Shown here: positions 1-64,000 of the stretch, one piece after another
How the letters are laid out: each line of letters begins with the position of its first letter
Numbering within the stretch: the stretch's first letter is position 1
Assembly: GCF_014203325.1 (NCBI RefSeq)
Contig: NZ_JACHIV010000001.1
Location: 2,233,501-2,297,500, forward strand
DNA: 64,000 bases
Reading direction: 5' to 3'
From: Saccharopolyspora gloriosae
GTDB taxonomy: Bacteria; Actinomycetota; Actinomycetes; Mycobacteriales; Pseudonocardiaceae
Program-made: the position numbers and the translations under genes
Notes under the pieces: model-generated
The model's input: only the letters and a program-made list of their open reading frames with translations
What the model was told of the DNA's origin: nothing
Databases searched by the model: none

Positions 1-672
1 TTCACCCTGCCCGGCGCGTGGTCCGGGCACCTCGTGCTGCCCGCCCGCCTGCTGCACGTGCTGCCGCCGGAAGCCGATCTGCGGGCGGCGGCCGTGCTGG
101 AACCGGCGGCGTGCGTCGGCGAGGCCTGCCTGCGGCTCGGCGGGGTGTCGGGGGAGCGGGTGGCCGTCGTCGGCGGCGGCAGCCTCGGGCTGCTCGGGAC
201 GCAACTGCTCGCGGCCACCGGCCCGGCGGAACTCGTCGTCGTGGAACCGAGAACGGGCCGCGAGGAGATCGCCGAGTCGTGCGGGGCCACGACCGTGCTC
301 ACCCCCCTGGAAGCGGTGCGGCGGTGCGGCCGGTTCGACGCGGTGCTCGAAACCGCGGGCACGCCCGGCACCGCGCACCTGGCGACCCGGCTGGCCCGGC
401 GCGGCGGGCGGGTGGCGCTGACCGGGGTGCCTCCCGAGTCGGATTCGCTGCCCACGGCGCGGCTCGTGTCCGCGCAGCTCACCGTGCACACCGTGTTCGG
501 CGCGCCGTCCCGTGCCTGGTCGCACGTGGTGCGCCTGTTCACCGCCGGGGTGCTGGACCCGGGGCGGATCATTACCCACGAGTTCGCCCTGCCCGACGCC
601 GCCGAAGCCCTGGAGACCCTGGAGGAACCCGGCCCCCACGTCGGCAAGATCCTCCTCAACCCCCACCGATGA
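1..672 (+). CDS. Zinc-type alcohol/polyol dehydrogenase, C-terminal part (5' truncated)
   Basis: The frame is open from the first base, so the gene starts outside the window; about 223 codons remain. The remaining part is the Rossmann half of a medium-chain dehydrogenase: the nucleotide-binding turn is AVVGGGSLGLLG near positions 163-198, followed by the acidic end of strand 2 (VVEPR) and the usual C-terminal helix and strand. The N-terminal catalytic zinc site is not visible. In this superfamily such enzymes oxidise secondary alcohols of sugars and polyols with NAD(P). The SMP-30 lactonase and mannonate genes downstream suggest a sugar-acid substrate, but that is inference from context only. 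No regulatory signal precedes it within the window. Confidence 0.8.
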   Translation, partial: FTLPGAWSGHLVLPARLLHVLPPEADLRAAAVLEPAACVGEACLRLGGVSGERVAVVGGGSLGLLGTQLLAATGPAELVVVEPRTGREEIAESCGATTVLTPLEAVRRCGRFDAVLETAGTPGTAHLATRLARRGGRVALTGVPPESDSLPTARLVSAQLTVHTVFGAPSRAWSHVVRLFTAGVLDPGRIITHEFALPDAAEALETLEEPGPHVGKILLNPHR

Positions 673-688
673 CCCCGCGGCGATCGGA

Positions 689-1066
689 GTGAACGGACCG
701 TTCGTCCAATCCCGTTGGACCAACGGTCCGTTCACCCCGAACCACACGCGCATCGCTGCACAGCGCAGCGCGCGATGCAACGACATCATGCAAGGCGCAC
801 GAGCTTTTTCGGAGTGAACGGACCGTTCGCCCAATCCCGTTGGACGAACGGTCCGTTCACTCGAACCCGGTGGCGACCGACGACGGTGTTGATCTCCCGG
901 GGGGTCGGGAAGGGGGTGGGGTGAACGGACCGTTCGTCCGAGGAGATCGGTCGAACGGTCCGTTCACCCGAATCGAAGACGGGTGCCGGGGCAGTGGTGC
1001 GGATCGTGGGTGGAGGCGGGTGAACGGACCGTTCGACCAGTCCGGTTGGACGAACGGTCCGTTCAC
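689..1066. repeat. Four-copy array of a 47-bp palindrome, each with two TetR-like operators
   Basis: Four units of exactly 47 bp lie at 689-735, 814-860, 921-967 and 1020-1066. Each has 21-bp arms, matching at 19-20 of 21 positions, around a 5-bp centre. The outer part GTGAACGGACCGTTC is invariant. Every arm holds a small palindrome GAACGGWCCGTTC (one starts C), so there are eight in 380 bp, centred about 30 bp apart inside each unit, close to three helical turns. The last unit ends 6 bp before the ribosome-binding site of the SMP-30 gene at 1085. The layout fits a cooperative repressor binding platform for that gene. Hairpin formation in DNA or RNA is the alternative. No TetR gene is adjacent. 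Confidence 0.85.
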
Positions 1067-1084
1067 CCCGCGGGAAGGAGTCGG

Positions 1085-1966
1085 ATGGACGTGCGGCGGT
1101 ATCGGGCGGAGCAGGTCACCGAGGCGTGCGCGAAGCACGGGGAAGGGCCGGTGTGGCACGACGGCTGGCCGGGGTTGCGGTGGGTGGACATGCTCGCGGG
1201 CGACGTGCTCACGCTGCTGCCCGACGGGACCGTGCGGCGCACGCACGTGGGTTCGGTCGCCGCCGCGCTGCGGCCGAGGATCGGTGGCGGCGCGGTGCTC
1301 GCGGTGGAACGGGGCTTCGCGCTCGCCGACGACGACCTCACCGACGTGCGCCCGTTCGGCGAGCAGTGGGCCGATCCGGGAGTGCGGATGAACGAGGGCG
1401 GCTGCGACCCGCACGGCCGGTTCTACTGCGGATCGATGGCCTACGCGGCCACTCCCGGCGCGGGCGCGCTCTACCGGCTCGACGCGTCCGGGCGCGCGGA
1501 GGTGGTGCTGGACGGCGTGACGATCTCCAACGGCCTGGCGTGGAGCCCCGACGGCGCCCGCGCCTACTACGTGGACACGCCGACGCAGCGGGTGGACGTG
1601 TTCACCTACCGCGACGGCGAGCTCACCGACCGGAGGCCGTTGGTGCGCATCGACCCGGTGGTGGGAGCTCCGGACGGGTTGACGGTGGACGCCGAGGGCT
1701 GCGTGTGGGTGGCGCTGTGGGGCGGCGCGGCGGTGCACCGCTACGCGCCGGACGGCGGGTTGCTCGCCGTGGTGGCGCTGCCGGTGCCGCGCGTGACCGC
1801 GTGCACCTTCGGCGGCGTCGACCGGACGGACCTCTACATCACGACCTCCCGCCAGGAGACGGACGTGCGTCGCCACCCGGAGGCCGGCGCGTTGTTCGTG
1901 CTCCGCGACGCGGGGCGCGGCCTGCCGGTCCTGCCCTGCGCGATGAGCCGACCTGGCACGCGTTGA
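1085..1966 (+). CDS. SMP-30/gluconolactonase family lactonase
   Basis: The 293-residue product is a six-bladed propeller of the SMP-30/gluconolactonase/LRE family, cytoplasmic enzymes that open sugar lactones. The metal-site residues are visible: Glu20 in HGEGPVW, Asn149 in NGLAWSPDG and Asp197 in APDGLTVD; Asn103 in RMNEGGCDPHG is the conserved active-site asparagine. The ATG at 1085 is chosen because GGAAGGAG lies 5 bp upstream; an in-frame ATG at 983 would place the start inside the palindrome array. The truncated dehydrogenase upstream could produce the lactone substrate. Expression is probably controlled through the four 47-bp palindromes directly in front of it. The exact lactone cannot be told from sequence. 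Confidence 0.88.
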   Translation: MDVRRYRAEQVTEACAKHGEGPVWHDGWPGLRWVDMLAGDVLTLLPDGTVRRTHVGSVAAALRPRIGGGAVLAVERGFALADDDLTDVRPFGEQWADPGVRMNEGGCDPHGRFYCGSMAYAATPGAGALYRLDASGRAEVVLDGVTISNGLAWSPDGARAYYVDTPTQRVDVFTYRDGELTDRRPLVRIDPVVGAPDGLTVDAEGCVWVALWGGAAVHRYAPDGGLLAVVALPVPRVTACTFGGVDRTDLYITTSRQETDVRRHPEAGALFVLRDAGRGLPVLPCAMSRPGTR

Positions 1967-2030
1967 TCAGACCGTCCGCTCGACCGGGATTCCGGATGAC
2001 ATCCTGAGCTCGACGCAGAGGAGGTCCATC

Positions 2031-2477
2031 GTGGTGACCGTTCGCCCGTCGATCGGAGCCGTGGAACACGGGGCGCTCGTCGCGATCTGGCGCAGCGCGG
2101 TCGATGCGACGCACACCTTCCTCGCCGCCGCGGATCGCGACGAGATCGAGCGGCACCTGGCGTCGGACCACTTCCCCGCGGTCGTCCTCTCGGTCGCGGA
2201 GATCGACGGCGATCCGGTGGGTTTCGCGGGCACGCTCGACGGGAACCTGGAGATGCTCTTCGTCGACGCGGCTCACCGCGGGAGCGGGATCGGCACAGCG
2301 CTCCTGCGGCACGCGATCGCCGAGCACGGCGTGACGAGGCTCGACGTCAACGAGCAGAACGAGCAGGCCGCGAGCTTCTACGCCCACCGCGGCTTCGAAG
2401 TCACCGGCCGCAGCGAGACCGATGACGCGGGCCGCCCCTACCCGCTGCTCCACCTGCGACTCGGCTCCGCGTCCTGA
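2031..2477 (+). CDS. GNAT family N-acetyltransferase
   Basis: The 148-residue product is a single GNAT domain. The acetyl-CoA pyrophosphate loop HRGSGIGTALLRHA is at about residues 82-95, preceded by the beta4 strand LEMLFVD and followed by LDVNEQNEQAASFYAHRGF, the usual motif B with its conserved Asn and Tyr. It resembles the YjaB/acetyltransferase-1 group, which acetylates amines on small molecules or proteins; the substrate is unknown. The start is GTG at 2031 with AGAGGAGG 6 bp upstream. It stands alone, 64 bp after the SMP-30 gene and followed by a 358-bp non-coding gap, so it may be the last gene of that transcript. Confidence 0.85.
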   Translation: MVTVRPSIGAVEHGALVAIWRSAVDATHTFLAAADRDEIERHLASDHFPAVVLSVAEIDGDPVGFAGTLDGNLEMLFVDAAHRGSGIGTALLRHAIAEHGVTRLDVNEQNEQAASFYAHRGFEVTGRSETDDAGRPYPLLHLRLGSAS

Positions 2478-2835
2478 CGCGGAGCCCCATCCCGACCGGC
2501 CGACACGCCCCGGTCCACAGCCCCCTCCGCCTCCGCCCGATCTGGGGATGAATCCCTCACCTGTGGACAACTTCCCCGATTTCTCGCGAAATCGTTCGGC
2601 AACGGCCACGGCGTAGCGCCGAGAATCACCTGTTGATCTGCACGGATAACCATCTTGTCGTGGTGGGTGGTGGTTCAATTTCTCGCGAAATTGCGGGGGG
2701 TTGGAGCAGGTGCGGCTTGGTTCGGCGGAGCGAGCGGCAAGGTTGTGGCAAGGCGTTGACAACGTTGCGCAAGGGGGCGTTCGATGACTCGCGCCGCGCC
2801 GATCAGGCGGTGCGGCGCGACGGAGCGGAGGCGGT
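2478..2835. other. Intergenic region with two TTTCTCGCGAAA palindromes
   Basis: No gene is supported here. Two related near-palindromes, ATTTCTCGCGAAAT at 2579-2592 and AATTTCTCGCGAAATT at 2677-2692, lie 98 bp apart in a stretch that is AT-richer than its surroundings. They are upstream of the LacI-type regulator and hexuronate operon and could be operators. A separate LacI-like site follows at 2756-2772. Confidence 0.5.
2756..2772. promoter_or_regulatory. Possible LacI-family operator before the hexuronate operon
   Basis: TTGACAACGTTGCGCAA contains the central CAACGTTG palindrome with the CG step typical of LacI-family operators, and its first twelve bases match the ideal palindrome TTGACAACGTTGTCAA. 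TTGACA could also serve as a -35 element. It lies 64 bp before the LacI gene, so autoregulation is plausible but unproven. Confidence 0.4.
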
Positions 2836-3828
2836 GTGGCGGCAACGCTGACCGAGGTGGCCGAGCACGCGGGCGTGGCGCTGTCCACGGCGTCCCGCGC
2901 GTTCGGCGAACCGGGCAGGCTCGGCGCGGACACCTTGCGCAAGGTGCTCGCCGCCGCCGAGGAACTCGGCTACGAACCCGGGCGTTCCCGCCGCGCGGGC
3001 GACCTGCCGCGCGGCACCACGGTCGCCGTGGTCGTGCCCGACATCGCCAACCCCGTGTTCGGCGCCTTCGTCAAAGCAGCGCAGGGCGAGGGCCGGCACC
3101 GCGAGCAGACCGTGGTGCTCGCCGACACGGCCTTCGACCGCGACCGCGAGCGGGACGTGATCGCGCGGCTGCGGGACCGGGCCGACGGCATCGTCGTGTG
3201 CTCGCCGCGGCTGGACGCCGAGGAGTTGCCCGCGCTGTGCGGGCGCACCCCGGCGGTGCTGGTGAACCGGGAGACGGCCGGAGTCGACTGCGTGCTCACC
3301 GACGCGACCGACGGCTTGCGCCAGACCGCGGACTACCTGATCGCGCTCGGGCACCGCCACCTCGCCTACGTGCAGGGGTCCGCGCGTTCCTGGTCGAACA
3401 CCCATCGGCTCGGCATCGTCACCGCGCTCGCCGAGCAGGCCGGGGTGCGGCTCGACGTGCTGGGCCACCAGGCGGAGACGGTCGCGGGTGGCACCGCGGC
3501 CGCGGCCGGGGTCGTCGCGAGCGGAGCCACCGCGGTGATCGCGCACAACGACCTGGTGGCGCTCGGCATCGTCGCGGGCGCGCGGACGCTGGGCGTGCAC
3601 GCCCCGGCGGACCTGAGCGTCGTCGGCTTCGACGACATCCCGCTGGCCGAGGTGACCCACCCGGCGCTGACGAGCATCGCCGCGCCGATGGATCGCGCCG
3701 GGGCGGTGAGCGTGGAGCTGCTGCACCGCGCCGTCGCCGGTGAGCGGCGCCTGCCGCGCACGGTGCACCTGCCCACTCAGCTCGTGGTGCGCGGCACCAC
3801 CGGGCCCGTCCGAGAGGGGATCGCATGA
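2836..3828 (+). CDS. LacI family transcriptional regulator
   Basis: The 330-residue product begins with the LacI helix-turn-helix and hinge: [20 protein letters not shown] at residues 5-24 and a hinge reaching about residue 60. The rest is a periplasmic-binding-protein-like sugar-sensing domain starting at [18 protein letters not shown] and ending with [20 protein letters not shown], both classical LacI/GalR segments. The start is GTG at 2836 after GGAGCGGAGG. The stop overlaps the start of the dehydratase gene (ATGA at 3825), so the regulator heads an operon of mannonate dehydratase, fructuronate reductase-like enzyme and transporter. It most likely represses this operon until a hexuronate-derived effector binds. 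Confidence 0.9.
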
Positions 3829-5045
3829 GCCGCGATCGGATCGCGGCGGCCGAAGTGCTGATCACCAGCCCCGGCCGCAACCACGTCGCCCTCAAGATCA
3901 CCACGGCCGACGGGGTCGTCGGCTGGGGCGATGCGACGCTCAACGGCCGCGAACTCGCCGTCGCCTCCTATCTGCGCGATCACCTGGCGCCGCTGCTGAT
4001 CGGCCGCGATCCGGCGCGCATCGAGGACACCTGGCAGTACTTCTATCGGGGCGCGTACTGGCGGCGCGGGCCGGTCACGATGACCGCGATCGGGGCCGTG
4101 GACCTGGCGCTGTGGGACATCAAGGGCAAGACCGCCGGGCTGCCGGTGTACGAACTGCTCGGCGGCGCCGTCCGCGACCGGGTGCTGAGCTACACCCACG
4201 CGTCGGGATGGGACCTGCCGGAACTGCTCGACTCCGTGGACGCCCAGCGGGAGCGCGGTTTCCGCGCGGTGCGGGCGCAATCCGGCGTGCCGGGCCTGGA
4301 CACCGTCTACGGCGTGCACCGGGGAGCCGCCGGCTACGAACCGGCGGGCCGGGGCGCCGCGCCGCACGAGGAGGTGTGGGACACCGCCGCCTACCTGCGC
4401 CACGCGCCGGAGGTGCTCGCCGGGGTGCGCGAGCACGTCGGCCCGGAGCTGCACCTGCTGCACGACGCGCACCACCGGCTCACGCCCGGTGAAGCGGCGC
4501 GGCTCGGGCGGGCGCTGGAACCGGTGGACCTGTTCTGGCTGGAGGACGTCACGCCGGCCGAGAACCAGGAGGTGCTGCGCCGGGTGCGCGCGCACACCAC
4601 GACTCCGCTGGCCATCGGCGAGGTCTTCAACACCGTGTGGGAGTGCCAGACGCTGATCACCGAGCAGCTCATCGACTTCGTCCGCACCTGCGTGACCCAC
4701 GCGGGAGGGATCACGCACCTGCGGCGGATCGCGGCGCTCGCGGAGCTGTGGCAGGTCCAGCTCGGTCCGCACGGCCCGTCGGACGTGTCGCCGGTGGCGC
4801 TGGGCGCGTCGCTGCACGTGGGGCTGAGCACGCCGAACTTCGCGATCCAGGAGTACATGGGCTACGGCGAAGCGGTGCACGAGGTCTTCCCGCACTCGTG
4901 GCGCTACGCCGACGGCCACCTGCACCCCGGCGACGAGCCGGGCCTGGGCGTCAGCGTGGACGAGGACGCCGCCGCGAAGTTCCCGTACGAACCCGCCTAC
5001 CTGCCCGTCGCGCGCCGCCGCGACGGTTCGATGACGGATTGGTGA
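3825..5045 (+). CDS. manD: ManD/RspA-type D-mannonate dehydratase (enolase superfamily)
   Basis: The 406-residue protein is a mandelate racemase/enolase superfamily member of the ManD type, which dehydrates D-mannonate to 2-keto-3-deoxygluconate with Mg2+. The metal ligands are Asp214 in LLHDAHHRL, Glu240 in WLEDV and Glu266 in IGEVFN; His216 is the ManD signature base next to Asp214. The ManD loop [10 protein letters not shown] then TVYG is close to the expected RVQSG/YG segment that carries a catalytic tyrosine. The gene overlaps the LacI regulator by 4 bp and lies 4 bp before a mannitol-dehydrogenase family gene, which would make mannonate from fructuronate. Some ManD proteins use D-gluconate or have little activity, so the substrate is not certain. 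Confidence 0.82.
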
Positions 5046-5049
5046 GCAG

Positions 5050-6525
5050 ATGACCACGCCCCGCCTCGCGGCGAGCACCGCGCCCCTGGCCGCGCTGCTG
5101 CGGCCCGCTCCGCCGGAGCGCACCGGGATCGTCCACTTAGGACTCGGCAACTTCCACCGCGCGCACCAGGCCGTGCACACCGCGCAGGCCCTCGCGCACA
5201 CCGACGGGCCCTGGGGAATCCTCGGCGTGGCAGGGCGTTCCACCGACGTCGCCGACGCGATGCGCGAGCAGGACCTGCGCTACTGCGTGCTCGAACTGTC
5301 GGCGCACGGCAGCCGTGCCGTCGTGCCCGCCGTGCACACCGGAGTGCTCGTCGCCGCGCAGCAGACCGACGCGGTGCTCGACGCCATCGCCGCGCCCGAC
5401 ACCCGGATCGTGACGATCACCGTCACCGAACGCGGCTACACCTACTCGCCGCGCACCCACGCGCTCGACGTCGACTCCGAGCCGGTGCGCGCGGACCTGC
5501 GCGGCGACGCGCCGCCGCGCACCACCATCGGGCAGATCGCGCGCGGCCTGCAACGCCGGGCGCGCGCCGGATCCGGGCCGATCACCGTGCTCAGCTGCGA
5601 CAACCTCGGCGCCAACGGGCGGCGGACGCGGCGGCTGGTGCGGGAGTTCATCGCCGAGCTCCCCGCCGCCGAACGCGACGAGCTCGAACCGTGGCTGGCC
5701 GAATCGGTGACGTTCCCCAACAGCATGGTCGACCGCATCGTGCCCGCCACCACCGACGAGCACCGCGAGGCGGCCCGCGCGCTGCTCGGCGCCCGCGACG
5801 CGGTCCCGGTGCCCGCGGAACCGTTCAGCATGTGGGTGCTGGAGGACGAGTTCGCCGCGGGCAGGCCCGCGTGGGAGCACGCGGGCGCGCTGTTCACCGA
5901 CGACGTCGAGGCCTACGAGCTGCTGAAGTTGCGGCTGCTCAACGGAACCCACTCGCTGATCGCCTACCTGGGCGCCCTCGACGGGTGCGACACCATCCCC
6001 GAGGCGATCGAGCGGCCGTTCATCGCCGACGCCGCCCGGCGGGCCCTGCGCGACGACTACCTGCCGACGCTGGAGGTGCCCGACGCGATCGACGCCGACG
6101 ACTACGTGCAGCGGCTGTTCGAGCGGTGGGCGAACTCCGCGCTGCGCCACCGGACCCGCCAGGTCGGTTCGGACGGTTCGGTGAAGCTCGCCCAGCGCGT
6201 GCCCGATCCCGCGCTGGCGCACCTGCGCTCCGGGCGGGTCCCGCAGCAGCTGGCGTTGACGGTCGCCGCCTACCTGTGCTGCCTGGCGCCGGCCGCCGAC
6301 GCCGGTCCGCACGCGGCGGCGATGTCCGACCCGGCGCGGGACGCGCTCGTGGAGTCCTCGCGCCGCAACGGTTCCACCCGGTCCTTCGTGGACGACGTGC
6401 TCGGCGGTGGGCTGCTCGGCGCGGAACTCGCCGGGCACGGCGAGTTCGCCGCGCGGGTCGCCGAACTCGTCGACCTCATCACCCGGCACGGCCCGGCCGC
6501 CGCGGTCCGCGAGACCACCACCTGA
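5050..6525 (+). CDS. uxuB: Mannitol dehydrogenase family protein, probable fructuronate reductase
   Basis: The 491-residue product belongs to the polyol-specific long-chain dehydrogenase family. The N-terminal Rossmann segment IVHLGLGNFHRAHQAV is at about residues 27-42; the catalytic core includes SCDNLGANG near 180, VTFPNSMVDRIVPAT with the conserved Asn/Asp, and KLRLLNGTHSLIAYLG with the conserved Lys, Asn and His of this family. Members interconvert mannitol/fructose or mannonate/fructuronate. Being directly behind a ManD gene and before a transporter favours D-mannonate oxidoreductase (fructuronate reductase). The start ATG is 4 bp after the manD stop, indicating translational coupling. 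Arabinitol or mannitol specificity cannot be excluded. Confidence 0.82.
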   Translation: MTTPRLAASTAPLAALLRPAPPERTGIVHLGLGNFHRAHQAVHTAQALAHTDGPWGILGVAGRSTDVADAMREQDLRYCVLELSAHGSRAVVPAVHTGVLVAAQQTDAVLDAIAAPDTRIVTITVTERGYTYSPRTHALDVDSEPVRADLRGDAPPRTTIGQIARGLQRRARAGSGPITVLSCDNLGANGRRTRRLVREFIAELPAAERDELEPWLAESVTFPNSMVDRIVPATTDEHREAARALLGARDAVPVPAEPFSMWVLEDEFAAGRPAWEHAGALFTDDVEAYELLKLRLLNGTHSLIAYLGALDGCDTIPEAIERPFIADAARRALRDDYLPTLEVPDAIDADDYVQRLFERWANSALRHRTRQVGSDGSVKLAQRVPDPALAHLRSGRVPQQLALTVAAYLCCLAPAADAGPHAAAMSDPARDALVESSRRNGSTRSFVDDVLGGGLLGAELAGHGEFAARVAELVDLITRHGPAAAVRETTT

Positions 6526-6587
6526 CCGAACCCCGCAGAACCACCCCGCCGTCGCGCACCGCCGCGACCTGATCCATTCGAGGACGC

Positions 6588-7922
6588 ATGGACAGCAGAG
6601 CACCCGCCGGCACCGCCGCGCCGTCCCAGCCCGCCGACCCGCGCTCGGTGCGCCGAGCGGCGTGGGCGGGCCTGATCGGCACCGCGCTGGAGCAGTACGA
6701 CTTCGTCATCTACGGCACCGCCTCCGCGCTGGTGTTCAGCGAGCTGTTCTTCCCCGGGGTGTCCCCGGCGGCCGGATTGCTCGCCAGCTTCAGCACCTAC
6801 GCGGTCGGCTTCGCCGCGCGCCCGCTCGGCGGCCTGTTCTTCTCCCGGCTGGGAGACCGGCTCGGGCGCAAGTGGGTGCTGGTGACGACGTTGCTGCTGA
6901 TGGGCGGCTCCACGCTGGCGATCGGCCTGCTGCCGACGTTCGACCAGGTCGGGCTGCTCGCCCCGGTGCTGTTGCTGCTGTGCCGCTGCCTGCAAGGTCT
7001 CGGTGCCGGAGCGGAGCAGGCCGGTGGCGCCACCTTGCTCACCGAGACCGCGGCACCCGGTAGGCGGGGGCGGCTGGCGGCGCTGGTGATGACCGGCGCG
7101 GCGCTGGGCACCGCGTTCGGCGCGGTTGCCTGGGTGCTGGCGCAGCTGCTGCCGGAGGACCAGCTGATGAGCTGGGGCTGGCGGCTGGTGTTCGCCAGCA
7201 GCCTCCTCGTGACCGTCGCCGCGCTGATCCTGCGGCGCAGGCTCGCCGAAAGCCCCGTGTTCCAGGAGATCCAGCAGCAGGAAGCGGAACCGCGCCGACC
7301 CGTGGCGGAGGTCTTCCGGCGCGGCAGGCGCCCGCTGCTGCTGGTGTTCTTGATGAACGTCGGCGCGAGCGCCCAGTCCTACACCTACCAGGTGTTCATG
7401 GCGTCCTACCTGGTGTCCTCCGTCGGAGTCGACGCCGAGCTCGTCCCGAAGGTGTTGCTGATCGGTGCGCTGTGCGGCGGTGTGGCCGCCGCCGGGTTCG
7501 GCGCCCTGTCCGACCGGTTCGGGCGCAAACCCGTGTACGCGACGATCATGGGCGCGCTGGTCCTGCTGCCCGGACCGAGCTTCATCGCGCTGAGCACCGG
7601 ATCCACCACCGCGATCGTCGTGGTGATCGTGCTCGGCTTCATCCTCGCCTGCCACGGCGGCGTCGGCGTGCAGATGAGCTACTTCCCGGAATTGTTCGGC
7701 ACCCGGTACCGCTACGCGGGCGTGACGCTGGGCCGCGAGTTCTCCTCGGTGCTCGGCGGCGGTGTCGCCCCGCTGCTGTGCACGGCGCTGGTCGCCGCGT
7801 TCGCCGGATCGTGGATCCCGGTCGCGATCTACATGTCCGCGGTCGCGCTGATCAGCTTCGTCGCGACGTTGCGCAGCCCAGAAACCCTGAACCGCAACCT
7901 CACCAGCGCCGACGATGCATGA
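6588..7922 (+). CDS. MFS transporter, metabolite:H+ symporter (MHS) type
   Basis: The 444-residue, 12-helix permease shows the MHS hallmarks: LEQYDFVIYGTASALVF in TM1 at about residues 33-49, the loop 2-3 motif RLGDRLGRKWVL, and the second copy ALSDRFGRKPVY between helices 8 and 9. Relatives carry citrate, ketoglutarate, proline/betaine, shikimate or aromatic acids with protons. Its place at the end of the LacI-manD-uxuB unit, 62 bp after the reductase, suggests import of a hexuronate or aldonate. A ribosome-binding GAGGA precedes the ATG. A dispersed structured repeat follows the stop codon by about 30 bp. Confidence 0.88.
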   Translation: MDSRAPAGTAAPSQPADPRSVRRAAWAGLIGTALEQYDFVIYGTASALVFSELFFPGVSPAAGLLASFSTYAVGFAARPLGGLFFSRLGDRLGRKWVLVTTLLLMGGSTLAIGLLPTFDQVGLLAPVLLLLCRCLQGLGAGAEQAGGATLLTETAAPGRRGRLAALVMTGAALGTAFGAVAWVLAQLLPEDQLMSWGWRLVFASSLLVTVAALILRRRLAESPVFQEIQQQEAEPRRPVAEVFRRGRRPLLLVFLMNVGASAQSYTYQVFMASYLVSSVGVDAELVPKVLLIGALCGGVAAAGFGALSDRFGRKPVYATIMGALVLLPGPSFIALSTGSTTAIVVVIVLGFILACHGGVGVQMSYFPELFGTRYRYAGVTLGREFSSVLGGGVAPLLCTALVAAFAGSWIPVAIYMSAVALISFVATLRSPETLNRNLTSADDA

Positions 7923-7950
7923 TTGCCTGTCTTCGGTCTCGGCTTGCGCA

Positions 7951-8118
7951 GGGGTCGGGTGGCGGAACCTCAGGTGTCTTCTCGCTGCGGGATCTTTTTC
8001 CCTAGTGGCTCCGCCACGAGGGAAAAAGCTGTCCTCGCGAGAAGAACGCTGAGAACCCGCGGGTGGTCGATCTGCGTGCGTGGTCGCTGCTCAGCGGCTT
8101 CGCCGCTGGCAAGACACA
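7951..8118 (+). repeat. Dispersed structured element, copy A
   Basis: First of twelve related elements. The left arm (CTCAGGTGTCTTCTCGC) and right arm (GCGAGAAGAACGCTGAG) pair imperfectly. Inside is a capping hairpin TTTTTCCC...GGGAAAAA with tip GTGGC-TCC-GCCAC, and after AACCCGC a second hairpin CAGCGGC-TTC-GCCGCTG. It lies downstream of the MHS gene in the same orientation. The remaining sequence up to 8276 holds no gene. Confidence 0.85.
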
Positions 8119-8276
8119 GATCAACGACGTCGCTCACCTGGAACGACGGCGGGTGGTAACGGCAAACGGGAGTGCATTGCTCCGTTCGCGTTGTTGACCG
8201 GGGGTGCCGGACGCGCTCTGATGGGTGATCACGTTGGAGAGCCGGTGCTCGCCGTCGAGGAACGAGGAATCCCGAG

Positions 8277-9233
8277 ATGAGTTTCCACTTCACGTCGCCC
8301 ACGCGGGTCGGTGGTGTCCGGGCCGTGCTGATCGCGCTGGTAGCGGTGGCGGCGGCGGTGGCGGTCGCGCTGCTGGTCGCGGTGCAGCCACCGGCGAGCG
8401 CGGTGGACGGCAAGCACGCGGCGCTCTACTACCAGACCCAGTACGACGGGGACCGGTACGTCTCGCCGCTGGAGCCGACCGCCCACGGCGCACCGGTGAC
8501 CGACGTGATCGTCGGCGCGGTCCACCTGAACTCGCCGACGGAGGTCCACCTCAACGACGATCCACCGGACGCCGCGAAGTACGACCGGATGTGGACGGAC
8601 CTGCGCGCGCTGCAGGACGGCGGCGTGCAGGTGCTCGGCATGGTCGGCGGCGCCGCGCACGGCAGCTTCCAGCGGCTGGACACCGAGTTCGACACCTACT
8701 ACCCGCTGCTGAAGGACTTCCTGAGCACGCGCGGGCTCGACGGCGTGGACCTCAACGTCGAGGAGGAGATGTCGCAGCAGGGCATCCAGCGGCTCATCAC
8801 CGCGCTGCGCGCCGACTTCGGGCCGGACTTCCTCATCACGATGGGGCCGGTGGCCAGCGCGCTGTCCGGTGGCGGCAATCTCTCCGGGTTCGACTACGAC
8901 CAGCTCTACCGCGAGGTCGGCGGCGAGATCGCCTGGTTCAACGCCCAGTTCTACAACGGCTGGGGCGACGCCTCGTCCACGGCGGACTTCGACGCGATCG
9001 TCGACCGCGGGGTGATCCCGGCGGAGCGGATCTCGGTGACCGCGCTGACGAACCAGGGCAACGGCGGCTCCGGCTACGTCGACGTCGCGGGGTTGCGGGC
9101 CACGCTGTCGGCGTTGCAGGCCGCGCACCCGAACTTCGCCGGGGTGACCGGGTGGGAGTACTTCAACTCCCAGCCCGCCGAGGGCTCAGACCCGTGGCAG
9201 TGGCTCATCGACGTCGCGAGCGCCTGGAACTGA
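8277..9233 (+). CDS. Secreted or anchored GH18 family glycoside hydrolase
   Basis: The 318-residue protein starts with a basic segment and a long hydrophobic stretch (about residues 14-37), a signal peptide or membrane anchor. The catalytic barrel has the GH18 strand-4 motif DGVDLNVE at residues 155-162, with Glu162 as the acid/base. The third acidic position of the DGxDxDxE consensus is Asn160, which could alter substrate-assisted catalysis. Other GH18 segments are VLGMVGGAA near 119 and ITMGPVAS near 190. GH18 members cleave chitin or N-glycan cores; the short barrel and lack of a binding module resemble endo-beta-N-acetylglucosaminidase-like forms. The start ATG follows GAGGAA. It is monocistronic. 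Confidence 0.8.
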   Translation: MSFHFTSPTRVGGVRAVLIALVAVAAAVAVALLVAVQPPASAVDGKHAALYYQTQYDGDRYVSPLEPTAHGAPVTDVIVGAVHLNSPTEVHLNDDPPDAAKYDRMWTDLRALQDGGVQVLGMVGGAAHGSFQRLDTEFDTYYPLLKDFLSTRGLDGVDLNVEEEMSQQGIQRLITALRADFGPDFLITMGPVASALSGGGNLSGFDYDQLYREVGGEIAWFNAQFYNGWGDASSTADFDAIVDRGVIPAERISVTALTNQGNGGSGYVDVAGLRATLSALQAAHPNFAGVTGWEYFNSQPAEGSDPWQWLIDVASAWN

Positions 9234-9465
9234 CCCGGGTTCGGAACACGGCACGTCCTAGCCTCCGGGAGCGGGGCGTGAGGGTTGAGAACCGGTGCCC
9301 TGGGAGACGTTTTCCTGTTGCGCCGTCGGGTAACCCGGGGGCTGCTTCCGCTGTCGGAGGCGGTTCGGCGGCGGCACGGCCCGCCGCCCACCGGCCGGGC
9401 CGACCGTCCTCGTCCCGGCCCGCCGCCCCCGCGTCCGGCGCACCCGACGGAAAGGGGACCCGACC

Positions 9466-10848
9466 GTGCCCGCTTACGTGACGCTGAACCCGACCACCGG
9501 CAGGACCGAGCAGGAGTTCGCCGGGCTCGACGACTCGGCCGTGCCCGAAGTCCTGCGCCGCTCGGACGACGCCTTCGCGGACTGGCGCGCGACGCCCGCG
9601 GCCGAGCGCGCGCAGCTGCTGATCCGGATCGCCGACGCCTACGGCCGCCGCGAGCAGGAGCTCGCCGAGCTGATCACGACCGAGATGGGCAAGCCTCGGA
9701 ACGAGGCGGTCGGCGAAGTGCGGCTGGCCGCCGCGATCTACCGCTGGTACGGCGAACACGGCCCGGACCTGCTGGAACGCGAAGTGCTCGACCCGCAGGG
9801 ATCCGACGAGTCCGTGGTGCAGACCGAGCCCGTCGGCCCGCTGATCGGTGTGATGCCGTGGAACTACCCCTACTACCAGGTGGCCCGGTTCGTCGCCCCG
9901 AACCTCATGGCGGGCAACACCATCATCCTCAAGCACGCGCACCTCTGCGCGGCCTCGTCGGAGCTCATGGCCGAGATCGTGCACACCGCCGGGGTGCCCG
10001 CGGACGCCTACCTCAACGTGTTCGCGAGCAACGAGCAGATCGCCGACATGATCGCCGACCCCCGGGTGCGCGGCGTCTCGCTGACCGGCAGCGAACGCGC
10101 CGGTGCTTCGGTGGCCGAGACCGCGGGCCGGAACCTGAAGAAGGCCGTGCTGGAGCTGGGCGGCTCCGACGCGTTCATCGTCCTCGACGACGGCGACCTC
10201 GAACGGACCGCCGAGGTCGGCGCCCGGGCGCGGCTGTCCAACACCGGGCAGGCCTGCAACTCCCCGAAGCGGATGATCGTGGGCAACGACCGGCTCGACG
10301 AGTTCACCGCCATCGTCACCGAGGCCTTCGAGTCCGCCCAGGTGGGAGACCCCGCCAACCCGAGCACGCAGGTCGGCCCGCTGTCGTCGACCGGTGCGCG
10401 GGACGCGGTGGTCGACCAGGTCCGCCGCGCCGTCGAGCAGGGCGCCACCCTGCACACCGGGGGCGACGCGCTCGACGGCGACGGAGCGTTCATGCGCCCG
10501 GCCGTGCTGACCGGCGTCACCCCGGACATGGACGCCTACTCCGAGGAGATCTTCGGACCGGTGGCCGTCATCCACGGCGTCGAATCGGACGACGAGGCGG
10601 TCGCGCTGGCCAACGACGTGGGCTTCGGGCTCAGCGGTTCGGTGTGGGGCGCGGACATCGAGCGCGCGCAGCGGATCGCCGACCGGCTAGAGGTGGGCAT
10701 GGCCTACGTCAACGAGCACGGCACGACGCTGCCGGGCCTGCCGTTCGGCGGCGTGAAGCGCTCCGGTTTCGGCCGCGAACTCGGCCGCTGGGGGATGGGG
10801 GAGTTCGTCAACACCCGGCTGCGCCGGACGTCGAAGACGAAGAAGTAG
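9466..10848 (+). CDS. NAD(P)-dependent aldehyde dehydrogenase, succinate-semialdehyde type
   Basis: The 460-residue product is a complete aldehyde dehydrogenase of the short GabD1-like group. The catalytic thiol is Cys264 in NTGQACNSPKRM and the general base is Glu230 in LELGGSDAF; the cofactor region is GVMPWNYPYYQVARF and SLTGSERAGASVAE. This subgroup most often oxidises succinate semialdehyde to succinate, but the assignment within the family is tentative. The GTG start at 9466 has GAAAGGGG 5 bp upstream. The gene stands alone and is closed by a strong hairpin 30 bp after the stop. Confidence 0.85.
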   Translation: MPAYVTLNPTTGRTEQEFAGLDDSAVPEVLRRSDDAFADWRATPAAERAQLLIRIADAYGRREQELAELITTEMGKPRNEAVGEVRLAAAIYRWYGEHGPDLLEREVLDPQGSDESVVQTEPVGPLIGVMPWNYPYYQVARFVAPNLMAGNTIILKHAHLCAASSELMAEIVHTAGVPADAYLNVFASNEQIADMIADPRVRGVSLTGSERAGASVAETAGRNLKKAVLELGGSDAFIVLDDGDLERTAEVGARARLSNTGQACNSPKRMIVGNDRLDEFTAIVTEAFESAQVGDPANPSTQVGPLSSTGARDAVVDQVRRAVEQGATLHTGGDALDGDGAFMRPAVLTGVTPDMDAYSEEIFGPVAVIHGVESDDEAVALANDVGFGLSGSVWGADIERAQRIADRLEVGMAYVNEHGTTLPGLPFGGVKRSGFGRELGRWGMGEFVNTRLRRTSKTKK

Positions 10849-10877
10849 CGCTCCCGCCCCGGAAAACGATCCACGTC

Positions 10878-10908
10878 GGGCCGTGCCCTCAGTCGCAGGG
10901 CACGGCCC
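10878..10908 (+). terminator. Stem-loop terminator after the aldehyde dehydrogenase
   Basis: GGGCCGTGCCCT and AGGGCACGGCCC form a perfect 12-bp stem with a 7-base loop. There is no clear T-run, as is common in actinomycetes. Confidence 0.7.
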
Positions 10909-10960
10909 GGCGTGTGCGCGGCGGAATCCGCACTGGCTGTCTTTGATCTCGGCTTGAGCA

Positions 10961-11134
10961 GTGGGGCGCTCAGCGGAACCTCAGCGGCTTCCTCGCCGCG
11001 GGATCGATTTCTCAGGTAGCTCCCTACACCGCGAAATCGCTGTCCTCGCGAGGAAGCCGCTGAGAACCCGCCGGTGGTCGCCTTGCTCAAGCCGGTCACT
11101 GCTCAGCGGCTCCGCCGCTGACAGGACAACGACC
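10961..11134 (+). repeat. Dispersed structured element, copy B
   Basis: The outer stem pairs perfectly: CTCAGCGGCTTCCTCGC with GCGAGGAAGCCGCTGAG, flanked by the symmetrical AAC/AAC bulge and GCGG/CCGC. The inner hairpin is the CGATTTC/GAAATCG variant with tip GTAG-CTCC-CTAC. Hairpin III is CAGCGGC-TCC-GCCGCTG. It lies between the aldehyde dehydrogenase terminator and the end of the DeoR gene. Confidence 0.88.
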
Positions 11135-11177
11135 AACGACGTCGCTCACCTGGGAAGACAAGATCAAGCGCAGGCGG

Positions 11178-11975
11178 TCAGGCGTCGTCCCAGGTCTGGG
11201 CGACGGCGTGCACCTTGACCCCGAGGGACTGGGCCACGGCGGTCTCGCCGGGCGGAGCGGCGTCGTCGGTGATCAGCGTGTCGTAGCCGCTGACGTCGCC
11301 GTGGGCGTAGGTGGCGGAGCGGCCGAACTTGCTGTGGTCCACGGCGAGGACCGCTCGCCGCGCCGAGTGCACGAACGCCTCCTTGTTCTCCGCGTACTCC
11401 CGCATGGGGTGCGAGAGCCGTCCTTCGTGGACGCAGGTCGCGGTGAGGAACGCGACGTCGACGTGGAACCGTTCGAGCTGGCGCACCACCTCGGGGCCCG
11501 CGCAGGACTCGAACTCCGGGTAGAAGCGGTCGCCGAGCAGGGTCACCTGCGTCGAGGACTCCGACAGCAGGTAGGCCACCCGCAGCGAATTGGTGATCAC
11601 GTGGGTGTCCTCGGTCTGCCCGAGCAGCCGGGCGAGCGGGAACAGGGTGCTGCCGCAGTCGAGCAGCACGGTGCTGCCGGGGGCGACGTGGTGGCGCAGT
11701 TCCTCGCCGATGGCCGCTTTGGCCTCGCGGTGCATGTTCTCCCGGAACTGCAGCGAACTCTCGATGTCCACAGTGGACAGTGCGATGGCCACGGCGCGCC
11801 GCTTGTGCAGCAGCTTGCGCTCGTGCAGGTCGTCGAGGTCGCGGTGCATCGTCATCAGGCTCACGCCCAGCCGGGCCGCGAGGTCGTCGATGCGCACCTC
11901 CCCGCCCTTGCCGACATGACGTAGGACCGCCTGGCGGCGCTGCTCCACCTCGGCCCTGGACTTCCTGCTCGACAT
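11178..11975 (-). CDS. DeoR family transcriptional regulator
   Basis: The 265-residue protein has the DeoR winged helix at its N terminus (RQAVLRHVGKGGEVRIDDLAARLGVSLMTMHRDL, residues 14-47, here described by its ends) and a C-terminal phosphosugar-sensing domain. That domain has the usual DCGSTLFPLARLL and ITNSLRVAYLL segments and a late VDHSKFGRSA motif. DeoR proteins usually repress sugar or polyol genes and respond to a phosphorylated intermediate. It is divergent from a polyol-permease-type transporter across 247 bp containing a perfect inverted repeat, so the transporter is its likely target. The ATG start follows a weak GAGG on the minus strand. Confidence 0.88.
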   Translation of the reverse strand: MSSRKSRAEVEQRRQAVLRHVGKGGEVRIDDLAARLGVSLMTMHRDLDDLHERKLLHKRRAVAIALSTVDIESSLQFRENMHREAKAAIGEELRHHVAPGSTVLLDCGSTLFPLARLLGQTEDTHVITNSLRVAYLLSESSTQVTLLGDRFYPEFESCAGPEVVRQLERFHVDVAFLTATCVHEGRLSHPMREYAENKEAFVHSARRAVLAVDHSKFGRSATYAHGDVSGYDTLITDDAAPPGETAVAQSLGVKVHAVAQTWDDA

Positions 11976-12019
11976 CGTCGCCTCCCCTCGACCCCTAATT
12001 TATCCCACATTTTGCGTGA

Positions 12020-12036
12020 AGATCTTGAAAAGATCT
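12020..12036. promoter_or_regulatory. Probable operator in the DeoR/permease divergent promoter
   Basis: AGATCTTGAAAAGATCT is a perfect inverted repeat with 7-bp arms and a 3-bp centre, in a locally AT-rich stretch between two divergent genes. DeoR-family operators are often such repeats. It is 45 bp from the regulator start and 187 bp from the permease start. Confidence 0.55.
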
Positions 12037-12222
12037 GAGAAATCTAGCATCTTGATCTCACACAACCGGCCGACCGCCGCGGCTACCGCGACCGGCCGGA
12101 GGTATCCAAGGCCACCACCGCGAGGTGGATGACCAGTAAAAACACCCGGACCGCCCTGCGTTGCAGCGAGGCGATCCGGCTGCACCGAACCGGGCACCGA
12201 AGCCCGTCAGGAGGTCCTCACC

Positions 12223-13551
12223 GTGGTATCTACCGACCACGAACCCCCCGCATCCGCGTCGTCCGGCGGCGGGACGACGTTCTTCGATCGCATCGGCATC
12301 CCGCGCACCCTGCTCTGGGGCTACGTCGGGATGTTGCTGTTCATGATCGGCGATGGGGTGGAGACCAGCTACCTCTCCACCTACTTCAAGGTCGACCTGG
12401 GCTTCTCCGAGTCCAGCGTCGGCATCGTGTTCACCGTCTACGGCCTCGCCGCAGCGGTCGGAGCCTTCCTCGCCGGCGGCCTGTCCGACAAGTGGGGACC
12501 GCGCAAGGTCATGATGGTGGGTGCCGCCCTGTGGGCGGTCTGCCACGTGCTGATGCTGACGATCGGCATCCCCACCAGCAACTACGTGCTGATCCTGCTC
12601 ACCTACGGGGTGCGCGGTCTCGGCTACCCGCTGTTCGCCTACGGCTTCCTCGTCTGGATCATGGTCGGGGCGCCGGAGAAGCAGATCAGCAAGGCGCTCG
12701 GCTGGTACTGGTTCGCGTTCACCATGGGCTACCCGGTGCTGGGTTCCGCCCTGGTCTCCGGGCTCAAGCCGGCCCTGGGCTTCTACCCGACGCTGTGGGT
12801 CTCGCTCGCGCTGATCGCCGCCGGTTCCATCATCGTGTTCACGATGCTCAAGGAGCGCTCCGGTTTCACGCCGCTGGCCACCGACGGTTCCAGCATGGTC
12901 CAGACGCTCGTCGGCTGCTTCACCATCATGTTCTCCCGGCCGCGAGTCGGTCTGGGCGCGCTGACGCGGCTGATCAACACCACCTCGCAGTTCGGCGTGT
13001 GGGTCTTCACCCCGCTCTACCTGATCGAGCAGGTCGGATTCAACTCCGAGGAGTGGTCCACGCTGCTGATGATCATGATGGGCTCGAACCTGGCCGGCGT
13101 GGTCGCCTTCGGCGCGCTCGGCGACCGGTGGAGCAGGCACAAGACCATCGTCTGGTTCGGCGGTGTGCTCGGCGCGGTCGCCTGCCTCGGCCTGTACTAC
13201 GTGCCCAATGCCGTCGGGCACAGCTACATCCCGGTCGCGATCACCGTGGCGATCTTCGGCGTCGGTCTCGCCGGTTACGTGCCGCTGCCCCCGCTGATGA
13301 CCCAGCACGCCCCCGGTCGCAAGGGCCAGGTCATGTCGACCTACACCCTCGGCGCCGGTGCGAGCCAGGCCGTCGGCCCGGCCATCGGTACCGCGTTCAT
13401 CGGCATCATCGGCATCCAGGGCGTCATGTGGATCTACGCCGTGCTGCACCTGGTCAGCGCCGCGCTCGCGATGATCATTCGGGAGCCCAGCGCGGAAGCT
13501 CAGCGCGAAGCCGCGGAGCTGCCCGAGGACAACACCGTGGTCGCGCACTGA
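12223..13551 (+). CDS. MFS transporter, polyol permease (RbtT/DalT/CsbX-like)
   Basis: The 442-residue, 12-helix permease matches the polyol permease group of the major facilitator superfamily: LLWGYVGMLLFMIGDGVETSYLS opens TM1 (about residues 29-51), the 2-3 loop is GGLSDKWGPRKVMM, and TM4-5 hold RGLGYPLFAYGFLVW. Characterised relatives take up ribitol or D-arabinitol. The divergent DeoR regulator supports a polyol or sugar-alcohol substrate. GTG at 12223 is chosen because AGGAGG lies 8 bp upstream. No catabolic dehydrogenase or kinase gene is next to it, so the pathway partner must be elsewhere. Confidence 0.86.
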   Translation: MVSTDHEPPASASSGGGTTFFDRIGIPRTLLWGYVGMLLFMIGDGVETSYLSTYFKVDLGFSESSVGIVFTVYGLAAAVGAFLAGGLSDKWGPRKVMMVGAALWAVCHVLMLTIGIPTSNYVLILLTYGVRGLGYPLFAYGFLVWIMVGAPEKQISKALGWYWFAFTMGYPVLGSALVSGLKPALGFYPTLWVSLALIAAGSIIVFTMLKERSGFTPLATDGSSMVQTLVGCFTIMFSRPRVGLGALTRLINTTSQFGVWVFTPLYLIEQVGFNSEEWSTLLMIMMGSNLAGVVAFGALGDRWSRHKTIVWFGGVLGAVACLGLYYVPNAVGHSYIPVAITVAIFGVGLAGYVPLPPLMTQHAPGRKGQVMSTYTLGAGASQAVGPAIGTAFIGIIGIQGVMWIYAVLHLVSAALAMIIREPSAEAQREAAELPEDNTVVAH

Positions 13552-13653
13552 CCACGAGTCGGACTCGGCTCGTCCCCCCGGAGAGCCGAAACGGCACGAC
13601 CTCGGACTTCCCGCCGCGGCGTCACCCGCCGCGCCGGAAGTGCTGAGATCTTT

Positions 13654-13694
13654 CGGCGGAGCCGGCGCCCCCACGAGGGGCGCCGGCTCCGCCG
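13654..13694. terminator. Bidirectional terminator between convergent genes
   Basis: An 18-bp perfect stem (CGGCGGAGCCGGCGCCCC and its complement) with a CACGA loop, followed by TTTCC on the plus strand, sits between the convergent permease and hotdog genes. Confidence 0.8.
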
Positions 13695-13720
13695 TTTCCG
13701 CTCGCACGGCGCGACCGGGA

Positions 13721-14206
13721 TCAGGACTTCGCCGCGGCGGTCTTCTTCTTCGGCGACACCCGCAACGTGATGTCCGCGGTGACGACCGGTTCGCCGGAGG
13801 TGTCGAGGATGCGCACCGGCACCACCCAATCGGCGGGCTCGTCGCCGGGTTCCGGCAGCGGGTTCAGCTCGGCGACGCCGACGACGTCGGTGCTGGCCTT
13901 GGCGACGTAGCGCACCGCCATCCCGACCGGGATCCACCGGTGCGTGGCCGGGACGCTCGCTTCGGCGAGGACTCCGGCGGCGACCTCCGCGACGTTGCAG
14001 GCGGCGATCGCGTGGAACGTCCCGATGTGGTTGTGCACGGCGCGGCGCTTCTTCGAGCGCACCTCGCAGTAGCCCGGTTCCAGCCGGACGATGTGCGGCC
14101 GGACGGTCCGGAAGTACGGCGCGCGCAAGCACACTCCCCAGGAGAACAGCCTGGTCCCGAGTGGACGCGGTGAGAACTTGCGCCACATCTCCAGCGTCGA
14201 GGACAT
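13721..14206 (-). CDS. DUF4442-type hotdog-fold protein (thioesterase-like)
   Basis: The 161-residue product resembles the DUF4442/PaaI-like hotdog family: NHIGTFHAIAACNVAEVAAG at about residues 59-78 is the central helix region, flanked by strands such as MAVRYVAKASTDVVGVAEL. Hotdog proteins of this type are acyl-CoA thioesterases or of unknown function. The protein ends in a lysine/alanine tail. ATG at 14206 is chosen because GGAGA lies 6 bp upstream, although the frame stays open far beyond it in this GC-rich sequence. It stands alone between a terminator and a divergent dehydrogenase gene. Confidence 0.75.
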   Translation of the reverse strand: MSSTLEMWRKFSPRPLGTRLFSWGVCLRAPYFRTVRPHIVRLEPGYCEVRSKKRRAVHNHIGTFHAIAACNVAEVAAGVLAEASVPATHRWIPVGMAVRYVAKASTDVVGVAELNPLPEPGDEPADWVVPVRILDTSGEPVVTADITLRVSPKKKTAAAKS

Positions 14207-14446
14207 CGTGGGTCTCCTTCGGGGCGGACGTCGTTGCCGGTGCCGCACATTACCGGCGGGTAACCCGCGGGTCGGCCCCCGGTCGGTCGACCGCCGCGTC
14301 GGGACCCCTCGTGATCCTCGTCCGGTTTTCGCCGGGCACCGCCGCTGGGCTGCGACGATGGGGCCGGGCGGCGGCTCGCTGCGCCGCCCGGTTCCACAGC
14401 GTGCGGTGCCGGTTCCGCGTCGAACCGGCGCCAGTGAGGAGAGCGC

Positions 14447-15442
14447 ATGAGTGCCCCCGGCCTGAACGTCGTCATCGCCGACACCAACCTGCTGCCGCTG
14501 CGCGCGGAGATCGAGGCGGACCTGCCCGCGGGCACGCGGGTGAGCTGGCCGGACCGGCAGGACGCCGAGGCGATGCGGGCCGCCGTGGCCGACGCCGACG
14601 TGTACGTCTCGGGCAACCTCCCGGAGGACCTGGCGAAGGCGGGGGAGCGGTTGAAGCTGGTGCACGCGGCAGGCGCGGGCACCGACGGCATCGCGGTGCG
14701 GGCCCTGCCGCGCGGCGCGGTCGTGGCGAACACCTTCCACCACGAGAAGTCCATCGCCGAATACGTCGTCGCCGCAAGCACCATGGTGCGCCGCGACTTC
14801 CACGGCCAGGACGCGGCTCTGCGCGCGGGCCGGTGGGAGACTCCTGTCTACAGTGGACGTGCGCCGTGGGTGAACGCGCTGACCGGCGCGACGATCGGCT
14901 TCGTCGGCTTCGGGCACATCGGCAAGATCACCTGGCAGCGGTTCCGCGCGTTCGAGGCGCAGGGCGTCGCCGTCACCCGCCGGGGCGAGGTCGACGCCGC
15001 CGCGGAAGGTCTGGAGTGGACCTCCACCATCTCGGATCTGGGCGCACTGCTGGAGATCTCGGACGTCGTGGTGCTCTCCACGCCGCTCACGCCGGAGACG
15101 ACCGGGCTGATCGGCGCGGCCGAACTGGCGCGGATGCGCGAGACCGCGGTCCTGGTCAACGTCGGTCGCGGGCCCATCGTCGACGAGCGGGCGCTGTACG
15201 ACGCGTTGCGCGACGGCGTGATCGGCGGCGCCGCCATCGACGTCTGGTACGACTACCCGGTTCCCGGCGAGGTGAAGCACCCGAGTTCGCTGCCGTTCCA
15301 CGAACTCGGCAACGTGCTGATGACCCCGCACTCCTCCGGGCTGACCCGCCAGACCTTCGCCGGTCGCTCCGCGGACATCGTGGCGAACATCCGCCGGCTC
15401 GCCGCGGGCGAGCAGCTGCGCAACGTGGTGACCACGGCCTGA
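14447..15442 (+). CDS. D-isomer-specific 2-hydroxyacid dehydrogenase
   Basis: The 331-residue enzyme has the two-domain fold of NAD-dependent 2-hydroxyacid dehydrogenases. The Rossmann turn is GFVGFGHIG near residue 150, the substrate arginine lies in LVNVGRGPIVDE, and the catalytic histidine is His295 in TPHSSG. The region YDYPVPGE before it supplies the acidic partner. Relatives reduce or oxidise D-lactate-, glycerate- or phosphoglycerate-like compounds. The start ATG follows GAGGAGAG. It is closed by a stem-loop just after its stop. Nothing nearby identifies the substrate. Confidence 0.85.
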   Translation: MSAPGLNVVIADTNLLPLRAEIEADLPAGTRVSWPDRQDAEAMRAAVADADVYVSGNLPEDLAKAGERLKLVHAAGAGTDGIAVRALPRGAVVANTFHHEKSIAEYVVAASTMVRRDFHGQDAALRAGRWETPVYSGRAPWVNALTGATIGFVGFGHIGKITWQRFRAFEAQGVAVTRRGEVDAAAEGLEWTSTISDLGALLEISDVVVLSTPLTPETTGLIGAAELARMRETAVLVNVGRGPIVDERALYDALRDGVIGGAAIDVWYDYPVPGEVKHPSSLPFHELGNVLMTPHSSGLTRQTFAGRSADIVANIRRLAAGEQLRNVVTTA

Positions 15443-15450
15443 CCCGCGCG

Positions 15451-15478
15451 CCGCGGCCCGCGTCCGCGCGGGCCGCGG
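15451..15478 (+). terminator. Stem-loop terminator after the 2-hydroxyacid dehydrogenase
   Basis: CCGCGGCCCGCG and CGCGGGCCGCGG form a perfect 12-bp stem with a 4-base loop, 9 bp after the stop codon. Confidence 0.7.
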
Positions 15479-15515
15479 TGTGATCGCGTTCATGCCCGCA
15501 AATCCGGCGAATTGA

Positions 15516-15534
15516 TTAGGGTAGGCAAAGTTAA
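15516..15534 (+). promoter_or_regulatory. IdeR/DmdR-like iron box
   Basis: TTAGGGTAGGCAAAGTTAA matches 15 of 19 positions of the iron-box consensus TTAGGTTAGGCTAACCTAA. It lies 17 bp before the ATG of the siderophore-binding lipoprotein, overlapping the expected promoter, so iron-dependent repression is likely. Confidence 0.7.
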
Positions 15535-15551
15535 CTTCAGAGGAGTTGCGC

Positions 15552-16550
15552 ATGCCTGCCCGCCCTCGCGGCCCGGTCCTCGCGACCGCGCTGCTCAGCG
15601 CCGTCCTGATGCTCGCCGGATGTTCGGGAGGTCCGTCGGCGGCGCCCGACGTTCCCGCCGGTGACGCGGACTGGACCCCGGTCACCGTGTCCACCGCCTT
15701 CGGTGAGGTCACGGTTCCGCAGCGCCCGCAGCGCGTGGTCACCCTCGGCTGGGGCGACGCCGAGGTCGCGCTGGCGCTCGGCGTGCAGCCGGTGGGCAGC
15801 GCGGACTGGCTCGGCGTCGGCGGCGACGGGCTCGGCGAGTGGGTCCAGCAGCGCTACGAGCCGGAGCCGCCGCCGATGCTCGGCACGCTCGACGTGAACA
15901 TGGAACGGCTCGCCGGACTCGCGCCCGACCTGATCCTCGACACCAGGGCCAGCGGCGCCCCCGACCGGTACGAGCAGCTCAGCGGTCTCGGCGTGCCGGT
16001 GATCAGCATCCCCGAAGGCGCGCGGCAGTACACCACCACGTGGCAGCAGCAGCTCGACCTCATCGGCACCGCGCTCGGCGAACGGCCGAAGGCGCAGCGG
16101 CTCCGCGCCGACCTGGAGGCGAAGTTCGCGCGGGCCGCCCGCGAGCACCCCGAGTTCGTCGGCGCGACCTCCGTCGTCGGAGCGCGCACCGTGCGCGGTT
16201 TCGGCGCCTACGTGGACGGCACCAGCCGCGTGGAGTTCATGCGCGCCTTGGGCTTCCGCAACTCACCGGCGATCCAGGAGCTCGCGGGCACCGGGTTCTC
16301 CGTGCCGATCTCGCAGGAACGGCTGGACCTGCTCGACGCGGACCTCACCGTGATGACCACCATCGGCCTGGACCCGCAGGTGCTCATCGACGATCCGCTC
16401 TACCGGGCCGTTCCCTCCGTGCGGGAGGGGCGGGACGTCGTGTTCACCGACGACGTCGTCTCCTCGGCCTTCGCCAGCGCCACCGCGGTGGGCATCCCGT
16501 ACGCCCTCGACCACCTCGTGCCGCGACTGGCCGAAGCGGTGAGCCGCTGA
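15552..16550 (+). CDS. Iron-siderophore ABC transporter substrate-binding lipoprotein
   Basis: The 332-residue product begins with a lipoprotein signal peptide whose lipobox is LAGC, so the mature protein starts at Cys24 and is anchored outside the membrane. It has the class III periplasmic-binding fold of the FepB/FhuD/BtuF type: the conserved RVVTLGWGDAEVALALGVQPVG strand-helix near residues 60-80 and LAPDLIL near 122. These proteins deliver Fe3+-siderophores to an ABC importer. AGAGGAG lies 6 bp before the ATG. The upstream iron box supports induction under iron starvation. No permease or ATPase gene follows, so it must use transporter parts encoded elsewhere. Confidence 0.88.
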   Translation: MPARPRGPVLATALLSAVLMLAGCSGGPSAAPDVPAGDADWTPVTVSTAFGEVTVPQRPQRVVTLGWGDAEVALALGVQPVGSADWLGVGGDGLGEWVQQRYEPEPPPMLGTLDVNMERLAGLAPDLILDTRASGAPDRYEQLSGLGVPVISIPEGARQYTTTWQQQLDLIGTALGERPKAQRLRADLEAKFARAAREHPEFVGATSVVGARTVRGFGAYVDGTSRVEFMRALGFRNSPAIQELAGTGFSVPISQERLDLLDADLTVMTTIGLDPQVLIDDPLYRAVPSVREGRDVVFTDDVVSSAFASATAVGIPYALDHLVPRLAEAVSR

Positions 16551-16616
16551 GGACCCCGATTTCCGCCCGGATTCCCGGGAAGCAGGTCCGCAGCGGGCTC
16601 ACCGCCGGGCCGGGGA

Positions 16617-17390
16617 TCAGCCGCGGATCGTCGTGGTGATCCAGTCGCGGTAGGACTCGACCTTGGTCCACTGGCCGTAGCCCGTGCTGCACTTCCCGTC
16701 GTCGTCACCGGGACCGCTGGTGACGCCGATCAGCTCCCACTCGCCTTCCCGGCCGAGGATCTGCGGGCCGCCGGAGTCGCCTTCGCAGGCGCTGGTGCCG
16801 GGAACGGCTCCTTCGGCGCAGAAGTTGCGCTGGGGGTCGATGCCGGTCGTGCACCGGTCGCCGGGCACGATCCGGGTGCTGATCTCCTGCAGCTTCTGGG
16901 CTATGTCCTGGGTTTTCTCGTTGGTCCGGCCCCAGCCGATGGCACGCGGCAGCTCCTGGGGAGGTTCGGGGTCGGCGGAAAGCCGGGCCGGCTTGTTCGG
17001 CACCGCGTGGTCCAGCCGGAGCAGCGCGAGGTCCGCCGCGGACCCCTTGTGGTTCGGGTGCACGACGATCTGCGTGACGTTGGCCGTGCTGCCGCCGGCG
17101 CTGCGGTCATCGCTGCCGATGCGCGCGGTCACGCCTTGCGGCGAGCGCGGCGTGGACTCGCCGTTCTGGCCCGTGTCCGTGACGCAGTGCGCCGCCGTGA
17201 GCACCCAGTCGGGAGCGACGAGCGAACCGCCGCAGAAGAACTTCTTGTCGTGATCGAGGCTCGTCATGAAGTCGTACGAGTCGGTCGCCGTCTTGCCGCC
17301 GATGATCGCGGGAGCCATCTGGGCACCCACGGCGGCCGGAGCGACCAGCAACGATGCCGCGACCGCGGCGATGGACAGACACAGGCGCAT
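16617..17390 (-). CDS. Secreted trypsin-fold serine protease, Ser189-type specificity
   Basis: The 257-residue preproprotein has a signal peptide (about residues 1-23) and then IIGG, the activation site of S1 proteases. The triad is His68 (TAAHC), Asp120 (DLALLRL) and Ser206 (GDSGGP). The specificity-pocket position equivalent to residue 189 of chymotrypsin is Ser200, which predicts chymotrypsin-like rather than trypsin-like cleavage. Four cysteines near the His and Ser loops and two more near residues 180-191 can form the usual disulfides. It resembles small secreted actinomycete proteases. The gene is monocistronic on the minus strand. Confidence 0.9.
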   Translation of the reverse strand: MRLCLSIAAVAASLLVAPAAVGAQMAPAIIGGKTATDSYDFMTSLDHDKKFFCGGSLVAPDWVLTAAHCVTDTGQNGESTPRSPQGVTARIGSDDRSAGGSTANVTQIVVHPNHKGSAADLALLRLDHAVPNKPARLSADPEPPQELPRAIGWGRTNEKTQDIAQKLQEISTRIVPGDRCTTGIDPQRNFCAEGAVPGTSACEGDSGGPQILGREGEWELIGVTSGPGDDDGKCSTGYGQWTKVESYRDWITTTIRG

Positions 17391-17680
17391 GGAAGCCCCT
17401 CCACTCGGAAGCGGCCGACTCTAGGGTCGCCGAGGTGGTCCGTCCAGAGTGCTCAGGGCGGGAATGTGCCTTAGGACACGCCCGGATTCGGCCTTTTTCG
17501 CGGAGCGTTCCTGATCCGGCACTCGGTGAATTCGCCCGCATGTTCCGGAACTTTCCGGTGCAGGTCAGCGCGCCGGAGGGTCGCACCGTCGCGTTGAGTC
17601 GTCGGTCGAACACGGTGAGCGCCGGAATCCGGGCTCGTGGTGGCAGATTCGCGTCTCTTTCCGAACGACCTGCGTAGCCG

Positions 17681-17843
17681 GCGGCTCAGCGGAACCTCAG
17701 CGGCTTCCTCGCTGCGGGATCGATTTCCGATGTATGCCATGCACGGCGAAATCGCTGTCCTCGCGAGGAAGCAGCTGAGAACCCGCCGGTGGTCGTTTTA
17801 CTCAAGCTGGTCGCTGCTCAGCGGCTCCGCCGCTGACAAGAAA
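17681..17843 (+). repeat. Dispersed structured element, copy C
   Basis: The outer stem is CTCAGCGGCTTCCTCGC with GCGAGGAAGCAGCTGAG (one mismatch). The inner hairpin CGATTTC/GAAATCG has a tip GTAT-GCC-ATGC that pairs with one T-G wobble. Hairpin III is CAGCGGC-TCC-GCCGCTG. It occupies part of the 623-bp gap between the protease promoter and the small Cys-rich gene; the rest of the gap shows no gene. Confidence 0.86.
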
Positions 17844-18013
17844 ATGATCAAAAGACGTTCTTGACGGACCCTGAGGGAGGCGACGATCCGCACGACAGAC
17901 CCCTGCCGTTCCCGGTACAGGGCGTCGGTGGAGCCTCGTCGCGATGTGCTCGTGCACGTGCGCGACCGCGCCACGTGGTGGCGCGGTCGTGGGTGAACGG
18001 TGCTCGCGGAGGT

Positions 18014-18196
18014 TCAGAGCCGCTTGCCGATCCGCTTGGCGTGCTTGCAATCCGGGCAGTTCACGCTGCCGTGGAACAGCTTCTCCGTGAACGTGTTCTC
18101 CCCGAACGACTTCCCGCATAGCGAGATCGCCTGGCCGTTCAACCAGGAGACGTCGGCGCCGTGGGTGATTCCGTCGTGCAAGATCGCGCTTTTCAT
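18014..18196 (-). CDS. Small Cys-rich protein of unknown function
   Basis: A 60-residue product, possibly metal binding: ISLCGKSF near residues 26-33 and VNCPDCKHAKRIGKRL at the C terminus provide three cysteines and a histidine. Its N-terminal half (AILHDGITHGADVSWLNGQ) looks like a folded domain rather than random sequence. The ATG at 18196 is preceded by GGAAGGGA with 5-bp spacing, which decides this start over an in-frame ATG at 18223. I do not recognise a named family. No operon partner: a structured repeat lies downstream and a divergent hydrolase gene upstream. Confidence 0.6.
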   Translation of the reverse strand: MKSAILHDGITHGADVSWLNGQAISLCGKSFGENTFTEKLFHGSVNCPDCKHAKRIGKRL

Positions 18197-18506
18197 GAGC
18201 GTCCCTTCCAGTGCTGATGCCAACTTCCGGATGAAGCCCTCCCCGAATGGAGCATCAGAACATCACTGACGATCACGTACGGCAACGATCGTTTGATGGC
18301 CTGCCGCTGTGCGGTCGTCCTGCGACGACGAACGGTCGATCAGTTTCGGCCCGTCTGATCACTTAACGTAGTTTTGTTGTGCGGCCTGGTCCGTTCGGAT
18401 TCGGCGGTTCGGGGCGTTCTGCTCGGATGGCGGAATGTTTTCGGCCACGTCCTGGGTTCCACCCTCGGCGACCGCCGATCTCAGCACTTCGGAAGGAGCG
18501 GCCACG
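18197..18506. other. Divergent intergenic region without a gene
   Basis: This 310-bp stretch separates the small Cys-rich gene from the alpha/beta hydrolase and should contain both promoters. The only clear symmetry is the short palindrome AACGATCGTT at 18284-18293. Nothing else is supported. Confidence 0.5.
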
Positions 18507-19493
18507 GTGCCGTACCTGGAACAGGCCGATCACCCGGACATTTTCGTCGAGCACGGATATCCGGAGCACATCGCGGATCTCGGCGAGATCCGCATGAACT
18601 ACGCGGTCGCGGGCGACCCCACGAACCCCGCGCTGCTGCTCGTCCCCGGTCAGAGCGAATCGTGGTGGGGCTACGAGGAGGCGATGCGGCTGCTCGCCGA
18701 CCGGTACCAGGTCTACGCGGTCGACCTGCGCGGGCAGGGCAGGTCCACGTGGACGCCGGGCCGCTACAGCCTGGACCTCTTCGGCGGCGACCTCGTCCGG
18801 TTCATCGATCGGGTCATCGGCCGCCCGGTGGTGGTCAGCGGTCTGTCGTCCGGCGGTGTGATCACGGCGTGGCTGTCCGCCTTCGCCGCACCCGGACAGC
18901 TCCGCGCCGCCGTTTACGAGGACCCGCCGCTGTTCTCGTCCGAGCTGAACCCCGCGGTCGGCACGTCGCTGCGCCAGGGCGCGGGCCCGATCTTCCGGCT
19001 CTGGCACAAGTGGCTCGGCCCGCAGTGGTCCATCGGCGACATCGAGGGCATGCGCGCGGCGATGGCGACCGAGCTGCCCGGCGCGATGGCCGCGATGCTG
19101 GGCGGCGCGAACACCGGTGACGCGACGGGCGAATCCGCCGCCGTGCCGCAGAACCTGCGCGAGTACGACCCCGAGTGGGGTGACGCCTTCGTCTCCGGTC
19201 GCGTCGCGCTCAACTGCGACCACGAGACGATGCTGTCGCGGGTGCGGGTGCCGGTCCTGTTCACCCACCACTTCCACGTCGCCGATCCGGAGACCGGCAA
19301 CCTGGTCGGCGCGGTCTCCGACCAGCAGGTCGAGCACGCCCGGCGGCTGATCGAGGGCGCGGGGAACTCGTTCACCTACCGCGCCTTCCCGGAGATGCCG
19401 CATTCCATGCACGGGCACGACCCGGCCACGTACGCCGCGACCATCACCGGCTGGCTGGACGGGCTCGACCTGGAGCCGCGCTCCGCGAGCTGA
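18507..19493 (+). CDS. Alpha/beta hydrolase
   Basis: The 328-residue product is an alpha/beta-hydrolase: oxyanion region LLLVPGQSESWW at about residues 43-54, AVDLRGQGRS at 71-80 and the nucleophile elbow GLSSGG with Ser114. The histidine is in the C-terminal PHSMHGHDP. Substrate unknown. The GTG at 18507 has GGAAGGAG 8 bp upstream, which is better than the earlier in-frame ATG at 18435. It converges on the DJ-1/PfpI gene with a shared terminator in between. No signal peptide is seen, so it is cytoplasmic. Confidence 0.85.
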   Translation: MPYLEQADHPDIFVEHGYPEHIADLGEIRMNYAVAGDPTNPALLLVPGQSESWWGYEEAMRLLADRYQVYAVDLRGQGRSTWTPGRYSLDLFGGDLVRFIDRVIGRPVVVSGLSSGGVITAWLSAFAAPGQLRAAVYEDPPLFSSELNPAVGTSLRQGAGPIFRLWHKWLGPQWSIGDIEGMRAAMATELPGAMAAMLGGANTGDATGESAAVPQNLREYDPEWGDAFVSGRVALNCDHETMLSRVRVPVLFTHHFHVADPETGNLVGAVSDQQVEHARRLIEGAGNSFTYRAFPEMPHSMHGHDPATYAATITGWLDGLDLEPRSAS

Positions 19494-19502
19494 GCGGGAA
19501 CG

Positions 19503-19539
19503 GCTGCTCGCCGCACGATCGCGCCGCGCGGCGAGCAGC
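19503..19539. terminator. Bidirectional stem-loop between convergent genes
   Basis: GCTGCTCGCCGC and GCGGCGAGCAGC form a perfect 12-bp stem with a 13-base loop, placed in the 52 bp between two convergent stops. Confidence 0.75.
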
Positions 19540-19545
19540 GGCCCG

Positions 19546-20238
19546 TCAGCCCAGCGCGTCGAGCATCGCGTCGGCCAGCGGTCCGCTGGACGCCGGGTTC
19601 TGGCCGGTGAGCAGGTTCCCGTCCCGCACGGTGCGCGCCTCGTAGGCCGGGCCGCCCTCGTGCTGCGCGCCCCGTTCGCGGAGCCGGGCCGCGAGCAGCC
19701 ACGGGGCGCCCTCGGCGGTGCCGAACAGCTGCTCCTCCTCGTCGGTGAAAGCGGCCATCCTCCGGCCCGCGAACCGCCAGCCGCCCTCCGCATCGACGGC
19801 GCTGAGCAGGCCCGCCGGGCCGTGGCAGACCGCGCCGATGATCGTGCCGGTCTCGTCGGCCCGGATGAGCAGACGTCCGAGGTCCGCGTCCTGGTGCAGA
19901 TCGACGACGGGGCCGTGCCCGCCCGGCAGCAGCACGGCGGCGTAGTCGTCCACGTCGACCTCGTGCAACGGCAGCGGCGCCCCGAACTCGCGCAGCGCCG
20001 TCTCGGCGTGCCGCACGTGGCGGGAGCAGTCCGCCCCGGCGATCTCGGGGTCGGCGCTGTGCCGGTCCAACGGTTGCAGGACGCCGCCGGGCGAAGCGAA
20101 GTCGACCACGTGCCCCGCGTCGACGAACTTCTCGTGCGGCGCGGCGAGTTCTTCGGCCCAGTAGCCGGTCGGGTAAGTCGAACCGTCGGCGCGCTCCCAA
20201 ACGTCGGCGGCGGACATGATGATCAGGATCTTGCTCAC
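19546..20238 (-). CDS. DJ-1/PfpI family protein (Hsp31/class I glutamine-amidotransferase-like)
   Basis: The 230-residue product has the flavodoxin-like DJ-1 fold: KILIIMSAADVW at the N terminus, the substrate-box region AAPHEKFVDAGHVVDFASP near residues 32-50, PGGHGPVVDL near 105, and the nucleophile elbow GAVCHGP with Cys138 and His139. This arrangement matches Hsp31/YajL-type proteins, reported as glyoxalase III, deglycase or chaperone. GTG at 20238 is the start that fits the family's N terminus; its Shine-Dalgarno (AAGGC) is weak. It is divergent from an XRE regulator, which may control it. Confidence 0.85.
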   Translation of the reverse strand: MSKILIIMSAADVWERADGSTYPTGYWAEELAAPHEKFVDAGHVVDFASPGGVLQPLDRHSADPEIAGADCSRHVRHAETALREFGAPLPLHEVDVDDYAAVLLPGGHGPVVDLHQDADLGRLLIRADETGTIIGAVCHGPAGLLSAVDAEGGWRFAGRRMAAFTDEEEQLFGTAEGAPWLLAARLRERGAQHEGGPAYEARTVRDGNLLTGQNPASSGPLADAMLDALG

Positions 20239-20423
20239 GGAGCGGGCCTTTCTCGGGGCGGGAGGACGCGGGCGGCGATCGGCTCGCGTCCGGGATCGAC
20301 TCCCAGGCTGCCGCCCGGAAAGCGCTCCGGGAGCCCGTCCGCGCGCCCTGCGCGGACCCGCCTTGGCGAACCTAGGACGCAGCGGACCACCCGCGGTCGC
20401 CCCGCAGCGGCGACAATGGCCCC

Positions 20424-21275
20424 ATGGCCCGGACCAACCGCGAGCTCGCGGACTTCCTGCGGCGAGCCCGCAGCCTCGGCGACCCCGCACGCGCCGGTCT
20501 GCCCGCCGACGGCCGGGTGCGACGGGTCCCCGGCTTGCGGCGGGAAGAGGTCGCGCTGCTCGCCGGGGTGTCGACCGACTACTACGCGCGCCTGGAGCAG
20601 GGCCGGCGCATCGTGCCGTCACCGCCGGTGGTGGCGGCGATCGGCCGCGCGCTCGAACTCGACGACGCCGGCCTGTCGCACCTCGAAGCCCTCATCGAGC
20701 GCTCCGCCGGTGCCGGGCGGCGGCGGGCGCGCGGGGTCCAGCGAGTGCGGCCCGGCCTGCACCGGTTGCTCGACGCCCTCGACGGTGAACCCGCGCTGGT
20801 CCTCGGTCGCCGCACGGACGTGCTGGCGAGCAACCGGATGGCCCACGCGCTGTTCACCGACTTCGACCGGATCCCGGCGCCGCGGCGGAACTACGCGCGC
20901 TGGATGTTCCTGGACGACGCCGCGCGCACGCTGTTCGCCGACTGGGAGCAGCACGCACGCACGACGGTGGAGGCGCTGCGCCTGGACGTCGGCGCCGACC
21001 CCGAGGACGCGGCGGCGGTCGCGCTGGTCGCCGAGCTGCGCCAGCGCAGCCCCGAGTTCGGCCGGTGGTGGGACGAGCACCGCGTCCACCAGCGCACCCA
21101 CGGGTCGAAGCGGTTGCGCCATCCCGTTGTCGGCGAACTCACCGTCCAGTACGAGACCTTCGTACCGCCCGGCGATCCGGACACGACCCTGTTCCTCTAC
21201 ACCGCGGAGGCCGGATCACCGTCGCACGACGCGTTGAACCTCCTCGCCAGCTGGAACCTGACTACCTGTTCTTGA
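20424..21275 (+). CDS. XRE family regulator with MmyB-like sensor domain
   Basis: The 283-residue protein has an N-terminal helix-turn-helix (VPGLRREEVALLAGVSTDYY then ARLEQGRR, about residues 35-62) and a C-terminal MmyB-like domain of PAS fold (VLGRRTDVLASNRMAHALF near 128-146; FLYTAEAGSPSHDALNLLASW at the end). This architecture is very common in actinomycetes, usually next to an oxidoreductase or stress gene that it regulates and that is transcribed divergently. Here the divergent partner is the DJ-1/PfpI gene, 185 bp away. MmyB domains are reported to bind fatty acids; the ligand here is unknown. Confidence 0.88.
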   Translation: MARTNRELADFLRRARSLGDPARAGLPADGRVRRVPGLRREEVALLAGVSTDYYARLEQGRRIVPSPPVVAAIGRALELDDAGLSHLEALIERSAGAGRRRARGVQRVRPGLHRLLDALDGEPALVLGRRTDVLASNRMAHALFTDFDRIPAPRRNYARWMFLDDAARTLFADWEQHARTTVEALRLDVGADPEDAAAVALVAELRQRSPEFGRWWDEHRVHQRTHGSKRLRHPVVGELTVQYETFVPPGDPDTTLFLYTAEAGSPSHDALNLLASWNLTTCS

Positions 21276-21290
21276 TCTCGTTCTGCTCTG

Positions 21291-21460
21291 GTGGTCATTT
21301 GGCGGAACCTCAGCGTTCTTCTCGCTGCGGGATCTTTTTCCCGAGTGGCTCCGCCACGAGGGAAAAAGCTGTCCTCGCGAGAAGAACGCTGAGAACCCGC
21401 GGGTGGTCCGGCTGCGTGCGTTGTCCTGTCAGCGACTTCGCCGCTGACAGGACAACGACC
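21291..21460 (+). repeat. Dispersed structured element, copy D
   Basis: The outer stem CTCAGCGTTCTTCTCGC / GCGAGAAGAACGCTGAG is perfect, with the TTTTTCCC/GGGAAAAA inner hairpin and GTGGC-TCC-GCCAC tip. Hairpin III is extended: TTGTCCTGTCAGCG pairs with CGCTGACAGGACAA over 14 bp. It lies between the XRE gene and the convergent glycosidase gene; the 136 bp after it hold no gene. Confidence 0.88.
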
Positions 21461-21596
21461 AAAGAGGAGCTTCCCGTTGCTCGGTGTTCGTGCGTGGTCG
21501 CTGCTCGGCTAGTTCGTCATCGAGGGAACCGGCCAAGAGCTCCTTGCCGGGCAACGGAATCAGTGCCCTGGTCCCGGCGGTGGTGCGGTGCGTCGG

Positions 21597-23639
21597 TCAT
21601 CTCGCTGGGCGCCAGGACTGGAGCGCGGTGATGCCGACGGCGCCGCCGTCCTCGCGCAGCGGCGTGACGCGCAGGGCGTCGGTGCGCACCGGCTGGTCCA
21701 GGACCACCCGGCTCGGTTCGCCGGGCCGGGGTGGGCTCGTCGGCAGGTCCACCCACTCGTCGTCCCGGCGGTACTGGAGCCGGTACGAGTCCGGAGTGCG
21801 CACGCCGTTCCCGTCGTCGTAGAAGGAGATCCGCACGTCCGAGACGTCGATCGGCTCGGCCGAGTCGATCTGCAGGTGGTCGGTCCGGTTCGGGCTGCCG
21901 TGGTTCGTCCACCGGGTGCCGGGCACGTCCAGGTGGAAGTCCTGGCCGTCGATCGCTTCCCACGCATCGTCGGACTCCCCGGCGTAGGAGGCGGTCGCCT
22001 CGGGGAAACCGGTTCCGTCCGCGTTGACCAGGTCGTCGACCAGGCGCGGCGGTTCGCTCGCAGAGCCGGTCACGGGAACTGTCACCGGGCTCAGGTCCGC
22101 CTGCCGGTGGACTTCGACGCCGTCCAGCGAGATCCGCAGTCCCGCGCCCTGCCCGTAGTGCGTGCCGTCGCGATCCCACGACGCGCTCAGGTCGTGGCCG
22201 CGGTAGGGCACCTCCTCGACCGCGAAGTGGTCCCACCCGGTAGGCGCGAGCGGGGCGATCCGAACGGTGTCGTCCTGCTGCGGCCGAATGCCGAGCAGGC
22301 CGGAGAGCACGAGGTCGGTGAACGTCGAGTGGTTGTAGTCCTCGCTGTGGCCGGGCGAGTCGTAGAGCCAGCGGTCCTCGTCGGGGTGGTGCGCCTCGGC
22401 CACGTAGGGGTGGCCGTCCTTGCGCTGCGTCGAGGCGTAGCCGCGCAGCAGGTCGTAGTAGTCCTGCCGGTCGACGAAGGGCTGGTCCGGGCGGTCCTGG
22501 AGCTGGTTCGCCAGCGCGGTCAGGGTCTGGGAGGTGGCGTAGGGCCAGCTCGGGCCGGACCAGTGGCAGCAGCCCCGCTCGGCTTCGTGCAGGTACCAGG
22601 GGCTGCGGCGTTCCACCGTCGTCGGGCCGTGCGGCGCGGCGAAGCCCTGCGGGTCGGTGAGCCGGGACCACGCCGCATCGGCCTCCGGCGGCGCCATGCC
22701 GAAGTACCAGGGGACGAAGCCGATCTGCTCGCGGTCGGCGATCGGCTCCCGCGCCGGATTCCCGTCGCGCATGACGTGCTTGTAGAAGTCGCCGTCCCGC
22801 AAGCGAGACTCCACATTGGACTGAAGCTCGGCAGCTCGGGACTCGAAGTCCGCGGCGCCGTCGAGGTCGCCGGTGCGGCGCAGCAGGCTCGCGATCGCCT
22901 TGGCATCGCCGTACTGGTACGCGTTGATCGTCGGCCGGAACCCCTCGCCGCCGTGGTACGGGTCGTCGCTCTGGTACGAGCTCGCGGTGTACTCCATCGC
23001 GTCCCACACCGGGGTCTGCCAGTAGAGGCCGAGTTCCGGGTCGAACTGCGGATCCCAGCCTTCCCACTGCTCGACGAGCTCCGGCAGCAGCGCGGTCGCG
23101 CGGTCCCAGCGACCGTCGACCGACGCGCGGGCGACGACCGCGTCGGCCACCCAGAACGAGTACTGATGAGCCCAATCGGTCGTGTTCGGGTTCAGCTCCT
23201 CGGTGGGCGGTTTCGGCCCGGAACCGCTCCCGGTCAGCCAGTAGTCGAGGTAGTCGTCCAGGTAGCGGGTGTCGCGCAGCCAGCGGCCCTCGTAGAGGTG
23301 GTGGCCCGCCGCGGCCGAGATCCCGCCGCCGGGCGCGGAGTAGCCGACCGGCCCCAGGAACTCCGAGACGATCCAGCCGTCCTCGGGGCCGGTGTACTTC
23401 AACGCCTCCTTGAAGGTCCGCCAGCGGTAGTAGTAGGTGTCCTCGATCTCGGCGTCGGGCAGGTCCACGAACGGGATGTTCGCCCGATACCAGGCGGGAT
23501 CGACGAAGCCGTCGAGCTTCGCGTCGCGGTCGATCAGCCGCGCTCCGGTTCCGGTGTCCGGTGGCGCGGCGGCGGCCGGGAGCACCCCGGCCAGCAGTGC
23601 GACGGCGGTGGCGGCGGTGAGCAACGAGCGGCGGACCAT
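21597..23639 (-). CDS. Secreted (alpha/alpha)6-barrel glycoside hydrolase, MGH1/GH63-like, with C-terminal sugar-binding domain
   Basis: The 680-residue product has a signal peptide (residues 1-24). Residues from about 30 to 440 form a helical-hairpin glycosidase repeat: IVSEFLGPVGYSAPGGGIS, a WLRDTRYL segment, YSFWVADAVV, PVWDAMEYT with conserved acidic residues, RPTINAYQYGDAKAIA and the CCHWSGPSWPYATSQ loop, all like mannosylglycerate-hydrolase/GH63-type enzymes. The C terminus (about 540-680) is a discoidin-like beta-sandwich (VSDVRISFYDDGNGVRTP). Substrate unknown; an extracellular oligo- or polysaccharide is likely. The ATG at 23639 has GGGAG 5 bp upstream. Assignment to a numbered family would need a profile search. 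Confidence 0.8.
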   Translation of the reverse strand: MVRRSLLTAATAVALLAGVLPAAAAPPDTGTGARLIDRDAKLDGFVDPAWYRANIPFVDLPDAEIEDTYYYRWRTFKEALKYTGPEDGWIVSEFLGPVGYSAPGGGISAAAGHHLYEGRWLRDTRYLDDYLDYWLTGSGSGPKPPTEELNPNTTDWAHQYSFWVADAVVARASVDGRWDRATALLPELVEQWEGWDPQFDPELGLYWQTPVWDAMEYTASSYQSDDPYHGGEGFRPTINAYQYGDAKAIASLLRRTGDLDGAADFESRAAELQSNVESRLRDGDFYKHVMRDGNPAREPIADREQIGFVPWYFGMAPPEADAAWSRLTDPQGFAAPHGPTTVERRSPWYLHEAERGCCHWSGPSWPYATSQTLTALANQLQDRPDQPFVDRQDYYDLLRGYASTQRKDGHPYVAEAHHPDEDRWLYDSPGHSEDYNHSTFTDLVLSGLLGIRPQQDDTVRIAPLAPTGWDHFAVEEVPYRGHDLSASWDRDGTHYGQGAGLRISLDGVEVHRQADLSPVTVPVTGSASEPPRLVDDLVNADGTGFPEATASYAGESDDAWEAIDGQDFHLDVPGTRWTNHGSPNRTDHLQIDSAEPIDVSDVRISFYDDGNGVRTPDSYRLQYRRDDEWVDLPTSPPRPGEPSRVVLDQPVRTDALRVTPLREDGGAVGITALQSWRPAR

Positions 23640-23994
23640 CAGCACTCCCGGCGTCGGACGCGGTGCCTCGGCGCACCCGCTGCTCTGTATAGCCCGCGCG
23701 GAGGGCCGTGCCCGAGACGCGGCGAGTTCTCGCCGCGGATCCGACGAACCGGCTCCGGCGGGCGGCCGGTGCGCGGCTGAGCCGAACGGGCCGAATCCGG
23801 CGCGTCCCAGGTCGATCGGAGGGGGCGGGGCCCGGCGGGTCGTTACGGTGGGGTCGACCTCGTGCCGTGGTCGGCCGGGAGCACGAGGCGCGTCGCGCCG
23901 GAGGGACCTGCCGGTGCTGCCGTGGTCGTCCGGCACCCGGACGCGCCGCCGTCGACCTCGACCGCAGTCCCACCTCGATCGCATCGGAGACGCC
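23640..23994. other. Divergent intergenic region without a gene
   Basis: This 355-bp stretch between the glycosidase and the metallo-beta-lactamase-fold gene should hold both promoters. I see no palindrome, repeat or small gene that stands out. Confidence 0.5.
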
Positions 23995-24885
23995 ATGACC
24001 CGTCCCGCAGCCGAGCGCGCCGGTTCGGACGACCACCCCGCCCGCCGGGTTCCCGGCCGGTGGCGGGCCACCCTCGGCGAGCTCACCTTGACCCACCTCC
24101 CCGACGCGGGCCTGCACATGATCCCGTCGAAGGTGTACCCGGCCACCGGTGAGCACGACTGGCGCGACGAGCGGGAGCACCGGACCGGGGACGGCCTGCT
24201 GACCATGGGCTGCGGTGCGCTGCTCGTGGAGCGCGGCTCGACGCGGCTGCTCATCGACGCCGGACACGGGCGCATCCCCGCCGACGAGGTGCCGGAGTTC
24301 GCCGACCGCTTCGAGCACGTCGGATTCCTGCCCGGCGAGCTGGCGGAACTCGGGGTGGACCCGGCCGACGTCGACTTCGTGGCGTTCACCCACCTCCACC
24401 CCGACCACACCGGCTGGGCCAGGCCGGACGCCACCGACGACGGCCGCGGGCTGTTCCCGTCCGCGCGTTGGCTGGTGGGCCGCGGCGAGTGGGCGGAGGC
24501 CGGACCCGGCGCCGATCCGGCCCTCGCCGGTGGCGCGGACCGCGTGGTCGCCGTCGACGACGGAGCGGAAGTGGTGCCGGGAGTCCGCGCGTGGGCGCTG
24601 CCCGGCCACACACCGGGCCACACCGGGTGGGTGCTCGACACCGGTGACGGCCGCGAGGTCGTGGCCTTCGGCGACGCGCTGCACTCGCCCGCCCAGGTCC
24701 GCCACCTCGACTGGGAGGTCCTGTTCGACGCCGACCGCTCCGCGGCGGAGCGCTCCCGGCGGCGGCTGGTCGAACGCCTCGGCGGCGAAGGCACCCTCGG
24801 TTTCGGCATGCACTTCGCCGGCCAGCAACTCGGTCGCGTCGAGCACGGCGAGTGGAGTCCGCACGAGACGGACGCCTTCGGCTGA
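23995..24885 (+). CDS. MBL-fold metallo-hydrolase
   Basis: The 296-residue product carries the full metallo-beta-lactamase signature: THLHPDHTG near residues 128-136, the second-metal histidine in LPGHTPGHTG near 200, the bridging Asp in AFGDALHSP and a late His in GFGMHFAG. It resembles quorum-quenching lactonase-like and other small-molecule hydrolases of the fold; the substrate is unknown. The longer upstream frame is rejected because the ATG at 23995 begins the conserved fold and GGAGACGCC precedes it. It converges on the permease gene 53 bp away. No signal peptide. Confidence 0.85.
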   Translation: MTRPAAERAGSDDHPARRVPGRWRATLGELTLTHLPDAGLHMIPSKVYPATGEHDWRDEREHRTGDGLLTMGCGALLVERGSTRLLIDAGHGRIPADEVPEFADRFEHVGFLPGELAELGVDPADVDFVAFTHLHPDHTGWARPDATDDGRGLFPSARWLVGRGEWAEAGPGADPALAGGADRVVAVDDGAEVVPGVRAWALPGHTPGHTGWVLDTGDGREVVAFGDALHSPAQVRHLDWEVLFDADRSAAERSRRRLVERLGGEGTLGFGMHFAGQQLGRVEHGEWSPHETDAFG

Positions 24886-24938
24886 TCACGCCCGGACCGG
24901 CACGTCCGCAGTATCAGCCCACAGTGGACTAGAGGTGA

Positions 24939-26219
24939 TCACTCGGCCGATCGTGCGGAGAACAAGAGGTTGCCGAGGACGCCGACGAGCGCCGCCATGG
25001 TCACGCCGCTGCCGAGGATGAGGCCCAGCGACGGCGGCAGCTGCTGGTACAGGTCCGGTGCGACGACGGGCAGCAGCCCGGCGACCAGCGCGGCCGTGGC
25101 GACCATCAGGTTGCCGTCCTGGCCGAAGTCGACCTCGCGCAGCATCTTCACGCCCAGCCCGGTGATCATGCCGAACACGACCAGTCCGGTCCCGCAGACC
25201 ACGGCGGAGGGCACGGCACCGATCAGCCGGGCCACCGGCGCGAGGAAGGCGAGCACGGCCAGCAGCACGGCCGTGCCGAGCGTGACGTAGCGGCTGCGCA
25301 CCCGCGTGATGCGCACGATGCCGACGTTCTCGCCGCTGGTCACCATCACCGGACCGCCGAACACGCCGCTGAGCAGCGAGGCGACGGCGTCGCCGCGGAT
25401 CGTGCCGCCGATGTGGCGCTTGCGGTCGACGGGGGTGCCCACGGCCTCCGCGTTGAGCACCGTCTGGCCCGTCGCCTCGGCCATCGCGCCGATCGCGAAC
25501 AGCAGCATCGGCACGGTCGCCAGCAGGTCGAAGTGCGGCACGCCGAACGGGAACGGCTGCGGCAACGCGAAGACCGGGCCACCGGTGATCTCGCCGAGCT
25601 GACCCGTCGCGAGCCCCAGCAGCATGCCGCCCGCCATGCCCAGCAGCATCGCGACCCGGCGCCAGCCGCCGCGCAGGACGCGGAACAGCACCACCGTCAG
25701 CACGATCGTCGCCGCCATCAGCCCCAGCGACGAGGGCTCCGCCGCGCCCTCCGGCCCGACCACCAGCTGAGCGGTGATGCGCAGCAGGTTCACGCCGATC
25801 ACGATGACCATGACGCCGAGCACGAGCGGCGGGAAGAACCGCACGATCCGCAGGAACACGGGTGCGAGCGCGAAGCAGGCGAGCCCGGTGAGCACCACGG
25901 CGCCGCTCGCGGTGCGCGCGTCGGTGCGCTGCGCGATCTGGATGAACAGCACCACGGCGGCGCCACCGGGCAGCATCACGAACGGCAACCGCGCGCCCAC
26001 CCGCAGGAAACCCGTCGACTGGAAGGCCGTGCCGATCGCCGAGACCAGGAAGAACGCCGCGAGCAACCGCGCGGAGGAATCCGCGTCGAGGTCCAGCGCG
26101 TGCGCGACCAGGAACACCGACGAGATCGGCCCGGTGATCATCACCAGCAGGTGCTGCACGGCCAGCGGTGCGAGCGCCTTGAGCGGCACCGCCTCGCTTT
26201 CGGGGCTCACCGCAGCCAT
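24939..26219 (-). CDS. NCS2 family (uracil/xanthine-type) permease
   Basis: The 426-residue membrane protein belongs to the nucleobase-cation symporter 2 family: the N-terminal ALAPLAVQHLLVMITGPIS fits the conserved QH motif of TM1, and TM8 to TM10 hold GAMAEATGQTVLNAEA and GGPVMVTSGENVGIVRITRV, where the Glu of the first and the TSGEN-type turn of the second line the substrate site. Relatives carry uracil, xanthine, urate or ascorbate. The start ATG lies inside the end of the sulfotransferase-like gene (13-bp overlap), so the two are translationally coupled. The substrate should match that unusual partner and need not be a nucleobase. Confidence 0.88.
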   Translation of the reverse strand: MAAVSPESEAVPLKALAPLAVQHLLVMITGPISSVFLVAHALDLDADSSARLLAAFFLVSAIGTAFQSTGFLRVGARLPFVMLPGGAAVVLFIQIAQRTDARTASGAVVLTGLACFALAPVFLRIVRFFPPLVLGVMVIVIGVNLLRITAQLVVGPEGAAEPSSLGLMAATIVLTVVLFRVLRGGWRRVAMLLGMAGGMLLGLATGQLGEITGGPVFALPQPFPFGVPHFDLLATVPMLLFAIGAMAEATGQTVLNAEAVGTPVDRKRHIGGTIRGDAVASLLSGVFGGPVMVTSGENVGIVRITRVRSRYVTLGTAVLLAVLAFLAPVARLIGAVPSAVVCGTGLVVFGMITGLGVKMLREVDFGQDGNLMVATAALVAGLLPVVAPDLYQQLPPSLGLILGSGVTMAALVGVLGNLLFSARSAE

Positions 26220-27301
26220 GGCAGTTCCGCCGCCGAGTACCGGTAGGCCCGGAACAGCGCGTTCGACTCGCTCGGGAACACCCGCGCCGCTTCGGGTTCG
26301 TGGTAGCGCGAGAACTGCGGCACGACGAACTCCCAGCACACCCGGCCTTCCGGGGTGATCTCGAAGATCCGGCCGAAGGCCGACTCGGTGATCATCGTGT
26401 TGCCGTTGCCCAGCCGCTGCGCGCTGCCCATGAACGGCGTGAAGAACGACTCGCGGGTGGAGTCGTGGTACTCCCAGGTGATCTCCGAGGTCGTGCGGTC
26501 GACCTCGATGACCCGGGAGAACGTCACGCTCTCCCGGGAGCGGAAGGTGCCGTTGTCGAACAGCAGCAGCTTGCCGTCGTCCAGCTCGGACACGCAGTGC
26601 TGCTGGGCGATCACGTCGGAACCCAAGCGCCACAGCACGTTCCCGGTCGCGCGTTCGATCACGATCACCGCGGAGACGCTGCGCAGGCTCGCGACGATGT
26701 TGCCGTCGGCGAGCTCCGAGACGCTGTTGACCAGCGGCCAGTGCTCCCGCCAGTAGTGCGCCTGCAGCGGGTAGTCCTCGGGCGGCAGGTGCTCGATCGC
26801 CCGCCACTCCCACAGCAGCTCGCCGTCCGGGCCGACCTCCCGGAGCACGTCGGCGTAGAGCACGCCGTCGGCCTCGGTGTCCGGCACGCCGCCGGGCACG
26901 AGCGCGGGATCCACGGGTTCGGCGGCGGCGTAGAGGATCCGCCCGTCGCCGAGGTGGTTCGCGTCGTGGTGCGCCCACGGGTCGCGGTGCTCGCGCAGGA
27001 TCGTCCCGTCCGGTGCGACCTCGCACATGGCTCCGCCGCGGTACTTGTGCCACATGTCGAACGGCGCGGGCACTCCGGGCAGGGCGCCGTTGTAGGCGAG
27101 ATTGCCGTTGGGCAGGATGCGGGCATGACGTCCCGGCCGGTACGGCAGCTCCCAGCGGTGCGCCTCGGCGCCTTCGGCGTCCACGAGGTGCACGACACCC
27201 GGGCTGGTCAGCGGCGCGTAGAGCGTGTAGCCGCCGAAACCGAGCTCCGGTTCGGCGCCGATCAAGCCGGTGCCGCGCCGGCGCAACGTGTTCTGGTCCA
27301 T
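26207..27301 (-). CDS. Arylsulfotransferase-like beta-propeller protein
   Basis: The 364-residue product resembles the ASST family: GFGGYTLYAPLTSPGVVHLVD at about residues 21-41, HRWELPYRPGRHARILPNGN, HHDANHLGDGRILY near 111 and a run of blades ending in GNTMITESAFGRIFEITPEG and CWEFVVPQFS. Characterised ASSTs are periplasmic and move sulfuryl groups between phenols through an active-site histidine; this one has no signal peptide, so the function may differ. It overlaps the NCS2 permease gene and faces the XRE-cupin regulator, suggesting a small regulated uptake-and-modification unit. I cannot name the reaction. Confidence 0.75.
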   Translation of the reverse strand: MDQNTLRRRGTGLIGAEPELGFGGYTLYAPLTSPGVVHLVDAEGAEAHRWELPYRPGRHARILPNGNLAYNGALPGVPAPFDMWHKYRGGAMCEVAPDGTILREHRDPWAHHDANHLGDGRILYAAAEPVDPALVPGGVPDTEADGVLYADVLREVGPDGELLWEWRAIEHLPPEDYPLQAHYWREHWPLVNSVSELADGNIVASLRSVSAVIVIERATGNVLWRLGSDVIAQQHCVSELDDGKLLLFDNGTFRSRESVTFSRVIEVDRTTSEITWEYHDSTRESFFTPFMGSAQRLGNGNTMITESAFGRIFEITPEGRVCWEFVVPQFSRYHEPEAARVFPSESNALFRAYRYSAAELPWLR

Positions 27302-27314
27302 CGCTCGTCCTCGA

Positions 27315-27347
27315 TGTCAAAGATTTGTGTTCATCAAATATTTGACA
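27315..27347. promoter_or_regulatory. Large inverted repeat, probable operator of the XRE-cupin regulator
   Basis: TGTCAAAGATTTG and CAAATATTTGACA are 13-bp arms with one internal mismatch around a 7-bp centre, in the only AT-rich patch between two divergent genes. The outer TTGACA sequences could also be -35 elements facing both ways. Confidence 0.65.
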
Positions 27348-27408
27348 CCCGGTGCGCGGGGTCGGGAAAGGCCTTCTCGCGTTGTGGGCGCAGGAGGTGA
27401 GCGCGCCG

Positions 27409-27957
27409 ATGCTGGGACGGGTGATCCGGGCGCGGCGCAAGGAGCTCGGCCGCACCCTGGCCGAGATCGCCGGGATCAGCGGATTGTCCGCGCCGTTCCT
27501 GAGCCAGATCGAGAACGACCGCGCCAACCCGAGCATGGCCTCGCTGCAACGGCTCGCCGACGCGCTGGGCACCACCGCCGTGCGGCTGCTCGCCGGTGCC
27601 GAACAGGCCGGACGCGTCGACATCGTGCGCGCCGGCGAGCGCGCACCGATGGCCGCCACCGACGACGAGGACGGCACCGTGCGCGCGCTCGTGCGCGGCC
27701 GTCGCCAGCTGCACGCGCTGGAGTTCAGCGGCGGTCGCCACGGCGACCGCGAATTCGTGCACCGCAACGACGAACTGCTCTACGTCGTGCGCGGCGCGGC
27801 CCGCGTGATCGCCGGCGAAGCGGAGCACGACCTCGCCGAAGGCGACGCCCTCTACTGCTCCGGCGGCATCCGGCACAGCTGGCAACTGCTCACCCCGGAC
27901 GCGAAGGTTCTGCTCGTCGCGGTAGCAGAGGACGCCAGGATCACCCTCGACGACTGA
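27409..27957 (+). CDS. XRE family regulator with cupin sensor domain
   Basis: The 182-residue protein joins a helix-turn-helix (TLAEIAGISGLSAPFLSQIE then NDRANPSMASLQRLADAL, about residues 14-52) to a C-terminal cupin (ELLYVVRGAARVIAGEAEHDL near 123-143, then DALYCSGGIRHSWQL). Such regulators respond to small metabolites bound in the cupin. It is divergent from the sulfotransferase-like and permease genes, with a large inverted repeat between them, so it most likely controls that unit and itself. ATG at 27409 lies 11 bp after AGGAGG; a GTG at 27397 is an alternative. Confidence 0.87.
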   Translation: MLGRVIRARRKELGRTLAEIAGISGLSAPFLSQIENDRANPSMASLQRLADALGTTAVRLLAGAEQAGRVDIVRAGERAPMAATDDEDGTVRALVRGRRQLHALEFSGGRHGDREFVHRNDELLYVVRGAARVIAGEAEHDLAEGDALYCSGGIRHSWQLLTPDAKVLLVAVAEDARITLDD

Positions 27958-27983
27958 AGCGCTCTTCGCTCGGTTTGCTTTGT

Positions 27984-28134
27984 GATCGGGTGGCGGAACC
28001 TCAGGCTGCGGGATCTTTTTCCCGAGTGGCTCCGCCACGAGGGAAAAGCCGTCCTCGCGAGAAGACGACTGAGAACCCGCTGCGGTGCCGGTTGCTCTGG
28101 TGGTCACTGCTCAGCGGCTTCGCCGCTGACAAGA
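27984..28134 (+). repeat. Dispersed structured element, copy E (left arm deleted)
   Basis: The outer left arm is missing: CCTCAG runs directly into GCTGCGGGATC, while the right arm GCGAGAAGACGACTGAG remains. The inner TTTTTCCC hairpin and hairpin III are intact. It lies between the convergent XRE-cupin and bioQ genes. Confidence 0.82.
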
Positions 28135-28165
28135 TGCTGACAAGGCGTTGAACAGGGGTTTCGAG

Positions 28166-28720
28166 TCAGGGGTGGGTTCTGGCTCGGAGGCCGTCGAGGA
28201 CGAGTTCGAGGCTTCGGTCGAAGTCGTCGGGGCCGCCGGGGTCGCGGTCGATCGCGCCGGCGCTCGCGGCCTGCAGCGCGGTCTGCTCCTCGGTCGCGTG
28301 TCCGAACACGAGGTGCAGGAAGGTGCGGGTGGCCAGGTCCACCAGGTCCGGGGGCAGGCCGCCGTCGTGCAGCGCGTCGCGGAGCCGATCCGCGGTGTCG
28401 TCCCGGCCGAGGCCGAAGGTGTGCGCGGTGGCGACGACCTCGGCGCCGTCGCGGTAGGCGAGCATCGCGTCGCGCAACTGCCCGCAGAGCTCGACGACGC
28501 GCCCGTCCCACTCCGTGGCCCGGTGCGGTCGGCGGCCGCGGCGCAGGATCTCGTCGGCGATCGCGGCGAGCAGCGTCTGCTTGTTCGGCACGTGGTGGTA
28601 GAGCGCGCTGGGCTGCACGCCGAGCTCCGATGCGAGCCGCCGCATCGTAAGCGATTCCAGCCCGTACTCGTCGAGCACCGCGAGGGCGCGATCGACGATG
28701 TCGGCGCGGTGGTAGCGCAC
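28166..28720 (-). CDS. bioQ: TetR family repressor of biotin synthesis, BioQ type
   Basis: The 184-residue product has a TetR helix-turn-helix (SLTMRRLASELGVQPSALYHHV, about residues 23-44, described by its ends) and a short ligand domain of the TetR_C type. It is divergent from bioBAFD, and the shared 103-bp promoter carries two TGAAC-N3-GTTCA palindromes, which match the operator form known for actinobacterial BioQ. This identifies it as the local biotin repressor with good confidence. BioQ usually acts with a biotin-linked co-regulatory signal. The start is GTG at 28720 with AAGGA upstream on the minus strand. Confidence 0.82.
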   Translation of the reverse strand: MRYHRADIVDRALAVLDEYGLESLTMRRLASELGVQPSALYHHVPNKQTLLAAIADEILRRGRRPHRATEWDGRVVELCGQLRDAMLAYRDGAEVVATAHTFGLGRDDTADRLRDALHDGGLPPDLVDLATRTFLHLVFGHATEEQTALQAASAGAIDRDPGGPDDFDRSLELVLDGLRARTHP

Positions 28721-28762
28721 GCGAATCCTTCCCGTTGACCGATCCGTCCTCCCAGTTTAACC

Positions 28763-28790
28763 TGAACGCTGTTCACCTGAACGCCGTTCA
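28763..28790. promoter_or_regulatory. Two BioQ operators
   Basis: TGAACGCTGTTCA (28763-28775) and TGAACGCCGTTCA (28778-28790) are perfect TGAAC-N3-GTTCA palindromes 15 bp apart, 33 bp before bioB and 42 bp from the bioQ start, so both directions can be repressed. Confidence 0.85.
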
Positions 28791-28823
28791 GGTCGCAGCG
28801 TCAGCCGACCCCGGGGAGAAGCG

Positions 28824-29882
28824 ATGACCACCACCTTCGACCAGCTCGCCGACGACGTCCTCGCCGGGAGCCCGGTGACCACCGACGACGCGCTCGCCGT
28901 GCTGCGGGCCACCGACGACGAGCTGATGTCCGTGGTGGCCGCCGCCGGTCGGCTGCGCCGCGCGCATTTCGGCAACGCGGTGAAGGTGAACTACCTGGTG
29001 GACCTCAAATCGGGGCTGTGCCAGGAGAACTGCGGCTACTGCTCGCAGGCCGTCGGCTCCGCCGCCCCGATCCTCAAGTACTCGTGGCTGTCCCAGGACG
29101 CCGCGCTGGAACAGGCCGGTGCCGGGCTCAACGGCGGCGCGAGCCGGGTGTGCATGGTCGCCTCCGGCCGCGGACCGTCCACCCGGGACATCGACAAGGT
29201 CGCGGAGATGGCCGGCGCGCTCAAGCAGCGGCACCCCGACGTCGAGATCTGCGCCTGCCTGGGGCTGCTCCAGGACGACCAGGCGGAACGCCTCAAGGCC
29301 GCCGGGGTCGACGCCTACAACCACAACATCAACACCGCCGAGAGCCACCACCACACCATCGTTCAGACCCACACCTACGCGGACCGGGTGGACACCGTCG
29401 GCAAGGCCAAGGCCGCGGGGCTGTCGCCGTGCTCCGGGCTGATCGCCGGGCTGGGGGAGTCCGACGAGCAGCTGGTCGAGGCGCTGTTCGCGCTGCGGGA
29501 GCTGGGCTCGGACTCGATCCCGGTGAACTTCCTGCTGCCGTTCGACGGCACCCCGTTCGAGAACACCTGGGAGCTCACCCCGGCGCGGTGCCTGCTGATC
29601 CTGGCGATGGCGCGCTTCGTCTGCCCGGACAAGGAGATCCGGATCGCCGGTGGCCGCGAGGTGCACCTGCGGTCGTTGCAGTCGATCGCGCTGCACGTGG
29701 CCAACTCGATCTTCCTCGGCGACTACCTGACCTCGGAAGGCCAAGCCGCCGAAGCGGACCTGGAGATGATCCGGGACGGCGGCTTCGTCGTGCTCGGCTC
29801 CGAACAGGACCTCGCCCAGCGGGCCGAGGGCCCGGTGATCCGCCGCCGCGGCGCCGGAACCGACCTGCTGCCCAACGCCTGA
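28824..29882 (+). CDS. bioB: Biotin synthase
   Basis: The 352-residue radical-SAM enzyme inserts sulfur into dethiobiotin to make biotin. The SAM-cluster cysteines are Cys66, Cys70 and Cys73 in [11 protein letters not shown]; the [2Fe-2S] site region and [15 protein letters not shown], which holds the substrate-contacting Asn and His residues, follow, and [12 protein letters not shown] carries the conserved cluster arginine. The length is typical. It is the first gene of bioBAFD; GGGGAGAAG precedes the ATG. Expression is expected to follow BioQ through the two operators immediately upstream. Confidence 0.95.
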
Positions 29883-29886
29883 GCCG

Positions 29887-31146
29887 ATGACTCCCGACGA
29901 GCAGCTCGCGTTCGACCGCGAGCACCTGTGGCACCCGTACACCTCGATGACCGACCCGGCGCCGACCCGGCTGGTCACCGGCGCCCGCGGCAGCCGGATC
30001 AGCATCGACGGCGTCGGGGAGGTCGTGGACGGGATGGCGTCCTGGTGGTCGGCGATCCACGGCTACCGGCATCCCGCGCTGGACGCGGCGGTGCGCGACC
30101 AGGTCGAGCGGATGTCGCACGTCATGTTCGGCGGGCTCACCCACGAACCCGCCGTCGAACTGGCCCGCCGGCTGGTCGACCTCACGCCCGACGGGCTCGA
30201 CCGCGTCTTCCTCGCCGACTCCGGATCGGTGAGCGTCGAAGTGGCGATGAAGATGGCGCTGCAGTACCAGCGCGGTACCGGGCGGCCGGGCAGGACCAGG
30301 TTCCTCACCGTCCGCGGCGGCTACCACGGCGACACGTTCGACTGCATGAGCGTGTGCGATCCCGACGGCGGGATGCACGCGATGTGGTCGGGCGTGCTGC
30401 CGGAGCAGGTGTTCGGCGCACGACCACCGCGCCACGACGCCGACGTCGACGACTGGGCCGAGGGGTTCCGCGCGCTCGCGGCCGAGCACGCCGACCGGCT
30501 CGCCGGGCTGATCGTGGAGCCGCTGCTGCAGGGAGCGGGCGGGATGCGGCCCTATTCCGCGCGGTGCCTGGCGGTCTTCCGCGAGGTCGCCGACGAGCAC
30601 GGCCTGGTGCTCGTCTTCGACGAGATCGCGACCGGCTTCGGCCGCACCGGCACCCTGTTCGCCGCTGAGGCCGGCCCGGTGCGGCCGGACGTGCTGTGCG
30701 TCGGCAAGGCGCTCACCGGCGGCTACCTGTCGCTGGCCGCCACGCTGTGCACGGCGGAGGTGGCGCGCGGGCTGTCCGCCTCGGAGTCCGGAGTGCTCAT
30801 GCACGGCCCCACGTTCATGGGCAACCCGCTGGCCTGCGCGGTCGCCACGGCCAGCCTGGACCTGCTGGCGGGCGGCGGCTGGGCGGCCGACGTGCGCCGG
30901 ATCAACGCGGGTCTGCAGGCGCTGCACGGGATTCCGGCCGCCGACGTGCGGGTGCTCGGCGCGGTCGGCGTCGTCCAGCTCGACCACGAGGTCGACGCGG
31001 CGGCGGCGACCGACGCGGCGCTGGCGCACGGCGTGTGGCTGCGGCCGTTCCGCGACCTGATCTACACCATGCCGCCGTACGCGTGCACCGACGAGGACAT
31101 CGCCGCCGTGTGCGGCGGGATCGCGGCTGCGGCGGAGGCGGGATGA
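29887..31146 (+). CDS. bioA: Adenosylmethionine-8-amino-7-oxononanoate aminotransferase
   Basis: The 419-residue class III aminotransferase converts KAPA to DAPA using SAM as amino donor. The N terminus LWHPYTSM is the BioA signature, [16 protein letters not shown] binds PLP phosphate, [12 protein letters not shown] provides the ring-nitrogen Asp, and Lys274 in [10 protein letters not shown] forms the Schiff base. It starts 4 bp after bioB and its stop overlaps the bioF start (ATGA), so the four genes are one translationally coupled operon. Confidence 0.95.
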
Positions 31147-32282
31147 GCGGCTGGGACGGCTGGTTCGCCGCGCAGCGCTCCGCGCGCGAGCACGCCGGTG
31201 TGCAGCGCGTGCTGCGGCCGCGACCCGCGACCGAAGCGGTGATCGACCTCGCTGGCAACGACTACCTGGGCCTCGGCGCGCATCCCGGAGTGCGGCGGGC
31301 CGCGGCCGACGCCGCCCTCGAATGGGGCGCGGGCGCCGGGGCGTCCCGGCTGGTCACCGGCACCACCGAGCTGCACGCCGAGCTGGAGCGCGAACTCGCC
31401 GAGTTCACCGGTCGCGAGGCCGCGCTGGTGTTCTCCACCGGGTACCACGCGAACCTGTCCGCGGTGACCGCGTTGGCCGACAAGCACTCGCTGGTCGTCT
31501 CGGACGCGCACGCGCACGCCTCGCTGATCGACGCCGCGCGGCTGTCCCGCGCCGCGATCGAGGTCGTCCCGCACAACGACGTGGCGGCGGTGCGGGCCGC
31601 GCTGGCGAGCGCGGGGGACCGGCGCGCGATCGTGCTCACCGAGTCGATCTTCTCGGTGCTCGGCGACGCCGCCCCGCTGCCGGAGCTGGCCGCGGTGTGC
31701 GCCGAGCACGACGCGCTGCTGCTCGTCGACGAAGCCCACGGGCTCGGCGTCGTCGGAGCCGGCGGCCGGGGATCGGTGCACGCCCACGGCCTGGCGCGGC
31801 ACCCGCAGGTGGTGGTCACCGCGACGCTGTCGAAGTCGTTCGGCGCGATGGGCGGCGCGGTGCTGGGCTCGGCGGCGCTGATCGACCACCTCACCAATCG
31901 CGCCCGCCCGTTCATCTTCGACACCGGGCTCGCGCCCGCTCCCACCGCCGGTGCGCTGGACGCGCTGCGCCGGTTGCGGGGGCGGCCGGAGCTGCCCGGC
32001 GCGATCCACCGGCGCGGCGGCGAGCTCGCCGATCGGCTCGGCGTGCCGCGCTCGGCGGGAGCGGTGCTCTCGGTGCCGATGCCGTCCCCGCGGGTCGCCG
32101 TCGCCGCCCAGGCCGCGGCACTGGCGGCGGGTGTCCGGGTCGGCTGCTTCCGCCCGCCCTCGGTGCCGGACGGCGTCTCCCGGCTCCGGATCACCGCCAG
32201 AGCCGGGATCGGCGAGGACCGCTGGGCCACCGCCGTCGCCGTGCTGTCCCGCGTCGTCGACGACCACCGGGAGGGATCGTGA
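31143..32282 (+). CDS. bioF: 8-Amino-7-oxononanoate synthase
   Basis: The 379-residue alpha-oxoamine synthase joins pimeloyl thioester and alanine to form KAPA. Key segments are [29 protein letters not shown], the PLP-stacking His in SDAHAHASL, the Asp in [13 protein letters not shown], and Lys231 in [11 protein letters not shown]. The ATG at 31143 overlaps the bioA stop by 4 bp. No bioC/bioH or bioI gene is present here, so the pimeloyl precursor is made elsewhere. Confidence 0.94.
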
Positions 32283-32941
32283 TCGTCTTCGTGGTCGGCA
32301 CCGACACCGGTGTCGGCAAGACCGTGGCCACCGCGGCGCTCGCGGCCCGATCCGGGCCGGGGACGGTCGTGGTGAAACCGGCGCAGACCGGGGTCGGCCC
32401 CGACGAACCGGACATCGCCGTGGTGCGGCGGCTGGCGGGGTGCGAGGTCGTCGAGTTCACCCGGCTCGCCGATCCGCTCGCCCCGGACACGGCGGCCCGG
32501 CTGCGCGGCGCGGCGATCCCGGCCGTCGACGAGCACGCGGCCGGAATCCGAGACCTGGCCCGGACTCGCGGCACCGTGATCGTCGAGGGAGCCGGCGGAG
32601 TCCTGGTCCGCCTCGACGCGGCGGGCGGCACGATCCGGGACCTCGCGGCCGACCTGGCCGCCGACCACCCGGTGCGGGTGCGGGTCGTGACGAGGCTCGG
32701 CCTCGGCACCCTCAACCACACCGAGCTGACCGTCGGCGCGCTGCGCTCGCGCGGACTGGAACCGCAGGGGCTGGTGCTCGGCTCGGTCCCGGCGGAGCTC
32801 GGACTCGCGGAGCGCTGCAACCGAACGGAGCTGCCCCGCGTCACCGGAGTCCCGGTCATCGGCGCGATCCCCGAGGGCGCGGGAGCGCTCGCCCCGGAGC
32901 TCTTCCGCGAACGCGCCGGTTCGTGGTCGACGATCAGCTGA
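32279..32941 (+). CDS. bioD: Dethiobiotin synthetase
   Basis: The 220-residue ATPase carboxylates DAPA and closes the ureido ring to dethiobiotin. The P-loop GTDTGVGKT is at residues 7-15, KPAQTG holds the substrate lysine, and VEGAGGVLVRL is the second conserved motif. The GTG at 32279 overlaps the bioF stop (GTGA). It is the last gene of the operon and is followed by a 338-bp gap before the GntR gene. Confidence 0.94.
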   Translation: MIVFVVGTDTGVGKTVATAALAARSGPGTVVVKPAQTGVGPDEPDIAVVRRLAGCEVVEFTRLADPLAPDTAARLRGAAIPAVDEHAAGIRDLARTRGTVIVEGAGGVLVRLDAAGGTIRDLAADLAADHPVRVRVVTRLGLGTLNHTELTVGALRSRGLEPQGLVLGSVPAELGLAERCNRTELPRVTGVPVIGAIPEGAGALAPELFRERAGSWSTIS

Positions 32942-33208
32942 GCGCCGGACCGGGAAATGCTCTAGCGACGTGGTCTCGGAGCGGAATGCCCACGACGCGC
33001 GGAGGAATCGGGAACCTGGCGGATCGAAAGCGGCCGGACCGGAGCGGCGGCGAATTCCTCCACCCGGCGCGGCAAGGAACGGACCAGCGGTTCCGCTCCG
33101 CGCACGACCGCGGCGGTCCCCGATCGCAGCGTTCCGGCGACGTCGGCGAGACCGGCCGAACCGGTGACGCGGGCCACCGAGACGAGGCGTCGGTGGAGCT
33201 CCAACAGA

Positions 33209-33226
33209 TACACTGCTGATATGTCA
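33209..33226 (+). promoter_or_regulatory. Probable GntR operator with -10 element before the GntR gene
   Basis: TGATATGTCA at 33217-33226 is one of four such sites in the island; a TACACT -10-like hexamer (33209-33214) lies 2 bp upstream. The -35 region is weak. The placement suggests autorepression. The rest of the 32942-33279 gap shows no gene. Confidence 0.7.
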
Positions 33227-33279
33227 AGTCATCTCGGCACCTTCGGAAGCTGCTGCCCGTCGACGACGCCGAGGACGGG

Positions 33280-33942
33280 ATGGGCGCTGTGACCAGCGAG
33301 GAACCGGTGTACACCTCGATGGCCGACAAGGCGTACGCGGCCATCCGGGACCGACTGATCATGCTCGACATCCCGCCGATGACGGCGATCGACGACGTGG
33401 CCCTCGCCGGATCGCTGGACATCGGCCGGACCCCGGTGCGCGAGGCGCTGAAGCGGCTGGAGATCGACCGGCTCGTGGTGTCCTACCCGCGGCGGGGCAC
33501 CTTCGCCACGGCCGTCGACATCACCGACCTCGCCTACATCTCGGAATTGCGGGTGCAGCTGGAGCCGTTGGCGGCGCGGCGAGCCGCCGAATCCGCGGAC
33601 GCCGCGAAGCTGGGAGAGGTCGCGGAGCTGGCCGACGCCCTGGACCGGGTCGACGTGCGCTCGCTCAGCCGGGACGAGTTGATGCGCTGGGACCTGCACG
33701 TGCACCGCGCCATCTACAGCGCGGCCGGGAATCCGCACCTGGAGGACACCCTGGTGCGCTACGACAACCTGGCGACTCGGATCTTCTGCCTGTTCCTGGA
33801 CCGGATGGTGAACTTCGACAGCCACGTCGGTGAGCACACCGCGCTGCTGCGGGCGATCGGCGCGCGCGACGTCGGCGAGTCCGAGCGGCTCGCCCGCGAG
33901 CACGTCCTGGGTTTCGAGAAGGCGATCCGGGCGGTGGTCTGA
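33280..33942 (+). CDS. GntR family regulator (FadR/FCD type), likely repressor of the betaine/sarcosine island
   Basis: The 220-residue protein has a GntR winged helix (AYAAIRDRLIMLDIPPMTAI and then RTPVREALKRLEIDRLV, about residues 18-66) and an FCD ligand domain whose metal histidines are probably in DLHVHRAIY near 144, VGEHTALL near 187 and REHVLGF near 206. FCD regulators commonly sense carboxylic acids through a bound metal. Four copies of TGATATRTCA, of the size and symmetry of GntR operators, lie before this gene, the MHS gene, the dimethylglycine oxidase operon and glyA-sox. The ATG at 33280 follows GAGGACGG. Confidence 0.85.
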   Translation: MGAVTSEEPVYTSMADKAYAAIRDRLIMLDIPPMTAIDDVALAGSLDIGRTPVREALKRLEIDRLVVSYPRRGTFATAVDITDLAYISELRVQLEPLAARRAAESADAAKLGEVAELADALDRVDVRSLSRDELMRWDLHVHRAIYSAAGNPHLEDTLVRYDNLATRIFCLFLDRMVNFDSHVGEHTALLRAIGARDVGESERLAREHVLGFEKAIRAVV

Positions 33943-34140
33943 CACCGCCGCAACGACCGCGATCGGCGAGCGGGAACGAGACCTGGGCCGCGTTCCCGTC
34001 CGAGCCCATGTCGCAGCGCCGGAACGCGTGGGTGATGTCGTCCGACGGCGTGCCGGCTCGTGCAGGACTCCGACCGGGTCCGCGCGGAGCTCGGTGCGGA
34101 CGGCGGTGCTGCCTGGGGAGCGCGTCGCGTCGGTGAGCGG

Positions 34141-35304
34141 TCAGAGTCTGCCCGCGAGGCGCCGGCGCCATCGGCCGAACGCGCGGGGGCGGTCGATGCC
34201 GAGCACTCCGACCGGAGCGCCCGCGCCGTCGACGTAGAGCGCGAGGAAGTCGCCGGAGTCGAGATCTCCTTCTTCCACTTGGATCGTGCAGTCCGCAGTG
34301 CGGTGTCCCGCGAACTGGATCTGGTGGCCGTACTGGTCGGACCAGAAGTAGGGGACCGCGTGGTGGGCGGGCGCGGCGTGCTCCCGGCCCAGCAGTGCCG
34401 CGACGGCCGCCGCGGGTTGCTGCAGCGCGTTCGTCCAGTGCTCCAGCCGCATGGATTCCGCGGTGTAGGCCCGGTGCGAGTTGGCGCAGTCGCCGACGGC
34501 CGCGACGCCGGGGACCTCGGTCAGGCCTCGTTCGTCGGTGAGAACGCCGTTGTGCAACGGGATTCCCGAGTCCGCCAGCCACTCGACGTTCGGTTGGGCG
34601 CCGATGCCGACCACCACCACGTCGGCGGGCAGTTCGCGCCCGTCTTCGAGCCGGACGGCCGTCACGCGGAACTCGCCGATCAGCTCGGCCAGACCGGCCC
34701 GCAAGTGCATCCGGACGCCGTTGCGGGCGTGCAGCCGGCCGCACACCGAGCCCATGTCGGTGCCGAGCGCTCGTTGCAGGGGAGCGGCCGCCGCTTCGAC
34801 GATGTCCACTTCGCAGCCGAGGCCGACCGCGGTCGAGGCGATCTCGGCTCCGATGAACCCGGCTCCGATGACGATCAGCCGCGCGCCGGGCACGAGTTCC
34901 TTGCGCAGTGCGCGGGCATCGTCGAGCGTGCGCAGGGTGTGCACGCCTTCGGGCACCGAGTCCGGCAGGGTGCGCGCCCGCGCTCCGGTGGCCAGCACGA
35001 CGCCGTCGGTGGTGATGCGCTCCCCGTCGTCGAGCAGGACCGCGCGCTCACCGGTGTCGAGGGCTTCGGCGGTGCGGCCCAGCCGCCACTCGACGCCCAG
35101 TCCGGAGTCATCCGGCTCGGTCAGGCCGATGTCGTCCTCGGAGGAGGTGCCCGCCAGGAATTCCTTGGACAGCGGCGGGCGGTCGTAGGGCGCGTGCTCC
35201 TCGTCGCCGATCACGACGATCCGCCCGTCGAAGCCCTGCTCCCGCAAGGAGCGGGCGGTCGTCAGGCCGGCCAGCGACGCCCCGACGATCGTGATGTCCC
35301 GCAA
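34141..35304 (-). CDS. FAD-dependent ferredoxin reductase of a Rieske oxygenase system
   Basis: The 387-residue flavoprotein resembles reductases of the BphA4/rubredoxin-reductase group, which pass electrons from NAD(P)H to a ferredoxin. It has the FAD dinucleotide motif IVGASLAGLTTARSLRE at the N terminus, the PYDRPPLSKEFL segment, the NAD motif VIGAGFIGAEIASTAVGLG near 147-165 and the late FAD motif VAAVGDCAN near 270. It starts at TTG 35304, directly after the TGA of the Rieske ferredoxin gene, with AAGGGG upstream. Together they should feed electrons to the oxygenase encoded at 38052-39197. Confidence 0.85.
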   Translation of the reverse strand: MRDITIVGASLAGLTTARSLREQGFDGRIVVIGDEEHAPYDRPPLSKEFLAGTSSEDDIGLTEPDDSGLGVEWRLGRTAEALDTGERAVLLDDGERITTDGVVLATGARARTLPDSVPEGVHTLRTLDDARALRKELVPGARLIVIGAGFIGAEIASTAVGLGCEVDIVEAAAAPLQRALGTDMGSVCGRLHARNGVRMHLRAGLAELIGEFRVTAVRLEDGRELPADVVVVGIGAQPNVEWLADSGIPLHNGVLTDERGLTEVPGVAAVGDCANSHRAYTAESMRLEHWTNALQQPAAAVAALLGREHAAPAHHAVPYFWSDQYGHQIQFAGHRTADCTIQVEEGDLDSGDFLALYVDGAGAPVGVLGIDRPRAFGRWRRRLAGRL

Positions 35305-35637
35305 TCAACTCACCCCTTCCACTGCCGCGTCGACCGACGTCGACTCGAGGACGTAGACCAGGCCGTCGTCGACGGACACCTGGTGGGTGCGGACGGGCTT
35401 CTTCGCCGGAGGTCCGCTGGGACGGCCCGTGCGCAGGTCGAAACAGGCGGCGTGCAAGGGACATTCGACCGCGCAGCCCTCCAGCCAGCCGTCGGACAGC
35501 GACGCGTCCTGGTGCGTGCAGGTGTCGTCGATCGCGAACAGTTCACCGTCCACGTTGAACACCGCGATGGGTGCCTCGCCCTGGACGCGGGCCGACTCCC
35601 CGGGAGGGAGGTCGGCGAGCTCACCTACGAAGATCAT
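35305..35637 (-). CDS. Rieske-type [2Fe-2S] ferredoxin
   Basis: The 110-residue protein is a soluble Rieske ferredoxin. Ligands are Cys and His in DTCTHQDASL and Cys and His in ECPLHAACFDL, the CxH and CxxH pairs of the family. It is the electron carrier between the downstream reductase and a Rieske oxygenase. The ATG at 35637 has AGGAGG 4 bp upstream. A GTTGC-N7-GCAAC palindrome upstream also occurs before the oxygenase gene, supporting the assignment as its partner. Confidence 0.88.
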   Translation of the reverse strand: MIFVGELADLPPGESARVQGEAPIAVFNVDGELFAIDDTCTHQDASLSDGWLEGCAVECPLHAACFDLRTGRPSGPPAKKPVRTHQVSVDDGLVYVLESTSVDAAVEGVS

Positions 35638-35749
35638 GTTGCCTCCTGTTGCAGATGGCGGAACCCGTAGTGCAATTCGCAACAGACAGAATGCGGCTCG
35701 CCCCCTTGGTCGTCAACGATGGAATTTCGGCCGCCGGCCCGCCCGTGAG

Positions 35750-35766
35750 GTTGCGTCCTGCGCAAC
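35750..35766. promoter_or_regulatory. GTTGC-N7-GCAAC palindrome before the ferredoxin-reductase genes
   Basis: GTTGCGTCCTGCGCAAC is a perfect GTTGC-N7-GCAAC site 113 bp before the ferredoxin start. A weaker copy (GTAGT-N7-GCAAC) lies at 35667-35683 near the expected transcription start. The same 17-bp architecture precedes the oxygenase gene at 39309-39325. Confidence 0.6.
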
Positions 35767-35935
35767 GCCTTCCGGTGCCGGTGACCGCTGGTCCGCTCGC
35801 GGGATCGCGCTCGGCCGGATGCTCTCGATGGAGCGTCGCCGCGCGGCCCGCCCGCGTTACCGGTGCGAGTATCCGCTTGCGGCACAGCGGATTCCGGTTC
35901 CGGCGGACTCCGGATCGACCCCCCGATCGGGGGCG

Positions 35936-35978
35936 TTGACCAGCCCCGGTCCCTGTCTTATCGTGCACAGATATATCA
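35936..35978 (+). promoter_or_regulatory. Promoter with GntR-type operator before the MHS transporter
   Basis: TTGACC (35936-35941), a 17-bp spacer and TATCGT (35959-35964) form a good promoter. AGATATATCA at 35969-35978 sits at the expected start site. The MHS ATG is 327 bp downstream, with structured element F lying in between in the leader. Confidence 0.72.
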
Positions 35979-36060
35979 ACCGTCGACCCCGCGATCAGGG
36001 TGCCGAAGCCGCTGATCTCCTGTACTTGAGCCTGCCGTTGCAGGTGAACGGCATTTCGTC

Positions 36061-36224
36061 GTTGTCTTGTCAGCGGCGGAGCCGCTAAGCAGTGACCAGC
36101 CAGAGCAAGAAGACCACCCGCGGGTTTTCAGCGGTTTCCTCGCGAGGACGGCTTTTTCCCTCGTGGCGGAGCCACTCGGGGAAAAGATCCCGCAGCGAGG
36201 AAGCAGCTGAGGTTCCGCCACCCG
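36061..36224 (-). repeat. Dispersed structured element, copy F
   Basis: Minus-strand orientation. The outer arms (CTCAGCTGCTTCCTCGC and GCGAGGAAACCGCTGAA) carry several mismatches, while the inner hairpin and hairpin III are intact. It lies between the operator-promoter and the ATG of the MHS gene, so it would be part of the mRNA leader in the antisense sense. Confidence 0.85.
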
Positions 36225-36304
36225 CACCGCTACGCAGGCCGAGTCCCAAGACACCTGAAGCGAAGCTGTTGCGGAGCGCTGCGGTTCGCATCGGGGGATA
36301 CCTC

Positions 36305-37738
36305 ATGACCGAGAAACCGAGACGTCGCAGGCGGAGCCTGACTCCTCCTGTCGTGCAAGAGGAACGCACCGTGCACCGGGCGGTCGCGGCGACCGCCGTC
36401 GGGAACGTCGCCGTGTGGTACGACTTCGGCATCTACTCCTACCTGGCCGCCGCCGTGCTGGACCGGGTCCTGTTCCCCGACGGCGGCCAGTGGGCCACCG
36501 CGTACACGCTCGCCGCGTTCGCCGCCGCGTTCCTGATGCGCCCGCTCGGCGGATTCGTGTTCGGGCGGCTCGGGGACCGGATCGGTCGCACGAAGGTGCT
36601 CTCGGCGACGATGCTGCTGATGGCGGTAGCGACGGTGCTGCTCGGCCTGGTCCCGAGCCACGGCGCGATCGGCCTCGCCGCCCCGCTGTTCGTGCTGCTC
36701 GTCCGGATGTTGCAGGGGTTCGCCGTCGGTGGCGAGTACACCGGCGCGCTCACCCTCATCGCCGAGTACGCCCCGGACCGGCGACGCGGATTCTTCGGCA
36801 GCTGGCTGGAATTCAGCACCCTGGCCGGGTACGCGCTGGGCGCCGGGGTGTGCGCCGCGGTGATCGCCGCCGTTCCGGAGGGCGACCTGCTGTCGTGGGG
36901 CTGGCGGCTGCCGTTCATGCTCGCGCTGCCGCTGGGCCTGACGGGCATCTACCTGCGGATGCGGTTGGAGGACACCCCGGCGTTCCGGCAGCTGATGGAG
37001 CGTTCCCCCGCGCTGAGCACGATGTCCGCGCGGCGCGCGCTGCAGATCGTCGTGGTGCACTACCGCTCCGCCGCGCTGGTCGCGACCGGCGTGATCGTCG
37101 CGTGGAACGTCACGAACTACGTGATGACCAACTACGTCCCCGCGTACCTGGCCGCGACGCTCCCGCGCTACGGCGCGGGCGGGAGCAGCCAGGCGGTGGC
37201 GGCCACCCTCCAGGTCGCCGTCATGGTCCTCATGCTGTGCGTGATCGTGTCCGTCGGCAGGCTCAGCGACCGCATCGGGCGCAAACCCGTGCTCATGGCG
37301 GGAAGCCTGTCGCTGATCTTCCTGGGCCTGCCCGCCGTGTGGCTGCTCCGCGAAGGACTGCTCGGGCAGGTCGCCGGGCTGCTGATCATGGGGATGTCGT
37401 TGGTGTGCTTCGCCGCGGTGTCGCCCTCGACGCTGCCCGCGCTGTTCCCCACGATGATCCGCTACAGCAGCCTCGCGGTGATCTTCAACCTGGCGGTCTC
37501 GCTGTTCGCCGGGACCGCGCCGACGATCATCGAGGCGGCCGTGACGGCCACCGGCAACCTCGACTGGCCCGGTTTCTACCTGGTCGGAGCGGGCGTGCTC
37601 GGCGTCATCAGCACCCACTTCCTCAAGGAGCAGGCGGGCCGCCCCCTCGACGGCGCAGCGCCGCTGACCTCCAGTGCGGAGCTCCCCTCCCCGCCGCTGT
37701 CCGACGAGGGCGTCCCGCTGGAACAACCCCGTCAGTGA
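36305..37738 (+). CDS. MHS family MFS transporter, probable betaine or related solute importer
   Basis: The 477-residue, 12-helix permease has MHS motifs: VAVWYDFGIYSYLAAAVL in TM1 near residues 38-55, RLGDRIGRTKVL after TM2, GFAVGGEYTGALTLIAEY in TM4 and RLSDRIGRKPVLM after TM8. ProP and related MHS proteins take up betaine and proline. Its promoter carries the GntR-type operator shared with the dimethylglycine and sarcosine genes, which favours glycine betaine or a catabolic relative as substrate. An in-frame extension upstream runs through structured element F and is rejected; GGGGA precedes the ATG at 36305. Confidence 0.85.
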   Translation: MTEKPRRRRRSLTPPVVQEERTVHRAVAATAVGNVAVWYDFGIYSYLAAAVLDRVLFPDGGQWATAYTLAAFAAAFLMRPLGGFVFGRLGDRIGRTKVLSATMLLMAVATVLLGLVPSHGAIGLAAPLFVLLVRMLQGFAVGGEYTGALTLIAEYAPDRRRGFFGSWLEFSTLAGYALGAGVCAAVIAAVPEGDLLSWGWRLPFMLALPLGLTGIYLRMRLEDTPAFRQLMERSPALSTMSARRALQIVVVHYRSAALVATGVIVAWNVTNYVMTNYVPAYLAATLPRYGAGGSSQAVAATLQVAVMVLMLCVIVSVGRLSDRIGRKPVLMAGSLSLIFLGLPAVWLLREGLLGQVAGLLIMGMSLVCFAAVSPSTLPALFPTMIRYSSLAVIFNLAVSLFAGTAPTIIEAAVTATGNLDWPGFYLVGAGVLGVISTHFLKEQAGRPLDGAAPLTSSAELPSPPLSDEGVPLEQPRQ

Positions 37739-37760
37739 GCCGCCCCTAGGCGTGCTGAGG

Positions 37761-37923
37761 TGGTCATTTGGCGGAACCTCAGCGTTCTTCTCGCTGCGGG
37801 ATCTTTTTCCCGAGTGGCTCCGCCACGAGGGAAAAAGCTGTCCTCGCGAGAAGAACGCTGAGAACCCGCGGCGGTGCCGGTTGCTTTGGTGGTCACTGCT
37901 CAGCGGCTCCGCCGCTGACAGGA
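37761..37923 (+). repeat. Dispersed structured element, copy G
   Basis: Outer stem identical to copy D (CTCAGCGTTCTTCTCGC / GCGAGAAGAACGCTGAG), with TTTTTCCC/GGGAAAAA inner hairpin and a TCC-loop hairpin III. It lies between the MHS gene and the end of the Rieske oxygenase gene. Confidence 0.88.
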
Positions 37924-38006
37924 TGGGGAATACGCGTCAGGAGAACGTGCGTGCTCTTCCCGTTCTGGGCGGGGTTTTTGTGGTGTGGATGGCTTTTCGC
38001 GCAGCG

Positions 38007-38036
38007 TGAGGCCCCGTGCGGACGTGTCCGCACGGG
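38007..38036 (-). terminator. Stem-loop terminator after the Rieske oxygenase
   Basis: GGCCCCGTGCGGAC and GTCCGCACGGGGCC form a perfect 14-bp stem with a 2-base centre, 15 bp after the oxygenase stop on the minus strand. Confidence 0.75.
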
Positions 38037-38051
38037 GCCGGTGCGCGGGGG

Positions 38052-39197
38052 TCAGCCGACTCGGGCGCGGACCCAGTCGTGGAACTCCTCGATGTGGTGC
38101 TCGCTGGGGACCAGCACGCCGCCGCTCTTGTAGGACCGGGAGTCCATCGCCAGCTGGCAGCGCTCGCAGGCGTCGAAGTCCTGCTTGTTGACCCGGTGGA
38201 ACAGCTCCACCGAGCGCTCGATGTCGACGCCGGAGTCCACGACCTCCGGCAGGTACAGCCAGTCGCACCGCACGATGGTCCGGTCCACGGCGATCGGGAA
38301 CATGCGGTGGAATACCACGTGGTCGGGCACCAGGTTGATGAAGACCTGCGGGCGGACCGTGATGGCGTAGTAGCGGCGGTCCTGCTCCTCGTTGACGCCG
38401 GGGAGCCGCTCGACGCCCTCCGAGCCGTCGACGGTGAACCCCTGGATGTTCTCGCCGAATTCCGCGCCGTGGCCCACGAAGTACTGCGCGGCGAGGCCGT
38501 CGGCGAACTCCGGCAGCACCTCGGTCAGCTCCGGGTGGATCGTCGCGCAGTGGTAGCACTCCATGAAGTTCTCGACGATCTGCTTCCAGTTCGCCTTCAC
38601 GTCGTACTCGATGCGCCTGCCGAGCTTGAGGTCGGCGACCTGGTAGCCGACGATCGCGTCCGGCGTGCCCAGGCGGTTGGTGACGTCGTTGATGACGGTG
38701 TCCTCGAACGACGGCGGGTCCTCGGCCAGGCACAACCACACGTAGCCGAGCCACTCGCGGACGTGCACCCGGTGCAGCCCGTACTCTGCGCGGTCGATGT
38801 CGGGCATCGCGGTGAGGTTCGGCGCGGCGATCAGCTTGCCGTCCAAGGCGTACGTCCAGGCGTGGTACGGACATTGGAACGACCGCCGCACCTCGCCCTG
38901 CTCTTCGGTGCACAACCGGGCCCCGCGGTGCCGGCACACGTTGAGGTGCGCGTTGACGCCGCCGTCGCGCCCTCGGACGACGATGACGCTCTCCCGGCCG
39001 ATCTGCACGGTCTCGTACTGGCCGGGCCGGGCCAGGTCGGCGCTGAGCACGGAGCAGAACCAGCCCGCCTCGAAGATCGAGTCCTGTTCGGCGCGGAAGA
39101 TCTCGGGATCGGTGTAGTAGTGGCCCGCGAGTGTTTCCCGCAGGCTCGCGGGGAGTCCTTGCTCCTCAACGGATGCGGAGAGCTCACCGGTCGTCAT
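38052..39197 (-). CDS. Rieske non-heme iron oxygenase, probable glycine betaine monooxygenase (GbcA-like)
   Basis: The 381-residue oxygenase alpha subunit has Rieske ligands Cys88/His90 (NVCRHRG) and Cys109/His112 (QCPYHAW) and a catalytic iron site in NWKQIVENFMECYHC with His216 and His221; Glu213 precedes them. This architecture is like GbcA, carnitine and stachydrine oxygenases, which hydroxylate N-methyl groups and release formaldehyde. Context with dimethylglycine oxidase and sarcosine oxidase makes glycine betaine the best substrate. ATG at 39197 has AAGGAG 7 bp upstream. Electron donors are probably the Rieske ferredoxin and reductase at 34141-35637, not a GbcB-type reductase. Confidence 0.82.
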   Translation of the reverse strand: MTTGELSASVEEQGLPASLRETLAGHYYTDPEIFRAEQDSIFEAGWFCSVLSADLARPGQYETVQIGRESVIVVRGRDGGVNAHLNVCRHRGARLCTEEQGEVRRSFQCPYHAWTYALDGKLIAAPNLTAMPDIDRAEYGLHRVHVREWLGYVWLCLAEDPPSFEDTVINDVTNRLGTPDAIVGYQVADLKLGRRIEYDVKANWKQIVENFMECYHCATIHPELTEVLPEFADGLAAQYFVGHGAEFGENIQGFTVDGSEGVERLPGVNEEQDRRYYAITVRPQVFINLVPDHVVFHRMFPIAVDRTIVRCDWLYLPEVVDSGVDIERSVELFHRVNKQDFDACERCQLAMDSRSYKSGGVLVPSEHHIEEFHDWVRARVG

Positions 39198-39308
39198 GGA
39201 AGTGCTCCTTGCTCGAGAGGACGGATTCGCGTCAAGGCGCTCCGGACGAGCGCTCGGCGAGGTGGGGCCGTGGCTCCCCGGAGGGAGCAGGTGAGCAGGA
39301 TCAAGAGA

Positions 39309-39375
39309 GTTGCGCACAGTGCAACCCGGTGCGCGATGCGCTACACATAGCAGCGCGCCGGAAGCAGGATGTCAA
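39309..39375 (-). promoter_or_regulatory. Probable promoter and GTTGC-N7-GCAAC operator before the Rieske oxygenase
   Basis: On the minus strand TTGACA (39375-39370), a 17-bp spacer and TGCTAT (39352-39347) form a candidate promoter. GTTGCGCACAGTGCAAC at 39325-39309 follows it at about +15, a typical repressor position, and matches the palindrome before the ferredoxin genes. Confidence 0.6.
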
Positions 39376-39438
39376 GGGCCGCAGGAGGAATCGGCGGCAG
39401 CGGCGCCGATCCCCATCAGCGGGACGGGGCCGGGGCGA

Positions 39439-40287
39439 TCACTGGAAGACCACCGTGCTCTGCCCGTTCAGCAGCAGGCGCCGTTCGCAGTGCCAGCGCA
39501 CGGCGCGGGACAGCGCCAGCGCCTCGGCATCGCGGCCGACCGTCTGCAAGGCCTTCGGGTCGTGGGTGTGGTCGATGCGGATCACCTCCTGCTCGATGAT
39601 CGGTCCTTCGTCGAGTTCCGGGGTGACGTAGTGGGCGGTGGCCCCGACGAGCTTCACCCCGCGCCCGTATGCCTGGTGGTAGGGCTTCGCGCCCTTGAAC
39701 CCGGGCAGGAACGAGTGGTGGATGTTGATGGCCCTGCCGTGCAGGGCCTTGCAGGTCTGATCGGACAGGACCTGCATGTAGCGGGCCAGCACCACGAGCT
39801 CGGCGTCGTGCTCCTCCACGACCCGCAGCAGCCGGGCCTCCGCTTCGGGCTTGGTGTCGCGGGTGACTGGGATGTGGATGAACGGCAGGCCCGCGTTCTC
39901 GGCCATGGGGCGCAGGTCCTCGTGGTTGGACACCACCGCGACGATGTCGGCGCCGAGGCTGCCCGTGCGGCAGCGGTAGATCAGGTCGTTGAGGCAGTGC
40001 CCGAGCTTCGAGACCATCACCAGGATCCGCGCGTTGCGATCGGCCGCGAAGGCGAAGGTCATCTCGAAGTCGGCGGCGACCGGTTCGAAGCCGCGCGAGA
40101 TCTCCTCGATGTCGATCTCGTGCGCGGCGGTGACGTGGGTGCGCAGGAACAGCCTGCCGCGCACCGGGTCGTCGAACTGCTGGTGCTCCCCGATGTCGCA
40201 GCCGTGCTGGAAGAGGTACGAGCTGACGGCGTGCACGATGCCGCTGCGGTTGGGGCAGCTCAAGGTGAGCGTAAAAGAGCGGGTCAA
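39439..40287 (-). CDS. purU: Formyltetrahydrofolate deformylase
   Basis: The 282-residue enzyme hydrolyses 10-formyl-THF to formate and THF. An N-terminal ACT domain (TLTLSCPNRSGIVHAVSSYL) precedes a formyltransferase-type domain with the conserved Asn/His in NIHHSFLPGFKGA and Asp in ELDEGPII. GAGGAGG at 40299-40293 lies inside the longer frame that begins with ATG at 40308; it is ideally placed for the TTG at 40287, which I take as the start. In the island it would release folate C1 units as formate and keep THF free. A structured element separates it from sdaA upstream. Confidence 0.88.
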   Translation of the reverse strand: MTRSFTLTLSCPNRSGIVHAVSSYLFQHGCDIGEHQQFDDPVRGRLFLRTHVTAAHEIDIEEISRGFEPVAADFEMTFAFAADRNARILVMVSKLGHCLNDLIYRCRTGSLGADIVAVVSNHEDLRPMAENAGLPFIHIPVTRDTKPEAEARLLRVVEEHDAELVVLARYMQVLSDQTCKALHGRAINIHHSFLPGFKGAKPYHQAYGRGVKLVGATAHYVTPELDEGPIIEQEVIRIDHTHDPKALQTVGRDAEALALSRAVRWHCERRLLLNGQSTVVFQ

Positions 40288-40328
40288 CGGATCCTCCTCA
40301 AAGGTCATTGCAGTCGGCCTGCGTAGGG

Positions 40329-40497
40329 GTCGGGTGGCGGAACCTCAGCGTTCTTCTCGCTGCGGGATCTTTTTCCCGAGTGGCTCCGCCACGAGGGAAA
40401 AAGCTGTCCTCGCGAGAAGGACGCTGAGAACCCGCGGCGGTGCCGGTTGCTTTGGTGGTCGCTGCTCAGCGGCTTCGCCGCTGACAGGACAACGACC
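40329..40497 (+). repeat. Dispersed structured element, copy H
   Basis: Outer arms CTCAGCGTTCTTCTCGC and GCGAGAAGGACGCTGAG pair with a single T-G wobble where copies D and G have T-A. The TTTTTCCC hairpin and hairpin III are intact. It lies between sdaA and purU, antiparallel to both genes. Confidence 0.87.
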
Positions 40498-40537
40498 GCG
40501 AACACTGCTCACCTCGAACGACGAGGCGGGCGGGCCC

Positions 40538-41911
40538 TCAGCATTCGACGACGTTGAGCGCGAGGCCGCCGCGGGCGGTCTCCTTGTACTTGTCCTTCAT
40601 GTCCGCTCCGGTCTCTCGCATGGTCTTGATCGCCTTGTCCAGCGAGACGTGGTGCTTGCCGTCGCCGCGCACCGCCATCCGGGCCGCGGTGATCGCCTTG
40701 ATCGAGGCCACCGCGTTGCGCTCGATGCAGGGGATCTGCACGAGACCGCCGACGGGGTCGCAGGTGAGCCCGAGGTTGTGCTCGATGCCGATCTCGGCGG
40801 CGTTCTCCACCTGCTCCGGGGTGCCGCCGATGATCTCGGCGAGCCCGGCGGCGGCCATCGAGCAGGCCGACCCGACCTCGCCCTGGCAGCCGACCTCCGC
40901 CCCGGAGATCGAGGCGTTCTCCTTGAACAGCACGCCGATCGCGCCCGCGGTCAGCAGGAAGCGCACCGCCGCGTCGGCGGAGAACGACGGCAGGAACCGC
41001 TCGCCGTAGTGCAGGACCGCGGGCACGATCCCGGCGGCGCCGTTGGTCGGCGCGGTCACCACCCGGCCGCCCGCGGCGTTCTGCTCGTTCACCGCGAGGG
41101 CGTAGAGGGTGACCCACTCCATGGCGTGCAGCGCGTCGTGCTCGTCGGTGGTGGACTCCAGCCGTTCGCGCAGCTCGTTGGCGCGACGGCGCACCTTGAG
41201 CCCGCCGGGCAGGGTGCCGCTGGTGCGGGAACCCTGCTCGACGCACTGCCGCATCACCGACCAGATGTGCAGCAAGCCCTCGCGGACCTCCTGCTCGGTG
41301 CGCCAGGACAGCTCGTTGGCCAGCATGATGTCGCTGATCCGCAGGCCGGAGGCGAAGGCGTGCGCGAGCAGTTCCTGCCCGGTGCGGAACGGGTACGGAA
41401 CCGGCGTCTCGTCCTCCACCAGCACCGGCCGTCCCGCTTCGTCCTGGTCGAGCACGAAGCCGCCGCCCACCGAGTAGTACTCGCGGCGGTCGATGCGGAC
41501 GCCGTCCCCGTCGCGCGCCTCGAAGACCATGCCGTTGCTGTGGAAGTCGAGCCGGCCGGTGCGGTGCAGCACGATGTCGTCGGCGATCGAGAACGCGATC
41601 TTCTGCTCGCCGCCGAGGCTGATGCGGTGCTCCTCCCGGACAGTCCGCACCTCCGGTTCGGCGGCGACCGGGTCGACCAGGTGCGGCTGCTCCCCGGCGA
41701 GCCCGAGCACCACGGCGTCGACGCTGCCGTGGCCGTGCCCGGTCGCCCCGAGCGAGCCGAACAGCTCGCACCGGACGCCCGCGACGCGGGGGAGCTCGCC
41801 GGACCGGCGCAGGTGTTCGACGAACAGGTGGGCCGCCCGCATCGGGCCGACCGTGTGCGAGCTGGACGGGCCGATGCCGACCTTGAACAGCTCGAAGACC
41901 GAGAGGGTCAC
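40538..41911 (-). CDS. sdaA: L-serine ammonia-lyase, iron-sulfur dependent, single chain
   Basis: The 457-residue enzyme deaminates L-serine to pyruvate using a [4Fe-4S] cluster. The beta domain begins [20 protein letters not shown], and the alpha domain contains [20 protein letters not shown] and [16 protein letters not shown] with the cluster cysteines. Both domains are on one chain, as is usual in actinobacteria. GTG at 41911 has GGGAG 5 bp upstream. In this island it should drain serine made by GlyA from glycine and methylene-THF. It lies 67 bp after folD. Confidence 0.93.
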
Positions 41912-41978
41912 GTGCGCTCCCAACCTGGTCGTGCGCGGACTCCTGCCCGCGGCGGTGCGGTGGCGGATCGGTGCGCCG

Positions 41979-42851
41979 TCACGTCGAGGCCCGTGCTGCC
42001 GCTGCCGCGGTGTGCCGGAGCAGCAGGGCCGTGGTGACGGGACCGACGCCGCCCGGTACCGGCGACAATCCGGCGACCCGGCCGGCGACGGCGGGTTCGT
42101 CGACGTCACCGACGAGTCCGCCGTCGGCGGTGGGGTTGGTGCCGACGTCGATGACGACCGAGCCTTCCCGCACGTGCGCGGCGCCGATCAAGCCGGGGCG
42201 TCCGACGGCGACCACCAGCACGTCGGCGCCGCTGGTGAACCTGGCGAGGTCGGCGGTGTGCCGGTGGCAGATCGTCACCGTCGCGTCCCGCCGCAGCAGC
42301 AGCTGCGCGGCGGGCTTGCCCACGACGTTGGAGCGGCCGACCACCACGCAGTCGCGCCCGGCCAGCGGGACCTCGTGGTGGTCGAGCAGTTCCAGCACCG
42401 CCGCGGCGGTGGCCGGGGCGAACGCGCGGGAACCGGCGGCGAGCAGGCCCAGCGACACCGGGTTCGCGCCGTCGACGTCCTTGTCCGGCGCGATCGCCGA
42501 CGCGAGCTCCTCGAAGCGCGCCCCGGCGGGCAGCGGGGTCTGCAGGATGATCCCGTGCACCGAGTCGTCGGCGCTGAGCGAGTCCAGCGCGTCGCGGACC
42601 TGAGCGGGGGAGCAGTCGGCTCCGAGGTCGACGACTTCGCAGTCGATGTTCGCCTTGGCGGCGGTCTTGGCGATGGAGCGCACGTACCAGGCGCTGGACT
42701 CGTCGTCGGTGGCGACGACGACCGCCAGCTTGGGAGTGCGGCCGCGCTGGGACAGCTCGGCGGCGGTGGCAGCGACCTCGGCGCGGATCGCGCGGGCGAG
42801 GCCGGTGCCGTCGAGGGCGAGGGTGGCGGATTCTCGTTCGGCGGTGGTCAT
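41979..42851 (-). CDS. folD: FolD-type methylenetetrahydrofolate dehydrogenase lacking the cyclohydrolase lysine
   Basis: The 290-residue protein is a FolD homologue with ILQTPLPAG near 106-114, DKDVDGANP near 129 and the NADP motif [11 protein letters not shown]. The usual catalytic lysine of the YVxxK motif (Lys54 in E. coli, Lys56 in human) is Ile60 here (YVRSI). That residue is needed for cyclohydrolase activity and not for dehydrogenase activity in studied FolD proteins, so this enzyme probably oxidises methylene-THF to methenyl-THF but hydrolyses it poorly. It overlaps by 4 bp with a gene of the cyclodeaminase/cyclohydrolase family that could do the missing step. Confidence 0.88.
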
Positions 42852-43468
42852 CGCAGGATGTGCTCCCGAACGGCTGAGGTGACCTGGTCGGCTCGCTGGA
42901 AGATGTCGGCGGCCCGCTCCAGCGCCGCGCCAAGTTCGGCGCGGACCGCGGGATCGGTGATGCCGACGAGGTTGATCTCGATGTTGACCCGCGAGGTGGC
43001 GGCCGCGGCCCGCGCCGCGTCGGCCGCCGCGGCGATGTCGGCGATCACGTTGGTGTTCCCGATCGGGCGCAGCCCTTGGGCGAGGTCGAGCAGCTGATCG
43101 GCGACGGCGATGACGCGGGCGGGCACCCGGCCGGCCTCCGCGAGCGCGGCGGTGATGGCCCGGGCGCGGGCGGCCTTCTCGTCGTCGTTCGACTTGGGCA
43201 GGCCGTAGGCGGCGCCGACCGCGCCGAACGCCACGGCGTCCTGCTCGGCCAGCGCCAGCGCGGACGCGCGCAACTCGTCGGCGGTGTCCCGGATCTCGGC
43301 GATGGCCGCGGCGTGCGCGGCGTAGCGCGCACCGTCGCTGTAGCGGGCGACCATCGCGACCAGCGCGGCACCTTGCGCGGCGTGCAGCGCGGAGGTGGCC
43401 CCGCCGCCCGGAGCGGGCACCCTGGCGGCGAGGTCGTGCAAGAAGGAGTCGATCGTGTCCGTGCGCAT
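42848..43468 (-). CDS. Cyclodeaminase/cyclohydrolase family protein (FTCD-C/FchA type)
   Basis: The 206-residue all-helical protein matches the stand-alone formiminotransferase-cyclodeaminase C-terminal family: DSFLHDLAARVPAPGGGATSA at the N terminus holds the folate-binding GGG turn, and ITAALAEAGRVPARVIAVAD and GNTNVIADIAAAADAARAA near the C terminus are typical. FchA proteins of methylotrophs in this family are methenyl-THF cyclohydrolases. Lying between dimethylglycine oxidase and a FolD that lacks its cyclohydrolase lysine, it is the likely substitute. Formimino-THF cyclodeaminase activity is the alternative. ATG at 43468 follows GGAGGA. Confidence 0.82.
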   Translation of the reverse strand: MRTDTIDSFLHDLAARVPAPGGGATSALHAAQGAALVAMVARYSDGARYAAHAAAIAEIRDTADELRASALALAEQDAVAFGAVGAAYGLPKSNDDEKAARARAITAALAEAGRVPARVIAVADQLLDLAQGLRPIGNTNVIADIAAAADAARAAAATSRVNIEINLVGITDPAVRAELGAALERAADIFQRADQVTSAVREHILR

Positions 43469-43497
43469 GCGGAGTCCTCCGTGGTCGGCGGGCGCGG

Positions 43498-45972
<2,475 letters not shown>

Positions 45973-46195
45973 CTAACGGCGGCCTTGACGACCGCTACGA
46001 GGACGGCGCTGTTCGGGAGGATGTGCCTTGTGCCGCAACGGAAACGGCGGCGGAGGGCTGGGGCTCCTGCGGGCCGGCGTCGTGCGCGCGGCGCCGGCCG
46101 GTGGGCTCCATCGACGTGGGGAGTCGGTGCCGACGTGGTGTCGGGCGAAGAAGGGGGAGACCGGCCTTCTGGAGCCGGGGAGAAGTCGAGACAGC

Positions 46196-46244
46196 TGATA
46201 TATCAACTGGACAGCAAGGTAAGCACTGGTGGGTGCGGGGTCAA
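46196..46244 (-). promoter_or_regulatory. Promoter with GntR operator before the dimethylglycine oxidase operon
   Basis: On the minus strand TTGACC (46244-46239), a 17-bp spacer and TACCTT (46221-46216) are followed by the perfect palindrome TGATATATCA (46205-46196) at the expected start of transcription. The core is extended by CAG/CTG on both sides. Confidence 0.8.
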
Positions 46245-46409
46245 GGGGTCCGCGCAAAATCGGGCGGGCTCGGCGTGCGACACGCCGCCGAGTGGAGGAC
46301 ATGACCGGCGGGTCGCGGCCGAAAAGCCGTTCGCGGCGCGGGAATCTCGCCGTCGTCAGCGGGAGCGGAGGCGGCTCGCTGGCGCGGGTGATCGGGATTC
46401 CGAATCCTC

Positions 46410-46458
46410 TTGACCGCGCGATTCGCGCTGCTTACGCTGAAAGTCATCTGATATGTCA
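46410..46458 (+). promoter_or_regulatory. Promoter with GntR operator before glyA-soxBDAG
   Basis: TTGACC (46410-46415), a 17-bp spacer and TACGCT (46433-46438) are followed by TGATATGTCA at 46449-46458, near +5. The arrangement mirrors the divergent dimethylglycine oxidase promoter. The 580-bp divergent gap holds no other gene that I can support. Confidence 0.8.
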
Positions 46459-46543
46459 GTTGAATCTCAGGCGAGGGCAGTGTCCTGCCGCGTTCGCTCG
46501 CTCGTCGATCTCCTCTGCTGGTTCCCAGCGCGGAAGGAGTCCC

Positions 46544-47854
46544 ATGAGTCCGTCCAGCAATGCGAGTGCCGTAGACGTCTTCAACGATCGGCTCTCGGCG
46601 GTGGATCCGGAGGTGGCCGAGGCCGTCGGTGCTGAACTCGGCCGTCAGCAGAACACGCTGGAGATGATCGCGTCGGAGAACTTCGCGCCGCAGGCCGTGC
46701 TGCAGGCGCAGGGTTCGGTGTTGACGAACAAGTACGCCGAGGGCTACCCGGGCAAGCGCTACTACGGCGGCTGCGAACACGTCGACGTCGTCGAGCAACT
46801 CGCGATCGACCGCGTCAAAGAACTCTTCGGCGCCTCGTTCGCCAACGTCCAGCCCCACTCCGGCGCACAGGCCAACGCCGCCGCGATGCACGCCCTGCTC
46901 AAGCCCGGCGACACCATCATGGGCCTCGACCTCGCCCACGGCGGGCACCTGACCCACGGCATGCGCATCAACTTCTCCGGCAAGCTCTACAACGTCGTGC
47001 CCTACCACGTCCGCGACCACGACCACCGCGTCGACATGGACGAAGTCGCCCGCCTCGCCCGCGAGAACAAGCCCCAGCTCATCATCGCCGGCTGGTCGGC
47101 CTACCCCCGCCAACTCGACTTCGCCCGCTTCCGCGAGATCGCCGACGAAGTCGGCGCCTACCTCATGGTCGACATGGCCCACTTCGCCGGACTCGTCGCC
47201 GCCGGACTCCACCCCAGCCCCCTGCCCCACGCCCACGTGGTCACCACCACCACCCACAAAACCCTCGGCGGCCCCCGCGGCGGCGTCATCCTGTCCACCA
47301 GCGACGACTTCGCCAAAAAGTTCAACTCCGCGGTCTTCCCCGGCCAACAGGGCGGCCCCCTCGAACACGTCATCGCCGGCAAAGCCGTCCTGTTCAAAAT
47401 CGCCCAAACCCCCGAGTTCGCCGACCGCCAACGCCGCACCATCGAAGGCGCCCGCATCCTCGCCGAACGCCTCCTCGCCGACGACACCACCCAAGCCGGC
47501 GTCTCCCTCGTCTCCGGCGGCACCGACGTCCACCTCGTCCTCGTCGACCTCCGCAACAGCGAACTCGACGGCAAACAAGCCGAAGACCGCCTCCACCAGA
47601 TCGGCATCACCGTCAACCGCAACGCCGTCCCCAACGACCCCCGACCCCCCATGGTCACCAGCGGCCTGCGCATCGGCACCCCCGCCCTGGCCACCCGCGG
47701 CTTCGGCACCCAAGAATTCACCGAAGTCGCCGACATCATCGCCCACGCACTCCAACCCACCCTCACCCCCGACACCACCACCCAACTCCGCAACCGCGTC
47801 GAAACACTCGCGAAAAAACACCCGCTCTACCCGGCTTTGAACGGAGGGCTCTGA
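46544..47854 (+). CDS. glyA: Serine hydroxymethyltransferase
   Basis: The 436-residue PLP enzyme interconverts glycine plus methylene-THF and serine. [17 protein letters not shown] and [15 protein letters not shown] are N-terminal signatures and Lys239 in [13 protein letters not shown] is the Schiff-base lysine. GGAAGGAG precedes the ATG. Codon use changes inside the gene: from about residue 75 to near the end it uses almost only CTC for Leu, CCC for Pro, GCC for Ala and CGC for Arg, plus CAA and AAA, unlike its start and its neighbours. This suggests recombination with a foreign copy or strong expression-related selection. The stop overlaps the soxB ATG by one base. Confidence 0.95.
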
Positions 47855-49086
47855 TGACGCCGCGCACGCCGGGCGCCGAGCTGCCGGAGCACCCGGACTG
47901 GCTCTGGCACTCCCCGGAACCGAAGAAGTCCTACGACGTGGTGATCGTCGGTGGCGGCGGGCACGGCCTCGCGACCGCCTACTACCTCGCGGTCAACCAC
48001 GGGATCACCAACGTCGCCGTGCTCGAAGGCGGGTGGCTCGCGGGCGGGAACATGGCACGCAACACCACGATCATCCGGTCGAACTACCTGTGGGACGAGA
48101 GCGCCGGGCTCTACGAGCACTCCCTGAAGCTGTGGGAAGGGCTGGAAGAGGCGCTGGACTACCCGCTGCTGTTCTCGCAGCGCGGCGTGCTGAACCTGGC
48201 GCACTCGCTGCAAGAGGTGCGCGACAGCGTGCGGCGGGTCGAGGCGAACAAGCTCAACGGCGTCGACGCGGAATGGCTGGATCCCGCGCAGGTGGCGGAG
48301 ATCTGCCCGATCCTGAACACCTCGGAGGACCTGCGCTACCCCGTGATGGGGGCGACGTGGCAGCCGCGGGCGGGCATCGCCAAGCACGACCACGTCGCCT
48401 GGGGGTTCGCCCGCGAACTCGACCGGATGGGCGTGGACCTGGTGCAGAACTGCCAGGTGACCGGGTTCGAGCGGGTCGGGGACCGGGTCGTCGGGGTGAC
48501 CACGACGCGCGGCGCGATCCGCGCGGGCAAGGTCGCGCTGGCGGCGGCCGGGCAGACCTCGGTGCTCGCCGACGAGCTCGGACTCCGGTTGCCGATCCAG
48601 AGCCACCCGTTGCAGGCGCTGGTCTCCGAACTCCTGGAGCCGGTGCACCCGACGGTGGTCATGTCGAACGCGGTGCACGTCTACGTCAGCCAGGCGCACA
48701 AGGGAGAACTCGTCCTCGGCGCGGGCATCGACTCCTACAACTCCTACGGCCAGCGGGGCGCGTTCCACACCATCGAACGCGAGATGACGGCCGCTGTGGA
48801 GCTGTTCCCGATGTTCTCCCGCGCGCACGTGCTGCGCACCTGGGCGGGCGTCGTCGACGTGACCCCGGACGCCTCCGCGATCATGGGCCTGACCCCGTTC
48901 GACGGCCTCTACGTCAATTGCGGTTGGGGCACCGGAGGATTCAAGGCCACACCGGGCGTCGGCTGGTGCTACGCGCACACCATCGCCCACGACGAGCCGC
49001 ACCCGCTCAACGCCCCGTTCGGCCTCGACCGCTTCACCACCGGAGCCCTCGTGGACGAACACGGAGCAGCAGGCGTCGCGCACTGA
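47854..49086 (+). CDS. soxB: Sarcosine oxidase subunit beta
   Basis: The 410-residue flavoprotein subunit contains the FAD motif [18 protein letters not shown] near residues 29-46 and the [21 protein letters not shown] segment typical of heterotetrameric sarcosine oxidase beta, which binds noncovalent FAD and the covalently held FMN shared with alpha. [18 protein letters not shown] near the C terminus closes the FAD site. The enzyme oxidises sarcosine to glycine and passes the methylene to THF. Its ATG overlaps the glyA stop. A structured repeat splits it from soxD, which is unusual for this operon. Confidence 0.94.
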
Positions 49087-49170
49087 GAGCTCTTTCGGGC
49101 GGTTTGCTCGCTTGAGGTCGGACTCCCTCCTACGGATCGCGAATGGATCGACGTGAAGCAGCTTTTCGGT

Positions 49171-49340
49171 TGTCGTTGTCTTGTCAGCGGCGGAGCCGCT
49201 GAGCAGTGACCACGTACGCAGCCGGAGCACCGGCGGGTTCTCAGCGGCCTTCTCGCGAGGACAGCCATTTCGCGGAGTAGGGAGCTACTTGAGAAATGGA
49301 TCCCGCAGCGAGAAGGCCGCTGAGGTTCCGCTACCCGACC
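49171..49340 (-). repeat. Dispersed structured element, copy I, between soxB and soxD
   Basis: Minus-strand orientation. The outer stem is a distinct perfect pair, CTCAGCGGCCTTCTCGC / GCGAGAAGGCCGCTGAG. The inner hairpin is CCATTTC/GAAATGG with tip AGTAG-CTCC-CTACT, a compensatory variant of the CGATTTC type. It fills most of the 296-bp gap inside the sox operon. Confidence 0.88.
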
Positions 49341-49382
49341 CCGTACGCACAATGAGATCAAACGCAGTCTGAGGAGTTCGCC

Positions 49383-49661
49383 GTGCTGCTGATTCCCTGC
49401 CCTTGGTGCGGGCCGCGCAATGAGATCGAGTTCCACTACGGCGGCCAGGCCGATGTGAGCTATCCCGAGGATCCGGACTCCGTGTCCGATGTGGACTGGG
49501 CGCACTTCCTGTTCTACCGCGACAACCCGAAGGGCGTGCTCGCGGAGCGCTGGTCGCACCAGGCGGGGTGCCGGCGCTGGTTCACGCTCCGCCGCAACAC
49601 GGTGACCAACGAGATCCACGTCGACGACGACGCGAGCGAAGCAGGGGCGGTGACGAGATGA
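49383..49661 (+). CDS. soxD: Sarcosine oxidase subunit delta
   Basis: The 92-residue zinc-binding subunit has ligands Cys6, Cys9, His59 and Cys63 (IPCPWCGPR and WSHQAGCRRW), the known zinc site of the delta chain. It fits the central VDWAHFLFYRDNPKG segment of the family. It starts at GTG 49383 with GAGGAG upstream, and its stop overlaps the soxA start by 4 bp. It stabilises the heterotetramer. Confidence 0.94.
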   Translation: MLLIPCPWCGPRNEIEFHYGGQADVSYPEDPDSVSDVDWAHFLFYRDNPKGVLAERWSHQAGCRRWFTLRRNTVTNEIHVDDDASEAGAVTR

Positions 49662-52495
49662 GCAACGAGTTCAGGCTCGCCGAGGGGGGTCGCATCGACC
49701 GCGGGTGCCCCGTCCGGTTCCGGTTCGACGGCCGGGAACTCCAGGGCTACGAAGGCGACACGCTCGCCTCGGCGTTGCTGGCCAACGGGGTTCACCAGGT
49801 CTCGACCAGCATCAAGCTGGGGCGCCCGCGCGGCATCATGGCGGCGGGTCCCGAAGAGCCCAACGCGCTGGTGCAGGTGGAGCGGCCGTTCCCGGAGCCG
49901 ATGTTGACCGCGACGACGGTCGAGCTGCGCGATGGGCTCGAAGCCACCGGCCTGCCCGGCCAGGGACGCCTCGCGACCGAACCGGATCCGGCGCGCTACG
50001 ACGCGATGCACGCCCACTGCGAAGTGCTGGTCGTCGGCGGCGGGCCCGCCGGTCTCGCCGCCGCGCTGACCGCGGCCCGCAGCGGGGCGCGGGTCGTCCT
50101 GGCCGACGCGGACACCGAGTTCGGCGGCAGCCTGCTCGGCACCGGTGAGCAGCTCGACCGGGCCCCGGCCACCGACTGGGTCTCGCGAGCGGTCGCGGAA
50201 CTCCGCTCCTGCCAGGACGTCCGGCTGCTGACGCGGACGTCGGTGTTCGGCCACTACGAGGACAACTACTTCGTGGCCGTCGAGCACCGGGGCGAGCAGG
50301 CGCACACCCGGCAGCGGATCTGGCGCATCCGCGCCCGGCAGGTGGTGCTGGCGACGGGCGCGCACGAACGGCCGCCGGTGTTCGCGGGCAACGACCGGCC
50401 GGGCACGATGCTCGCCGGATCCGCCCGCACCTACCTGCACCGGTACGGGGTGCTGCCGGGGCGGCGCGCGGTCGTGTTCACCACCCACGACAGCGCGTAC
50501 GCGGCGGCGATCGACCTGCACGACGCCGGGGCCGACGTCGCCGCCATCGTGGACGTGCGCGAGGTCGCTCCGGCGTACTGGGCTTCGCTGTGCGTGGAGC
50601 GCGGGATCACCATCCGGGCCGGTGCCACCGTCGCCGGGACCTCCGGGACCGACCGGATCACCAGCGTGCACCTCGCGAACCTGCGCACCGACGCGATGAT
50701 GAGCGTCCGCCAGGTCGTGGGCTGCGACCTGCTGCTGGTCTCCGGGGGCTGGAACCCCGCCGTGCACCTGCACTCGCAGGGACGCGGCGCGCTACGCTAC
50801 GCCGAGGACATCGGCGCCCTCGTGCCCGGTGACATCGACGGCGGAGTCCGCTCGGCGGGTGCCGCGACCGGCGCGTTCACCACCGCCGAGTGCCTGCGCT
50901 CCGGCGCCGAGGCCGGGCTGGCCGCGACCCGCGCCGCCGGGTACGACGCGGAGCTCGGGCCGCTGCCCACCGCGCAGAATCTCCCCGCGCCGCAGGGGCG
51001 CACCGCGTGGTTGCTGCCGAGCCCCGCGGACTCCGCGGGCACCAGCCAGTTCGTGGACCTCGCGCGGGACGTCACGGTCGCCGACATCCGCAAGGCCATC
51101 GGCGCCGGGATGGAATCGGTCGAGCACATCAAGCGCTACACGACGATCGGCACCGCCCACGACCAGGGCAAGACCTCCGGGACGAACTCCACCGGGATCA
51201 TCGCCGAACTGCTCGGGCGGGACTTCGCCTCGGTCGGGAACACGACGTTCCGCGCCCCCTACGCGCCGGTGGCCTTCGCCGCGCTGGCCGGCCGGGACCG
51301 CGGCGACCTCTACGACCCGGTTCGCGTCACCGCCATGCACGACTGGCACGTCGAGCACAGCGCCCCGTTCGAGAACGTCGGCCAGTGGAAGCGGCCCTGG
51401 TACTACCCGCTGCCCGGCGAGAAGATGGACACCGCCGTCCTGCGGGAGTGCCACGCGGTCCGGTCCGGAGTGGGGATGCAGGACGTCTCCACGCTCGGCA
51501 AGATCGACGTGCAGGGCCCGGACGCGGCGGAGTTCCTCGACCTCGTCTACACGAACAAGATGAGCACGCTCAAGCTCGGCCGCATCCGCTACGGGCTGAT
51601 GTGCACCGCCGACGGCATGGTCTTCGACGACGGCACCGTGATGCGCACCGGCGAGCAGCGGTACCTGATCAGCACCACCTCCGGCGGCGCCGCCGGGGTG
51701 CTGGACTGGCTGGAGGACTGGCTCCAGACGGAGTGGACGCACCTGCGGGTGCACCTGACCTCGGTCACCGAGCACTGGGCCACGATCGCGCTGGCCGGTC
51801 CGCGCTCGCGCGAGGTGCTGCGCCGGGTGGCCGCGGACCTCGACCTGGACAACGAGAACTTCCCGTTCATGTCCTGGCAGGACGGCATCGTCGCGGGGCG
51901 GCGCGCGCGGGTGTGCCGGATCAGCTTCTCCGGCGAACTGGCCTTCGAGATCAACGTGCCGCGCTGGTACGGCCGCGAGGTGTGGGAGGCGCTCTACGAC
52001 GTGGGGGAGCCGTTCGACATCACCCCGTACGGCACCGAGACGATGCACGTGCTGCGCGCCGAGAAGGGCTTCCCCATCGTCGGCCAGGACACCGACGGGA
52101 CGGTGACGCCGCACGACCTCGGGATGAGCTGGGCGGTGTCGAAGAAGAAGCCGGACTTCCTCGGCAAGCGGTCGTTCAGCCGCGCCGACACCGTCCGCGC
52201 CGACCGCAAGCAGCTCGTCGGGCTGCTGCCGCACGACGACATCCTGGTCGTCCCGGAAGGCGCCCAGCTGGTGGAGACCCAGGTGCTGCCCGCGCCGCCG
52301 GTGCCGATGCTCGGGCACGTCACGTCCAGCTACCGCAGCGCCGTGCTCGGCAAGGGGTTCTCGCTGGCCCTGCTCAAGGGCGGGCGGGACCGCATCGGGG
52401 ACACCGTCTACAGCCCGATCGGCGGTCGGCTCGTGGCGCTCGAAGTGACCGAACCCGTCTTCTACGACAAGGAAGGAGCACGCCGCGATGGCTGA
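49658..52495 (+). CDS. soxA: Sarcosine oxidase subunit alpha
   Basis: The 945-residue subunit has an N-terminal ferredoxin-like/2Fe-2S-type fold region, the NAD motif VLVVGGGPAGLAAALTAA near residues 125-142, the pyridine-nucleotide disulfide-type middle part and a C-terminal GcvT domain that binds THF (QDVSTLGKIDVQGPDAAEFL near 608 and RISFSGELAFEINVPRWYG near 755). In heterotetrameric sarcosine oxidase it carries NAD+ and the folate site where the methylene group is loaded. The ATG at 49658 overlaps the soxD stop, and its end overlaps soxG by 8 bp, so the three genes are coupled. Confidence 0.94.
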   Translation: MSNEFRLAEGGRIDRGCPVRFRFDGRELQGYEGDTLASALLANGVHQVSTSIKLGRPRGIMAAGPEEPNALVQVERPFPEPMLTATTVELRDGLEATGLPGQGRLATEPDPARYDAMHAHCEVLVVGGGPAGLAAALTAARSGARVVLADADTEFGGSLLGTGEQLDRAPATDWVSRAVAELRSCQDVRLLTRTSVFGHYEDNYFVAVEHRGEQAHTRQRIWRIRARQVVLATGAHERPPVFAGNDRPGTMLAGSARTYLHRYGVLPGRRAVVFTTHDSAYAAAIDLHDAGADVAAIVDVREVAPAYWASLCVERGITIRAGATVAGTSGTDRITSVHLANLRTDAMMSVRQVVGCDLLLVSGGWNPAVHLHSQGRGALRYAEDIGALVPGDIDGGVRSAGAATGAFTTAECLRSGAEAGLAATRAAGYDAELGPLPTAQNLPAPQGRTAWLLPSPADSAGTSQFVDLARDVTVADIRKAIGAGMESVEHIKRYTTIGTAHDQGKTSGTNSTGIIAELLGRDFASVGNTTFRAPYAPVAFAALAGRDRGDLYDPVRVTAMHDWHVEHSAPFENVGQWKRPWYYPLPGEKMDTAVLRECHAVRSGVGMQDVSTLGKIDVQGPDAAEFLDLVYTNKMSTLKLGRIRYGLMCTADGMVFDDGTVMRTGEQRYLISTTSGGAAGVLDWLEDWLQTEWTHLRVHLTSVTEHWATIALAGPRSREVLRRVAADLDLDNENFPFMSWQDGIVAGRRARVCRISFSGELAFEINVPRWYGREVWEALYDVGEPFDITPYGTETMHVLRAEKGFPIVGQDTDGTVTPHDLGMSWAVSKKKPDFLGKRSFSRADTVRADRKQLVGLLPHDDILVVPEGAQLVETQVLPAPPVPMLGHVTSSYRSAVLGKGFSLALLKGGRDRIGDTVYSPIGGRLVALEVTEPVFYDKEGARRDG

Positions 52496-53075
52496 GCCCT
52501 ACGGCGATTCCCCGTTGACCTCCCGCGCGGACCTGCTGGACCGGCACTCGGTGCCCGGTGCCGTGCGGATCACCGAAATCCCCTTCCTCGCCCAAGTCGG
52601 GCTCCGGGTGGACCCCAAGGGGGTCGCGGCCGAACGCATCGGCACCGCGATCGGCGCGATGCCGCCGAACCTGCCGGGCACCACCGTGCGGGCCGGGGAG
52701 CTGCTGGCGCTGTGGCTGGGCCCCGACGAGTGGCTGCTGGTGGGCCGCGAGGGGACCGCGGAGTCCATTCAGGACATCCTCTTCGCCGCGCTGGGGGACG
52801 AGCACGGAGCGGTGGTGGACCTGTCGGCCAACCGCACGATCCTGGAGGTCTCGGGTCCGAAGGCGCGCGAGGTCCTCAACAAGGGGTGCGCGCTCGACCT
52901 GCATCCCCGCGTGTTCGGGGCGGACCGCTGTGCGCAGACCTTGCTGGCACGGGCGGGCGTGGTCCTGGTGTGCCGGGACGCCGAGCAGCCGAGCTTCTGG
53001 TTGCTGGTGCGCTCCTCGTTCGCCCGCTACGTCGCCGACTGGCTGATCGACGCGTCAGCCGAATACGCGAACTGA
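52488..53075 (+). CDS. soxG: Sarcosine oxidase subunit gamma
   Basis: The 195-residue subunit is GcvT-like and non-catalytic in known enzymes: [12 protein letters not shown] near 75, [32 protein letters not shown] near 104-135 (described by its ends) and [20 protein letters not shown] at the C terminus are typical. It completes the heterotetramer beta-delta-alpha-gamma. GGAAGGAG precedes the ATG, which lies inside soxA. It is the last sox gene; a structured element separates it from mscR. Confidence 0.92.
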
Positions 53076-53100
53076 GGATTTGTTCCCGGCTTGCTCGGTG

Positions 53101-53286
53101 GGTCGGGTGGCGGAACCTCAGCGGTTTCCTCGCTGCGCCCCTGGCCGGGTGTCACAGCTTTTTCCCGAGTGGCTCCGCCACGAGGGAAAAAGCCGTCCTC
53201 GCGAGGAAACCGCTGAGAACCCGCGGGTGGTCGGCCTGCTCAAGCCGGTCACTGCTCAGCGGCTTCGCCGCTGACAAGACAACGAC
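53101..53286 (+). repeat. Dispersed structured element, copy J
   Basis: The outer stem is a third perfect pairing, CTCAGCGGTTTCCTCGC / GCGAGGAAACCGCTGAG. The conserved TGCGGGATC loop is replaced by a longer insert (CCCCTGGCCGGGTGTCACAG) before the TTTTTCCC hairpin. It lies between soxG and mscR. Confidence 0.86.
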
Positions 53287-53374
53287 GACGAACGCCGCTT
53301 GCCTGGAACGACGAGATCGTTCTCGGTTCGCGAAGACCGTCAACACATCCCCACACGGAATGGGAGTTCCGCCA

Positions 53375-54457
53375 GTGACCGCAGTGCGTGGCGTGGTGGC
53401 GACCGGACGAGGCAAGCCCGTCGAGGTCACCACGATTCATGTTCCCGACCCGGGACCGGGCGAGGTCGTCGTGCGCGTGCAGGCGTGCGGGGTCTGCCAC
53501 ACCGACCTGCACTACCGCGAAGGCGGCATCAACGACGAATTCCCGTTCCTGCTCGGCCACGAGGTCGCGGGCGTCGTCGACTCGGTCGGCGACGGCGTGG
53601 GCAACGTGGCACCGGGAGATTTCGTCGTGCTGAACTGGCGGGCGGTCTGCGGGGTGTGCCGGGCGTGCCGGCGCGGCCGTCCGCAGTACTGCTTCGACAC
53701 CCACAACGCGGCGCAGTCGATGACCCTCGACGACGGCACGCCGCTCTCGCCCGCGCTGGGGATCGGTGGCTTCGCCGAGCGCACGCTGGTCCACTCAGGA
53801 CAGTGCACGAAGGTGGATCCGGCGGCACGGCCCGCGGTGGTCGGGCTGCTGGGCTGCGGTGTCATGGCCGGCATCGGTGCCGCCGTCAACACCGGCGGCG
53901 CGGGGCCCGGCGACTCGGTCGCCGTCATCGGGTGCGGCGGCGTCGGCAACGGTGCCATCGCCGGAGCCGACATGGCGGGGGCTCGCAGGATCATCGCGGT
54001 GGACAAGGACCCGGCGAAGCTGGAGTGGGCGCGCGAATTCGGCGCCACCCACACCGTCAACGCTGCCGAAGCCGACACGGTCGAGGCCATCCGCGAGTTG
54101 ACCGGCGGCAACGGCGCGGACCTCGTCGTCGACGCCGTCGGCGTGCCCCAGACCTACACCCAGGCCTTCTACGCGCGCGACCTCGCGGGCACGGTGGTGC
54201 TGGTCGGCGTGCCGTCGCCGGACATGCGGCTCGAACTGCCGCTGCTGGACGTGTTCGCGCGCGGCGGATCGCTCAAGTCGAGCTGGTACGGGGATTGCCT
54301 GCCGGAGCGGGACTTCCCGATGCTGGCGGAGCTCTACCAGCAGGGCAGGCTGCCGCTGGAGAAGTTCGTCACCGAGGAGATCGCGCTCGACGACGTCGAG
54401 GCGGCGTTCGAGAAGATGCACCGCGGCGAGGTCCTGCGCTCGGTGGTCACGTTCTGA
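53375..54457 (+). CDS. mscR: S-(hydroxymethyl)mycothiol dehydrogenase
   Basis: The 360-residue zinc dehydrogenase oxidises the formaldehyde adduct of mycothiol. It has the catalytic zinc cysteine in [10 protein letters not shown], the structural zinc cluster [15 protein letters not shown], and the NAD motif [15 protein letters not shown] near 186-200. The start [17 protein letters not shown] aligns with the MscR N terminus, and GGGAG lies 8 bp before GTG 53375; the length equals the mycobacterial enzyme. Formaldehyde released by betaine and sarcosine demethylation is the expected substrate source. The next gene, 48 bp away, is the usual MBL-fold partner. Confidence 0.9.
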
Positions 54458-54505
54458 CGCCGAACGCCGGACGAGGGTGAACAGGACGACCTGGAAGGGA
54501 TCAAG

Positions 54506-55135
54506 ATGGCCGTTCGCATCGATCACGGTACGACGACGGGGAAGTTCTCCCTCGACGGAGAAGTCCACGAGGTGACCAACAACGCCTGGGTCGTCGGGGA
54601 CGAGCACGAGTGCGTCGTGATCGACGTTCCGCACGACCTGGACGCGATCCGGGACCTGGTGGCGGGGCGGAAGGTGCGCGCCGTGCTGGCCACCCACGCC
54701 CACGACGACCACGTCCGGCTCGCGCCCGAGTTCGCCGACGCCGTCGGCGCCCCGCTGCACCTGCACCCCCACGACCTGCCGCTGTGGCGGTTGACCCACC
54801 CGGAGCGGATGCCGGATGACGGGTTGGCGGACCGGCGGCAGATCGCCGTGGGGCGGGCGGTGCTGCAGGTCGTGCACACGCCGGGCCATTCGCCGGGGTC
54901 GGTGTGCTTCTACTGCCCCGACCTCGGCACGGTGTTCACCGGGGACACGCTGTTCGCGGGCGGGCCCGGTGCGACCGGGCGGTCCTTCTCCGACTTCAGG
55001 ACGATCACGAAGTCGATCCGGGAGCGACTGCTGGTGCTGCCGGACCGGACTCGGGTGCGCCCCGGGCACGGCGAGAGCACGACGATCGGCGCCGTCAAAC
55101 CCCACTTCGAGGAGTGGGTCGCGCGCGGCTACTGA
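54506..55135 (+). CDS. MBL-fold hydrolase partner of MscR
   Basis: The 209-residue metallo-beta-lactamase-fold protein has THAHDDHVRLAPEF near residues 66-79, HTPGHSPGSVCFY near 124-136, TGDTLFAG and the late PGHGEST, a full two-metal site of glyoxalase II type. The same pair, MscR followed by an MBL protein, occurs in mycobacteria, where a role in handling S-formylmycothiol is proposed. GGAAGG precedes the ATG at 54506. It converges on a TetR gene with 11 bp between stops. Confidence 0.86.
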   Translation: MAVRIDHGTTTGKFSLDGEVHEVTNNAWVVGDEHECVVIDVPHDLDAIRDLVAGRKVRAVLATHAHDDHVRLAPEFADAVGAPLHLHPHDLPLWRLTHPERMPDDGLADRRQIAVGRAVLQVVHTPGHSPGSVCFYCPDLGTVFTGDTLFAGGPGATGRSFSDFRTITKSIRERLLVLPDRTRVRPGHGESTTIGAVKPHFEEWVARGY

Positions 55136-55146
55136 ACAGCCGCGGA

Positions 55147-55809
55147 TCAGGGCCGCGCCGGGGGCCGGTCGGCTGTGAGCGGGAGGTTGCGCAGCGGCAG
55201 ATCGCTGGGCGGTGGCAGGACTTCCCGCGCCGCTTCGGCGCGGAAGGACTGGAGCAGGTACGCCACCAGGCGCCGGGACGCCGCCCTGTCGTGCGGCAGG
55301 GCGGCGACCAGGCCGCAGTGCGCCAGCAGGGCCACACCGAGATCGGAGGGGTGGAAGTCGGCGCGCAGCGCGCCCGCGGCCTGGGCCCTGCGGATCAGGG
55401 CCTTGAGCTCCCGTTCGGCGCGGCGCGCGTGGTCCGCGGTGCTGCCGGGGAAGGCGGTCGCGAACGCGGCCGAGAACCCCCGTTCCTCCCGCTGCAGCTC
55501 GCAGGCCGTCTCGACCAGCCGCCGGAAGCCCCGCCAGGGGTCGGGGTCGGCGACGGCCTCGGTGAGCGCCTGCCCGCAGGTCTCCAGCTGCCGCGCGAAC
55601 GCGGCGCGCACCAGGTCGTCGCGAGCGGGGAAGCGGCGGTACAGCGTCGCCACGCCCACTCCGGCCCGCCGGGCCACGGTCGCCATCGGTGCCTCGATCC
55701 CGTGCTCGGCGAACACCGCGCGGGCCGCGACGAGGATGCGTTCCCGGTTGCGGCGGGCGTCGGCCCGCAGCCCCTCGTCGTCCGGTATCCGAGAAGATTC
55801 CGCCACCAC
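55147..55809 (-). CDS. TetR family transcriptional regulator
   Basis: The 220-residue protein has a TetR helix-turn-helix (ARAVFAEHGIEAPMATVARR then AGVGVATLYRRFPARDDLV, about residues 28-66) and a variable ligand domain. It is divergent from a zinc-binding quinone-type oxidoreductase gene across 94 bp that contains GGACGGTGCCGTCC, a likely operator. This is a common regulator-oxidoreductase pair in actinobacteria. The effector cannot be inferred. Confidence 0.87.
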   Translation of the reverse strand: MVAESSRIPDDEGLRADARRNRERILVAARAVFAEHGIEAPMATVARRAGVGVATLYRRFPARDDLVRAAFARQLETCGQALTEAVADPDPWRGFRRLVETACELQREERGFSAAFATAFPGSTADHARRAERELKALIRRAQAAGALRADFHPSDLGVALLAHCGLVAALPHDRAASRRLVAYLLQSFRAEAAREVLPPPSDLPLRNLPLTADRPPARP

Positions 55810-55832
55810 TGTCTCTCACCTCCGGCTGAAAC

Positions 55833-55846
55833 GGACGGTGCCGTCC
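55833..55846. promoter_or_regulatory. Probable TetR operator
   Basis: GGACGGTGCCGTCC is a palindrome with 6-bp arms and a 2-bp centre located 24 bp from the TetR start and 58 bp from the oxidoreductase start. Confidence 0.6.
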
Positions 55847-55903
55847 ACTTCGCAGCCTACGCTCGGCCTCGATACCGGCCCTGCTCCTGCGAAGGTGGCG
55901 ACG

Positions 55904-56866
55904 ATGGACGACCGCACGATGAGAGCCGTGCTCTTCGACCGCTACGGCGGCCCCGAAGTGCTGTACGCGGGCCGGGTACCGCGCCCCGAACCGCAGCGCG
56001 GCGAAGTGCTCGTGCGGGTGCGCGCGTTCAGCGTCAACGGCGGCGAACTCGCGGCCCGCGCCGGCCGCGTCCGCCTCCTCACCGGGAGGAGGTTCCCGCA
56101 GCGCATCGGCCTGGACTTCACCGGTGAAGTCGCCGCGCTCGGCACCGGTGCGACGGGCGTCGCGGTCGGCGACCGGGTCTGGGGCGTGCTGCCGCGCACC
56201 GGCTTCGGCAGCGCGGCCGAGTACGTGGCGGTGCGGGCCGACCGGCTCGGCCACATCCCGGAGGGCGTGGACCTGGTGGACGCCGCCGCGCTGCCGGTGG
56301 CGACCACGGCCATCACGGCACTGCGCGACAAGGCGGGGCTGCGCCCCGGCGAACGACTGCTCGTCCGCGGTGCGGCGGGCGGCGTCGGCAACGCCGCCGT
56401 CCAGCTTGGACGGGCCTGGGGCGCCGAGGTCACGGGCCTGGCGCGCGCGGCCAACCTGGACTTCGTCCGCGAGCTCGGCGCTCAGCACGCCATCGACCAC
56501 CGCAGCGCCGCACCGCGGGACCTGGGCCGGTTCGACGTGGTCCTCGACACCGCGGGCACGGACCTGCGCGCCTTCCGGGGGCTGCTGGTGCCGGGCGGGC
56601 GCATGGTGACCATCGCCTTCGACCTGGCGCGGCCCGCCGCGTCGCTCGGCTCCATCGCCGCCAGCGCCGTGCACGGGCGCGGGCGAGTGCGCTTCTTCAG
56701 CGGTAATCCGACGCGGGCGCTGTTCGACGACCTCGCCCGCGAGGTGGCGGCGGGGAACCTGCGTCCCGCCGTGGACGCGCGCTTCCCGCTGGAGGAGACG
56801 GCGGCGGCGCACCGGGCGCTGGAAGCCGGGGGAGTGCGCGGCAAGTACCTGATCACCGTCGACTGA
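55904..56866 (+). CDS. Quinone oxidoreductase-like NADP-dependent dehydrogenase
   Basis: The 320-residue medium-chain dehydrogenase lacks zinc cysteines and fits the zeta-crystallin/quinone oxidoreductase group: RIGLDFTGEVAALGTGATGV near 66-85, VWGVLPRTGFGSAAEYVAV, and the NADP motif VRGAAGGVGNAAVQLGRAWG near 160-179. Such enzymes reduce quinones or enones. GAAGGTGG lies 5 bp before the ATG at 55904; an ATG at 55919 is also possible. It is probably repressed by the divergent TetR protein. Confidence 0.85.
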   Translation: MDDRTMRAVLFDRYGGPEVLYAGRVPRPEPQRGEVLVRVRAFSVNGGELAARAGRVRLLTGRRFPQRIGLDFTGEVAALGTGATGVAVGDRVWGVLPRTGFGSAAEYVAVRADRLGHIPEGVDLVDAAALPVATTAITALRDKAGLRPGERLLVRGAAGGVGNAAVQLGRAWGAEVTGLARAANLDFVRELGAQHAIDHRSAAPRDLGRFDVVLDTAGTDLRAFRGLLVPGGRMVTIAFDLARPAASLGSIAASAVHGRGRVRFFSGNPTRALFDDLAREVAAGNLRPAVDARFPLEETAAAHRALEAGGVRGKYLITVD

Positions 56867-56898
56867 CGAACCGCTGGTTTGGCCTTGGCTTGAGTAGT

Positions 56899-57064
56899 GG
56901 GTCGCTCAGCGGAACCTCAGCGGCTTCCTCGCTGCGGGATCGATTTCTGATGTATGCCATACACAGCGAAATCGCTGTCCTCGCGAGGAAGCCGCTGAGA
57001 ACCCGCCGGTGGTCGTTTTGCTCAAGCTGGTCACTGCTCAGCGGCTTCGCCGCTGACAGGAGAA
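56899..57064 (+). repeat. Dispersed structured element, copy K
   Basis: Outer stem as in copy B, perfect (CTCAGCGGCTTCCTCGC / GCGAGGAAGCCGCTGAG). The inner hairpin CGATTTC/GAAATCG has the perfect tip TGTAT-GCC-ATACA, where copy C has a wobble. Hairpin III has a TTC loop. Confidence 0.88.
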
Positions 57065-57108
57065 GGATGAGGAATGTCGCTCGCTCGGAGCGGCTGGATC
57101 AAAGACAG

Positions 57109-57283
57109 GTGGTCGGCGGCTTCTTCGCTGCCTGTTTTCCTGGTGTGGCCGCGATTTCTGATGTATGCCCGGTACACGGCGAAATCGCTGTCCTCGCGTG
57201 GAAGCCGTTGAGAACCCGCGGGTGGTCGTTTTGCGCAAGCTGGTCGCTGTACAGCGGCTTCGCCGTTGACAGGACAACGGCCA
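57109..57283 (+). repeat. Dispersed structured element, copy L (degenerate, tandem to K)
   Basis: A decayed second copy in tandem with K: the left arm is altered (GGCGGCTTCTTCGCTG), the loop sequence is replaced, but the CGATTTC/GAAATCG hairpin, the right arm and hairpin III (with one changed base on each side) are recognisable. Confidence 0.75.
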
Positions 57284-57325
57284 CGGACGTTGCTCACGGG
57301 AAAAGCCAAGATCAATGGCGGGTGG

Positions 57326-60300
57326 TCAGTCGCAGGGGCGTTCGGTGGTCACGTCGAGTTGGCGCAGGACGGAGGTCTCCGGTTCGGTGAAGTCGCGGTC
57401 GCCGAGTCGGCACAGGTCGTGGAACCACCGGTCCGGATCCAACGGGATCGGACTCCGCCGCGACGGCGTCGAGTCGGCGAAGAACACGCCACCTTCGATC
57501 GCGGGAACGTCCGTTCCGGTCGCGTTCGACGCGACGGTCCCCGCGAGCCGGCGCTCCTTCAAGTTCCAGATCTGCAGGCCCTCGGAATCGTCTTCGGTGA
57601 ACAGGTGGTCCCCGGAGAAGCCGAGGGCGTCGCCGGTGTCCGCGTTGATCTTCGGGAGCACCACCCGCTCGTCGAGGTCGACGAGCGTGATCCGGCTCGG
57701 GTAGCCCCCGGTGACGGCGGCGGTCGAACCGTCCTGGGACACGACCGCTCGCACGGTGGCACCGGAGCCGTCCAGCGGGAACTCGTGCAGCGGCTTGCGG
57801 GACGCGACGTCCCACAGCAGCAGCCGCCCGTCGAGCGCCACCAGCAGCTCGCCGGGGTGTCCGGGGCGGGCGGTGACCTGGGGGTCCTTCGGCAACCGTC
57901 CTCGCGCGTCCGCCTGCCCCAGCACGACGGGCGGTGCCGTCCGGTCCTTCGTCCGGAAGTCCCAGGACGACAGCATTCCCGCGCTGCCGACCACGAACTC
58001 GCCGTCCGCCGCCCGCGCCACCGAGATGTTCCGGGTGTCCTCGCTGCGCTCCGAAGGATCGTGGCCTGGCGGGGTCGGCAGCGTCCGTTCGCCCTCCAAG
58101 ACGAGATCGGAGGTGCGGTAGAAGCGCAGCGTCGACTCGTGCGCGACCGCGAGGTGCTCACCGGTCGCGTCGAACGTCGCGGTGAACGCGGAGAGGAAGG
58201 TGCCGTCCGGATCGGGGACGGCCGCCGTCGCGAGCACGGTGCCGTCCGCGTCGTGCAAGGTCAGCTCCGCGCTGCCGGGAACACCGGCGTCGCGCGCCGT
58301 GAGCCACCGCCGCCCGTCCTCGGACGCCGCGAACGACTCGCCGCGCACCTGCTCGGCCACGGTGGGAACAGCGCTCGCTTCCACCGCGCCGTCGCGCTGG
58401 TGCACGGACGTCAGCTCCCCGTCGGCGCCCGGCACCAGAGCCGGTAGTTCTGCCACGTCCGTGTCGACGTCGAAGGCGCCCGCGAACGTCCGGAGCCCGG
58501 TCGGCCAGTGGATGATCGCCTGCGTGTTCCGGTACGGGACGTCGGACAGCACGTACTGACCGGTGAGGTCGGTGTGGAGGCCGCTGCACGGGGTGCCGGG
58601 CAGCTCGGTGACGCGATCGGTGCGCAGGTCGACGACCTGCACCGCGGTATCCGCGCACCGCGCCAGCACCGTCCCGTTCCCCGCGAGCACGTCCGAGGAT
58701 TCGAGCGGGTGGGTGCGGAGGATCGCGCCGGAAGCCAGGTCTAGGCGCTCCACGATGTCCGGGCCTGCGCCGCCGCTGCGCTCGGTGATCAGCGACTTCC
58801 CGTCCGACGACGGGTGCACCGCCGTCAGCGGGGTGCCGGGATCGAGCGCGATCCGGTTGGGGACCTCCTGCCCGGTCACCAGATCCCACACGTGCACCGG
58901 CTGCCGCGCTGTGCGCGAGTAGAGCGCGAGGAACCGGCTGTTCCAGCTGAAATCGGCGGCGTTCGCGTCGTTCAGGATCGAATCGTCCTGCGCCACCAGC
59001 GGAATCGGCCGGTCCTCATCCGTCAGGTCGAGGAGCCGGACGCCCCTGTTCGGTCCGCTTTCGAACACGATCAGCATCCGGCCGTCCGGGCTGAGCCCCA
59101 CCTGGCCCGCGGGGGACACGACCGGATCGACCGGGAGGTCGCGGTGCCGGGGGTGCGGTCCGGCGAGGCCCGACCACAACGTCGGGGGCGCGGCCGGATC
59201 GGAGTGGTGCGCCAGCACGACACCGCCGTCGGAGCTCGCCTGCAGCTGCGAGACGTCGGCGTCCGGGATCAGGCCGGGGCCGAGGACCCGGTGCACCCCG
59301 TCCCAGTGCAGGCGTTGCTCGAACAGGGCGGCATAAGCCTCGTCGCTGTCCGGTTTCTCCCGATATGCCGCCAGGACCAGTTGCAGCGCCTGACGCGGGT
59401 CGACCTCGGCGGCCCGCTCGGCGGCCTGTGCGAGCAGGCGGGCGTTGCTGGTGCGCAGCTGCTCGTCGACGTCGCCGGCGAACTTCCCGACGGCGCCGGT
59501 GAGCAGGACGGCGACGAGCGCGAGGGCCACCGAGATCGCGGTGATGGTGCGCCAGCGGCGTTGGGACCGGCGCTGCGCGTCCTCGCTGCGGGCGATGAAC
59601 TCCCGTTGCGGCGGGGGAACGTCGTCGGGGCGCCTGCGCCGCCACTGCGCCGCTTCGGCGAGCGGAGCGCCGCTGAGCTGGCCGCCGGAGTCGCGCAGGT
59701 CGTCCAGCCTCGCCAGCCAGGCGAGGAAGACGGCGTCCTCGTCGAGCCGTTCGCGCAGCCTCGGCCAGTGGTCGATCAGGGCCTGGTGCGGCAGTTCCAC
59801 CTGCCCTTCCCGGATGACGACGAGCCGTGCCGCGGCGAGCCGGTCGGCGACGGACCGGAGGTCGTCGCCGAGTTCGTCGAGGTCCGCGCGGCGGCGCGTG
59901 TGGCCGCCGTCGCCGTCGGGCCGGGTCAGGCTGATCAGCAGCCGCTCGGCGCGCGCCGCCTCCGCCGGGCCGAAGGCGGCGAGCGCGGCGTCGGCGTGCT
60001 TGCGCAACGCTCCGGGAAGTCCTCCGAGCTCCTGGTACGCGGCGTGGGTGAGCCAGCTGCCGCACCGGCGGTCCCACAGCTGCTTCAACGCTTCGGACAG
60101 CAGCGGGAGCGCGCCGTGCCCCGGCGGGCAGTCGTGCAGGACGGCGTCCACCAACCCGGCCTCGAACGCGAGCCCGCCGTCCTCCGCCGGACGCACGATC
60201 GCCGCGCGGAGGTCGTCGCGGTCCATCGGGTCCAGCAGCCACACCGCGTCGTTGAGCTTCTCGCGGGTGCCGGGCCCGATCAGGGCGTCCAGGGACCGCG

Positions 60301-61261
60301 AGCGCAACGTCAGCACCACCCGCAGCCGACCGCCCGGTGCCGCGTCGATCCGGGCGATGACCTGCGCCAGCCGCTCGCGGGCGGCGTCGGGGTCGGCGAT
60401 GACCGACTCCTCGAACTGGTCCAGGAACAGCACCGCTTCGCCGTCGGAGACCGGGACGGAGCCGAGCGGGTCACCGGGGCGCAGCTCGGCGACCGCGACG
60501 CCCTGCCGCGCGAGCCGGGGCAGCAGACCGGCTCGGACCAGCGACGACTTCCCGCTTCCGGAGGGCCCCACGACGGCGACCAGGTCCCGCGAGGTGAGGC
60601 GGCCCAGCAGCTCCTCGACCGCCTCGTCCCGGCCGTGGAAGCGCGCGGCGTCCTCCGGCCCGAACGGCGCCAGCCCGAGGTACGGGTTGGGCGCGTCGGC
60701 GGGCCACCTGCCGAAGGACGACACCGGCACCAGGTGCGCCGTCGTCGCGGTCGTCCCGGACCGGGTGACGACCATCCCGACGACGCCGCCCAGCTCCTCG
60801 TCCCACACCGGGGATCCGCTGAACCCGCGCACGATGCGTTCGTGATCGGGATCCACCCGCATCTGGACGCGACCCCGGCCCTGCGTTCCCGCGAGGGAAC
60901 CGGACACCCAGACGCCGTCCGGTTCGGCGTCGGTGAACCCGAGCACGCGGAACCGGTGGTCGCGCACGTCGCAGTCCAGCCGGACGGGGGTGGGCCGTGC
61001 CCGCTCCGGTGGGGCGAGCAGTTCCAGGATCGCGACGTCCTCGACGTCGTCGCGCTCGACCACGTCCACCGCGCAACCGTCGGAGCCGAGCAGCGGGAAC
61101 TGCGCCCGCACGTCGTCGAATCCCGCGATGACGTGCGCGCACGTGGCGATCAGGCCGCCGGGCAGCGTGAAACCGGTGCCGAGCAACCGCCCGCCGCAGA
61201 CGAGGCGGACCAGCGACGCGGCCAGCGGTTCGGCCGCGGCCGGGTCAGGACGTTCGTTCAT
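57326..61261 (-). CDS. Trypsin-nSTAND NTPase-beta-propeller conflict-type protein
   Basis: The 1311-residue protein combines three modules. Residues 10-185 are a trypsin-like peptidase with His43 (TCAHV), Asp75 (VEDVAIL) and Ser148 (GFSGSP). Residues about 192-560 are an nSTAND ATPase: PYLGLAPFGPEDAARFHGRD leads in, the Walker A is GPSGSGKS at 232-239 and the Walker B is AVLFLDQFEE at 276-285. A single transmembrane helix lies at about 572-594. From about 650 to the end are WD40-like propeller repeats. Such proteins are regarded as regulated conflict or immune switches in multicellular actinobacteria: the propeller senses, the NTPase gates, and the peptidase is the effector. A Trypco1 gene lies 75 bp upstream. 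Confidence 0.86.
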   Translation of the reverse strand: MNERPDPAAAEPLAASLVRLVCGGRLLGTGFTLPGGLIATCAHVIAGFDDVRAQFPLLGSDGCAVDVVERDDVEDVAILELLAPPERARPTPVRLDCDVRDHRFRVLGFTDAEPDGVWVSGSLAGTQGRGRVQMRVDPDHERIVRGFSGSPVWDEELGGVVGMVVTRSGTTATTAHLVPVSSFGRWPADAPNPYLGLAPFGPEDAARFHGRDEAVEELLGRLTSRDLVAVVGPSGSGKSSLVRAGLLPRLARQGVAVAELRPGDPLGSVPVSDGEAVLFLDQFEESVIADPDAARERLAQVIARIDAAPGGRLRVVLTLRSRSLDALIGPGTREKLNDAVWLLDPMDRDDLRAAIVRPAEDGGLAFEAGLVDAVLHDCPPGHGALPLLSEALKQLWDRRCGSWLTHAAYQELGGLPGALRKHADAALAAFGPAEAARAERLLISLTRPDGDGGHTRRRADLDELGDDLRSVADRLAAARLVVIREGQVELPHQALIDHWPRLRERLDEDAVFLAWLARLDDLRDSGGQLSGAPLAEAAQWRRRRPDDVPPPQREFIARSEDAQRRSQRRWRTITAISVALALVAVLLTGAVGKFAGDVDEQLRTSNARLLAQAAERAAEVDPRQALQLVLAAYREKPDSDEAYAALFEQRLHWDGVHRVLGPGLIPDADVSQLQASSDGGVVLAHHSDPAAPPTLWSGLAGPHPRHRDLPVDPVVSPAGQVGLSPDGRMLIVFESGPNRGVRLLDLTDEDRPIPLVAQDDSILNDANAADFSWNSRFLALYSRTARQPVHVWDLVTGQEVPNRIALDPGTPLTAVHPSSDGKSLITERSGGAGPDIVERLDLASGAILRTHPLESSDVLAGNGTVLARCADTAVQVVDLRTDRVTELPGTPCSGLHTDLTGQYVLSDVPYRNTQAIIHWPTGLRTFAGAFDVDTDVAELPALVPGADGELTSVHQRDGAVEASAVPTVAEQVRGESFAASEDGRRWLTARDAGVPGSAELTLHDADGTVLATAAVPDPDGTFLSAFTATFDATGEHLAVAHESTLRFYRTSDLVLEGERTLPTPPGHDPSERSEDTRNISVARAADGEFVVGSAGMLSSWDFRTKDRTAPPVVLGQADARGRLPKDPQVTARPGHPGELLVALDGRLLLWDVASRKPLHEFPLDGSGATVRAVVSQDGSTAAVTGGYPSRITLVDLDERVVLPKINADTGDALGFSGDHLFTEDDSEGLQIWNLKERRLAGTVASNATGTDVPAIEGGVFFADSTPSRRSPIPLDPDRWFHDLCRLGDRDFTEPETSVLRQLDVTTERPCD

Positions 61262-61336
61262 GGCACGGCACCCGCGCGGTTCCGGACGGCCGAGCTCGGC
61301 GGCGCACCCGTCCTCGTCCAGGACCTCCGGCCGGAA

Positions 61337-61660
61337 TCACTTGTCCGGCTTGACGTCGTTCCACTCGATGGTCACGTTGAAGTTGGCCTCACCGGAGGAC
61401 TTCGCGACCGCGAGGCTCGCCTCCCCGGTCACCTTGATGCCGAACTGCACGTTCACCTTCGACGGCGGCTGCTCCATCGCGCGGAGTTCACCGAGCACCG
61501 CTTCGGCGGCGGACCGGATGTTGCCCATCGCCTTCTGCACGGTCTCGGAGGCCTGCACGACCTTGCCGCCACCGCCGACCGGGATCGAGCCCTGCCCGTC
61601 GGTCGATTCGATGAGCAGTTCGCCGCCGTTCTCCAACGGCATCCTGACCAGATCCGACAT
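61337..61660 (-). CDS. Trypsin-co-occurring domain protein (Trypco1/CU044_2847 family)
   Basis: The 107-residue product matches the Trypco1 family: MPLENGGELLIESTD at the start, a helix SETVQKAMGNIRSAAEAVLGEL in the middle (described by its ends) and VNVQFGIKVTGEASLAVAKS then GEANFNVTIEW at the end. The family is named for repeatedly neighbouring trypsin-like peptidase genes in NTPase-based conflict systems. Here the trypsin-nSTAND gene follows by 75 bp in the same direction, so the two probably form an operon. It may be a substrate, activator or inhibitor of the peptidase; its function is unknown. The Shine-Dalgarno is weak. Confidence 0.85.
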   Translation of the reverse strand: MSDLVRMPLENGGELLIESTDGQGSIPVGGGGKVVQASETVQKAMGNIRSAAEAVLGELRAMEQPPSKVNVQFGIKVTGEASLAVAKSSGEANFNVTIEWNDVKPDK

Positions 61661-61754
61661 CCCGCTGCCCCCGAGCTCACGACATTGACGACGTGATCGA
61701 ACCTAGCCGAACAGCGGCCGCCGCAGGGGAGGTTTCGAGAACTTCCGGCGAGGT

Positions 61755-63146
61755 TCAGGACGCGGTCGCCTCGGGAGCGGGTTTCCTCACTTCCGGGCCG
61801 GTCGAATCGGACGTCGCGGACTCGTCGGCGGCGACCGCGCGGTCGGCGGAGGAGCGGTCGGCCAGGACCCGGCGGGCGAGGTCGAGGTCGAGGTCGCCGT
61901 CCCACTTCGCGATGGCCAGCGTCGCCACCGCGTTGCCGTAGAAGTTCACCAGCGCACGGCACTCGGACATGAACTTGTCGATGCCGAAGATCAGCATGAT
62001 GCCCGCCGCGGGGACGGTGCCGAGGGTGGACAGCGTCGCGGTCAGCGCGATGAAACCGCCCCCGGCGACGCCCGCCGCTCCCTTGGAGGTGAGCAGCATG
62101 ACCGCGAGCAGCCCCAGCTGCTGGCCGACGCTCAGCGGGGTGTCGGTGGCCTGGGCGATGTAGAGGGTCGCCAGCGACAGGTAGATCGCGGCGCCGTCGA
62201 GGTTGAAGCTGTACCCGGTCGGCACGACCAGCCCGACCGTGGCGCGATCGGCGCCCAGGAACGTCATCTTGCGCATCAGCCCCGGCAGCGCGGGTTCGGC
62301 GGTGGAGGTGCCGAGGACGAGGAAGAACTCCTCCTTGAGGTAGCGCAGCAGCTGGAAGATGTTGAGCCGGACGTAGGCGGCGAGGAACCCGCCGAGCACG
62401 ACCACGACGAACACGATCGACGTCGCGTAGAACAGCACGATCAACGAGCCGAGGCTGCTCAACGTGGACAGCCCGAACGCGCCCACCGCGTAGGCCATCG
62501 CACCGAACGCGCCGAGCGGCGCGGCCTTCATGACGAAGCCCAGCACCGCGAACACGACCGCGGTGCAGCGGTTGACGCCCGCGATGAGCGGTTCGCCGAC
62601 GGCGCCGACCGCCTTGATCGCGATCCCGAACAGCACCGCGAGGAAGATGATCTGCAGGATGTCGCCCTCGACGAACGCGCCGAAGAAGCTCTCCGGGACG
62701 AGCTGGGTGAACATCTCCCACCAGTGCCGCGCCTCGCCCTGCTCCACGTACTGCTGGGCCGACTCGGAGGTCCGCATCGTCGCGGGGTCGGCGTGCACGC
62801 CCTCGCCCAACCGGAAGAGGTTCATCGCCACGAGGCCCATGGTCATCGCCGCGATGGTGCCGATCTGGAAGTAGGTGAGGGCTTTCAGGCCGGTGACGCC
62901 TACCTTCTTGAGATCGGCGACGTTCGCGATGCCGCCGATGATCGTGAGGAAGACGATCGGCCCGATGAGCATCTTCATCGCCGTGATGAAGGTGCTGCCG
63001 ATGGGCTCCATCGCCTCGCCGAGATCGGGCCACCGCCAGCCGGCGAGGATCCCGACGGCGATGGCGACGAGCACCTGCACGTACAGCTGCCGGTACCAGC
63101 GCTTGCGCTTCGGCCTGCCGTCGCCGTCTTGCGGCACCCCGCCCAT
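61755..63146 (-). CDS. Dicarboxylate:cation symporter (DctA/GltP family)
   Basis: The 463-residue transporter of the DAACS family has eight helices and two reentrant loops. Conserved segments are SFNLDGAAIYLSLATLYIAQ in helix 7-8 region, LTSKGAAGVAGGGFIAL in reentrant loop 2 and MLLIFGIDKFMSECRALVNFYGN with the substrate-contacting Asp, Arg and Asn of DctA. Relatives import succinate, fumarate, malate or glutamate; DctA-type C4-dicarboxylate uptake is favoured by the Arg. ATG at 63146 has AGGAGG 6 bp upstream. It is divergent from a LysR gene, 149 bp away, which is its likely regulator. Confidence 0.9.
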   Translation of the reverse strand: MGGVPQDGDGRPKRKRWYRQLYVQVLVAIAVGILAGWRWPDLGEAMEPIGSTFITAMKMLIGPIVFLTIIGGIANVADLKKVGVTGLKALTYFQIGTIAAMTMGLVAMNLFRLGEGVHADPATMRTSESAQQYVEQGEARHWWEMFTQLVPESFFGAFVEGDILQIIFLAVLFGIAIKAVGAVGEPLIAGVNRCTAVVFAVLGFVMKAAPLGAFGAMAYAVGAFGLSTLSSLGSLIVLFYATSIVFVVVVLGGFLAAYVRLNIFQLLRYLKEEFFLVLGTSTAEPALPGLMRKMTFLGADRATVGLVVPTGYSFNLDGAAIYLSLATLYIAQATDTPLSVGQQLGLLAVMLLTSKGAAGVAGGGFIALTATLSTLGTVPAAGIMLIFGIDKFMSECRALVNFYGNAVATLAIAKWDGDLDLDLARRVLADRSSADRAVAADESATSDSTGPEVRKPAPEATAS

Positions 63147-63295
63147 GAATCCTCCTTGATCCCGGGAAACGTGGGCACCACGGTGACCCGGCGGGAGCGG
63201 CGGCGTCCAAGAGTATGTTGCTAACCGACTCATAGGTTCTTCCGATGAAACGCCCGTCACCTGGGGGTACGGGCGCCCGGCTGGAGGTCGCGCCG

Positions 63296-64000
63296 ATGGA
63301 CGCCCGGCGGCTGGAGTACTTCCTGGCGGTGGTCGACCACGGCGGGTTCGGCCGGGCGGCGGAGGCGCTGCACCTGGCGCAACCCTCGCTGTCGCAAGGG
63401 ATCGCGGGCTTGGAGCGGGAGCTCGGCGTGCCGCTGTTCCACCGGGTGGGGCGCGGCGTGGTCCTCAGCGACGCGGGTTCCGAGCTCGTGGGTCCGGCCC
63501 GCCAGGTCCTGCGCGACCTGCGGTCGGCCCGTTCGGCGGTGGACTCGGTGAAGGGCCTGCTGCGGGGCCGGGTCGAGATCGCCACGATGCCCTCGCCCGG
63601 GGTGGAACCGCTGGGCGCGCTGACCCGCGCGTTCTGCGAGCGCCACCCCGGCGTCACCGTCGGGGCGGAGGCCGCGTTCACCCCGGACGAGGTGGTTCAG
63701 CAGATCAAGAACGGCTCCTGCGAGCTCGGGCTGATCGGAGCGCCCGAGGTGCCGAACCCACCCGGCGTGGAGGTGCGGGAACTGGAGGCGCAGGAGTTCT
63801 ACCTGGTCGGCGACACCGGCCTCGACCTGCCCGCGGACGAGCCGGTCCGCCCCGCCGACCTCGCCGGCGTGCGGCTGATCGCCTCGCCGCCGGGCAGCCT
63901 GATGCGCCGGATCGTCGACGACGTGCTCGCCGCCGGAGTGGACGTGCGCATCGCCGCGGAGGTCGCGCACCGGACGTCGGTGCTGCCGCTGGTGCTGCAG
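63296..64000 (+). CDS. LysR family transcriptional regulator (3' truncated by window end)
   Basis: 235 codons are present and open to the end of the window. The N-terminal helix-turn-helix is RRLEYFLAVVDHGGFGRAAE then ALHLAQPSLSQGIAGLERELG, typical LysR, followed by the effector domain from VEIATMPSPGVEPLGALTRAF. ATG at 63296 is chosen because GGAGG lies 8 bp upstream and the conserved fold starts there; an in-frame ATG at 63245 would add 17 residues. It is divergent from the dicarboxylate symporter, suggesting that it controls it. Confidence 0.88.
   Translation, partial: MDARRLEYFLAVVDHGGFGRAAEALHLAQPSLSQGIAGLERELGVPLFHRVGRGVVLSDAGSELVGPARQVLRDLRSARSAVDSVKGLLRGRVEIATMPSPGVEPLGALTRAFCERHPGVTVGAEAAFTPDEVVQQIKNGSCELGLIGAPEVPNPPGVEVRELEAQEFYLVGDTGLDLPADEPVRPADLAGVRLIASPPGSLMRRIVDDVLAAGVDVRIAAEVAHRTSVLPLVLQ

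Follow-up and report, generated by a model that had tools for sequence, protein, structure and literature searches.

The repeat that occurs twelve times in a 64-kb (64,000-nucleotide) stretch of the Saccharopolyspora gloriosae genome, here called the window, is very probably a non-autonomous transposable element (MITE) of IS5-family insertion sequences (ISs), built round a conserved palindromic core. Read directly from the DNA are ends that match those of ISs, TNA duplications, empty sites, adjacency to stop codons, and ISs lying inside one arm of the core; from these we infer that the element is mobilised by a partner IS.

An exact pattern for the core, TGCGGGATCN{10,40}CTGTCCTC, gave 214 matches in the S. 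gloriosae genome (G000) and none in a reversed control, so that chance is excluded. The family is present in 84 of 390 genomes of the host's taxonomic family, where the core spans 15 of 46 genera; exact copy numbers were highest in S. gloriosae and in genomes G369, G370, G371 and G084. Part of the element loci used below were drawn from among the matches listed in one scan. From 166 pattern matches, 18 with missing arms were set aside, namely 12 from unrelated taxa (taken as chance), three inverted heads (L042, L061 and L141) and three degraded copies (L060, L128 and L130). Comparison of the window with Rfam 15 produced no match above the gathering threshold. Copy B alone gave only sub-threshold Rfam hits, mostly to miRNA-like hairpins, and no match to plasmid and phage records. 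The repeat appears, as the initial annotation had proposed, to be dispersed, structured, mobile and undescribed.

All twelve copies (A to L) reported by that annotation were recovered, in place or displaced by at most a few tens of bases, and a covariance-model (CM) search of the window returned 12 sense-strand hits of 45 to 146 bits with E <= 0.001 (Table 1). Weaker antisense hits of the model overlap most of these 12. Copies E, J and L are degraded, as judged from their low CM scores.

Table 1. Copies of the repeat in the window (positions count from the first nucleotide of the window).
Feature	Position	Strand	CM score (bits)	Remarks
Copy A, full element	7923..8156	+	124.4	left end TTGCCTGTCTTCGG; core 7945-8077
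Copy B, full element	10935..11177	+	137.4	left end CTGTCTTTGATCTCGG, right end AAGATCAAGCGCAGGCGG; core 10955-11088
Copy B, second, short 3′ hairpin	11104..11120	+		CAGCGGCTCCGCCGCTG; read in sequence
Copy C, core	17671..17803	+	124.8	type X ends TCTCTTTCCGAACGAC..GACGTTCTTGACGGAC; element about 17652-17872
Copy D, core	21284..21417	+	139.0	
Copy E, core	27975..28097	+	83.8	left arm partly deleted; after TGA stop
Copy F, core	36103..36236	-	132.8	G371 without copy at this site
Copy G, core	37753..37886	+	139.4	after TGA stop of upstream gene
Copy H, core	40320..40452	+	138.3	
Copy I, core	49216..49349	-	146.0	CTCAG precedes left end
Copy J, core	53092..53241	+	90.8	replaced loop; after TGA stop
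Copy K, core	56891..57023	+	135.2	
Copy L, core	57087..57236	+	45.1	left arm missing

The extent first assigned to the copies stops short of the element ends: complete elements measure about 206-240 bp, too short for a transposase gene, and some carry terminal inverted repeats (TIRs). Copy A is flanked on the left by TGA (7920-7922), where the upstream gene stops, and on the right by TAA (8157-8159); its site is empty in both G371 and G369, and G371 reads GCC-TAA-CGG there. The right ends of copies B and H adjoin TCA triplets that are the stop codons of a convergent ORF (11178-11180) and of a minus-strand ORF (40538-40540), respectively, and in copy D the stop of the upstream ORF lies inside the left end. 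The short 3′ hairpin of copy B recurs in copies from other genera as AAGCGGCTTCGCCGCTT and variants, and that of copy D is a perfect 16-bp palindrome. Copy E is absent from G369, and G371 carries a copy at the place corresponding to copy G (L133:8815-8949). The right end of copy K, GATCAAAGACAGGTGG, is followed directly by TCGGCGGCTTC, which is similar to the TCAGCGGCTTC docking arm and may be part of copy L; copy L is possibly a remnant invaded by copy K.

Two types of element end, X and Y, match the terminal repeats of IS5-family ISs in relatives. For type X, four IS copies of 908 bp in the sibling genome G369 end in GGGGTCCTTGCAGAATGATCT..ACAGCATTCTGAAAGGACCCC, flanked at each end by TTA or TAA, and type X elements share these ends (for example L067, ..GATCATTCTGCAAGGACCCC). 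For type Y, an IS of S. rosea (G362) ends in GTGCCTGTCTTTGATCTTGG, a 20-base sequence identical to the left end of copy L133:13610. The transposases of one of the G369 ISs (L271) and of the S. rosea IS scored 231 and 199.5 bits, respectively, against the NCBIfam IS5 model NF033580 (cut-off 110), and both are DDE transposases of IS5 type by NF033580, PF13340 and PF01609. IS5-like DDE_Tnp_4 proteins (PF13359) were rejected as partners, as none of six matches in the genus had an X or Y end pair around it.

When ends were recognised with at most 5 mismatches of 16, 15 of the 122 copies in the genus carried a pair of ends of the same type, against a mean of 0.08 and a maximum of 1 for 100 sets of shuffled motifs. 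In only 16 of the 122 could both ends be assigned to X or Y, including one copy with mixed X/Y ends. The left end was recognised in 23 and the right end in 27 of the 122 copies, shuffled motifs giving means of 4 and 2.8, so that some single-end matches are probably chance. In a first test for TIRs on 155 pattern matches, end complementarity had a median of 17 compared with 16 for mismatched left and right pairs, hardly any excess; this weak signal reflects wide windows and mostly degraded ends, and the TIR signal emerges above shuffled motifs in the X and Y subsets. Inspection by eye showed no matching right-hand TIR for most Saccharopolyspora copies outside S. rosea. The S. gloriosae genome contains no IS-sized pair of X or Y TIRs at up to 2 mismatches. 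One inverted pair at 835 bp there resolved into two small elements separate from each other, and the five PF13340 hits have no X or Y ends beside them where the ends are readable. The presumed mobiliser with matching ends was thus not found in S. gloriosae; the partner ISs are in relatives.

Target duplications were read by comparison with empty alleles. At C1:6777626 of G000 the element is bounded by cTTGA..TGAg where G371 has an empty CTGAG, a TNA duplication. At the site of copy H, the type Y copy L133:13610 of G371 is flanked by TCA..TCA and G369 has an empty TCA. TNA duplications were also seen, with no empty allele to compare, at L067, L148:1181, L335, L332 and the S. rosea loci L312, L314 and L315, and less exactly at L146 and L231. 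Copies L145, L148:4425 and C have both ends but no matching TNA, and at L336 and L337 the flanking TNA is unequal between the two sides. Among the ISs themselves, 15 from S. rosea and G372 were located from their ends only, and all 15 had the same TNA to the left and to the right; equal TNA flanked the ends in 19 of 49 IS loci in a screen restricted to such ends. A previous reading of the duplications as 7-8 bp (CCTAAGAG, CTGTGAGA, TTAGGAG) was replaced, given the ISs, by TNA within CTNAG; the longer form may hold for single copies. Comparison of about 400 kb gave at least 8 sites occupied in G000 only, not counting two where a remnant is left in G371 and a further, longer gap, and 2 sites occupied in G371 only. 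The TNA duplications and IS5-type ends together point to a DDE transposase.

These results bear on the suggestion of the initial annotation that the repeat may be a REP or REPIN that a RAYT or IS200/IS605 TnpA moves in the form of single-stranded DNA, which we now regard as very improbable. Imperfect palindromes and extragenic position fit such an element, as does a strand bias of 58 plus to 28 minus at 0-3.1 Mb and 2 to 12 at 3.1-3.76 Mb among the 100 listed copies out of 214, although this bias may follow gene orientation. A search for PF01797 (Y1_Tnp), however, gave no hits in G000, G369, G370, G371 and G084, the same search being positive in 5 of 17 genomes. The TNA duplications and the ends common to IS5-family ISs also argue against it; REP/RAYT elements are not known to make a target duplication.

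The copies had been described as always lying between genes, which understates their placement, because one element end is often at a stop codon. With genes called by a home-made GC-frame method rather than a published gene finder, the left end lay within 25 nt of a co-directional stop in 79 of 125 copies; in 16 only the right end was at an opposing stop (counted by hand, 95-150 nt), and in 30 neither end was. Identical cores were counted once per group, and copies close to the end of a locus were passed over; G000 and NFXS83 have some sites in common, so the groups are not wholly independent. CTNAG sites lie at stops in 60 of 261 cases over all non-coding sequence, compared with 32 of 40 G000 elements, and in 14 of 23 cases in convergent gaps without elements. 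The distribution of CTNAG therefore explains part of the bias, and the convergent-gap count weakens the case for specific recognition of stop codons.

The core also serves as an insertion site. In S. rosea, 9 of 10 examined copies of the matching IS lie inside the element, at the TCA of the GGAACCTCAGCGG arm. GGAACC-TCA is the site for these 9 of the 10 and for 4 of 5 IS copies examined in G372, and the other two are in ACCTCAG. The left arm of the core, GCGGAACCTCAGCGG, contains CTCAG and is probably also a landing pad for other copies of the element.

In the mechanism that we propose, an IS5-family transposase acting in trans would bind the TIRs of the 206-240 bp element and move it into CTNAG, with duplication of the central TNA. 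Stops (C-TGA-G and C-TAA-G) make up a good share of the CTNAG sites outside coding sequence, and an insertion there that duplicates TGA or TAA could keep the gene intact. Insertion at CTNAG combined with loss of harmful insertions would then leave elements at gene ends. The left arm GCGGAACCTCAGCGG with its CTCAG offers the partner IS a preferred landing pad. The sense orientation may be kept because the structure is better tolerated that way, or because it is useful as a 3′ UTR.

The stem versions cited in the initial annotation are all present, and its covariation is real and strong. Among copies fitting a strict pattern in the sampled loci, 48 different 7-nt stem pairs occurred, and 20 of these pair perfectly. 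In an alignment (A1) of 59 diverse copies, double-sided changes occurred in 16 of 29 pairs, and none of 500 shuffles reached any observed measure. Sliding the partners by 1 to 3 columns reduced pairing from 95.9% to 43-47%, in a comparison that favours the true register because this alignment also supplied the structure. A1 holds 59 of 70 cluster representatives and omits a chance hit (L079), converted or degraded copies (E, L013, L028, L029, L067:2169 and L089) and four ordinary ones (L039, L049, L056 and L135). The TGCGGGATC/CTGTCCTC segment is highly conserved, as had been noted, but need not be unpaired, as its GGGATC can pair with G-CT-GTCCT. In stretches taken by place, GGGATC was found in 56 and GTCCTCG in 55 of 62 model hits; in the best-hit loci the counts were 38 and 37 of 38, respectively. 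On A1, invariance of these segments is partly by construction, since they were included in the search patterns.

The earlier step from covariation to selection on structure is less secure than claimed, because some copies have inverted heads (L042, L061 and L141) and in others (L013, L028 and L067) the left arm has been converted to match the right. Both kinds of copy fit an origin of the covariation for the most part independent of selection, in which one arm is corrected with the other as template (quasipalindrome or hairpin conversion) and the sequence is kept for recognition at the DNA level, an explanation that we consider possible though short of probable. It is in keeping with the perfect 3′ palindrome of copy D, and with A.C being at least as frequent as G.U among non-Watson-Crick cells on the sense strand (G.U against A.C, 8 to 25 and 11 to 11). 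Against this, such correction ought to remove the AAC/AAC mismatch, whose two halves persist in 55 of 62 model hits (stretches taken by place) and in 37 of 38 best-hit loci. The core might instead be a functional RNA, such as a 3′-UTR stabiliser, a terminator or a protein-binding RNA, with its fold selected in the sense orientation and mobility secondary. This seems to us unlikely on balance, and is compatible with the MITE reading. Conservation over 15 of 46 genera together with covariation speaks for it, as do the asymmetric GGGATC and GTCCTCG, kept in most model-found copies, and the preference for sense orientation at stop codons (79 against 16). Selection on a sense RNA detectable as a G.U excess was rejected, there being none over A.C on that strand; with the inverted heads and converted arms, this means that a sense RNA is not specifically indicated. 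Rfam gave no match, and presence or absence varies among close relatives, so that no single copy seems essential.

MITEs are usually viewed as young, lineage-bound debris of one IS. Here one structured core lasts over many genera and its TIRs differ, matching different IS5-family ISs. A broader interpretation of the MITE, which we hold to be doubtful, is of a modular selfish element in which an ancient structured core is kept by selection throughout a bacterial family, the TIRs switch to match the resident IS5-family transposase, and copies placed in sense at stops form in return a safe harbour, diverting the IS from genes. If the core is functional, it becomes testable how a selfish element reaches harmless stop-codon sites and keeps its strand orientation, and whether the repeat serves the genome as an insertion sink. 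A host-level function, as 3′ UTR or IS sink, would make the element a mutualist and not a plain MITE. Insertion of an IS into a defined 13-bp arm is also a possible tool for genome work in related actinomycetes.

Among known repeats, the MIRU of mycobacteria insert at TGA stops and face the same way as the gene before them; they are shorter than the present element and are not known to have inverted repeats. A typical REP is several times shorter. The element resembles the prokaryotic IS5-family MITEs, as outlined in a review (PMC10969869), in being short, high-copy, intergenic and hairpin-forming, with TIRs shared with an IS and a short target duplication; it differs from those outlined there in its covarying core of ~130 nt in 15 genera, in TIRs that vary between lineages, in sense-biased insertion at stop codons, and in a core that holds the landing site of the partner IS. 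Its partners are, like IS1237 and ISLxx6 of Leifsonia xyli, actinomycete IS5-family ISs; ISLxx6 is reported to use three nucleotides as insertion site (PMC2516522), and in that paper's treatment of the two ISs no tie to a structured repeat or to host-gene stop codons is described. As in the REPs and BIMEs in which Tobes and Pareja (2006; PMC1525189) report ISs of the IS3, IS110, IS4, IS256 and IS5 families, at ratios such as 7/7 or 10/10, an extragenic palindrome provides a specific landing site. Unlike the REP/BIME targets of that report, the element has TIRs in common with the IS inserted into it, and no RAYT was found.

The core of the repeats consists of GCGG-AAC-CTCAG, a variable stem, CTCG-CTGCGGGATC, a variable hairpin, GCTGTCCTCGCGAG, the stem and CTGAG-AAC-CCGC; a spacer and a short hairpin come after it. 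In an alignment of 59 diverse copies, from which this structure was itself derived, 16 of the 29 core pairs showed double-sided changes, all five measures of covariation exceeded each of 500 shuffles, and sliding of the partners abolished pairing; the covarying stems reported in the initial annotation were confirmed. Because the search patterns included GATC and GTCCTCG, the invariance of these segments in this alignment is partly by construction. Among 62 matches to a covariance model of the core (R1) in stretches fetched by place, GGGATC was exact in 56, GTCCTCG in 55, GGAACCTCAG in 52 and CTGAGAACCCGC in 55; the corresponding numbers for 38 best-hit loci were 38, 37, 33 and 33. R1 found 12 sense matches in the window and distinguished the strands, sense matches mostly exceeding 80 bits and antisense matches scoring 30–45 bits, except at an inverted-head copy (L211:13263; 87 and 78 bits).

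The initial annotation took covariation to mean selection on structure, either of an RNA or of single-stranded DNA, as in REP elements moved by a RAYT. The pairing is real, but a sense RNA is not specifically favoured. Counted per distinct version, the outer stem contains 8 G.U against 25 A.C, and the variable hairpin 11 of each; as G.U is not commoner than A.C, an RNA-only reading of the core is weakened. It is weakened also by copies indicating processing as DNA, since inverted heads (listed in the table) and left arms converted to match the right arm (L013, L028 and L067) point to hairpin or cruciform processing at the DNA level. The element matched no Rfam family, which rules out an Rfam RNA, and a search for Y1 transposases in the five highest-copy genomes was negative, which largely rules out a RAYT-dependent REP. 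In some copies (L001, L002, L004, L143:8571 and L144:9534) the usual 3′ hairpin is missing downstream of the core, where a separate REP-like repeat instead forms arrays of short TTCG hairpins (GCACGGCTTCGCCGC, GGCTTGCTTCGCAGCC). At 670–1068 in the window, a palindromic block (GTGAACGGACCGTTCG...CGAACGGTCCGTTCAC) occurs four times within 400 bp, an arrangement resembling an operator array.

The S. gloriosae genome was compared with that of Saccharopolyspora sp. NFXS83 over ~400 kb, in which aligned blocks were mostly 92–97% identical. A copy was present solely in S. gloriosae at at least eight sites, and solely in NFXS83 at two. Two types of terminal inverted repeat could be told apart: type X is GGTCCTTTCAGAATGACC..GATCATTCTGAAAGGACC and type Y is GCCTGTCTTTGATCTTGGC..GCAAGATCAAAGACAGGC. 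Both ends were kept in 16 of 122 copies of the genus and were of one type in 15 of the 16, whereas shuffled motifs gave same-type pairs with a mean of 0.08 and a maximum of 1 (100 sets). When the whole S. gloriosae genome was scanned allowing up to two mismatches, the X motif matched 48 sites and its control 3, and the Y motif matched 60 and its control 0. Inverted pairs 65–250 bp apart, counted by hand, numbered 11 for X and 9 for Y, and none at this stringency surrounded a match to the transposase profile PF13340. The single inverted pair at 835 bp proved to be two small elements. Short end pairs without a core also occur, for example L335, flanked by CTCAG on both sides.

The best TNA duplications with an empty allele are at C1:6777626 of S. 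gloriosae, where cTTGA-element-TGAg stands against the empty allele CTGAG, and at site H, where the NFXS83 copy lies between TCA and TCA and the empty allele in the sibling genome G369 is TCA. Copy A of the window lies between TGA and TAA, where NFXS83 has one TAA; matching TNA was absent at L145, L148:4425 and copy C. A 44-bp near-perfect inverted repeat, unlike X and Y, surrounds one S. soli copy (L032 near 3010, minus strand). At C1:6700170, an insertion of ~124 bp relative to NFXS83, with an 8-bp repeat (GCATGAGC) and apparently at a start codon, is a different element.

Searching with PF13340 revealed four near-identical 908-bp ISs in G369, with type X ends and TTA or TAA on either side. 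S. rosea A22 has ten IS copies of 960–963 bp with the type Y end GTGCCTGTCTTTGATCTTGG, and the two partner transposases examined belong to the IS5 family. The S. rosea elements L312, L314 and L315 carry GTGCCTGTCTTTGATCTTGG on both sides with few mismatches, flanked by TGA or TCA duplications. Ends and target common to element and IS are the usual evidence for a MITE, and we infer that the IS would move the element in trans. In S. gloriosae, an IS bearing type X or Y ends was found neither by whole-genome scans (up to two mismatches) nor at the five PF13340 matches where their ends could be read; at least two of the five (L270 and L272) are an 874-bp IS with ends GAGCGCGTCTCACTTGG..CCAAACGAGACACGCTC, differing from X and Y, and TAA duplications.

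PF13340 matches in the S. gloriosae genome and copies with inverted heads
Feature	Position	Locus
PF13340 match	C1:3510374	L264
PF13340 match	C1:3511272	L267
PF13340 match	C1:3524233	L270
PF13340 match	C1:3525102	L274
PF13340 match	C1:4021934	L272
Inverted head	5381-5514	L042
Inverted head	13-146	L061
Inverted head	14264-14397	L141

The element also serves as a target. Nine of the ten S. rosea IS copies fetched (an eleventh, lower-scoring PF13340 match was left out) lay within the element, exactly at GCGGAACC-TCA-GCGG, and the tenth in TACCTCAGCGT. Genome G372 has 43 PF13340 matches of several kinds; four of five fetched copies of a related IS were at GGAACC-TCA, three with the remainder of the core after them; the fifth was in GCAACCTCAGC. 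All 13 landing-pad ISs occupied the left arm and none the right, although the right arm contains CTGAG too, and equal TCA or TGA flanked all 15 ISs. At L314, TCAGCGGCCGTCTCGGCTC.. comes after the element, as would be expected from a landing in another copy's arm; the junction in the window, where TCGGCGGCTTC follows copy K in the opening stretch of truncated copy L, may record an event of the same kind.

Proximity to stop codons was scored for 125 copies (40 from S. gloriosae, 51 from NFXS83 and 34 from other species). The left end lay within 25 nt of a co-directional gene's stop in 79, only the right end lay at an opposing gene's stop in 16, and neither did in 30; the p value for 79 versus 16 (3e-11) is too small, since some S. 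gloriosae and NFXS83 sites are shared. In S. gloriosae, 32 of 40 copies were at a stop; of the 261 CTNAG sites in non-coding sequence, 60 were. Convergent gaps devoid of elements had 14 of their 23 CTNAG sites at stops, so target distribution explains much of the stop bias, but probably not all. The near-palindromic target does not explain the orientation bias, which points to the sense structure being either selected or tolerated. Among 100 listed of 214 copies, 58 were plus and 28 minus before 3.1 Mb of C1, and 2 plus and 12 minus at 3.1–3.76 Mb; this strand bias may follow gene orientation.

An exact-pattern search of the S. gloriosae genome (6.83 Mb, single contig) gave 214 occurrences of the core (control 0). 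Of the 390 genomes in family group f1, 31 contained a slightly different exact pattern, with 211 occurrences in S. gloriosae, 141 in G369, 91 in G370, 71 in NFXS83, 48 in G084 and 12 each in G367 and G368. Among the matches listed, true copies were on contigs of Saccharopolyspora, Halopolyspora, Labedaea and Actinopolyspora; NCBI taxonomy places Actinopolyspora in its own family and S. rosea, an f1 member, in Pseudonocardiaceae. R1, scored on the eight best candidates per genome and hence reporting presence rather than copy number, matched 84 of the 390 genomes and 15 of 46 genera. It matched 2 of 394 genomes sampled from the class, both f1 members.

With copy B as query, plasmid and phage collections yielded nothing, and among the results listed by searches of open-licence literature there was no description of the element. 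Sequence comparisons give good support to its mobility. Judged on its ends, target and partner ISs, the element is probably an IS5-type MITE, with a core that is unusually widespread, structured, and doubles as the landing site of its partner IS.
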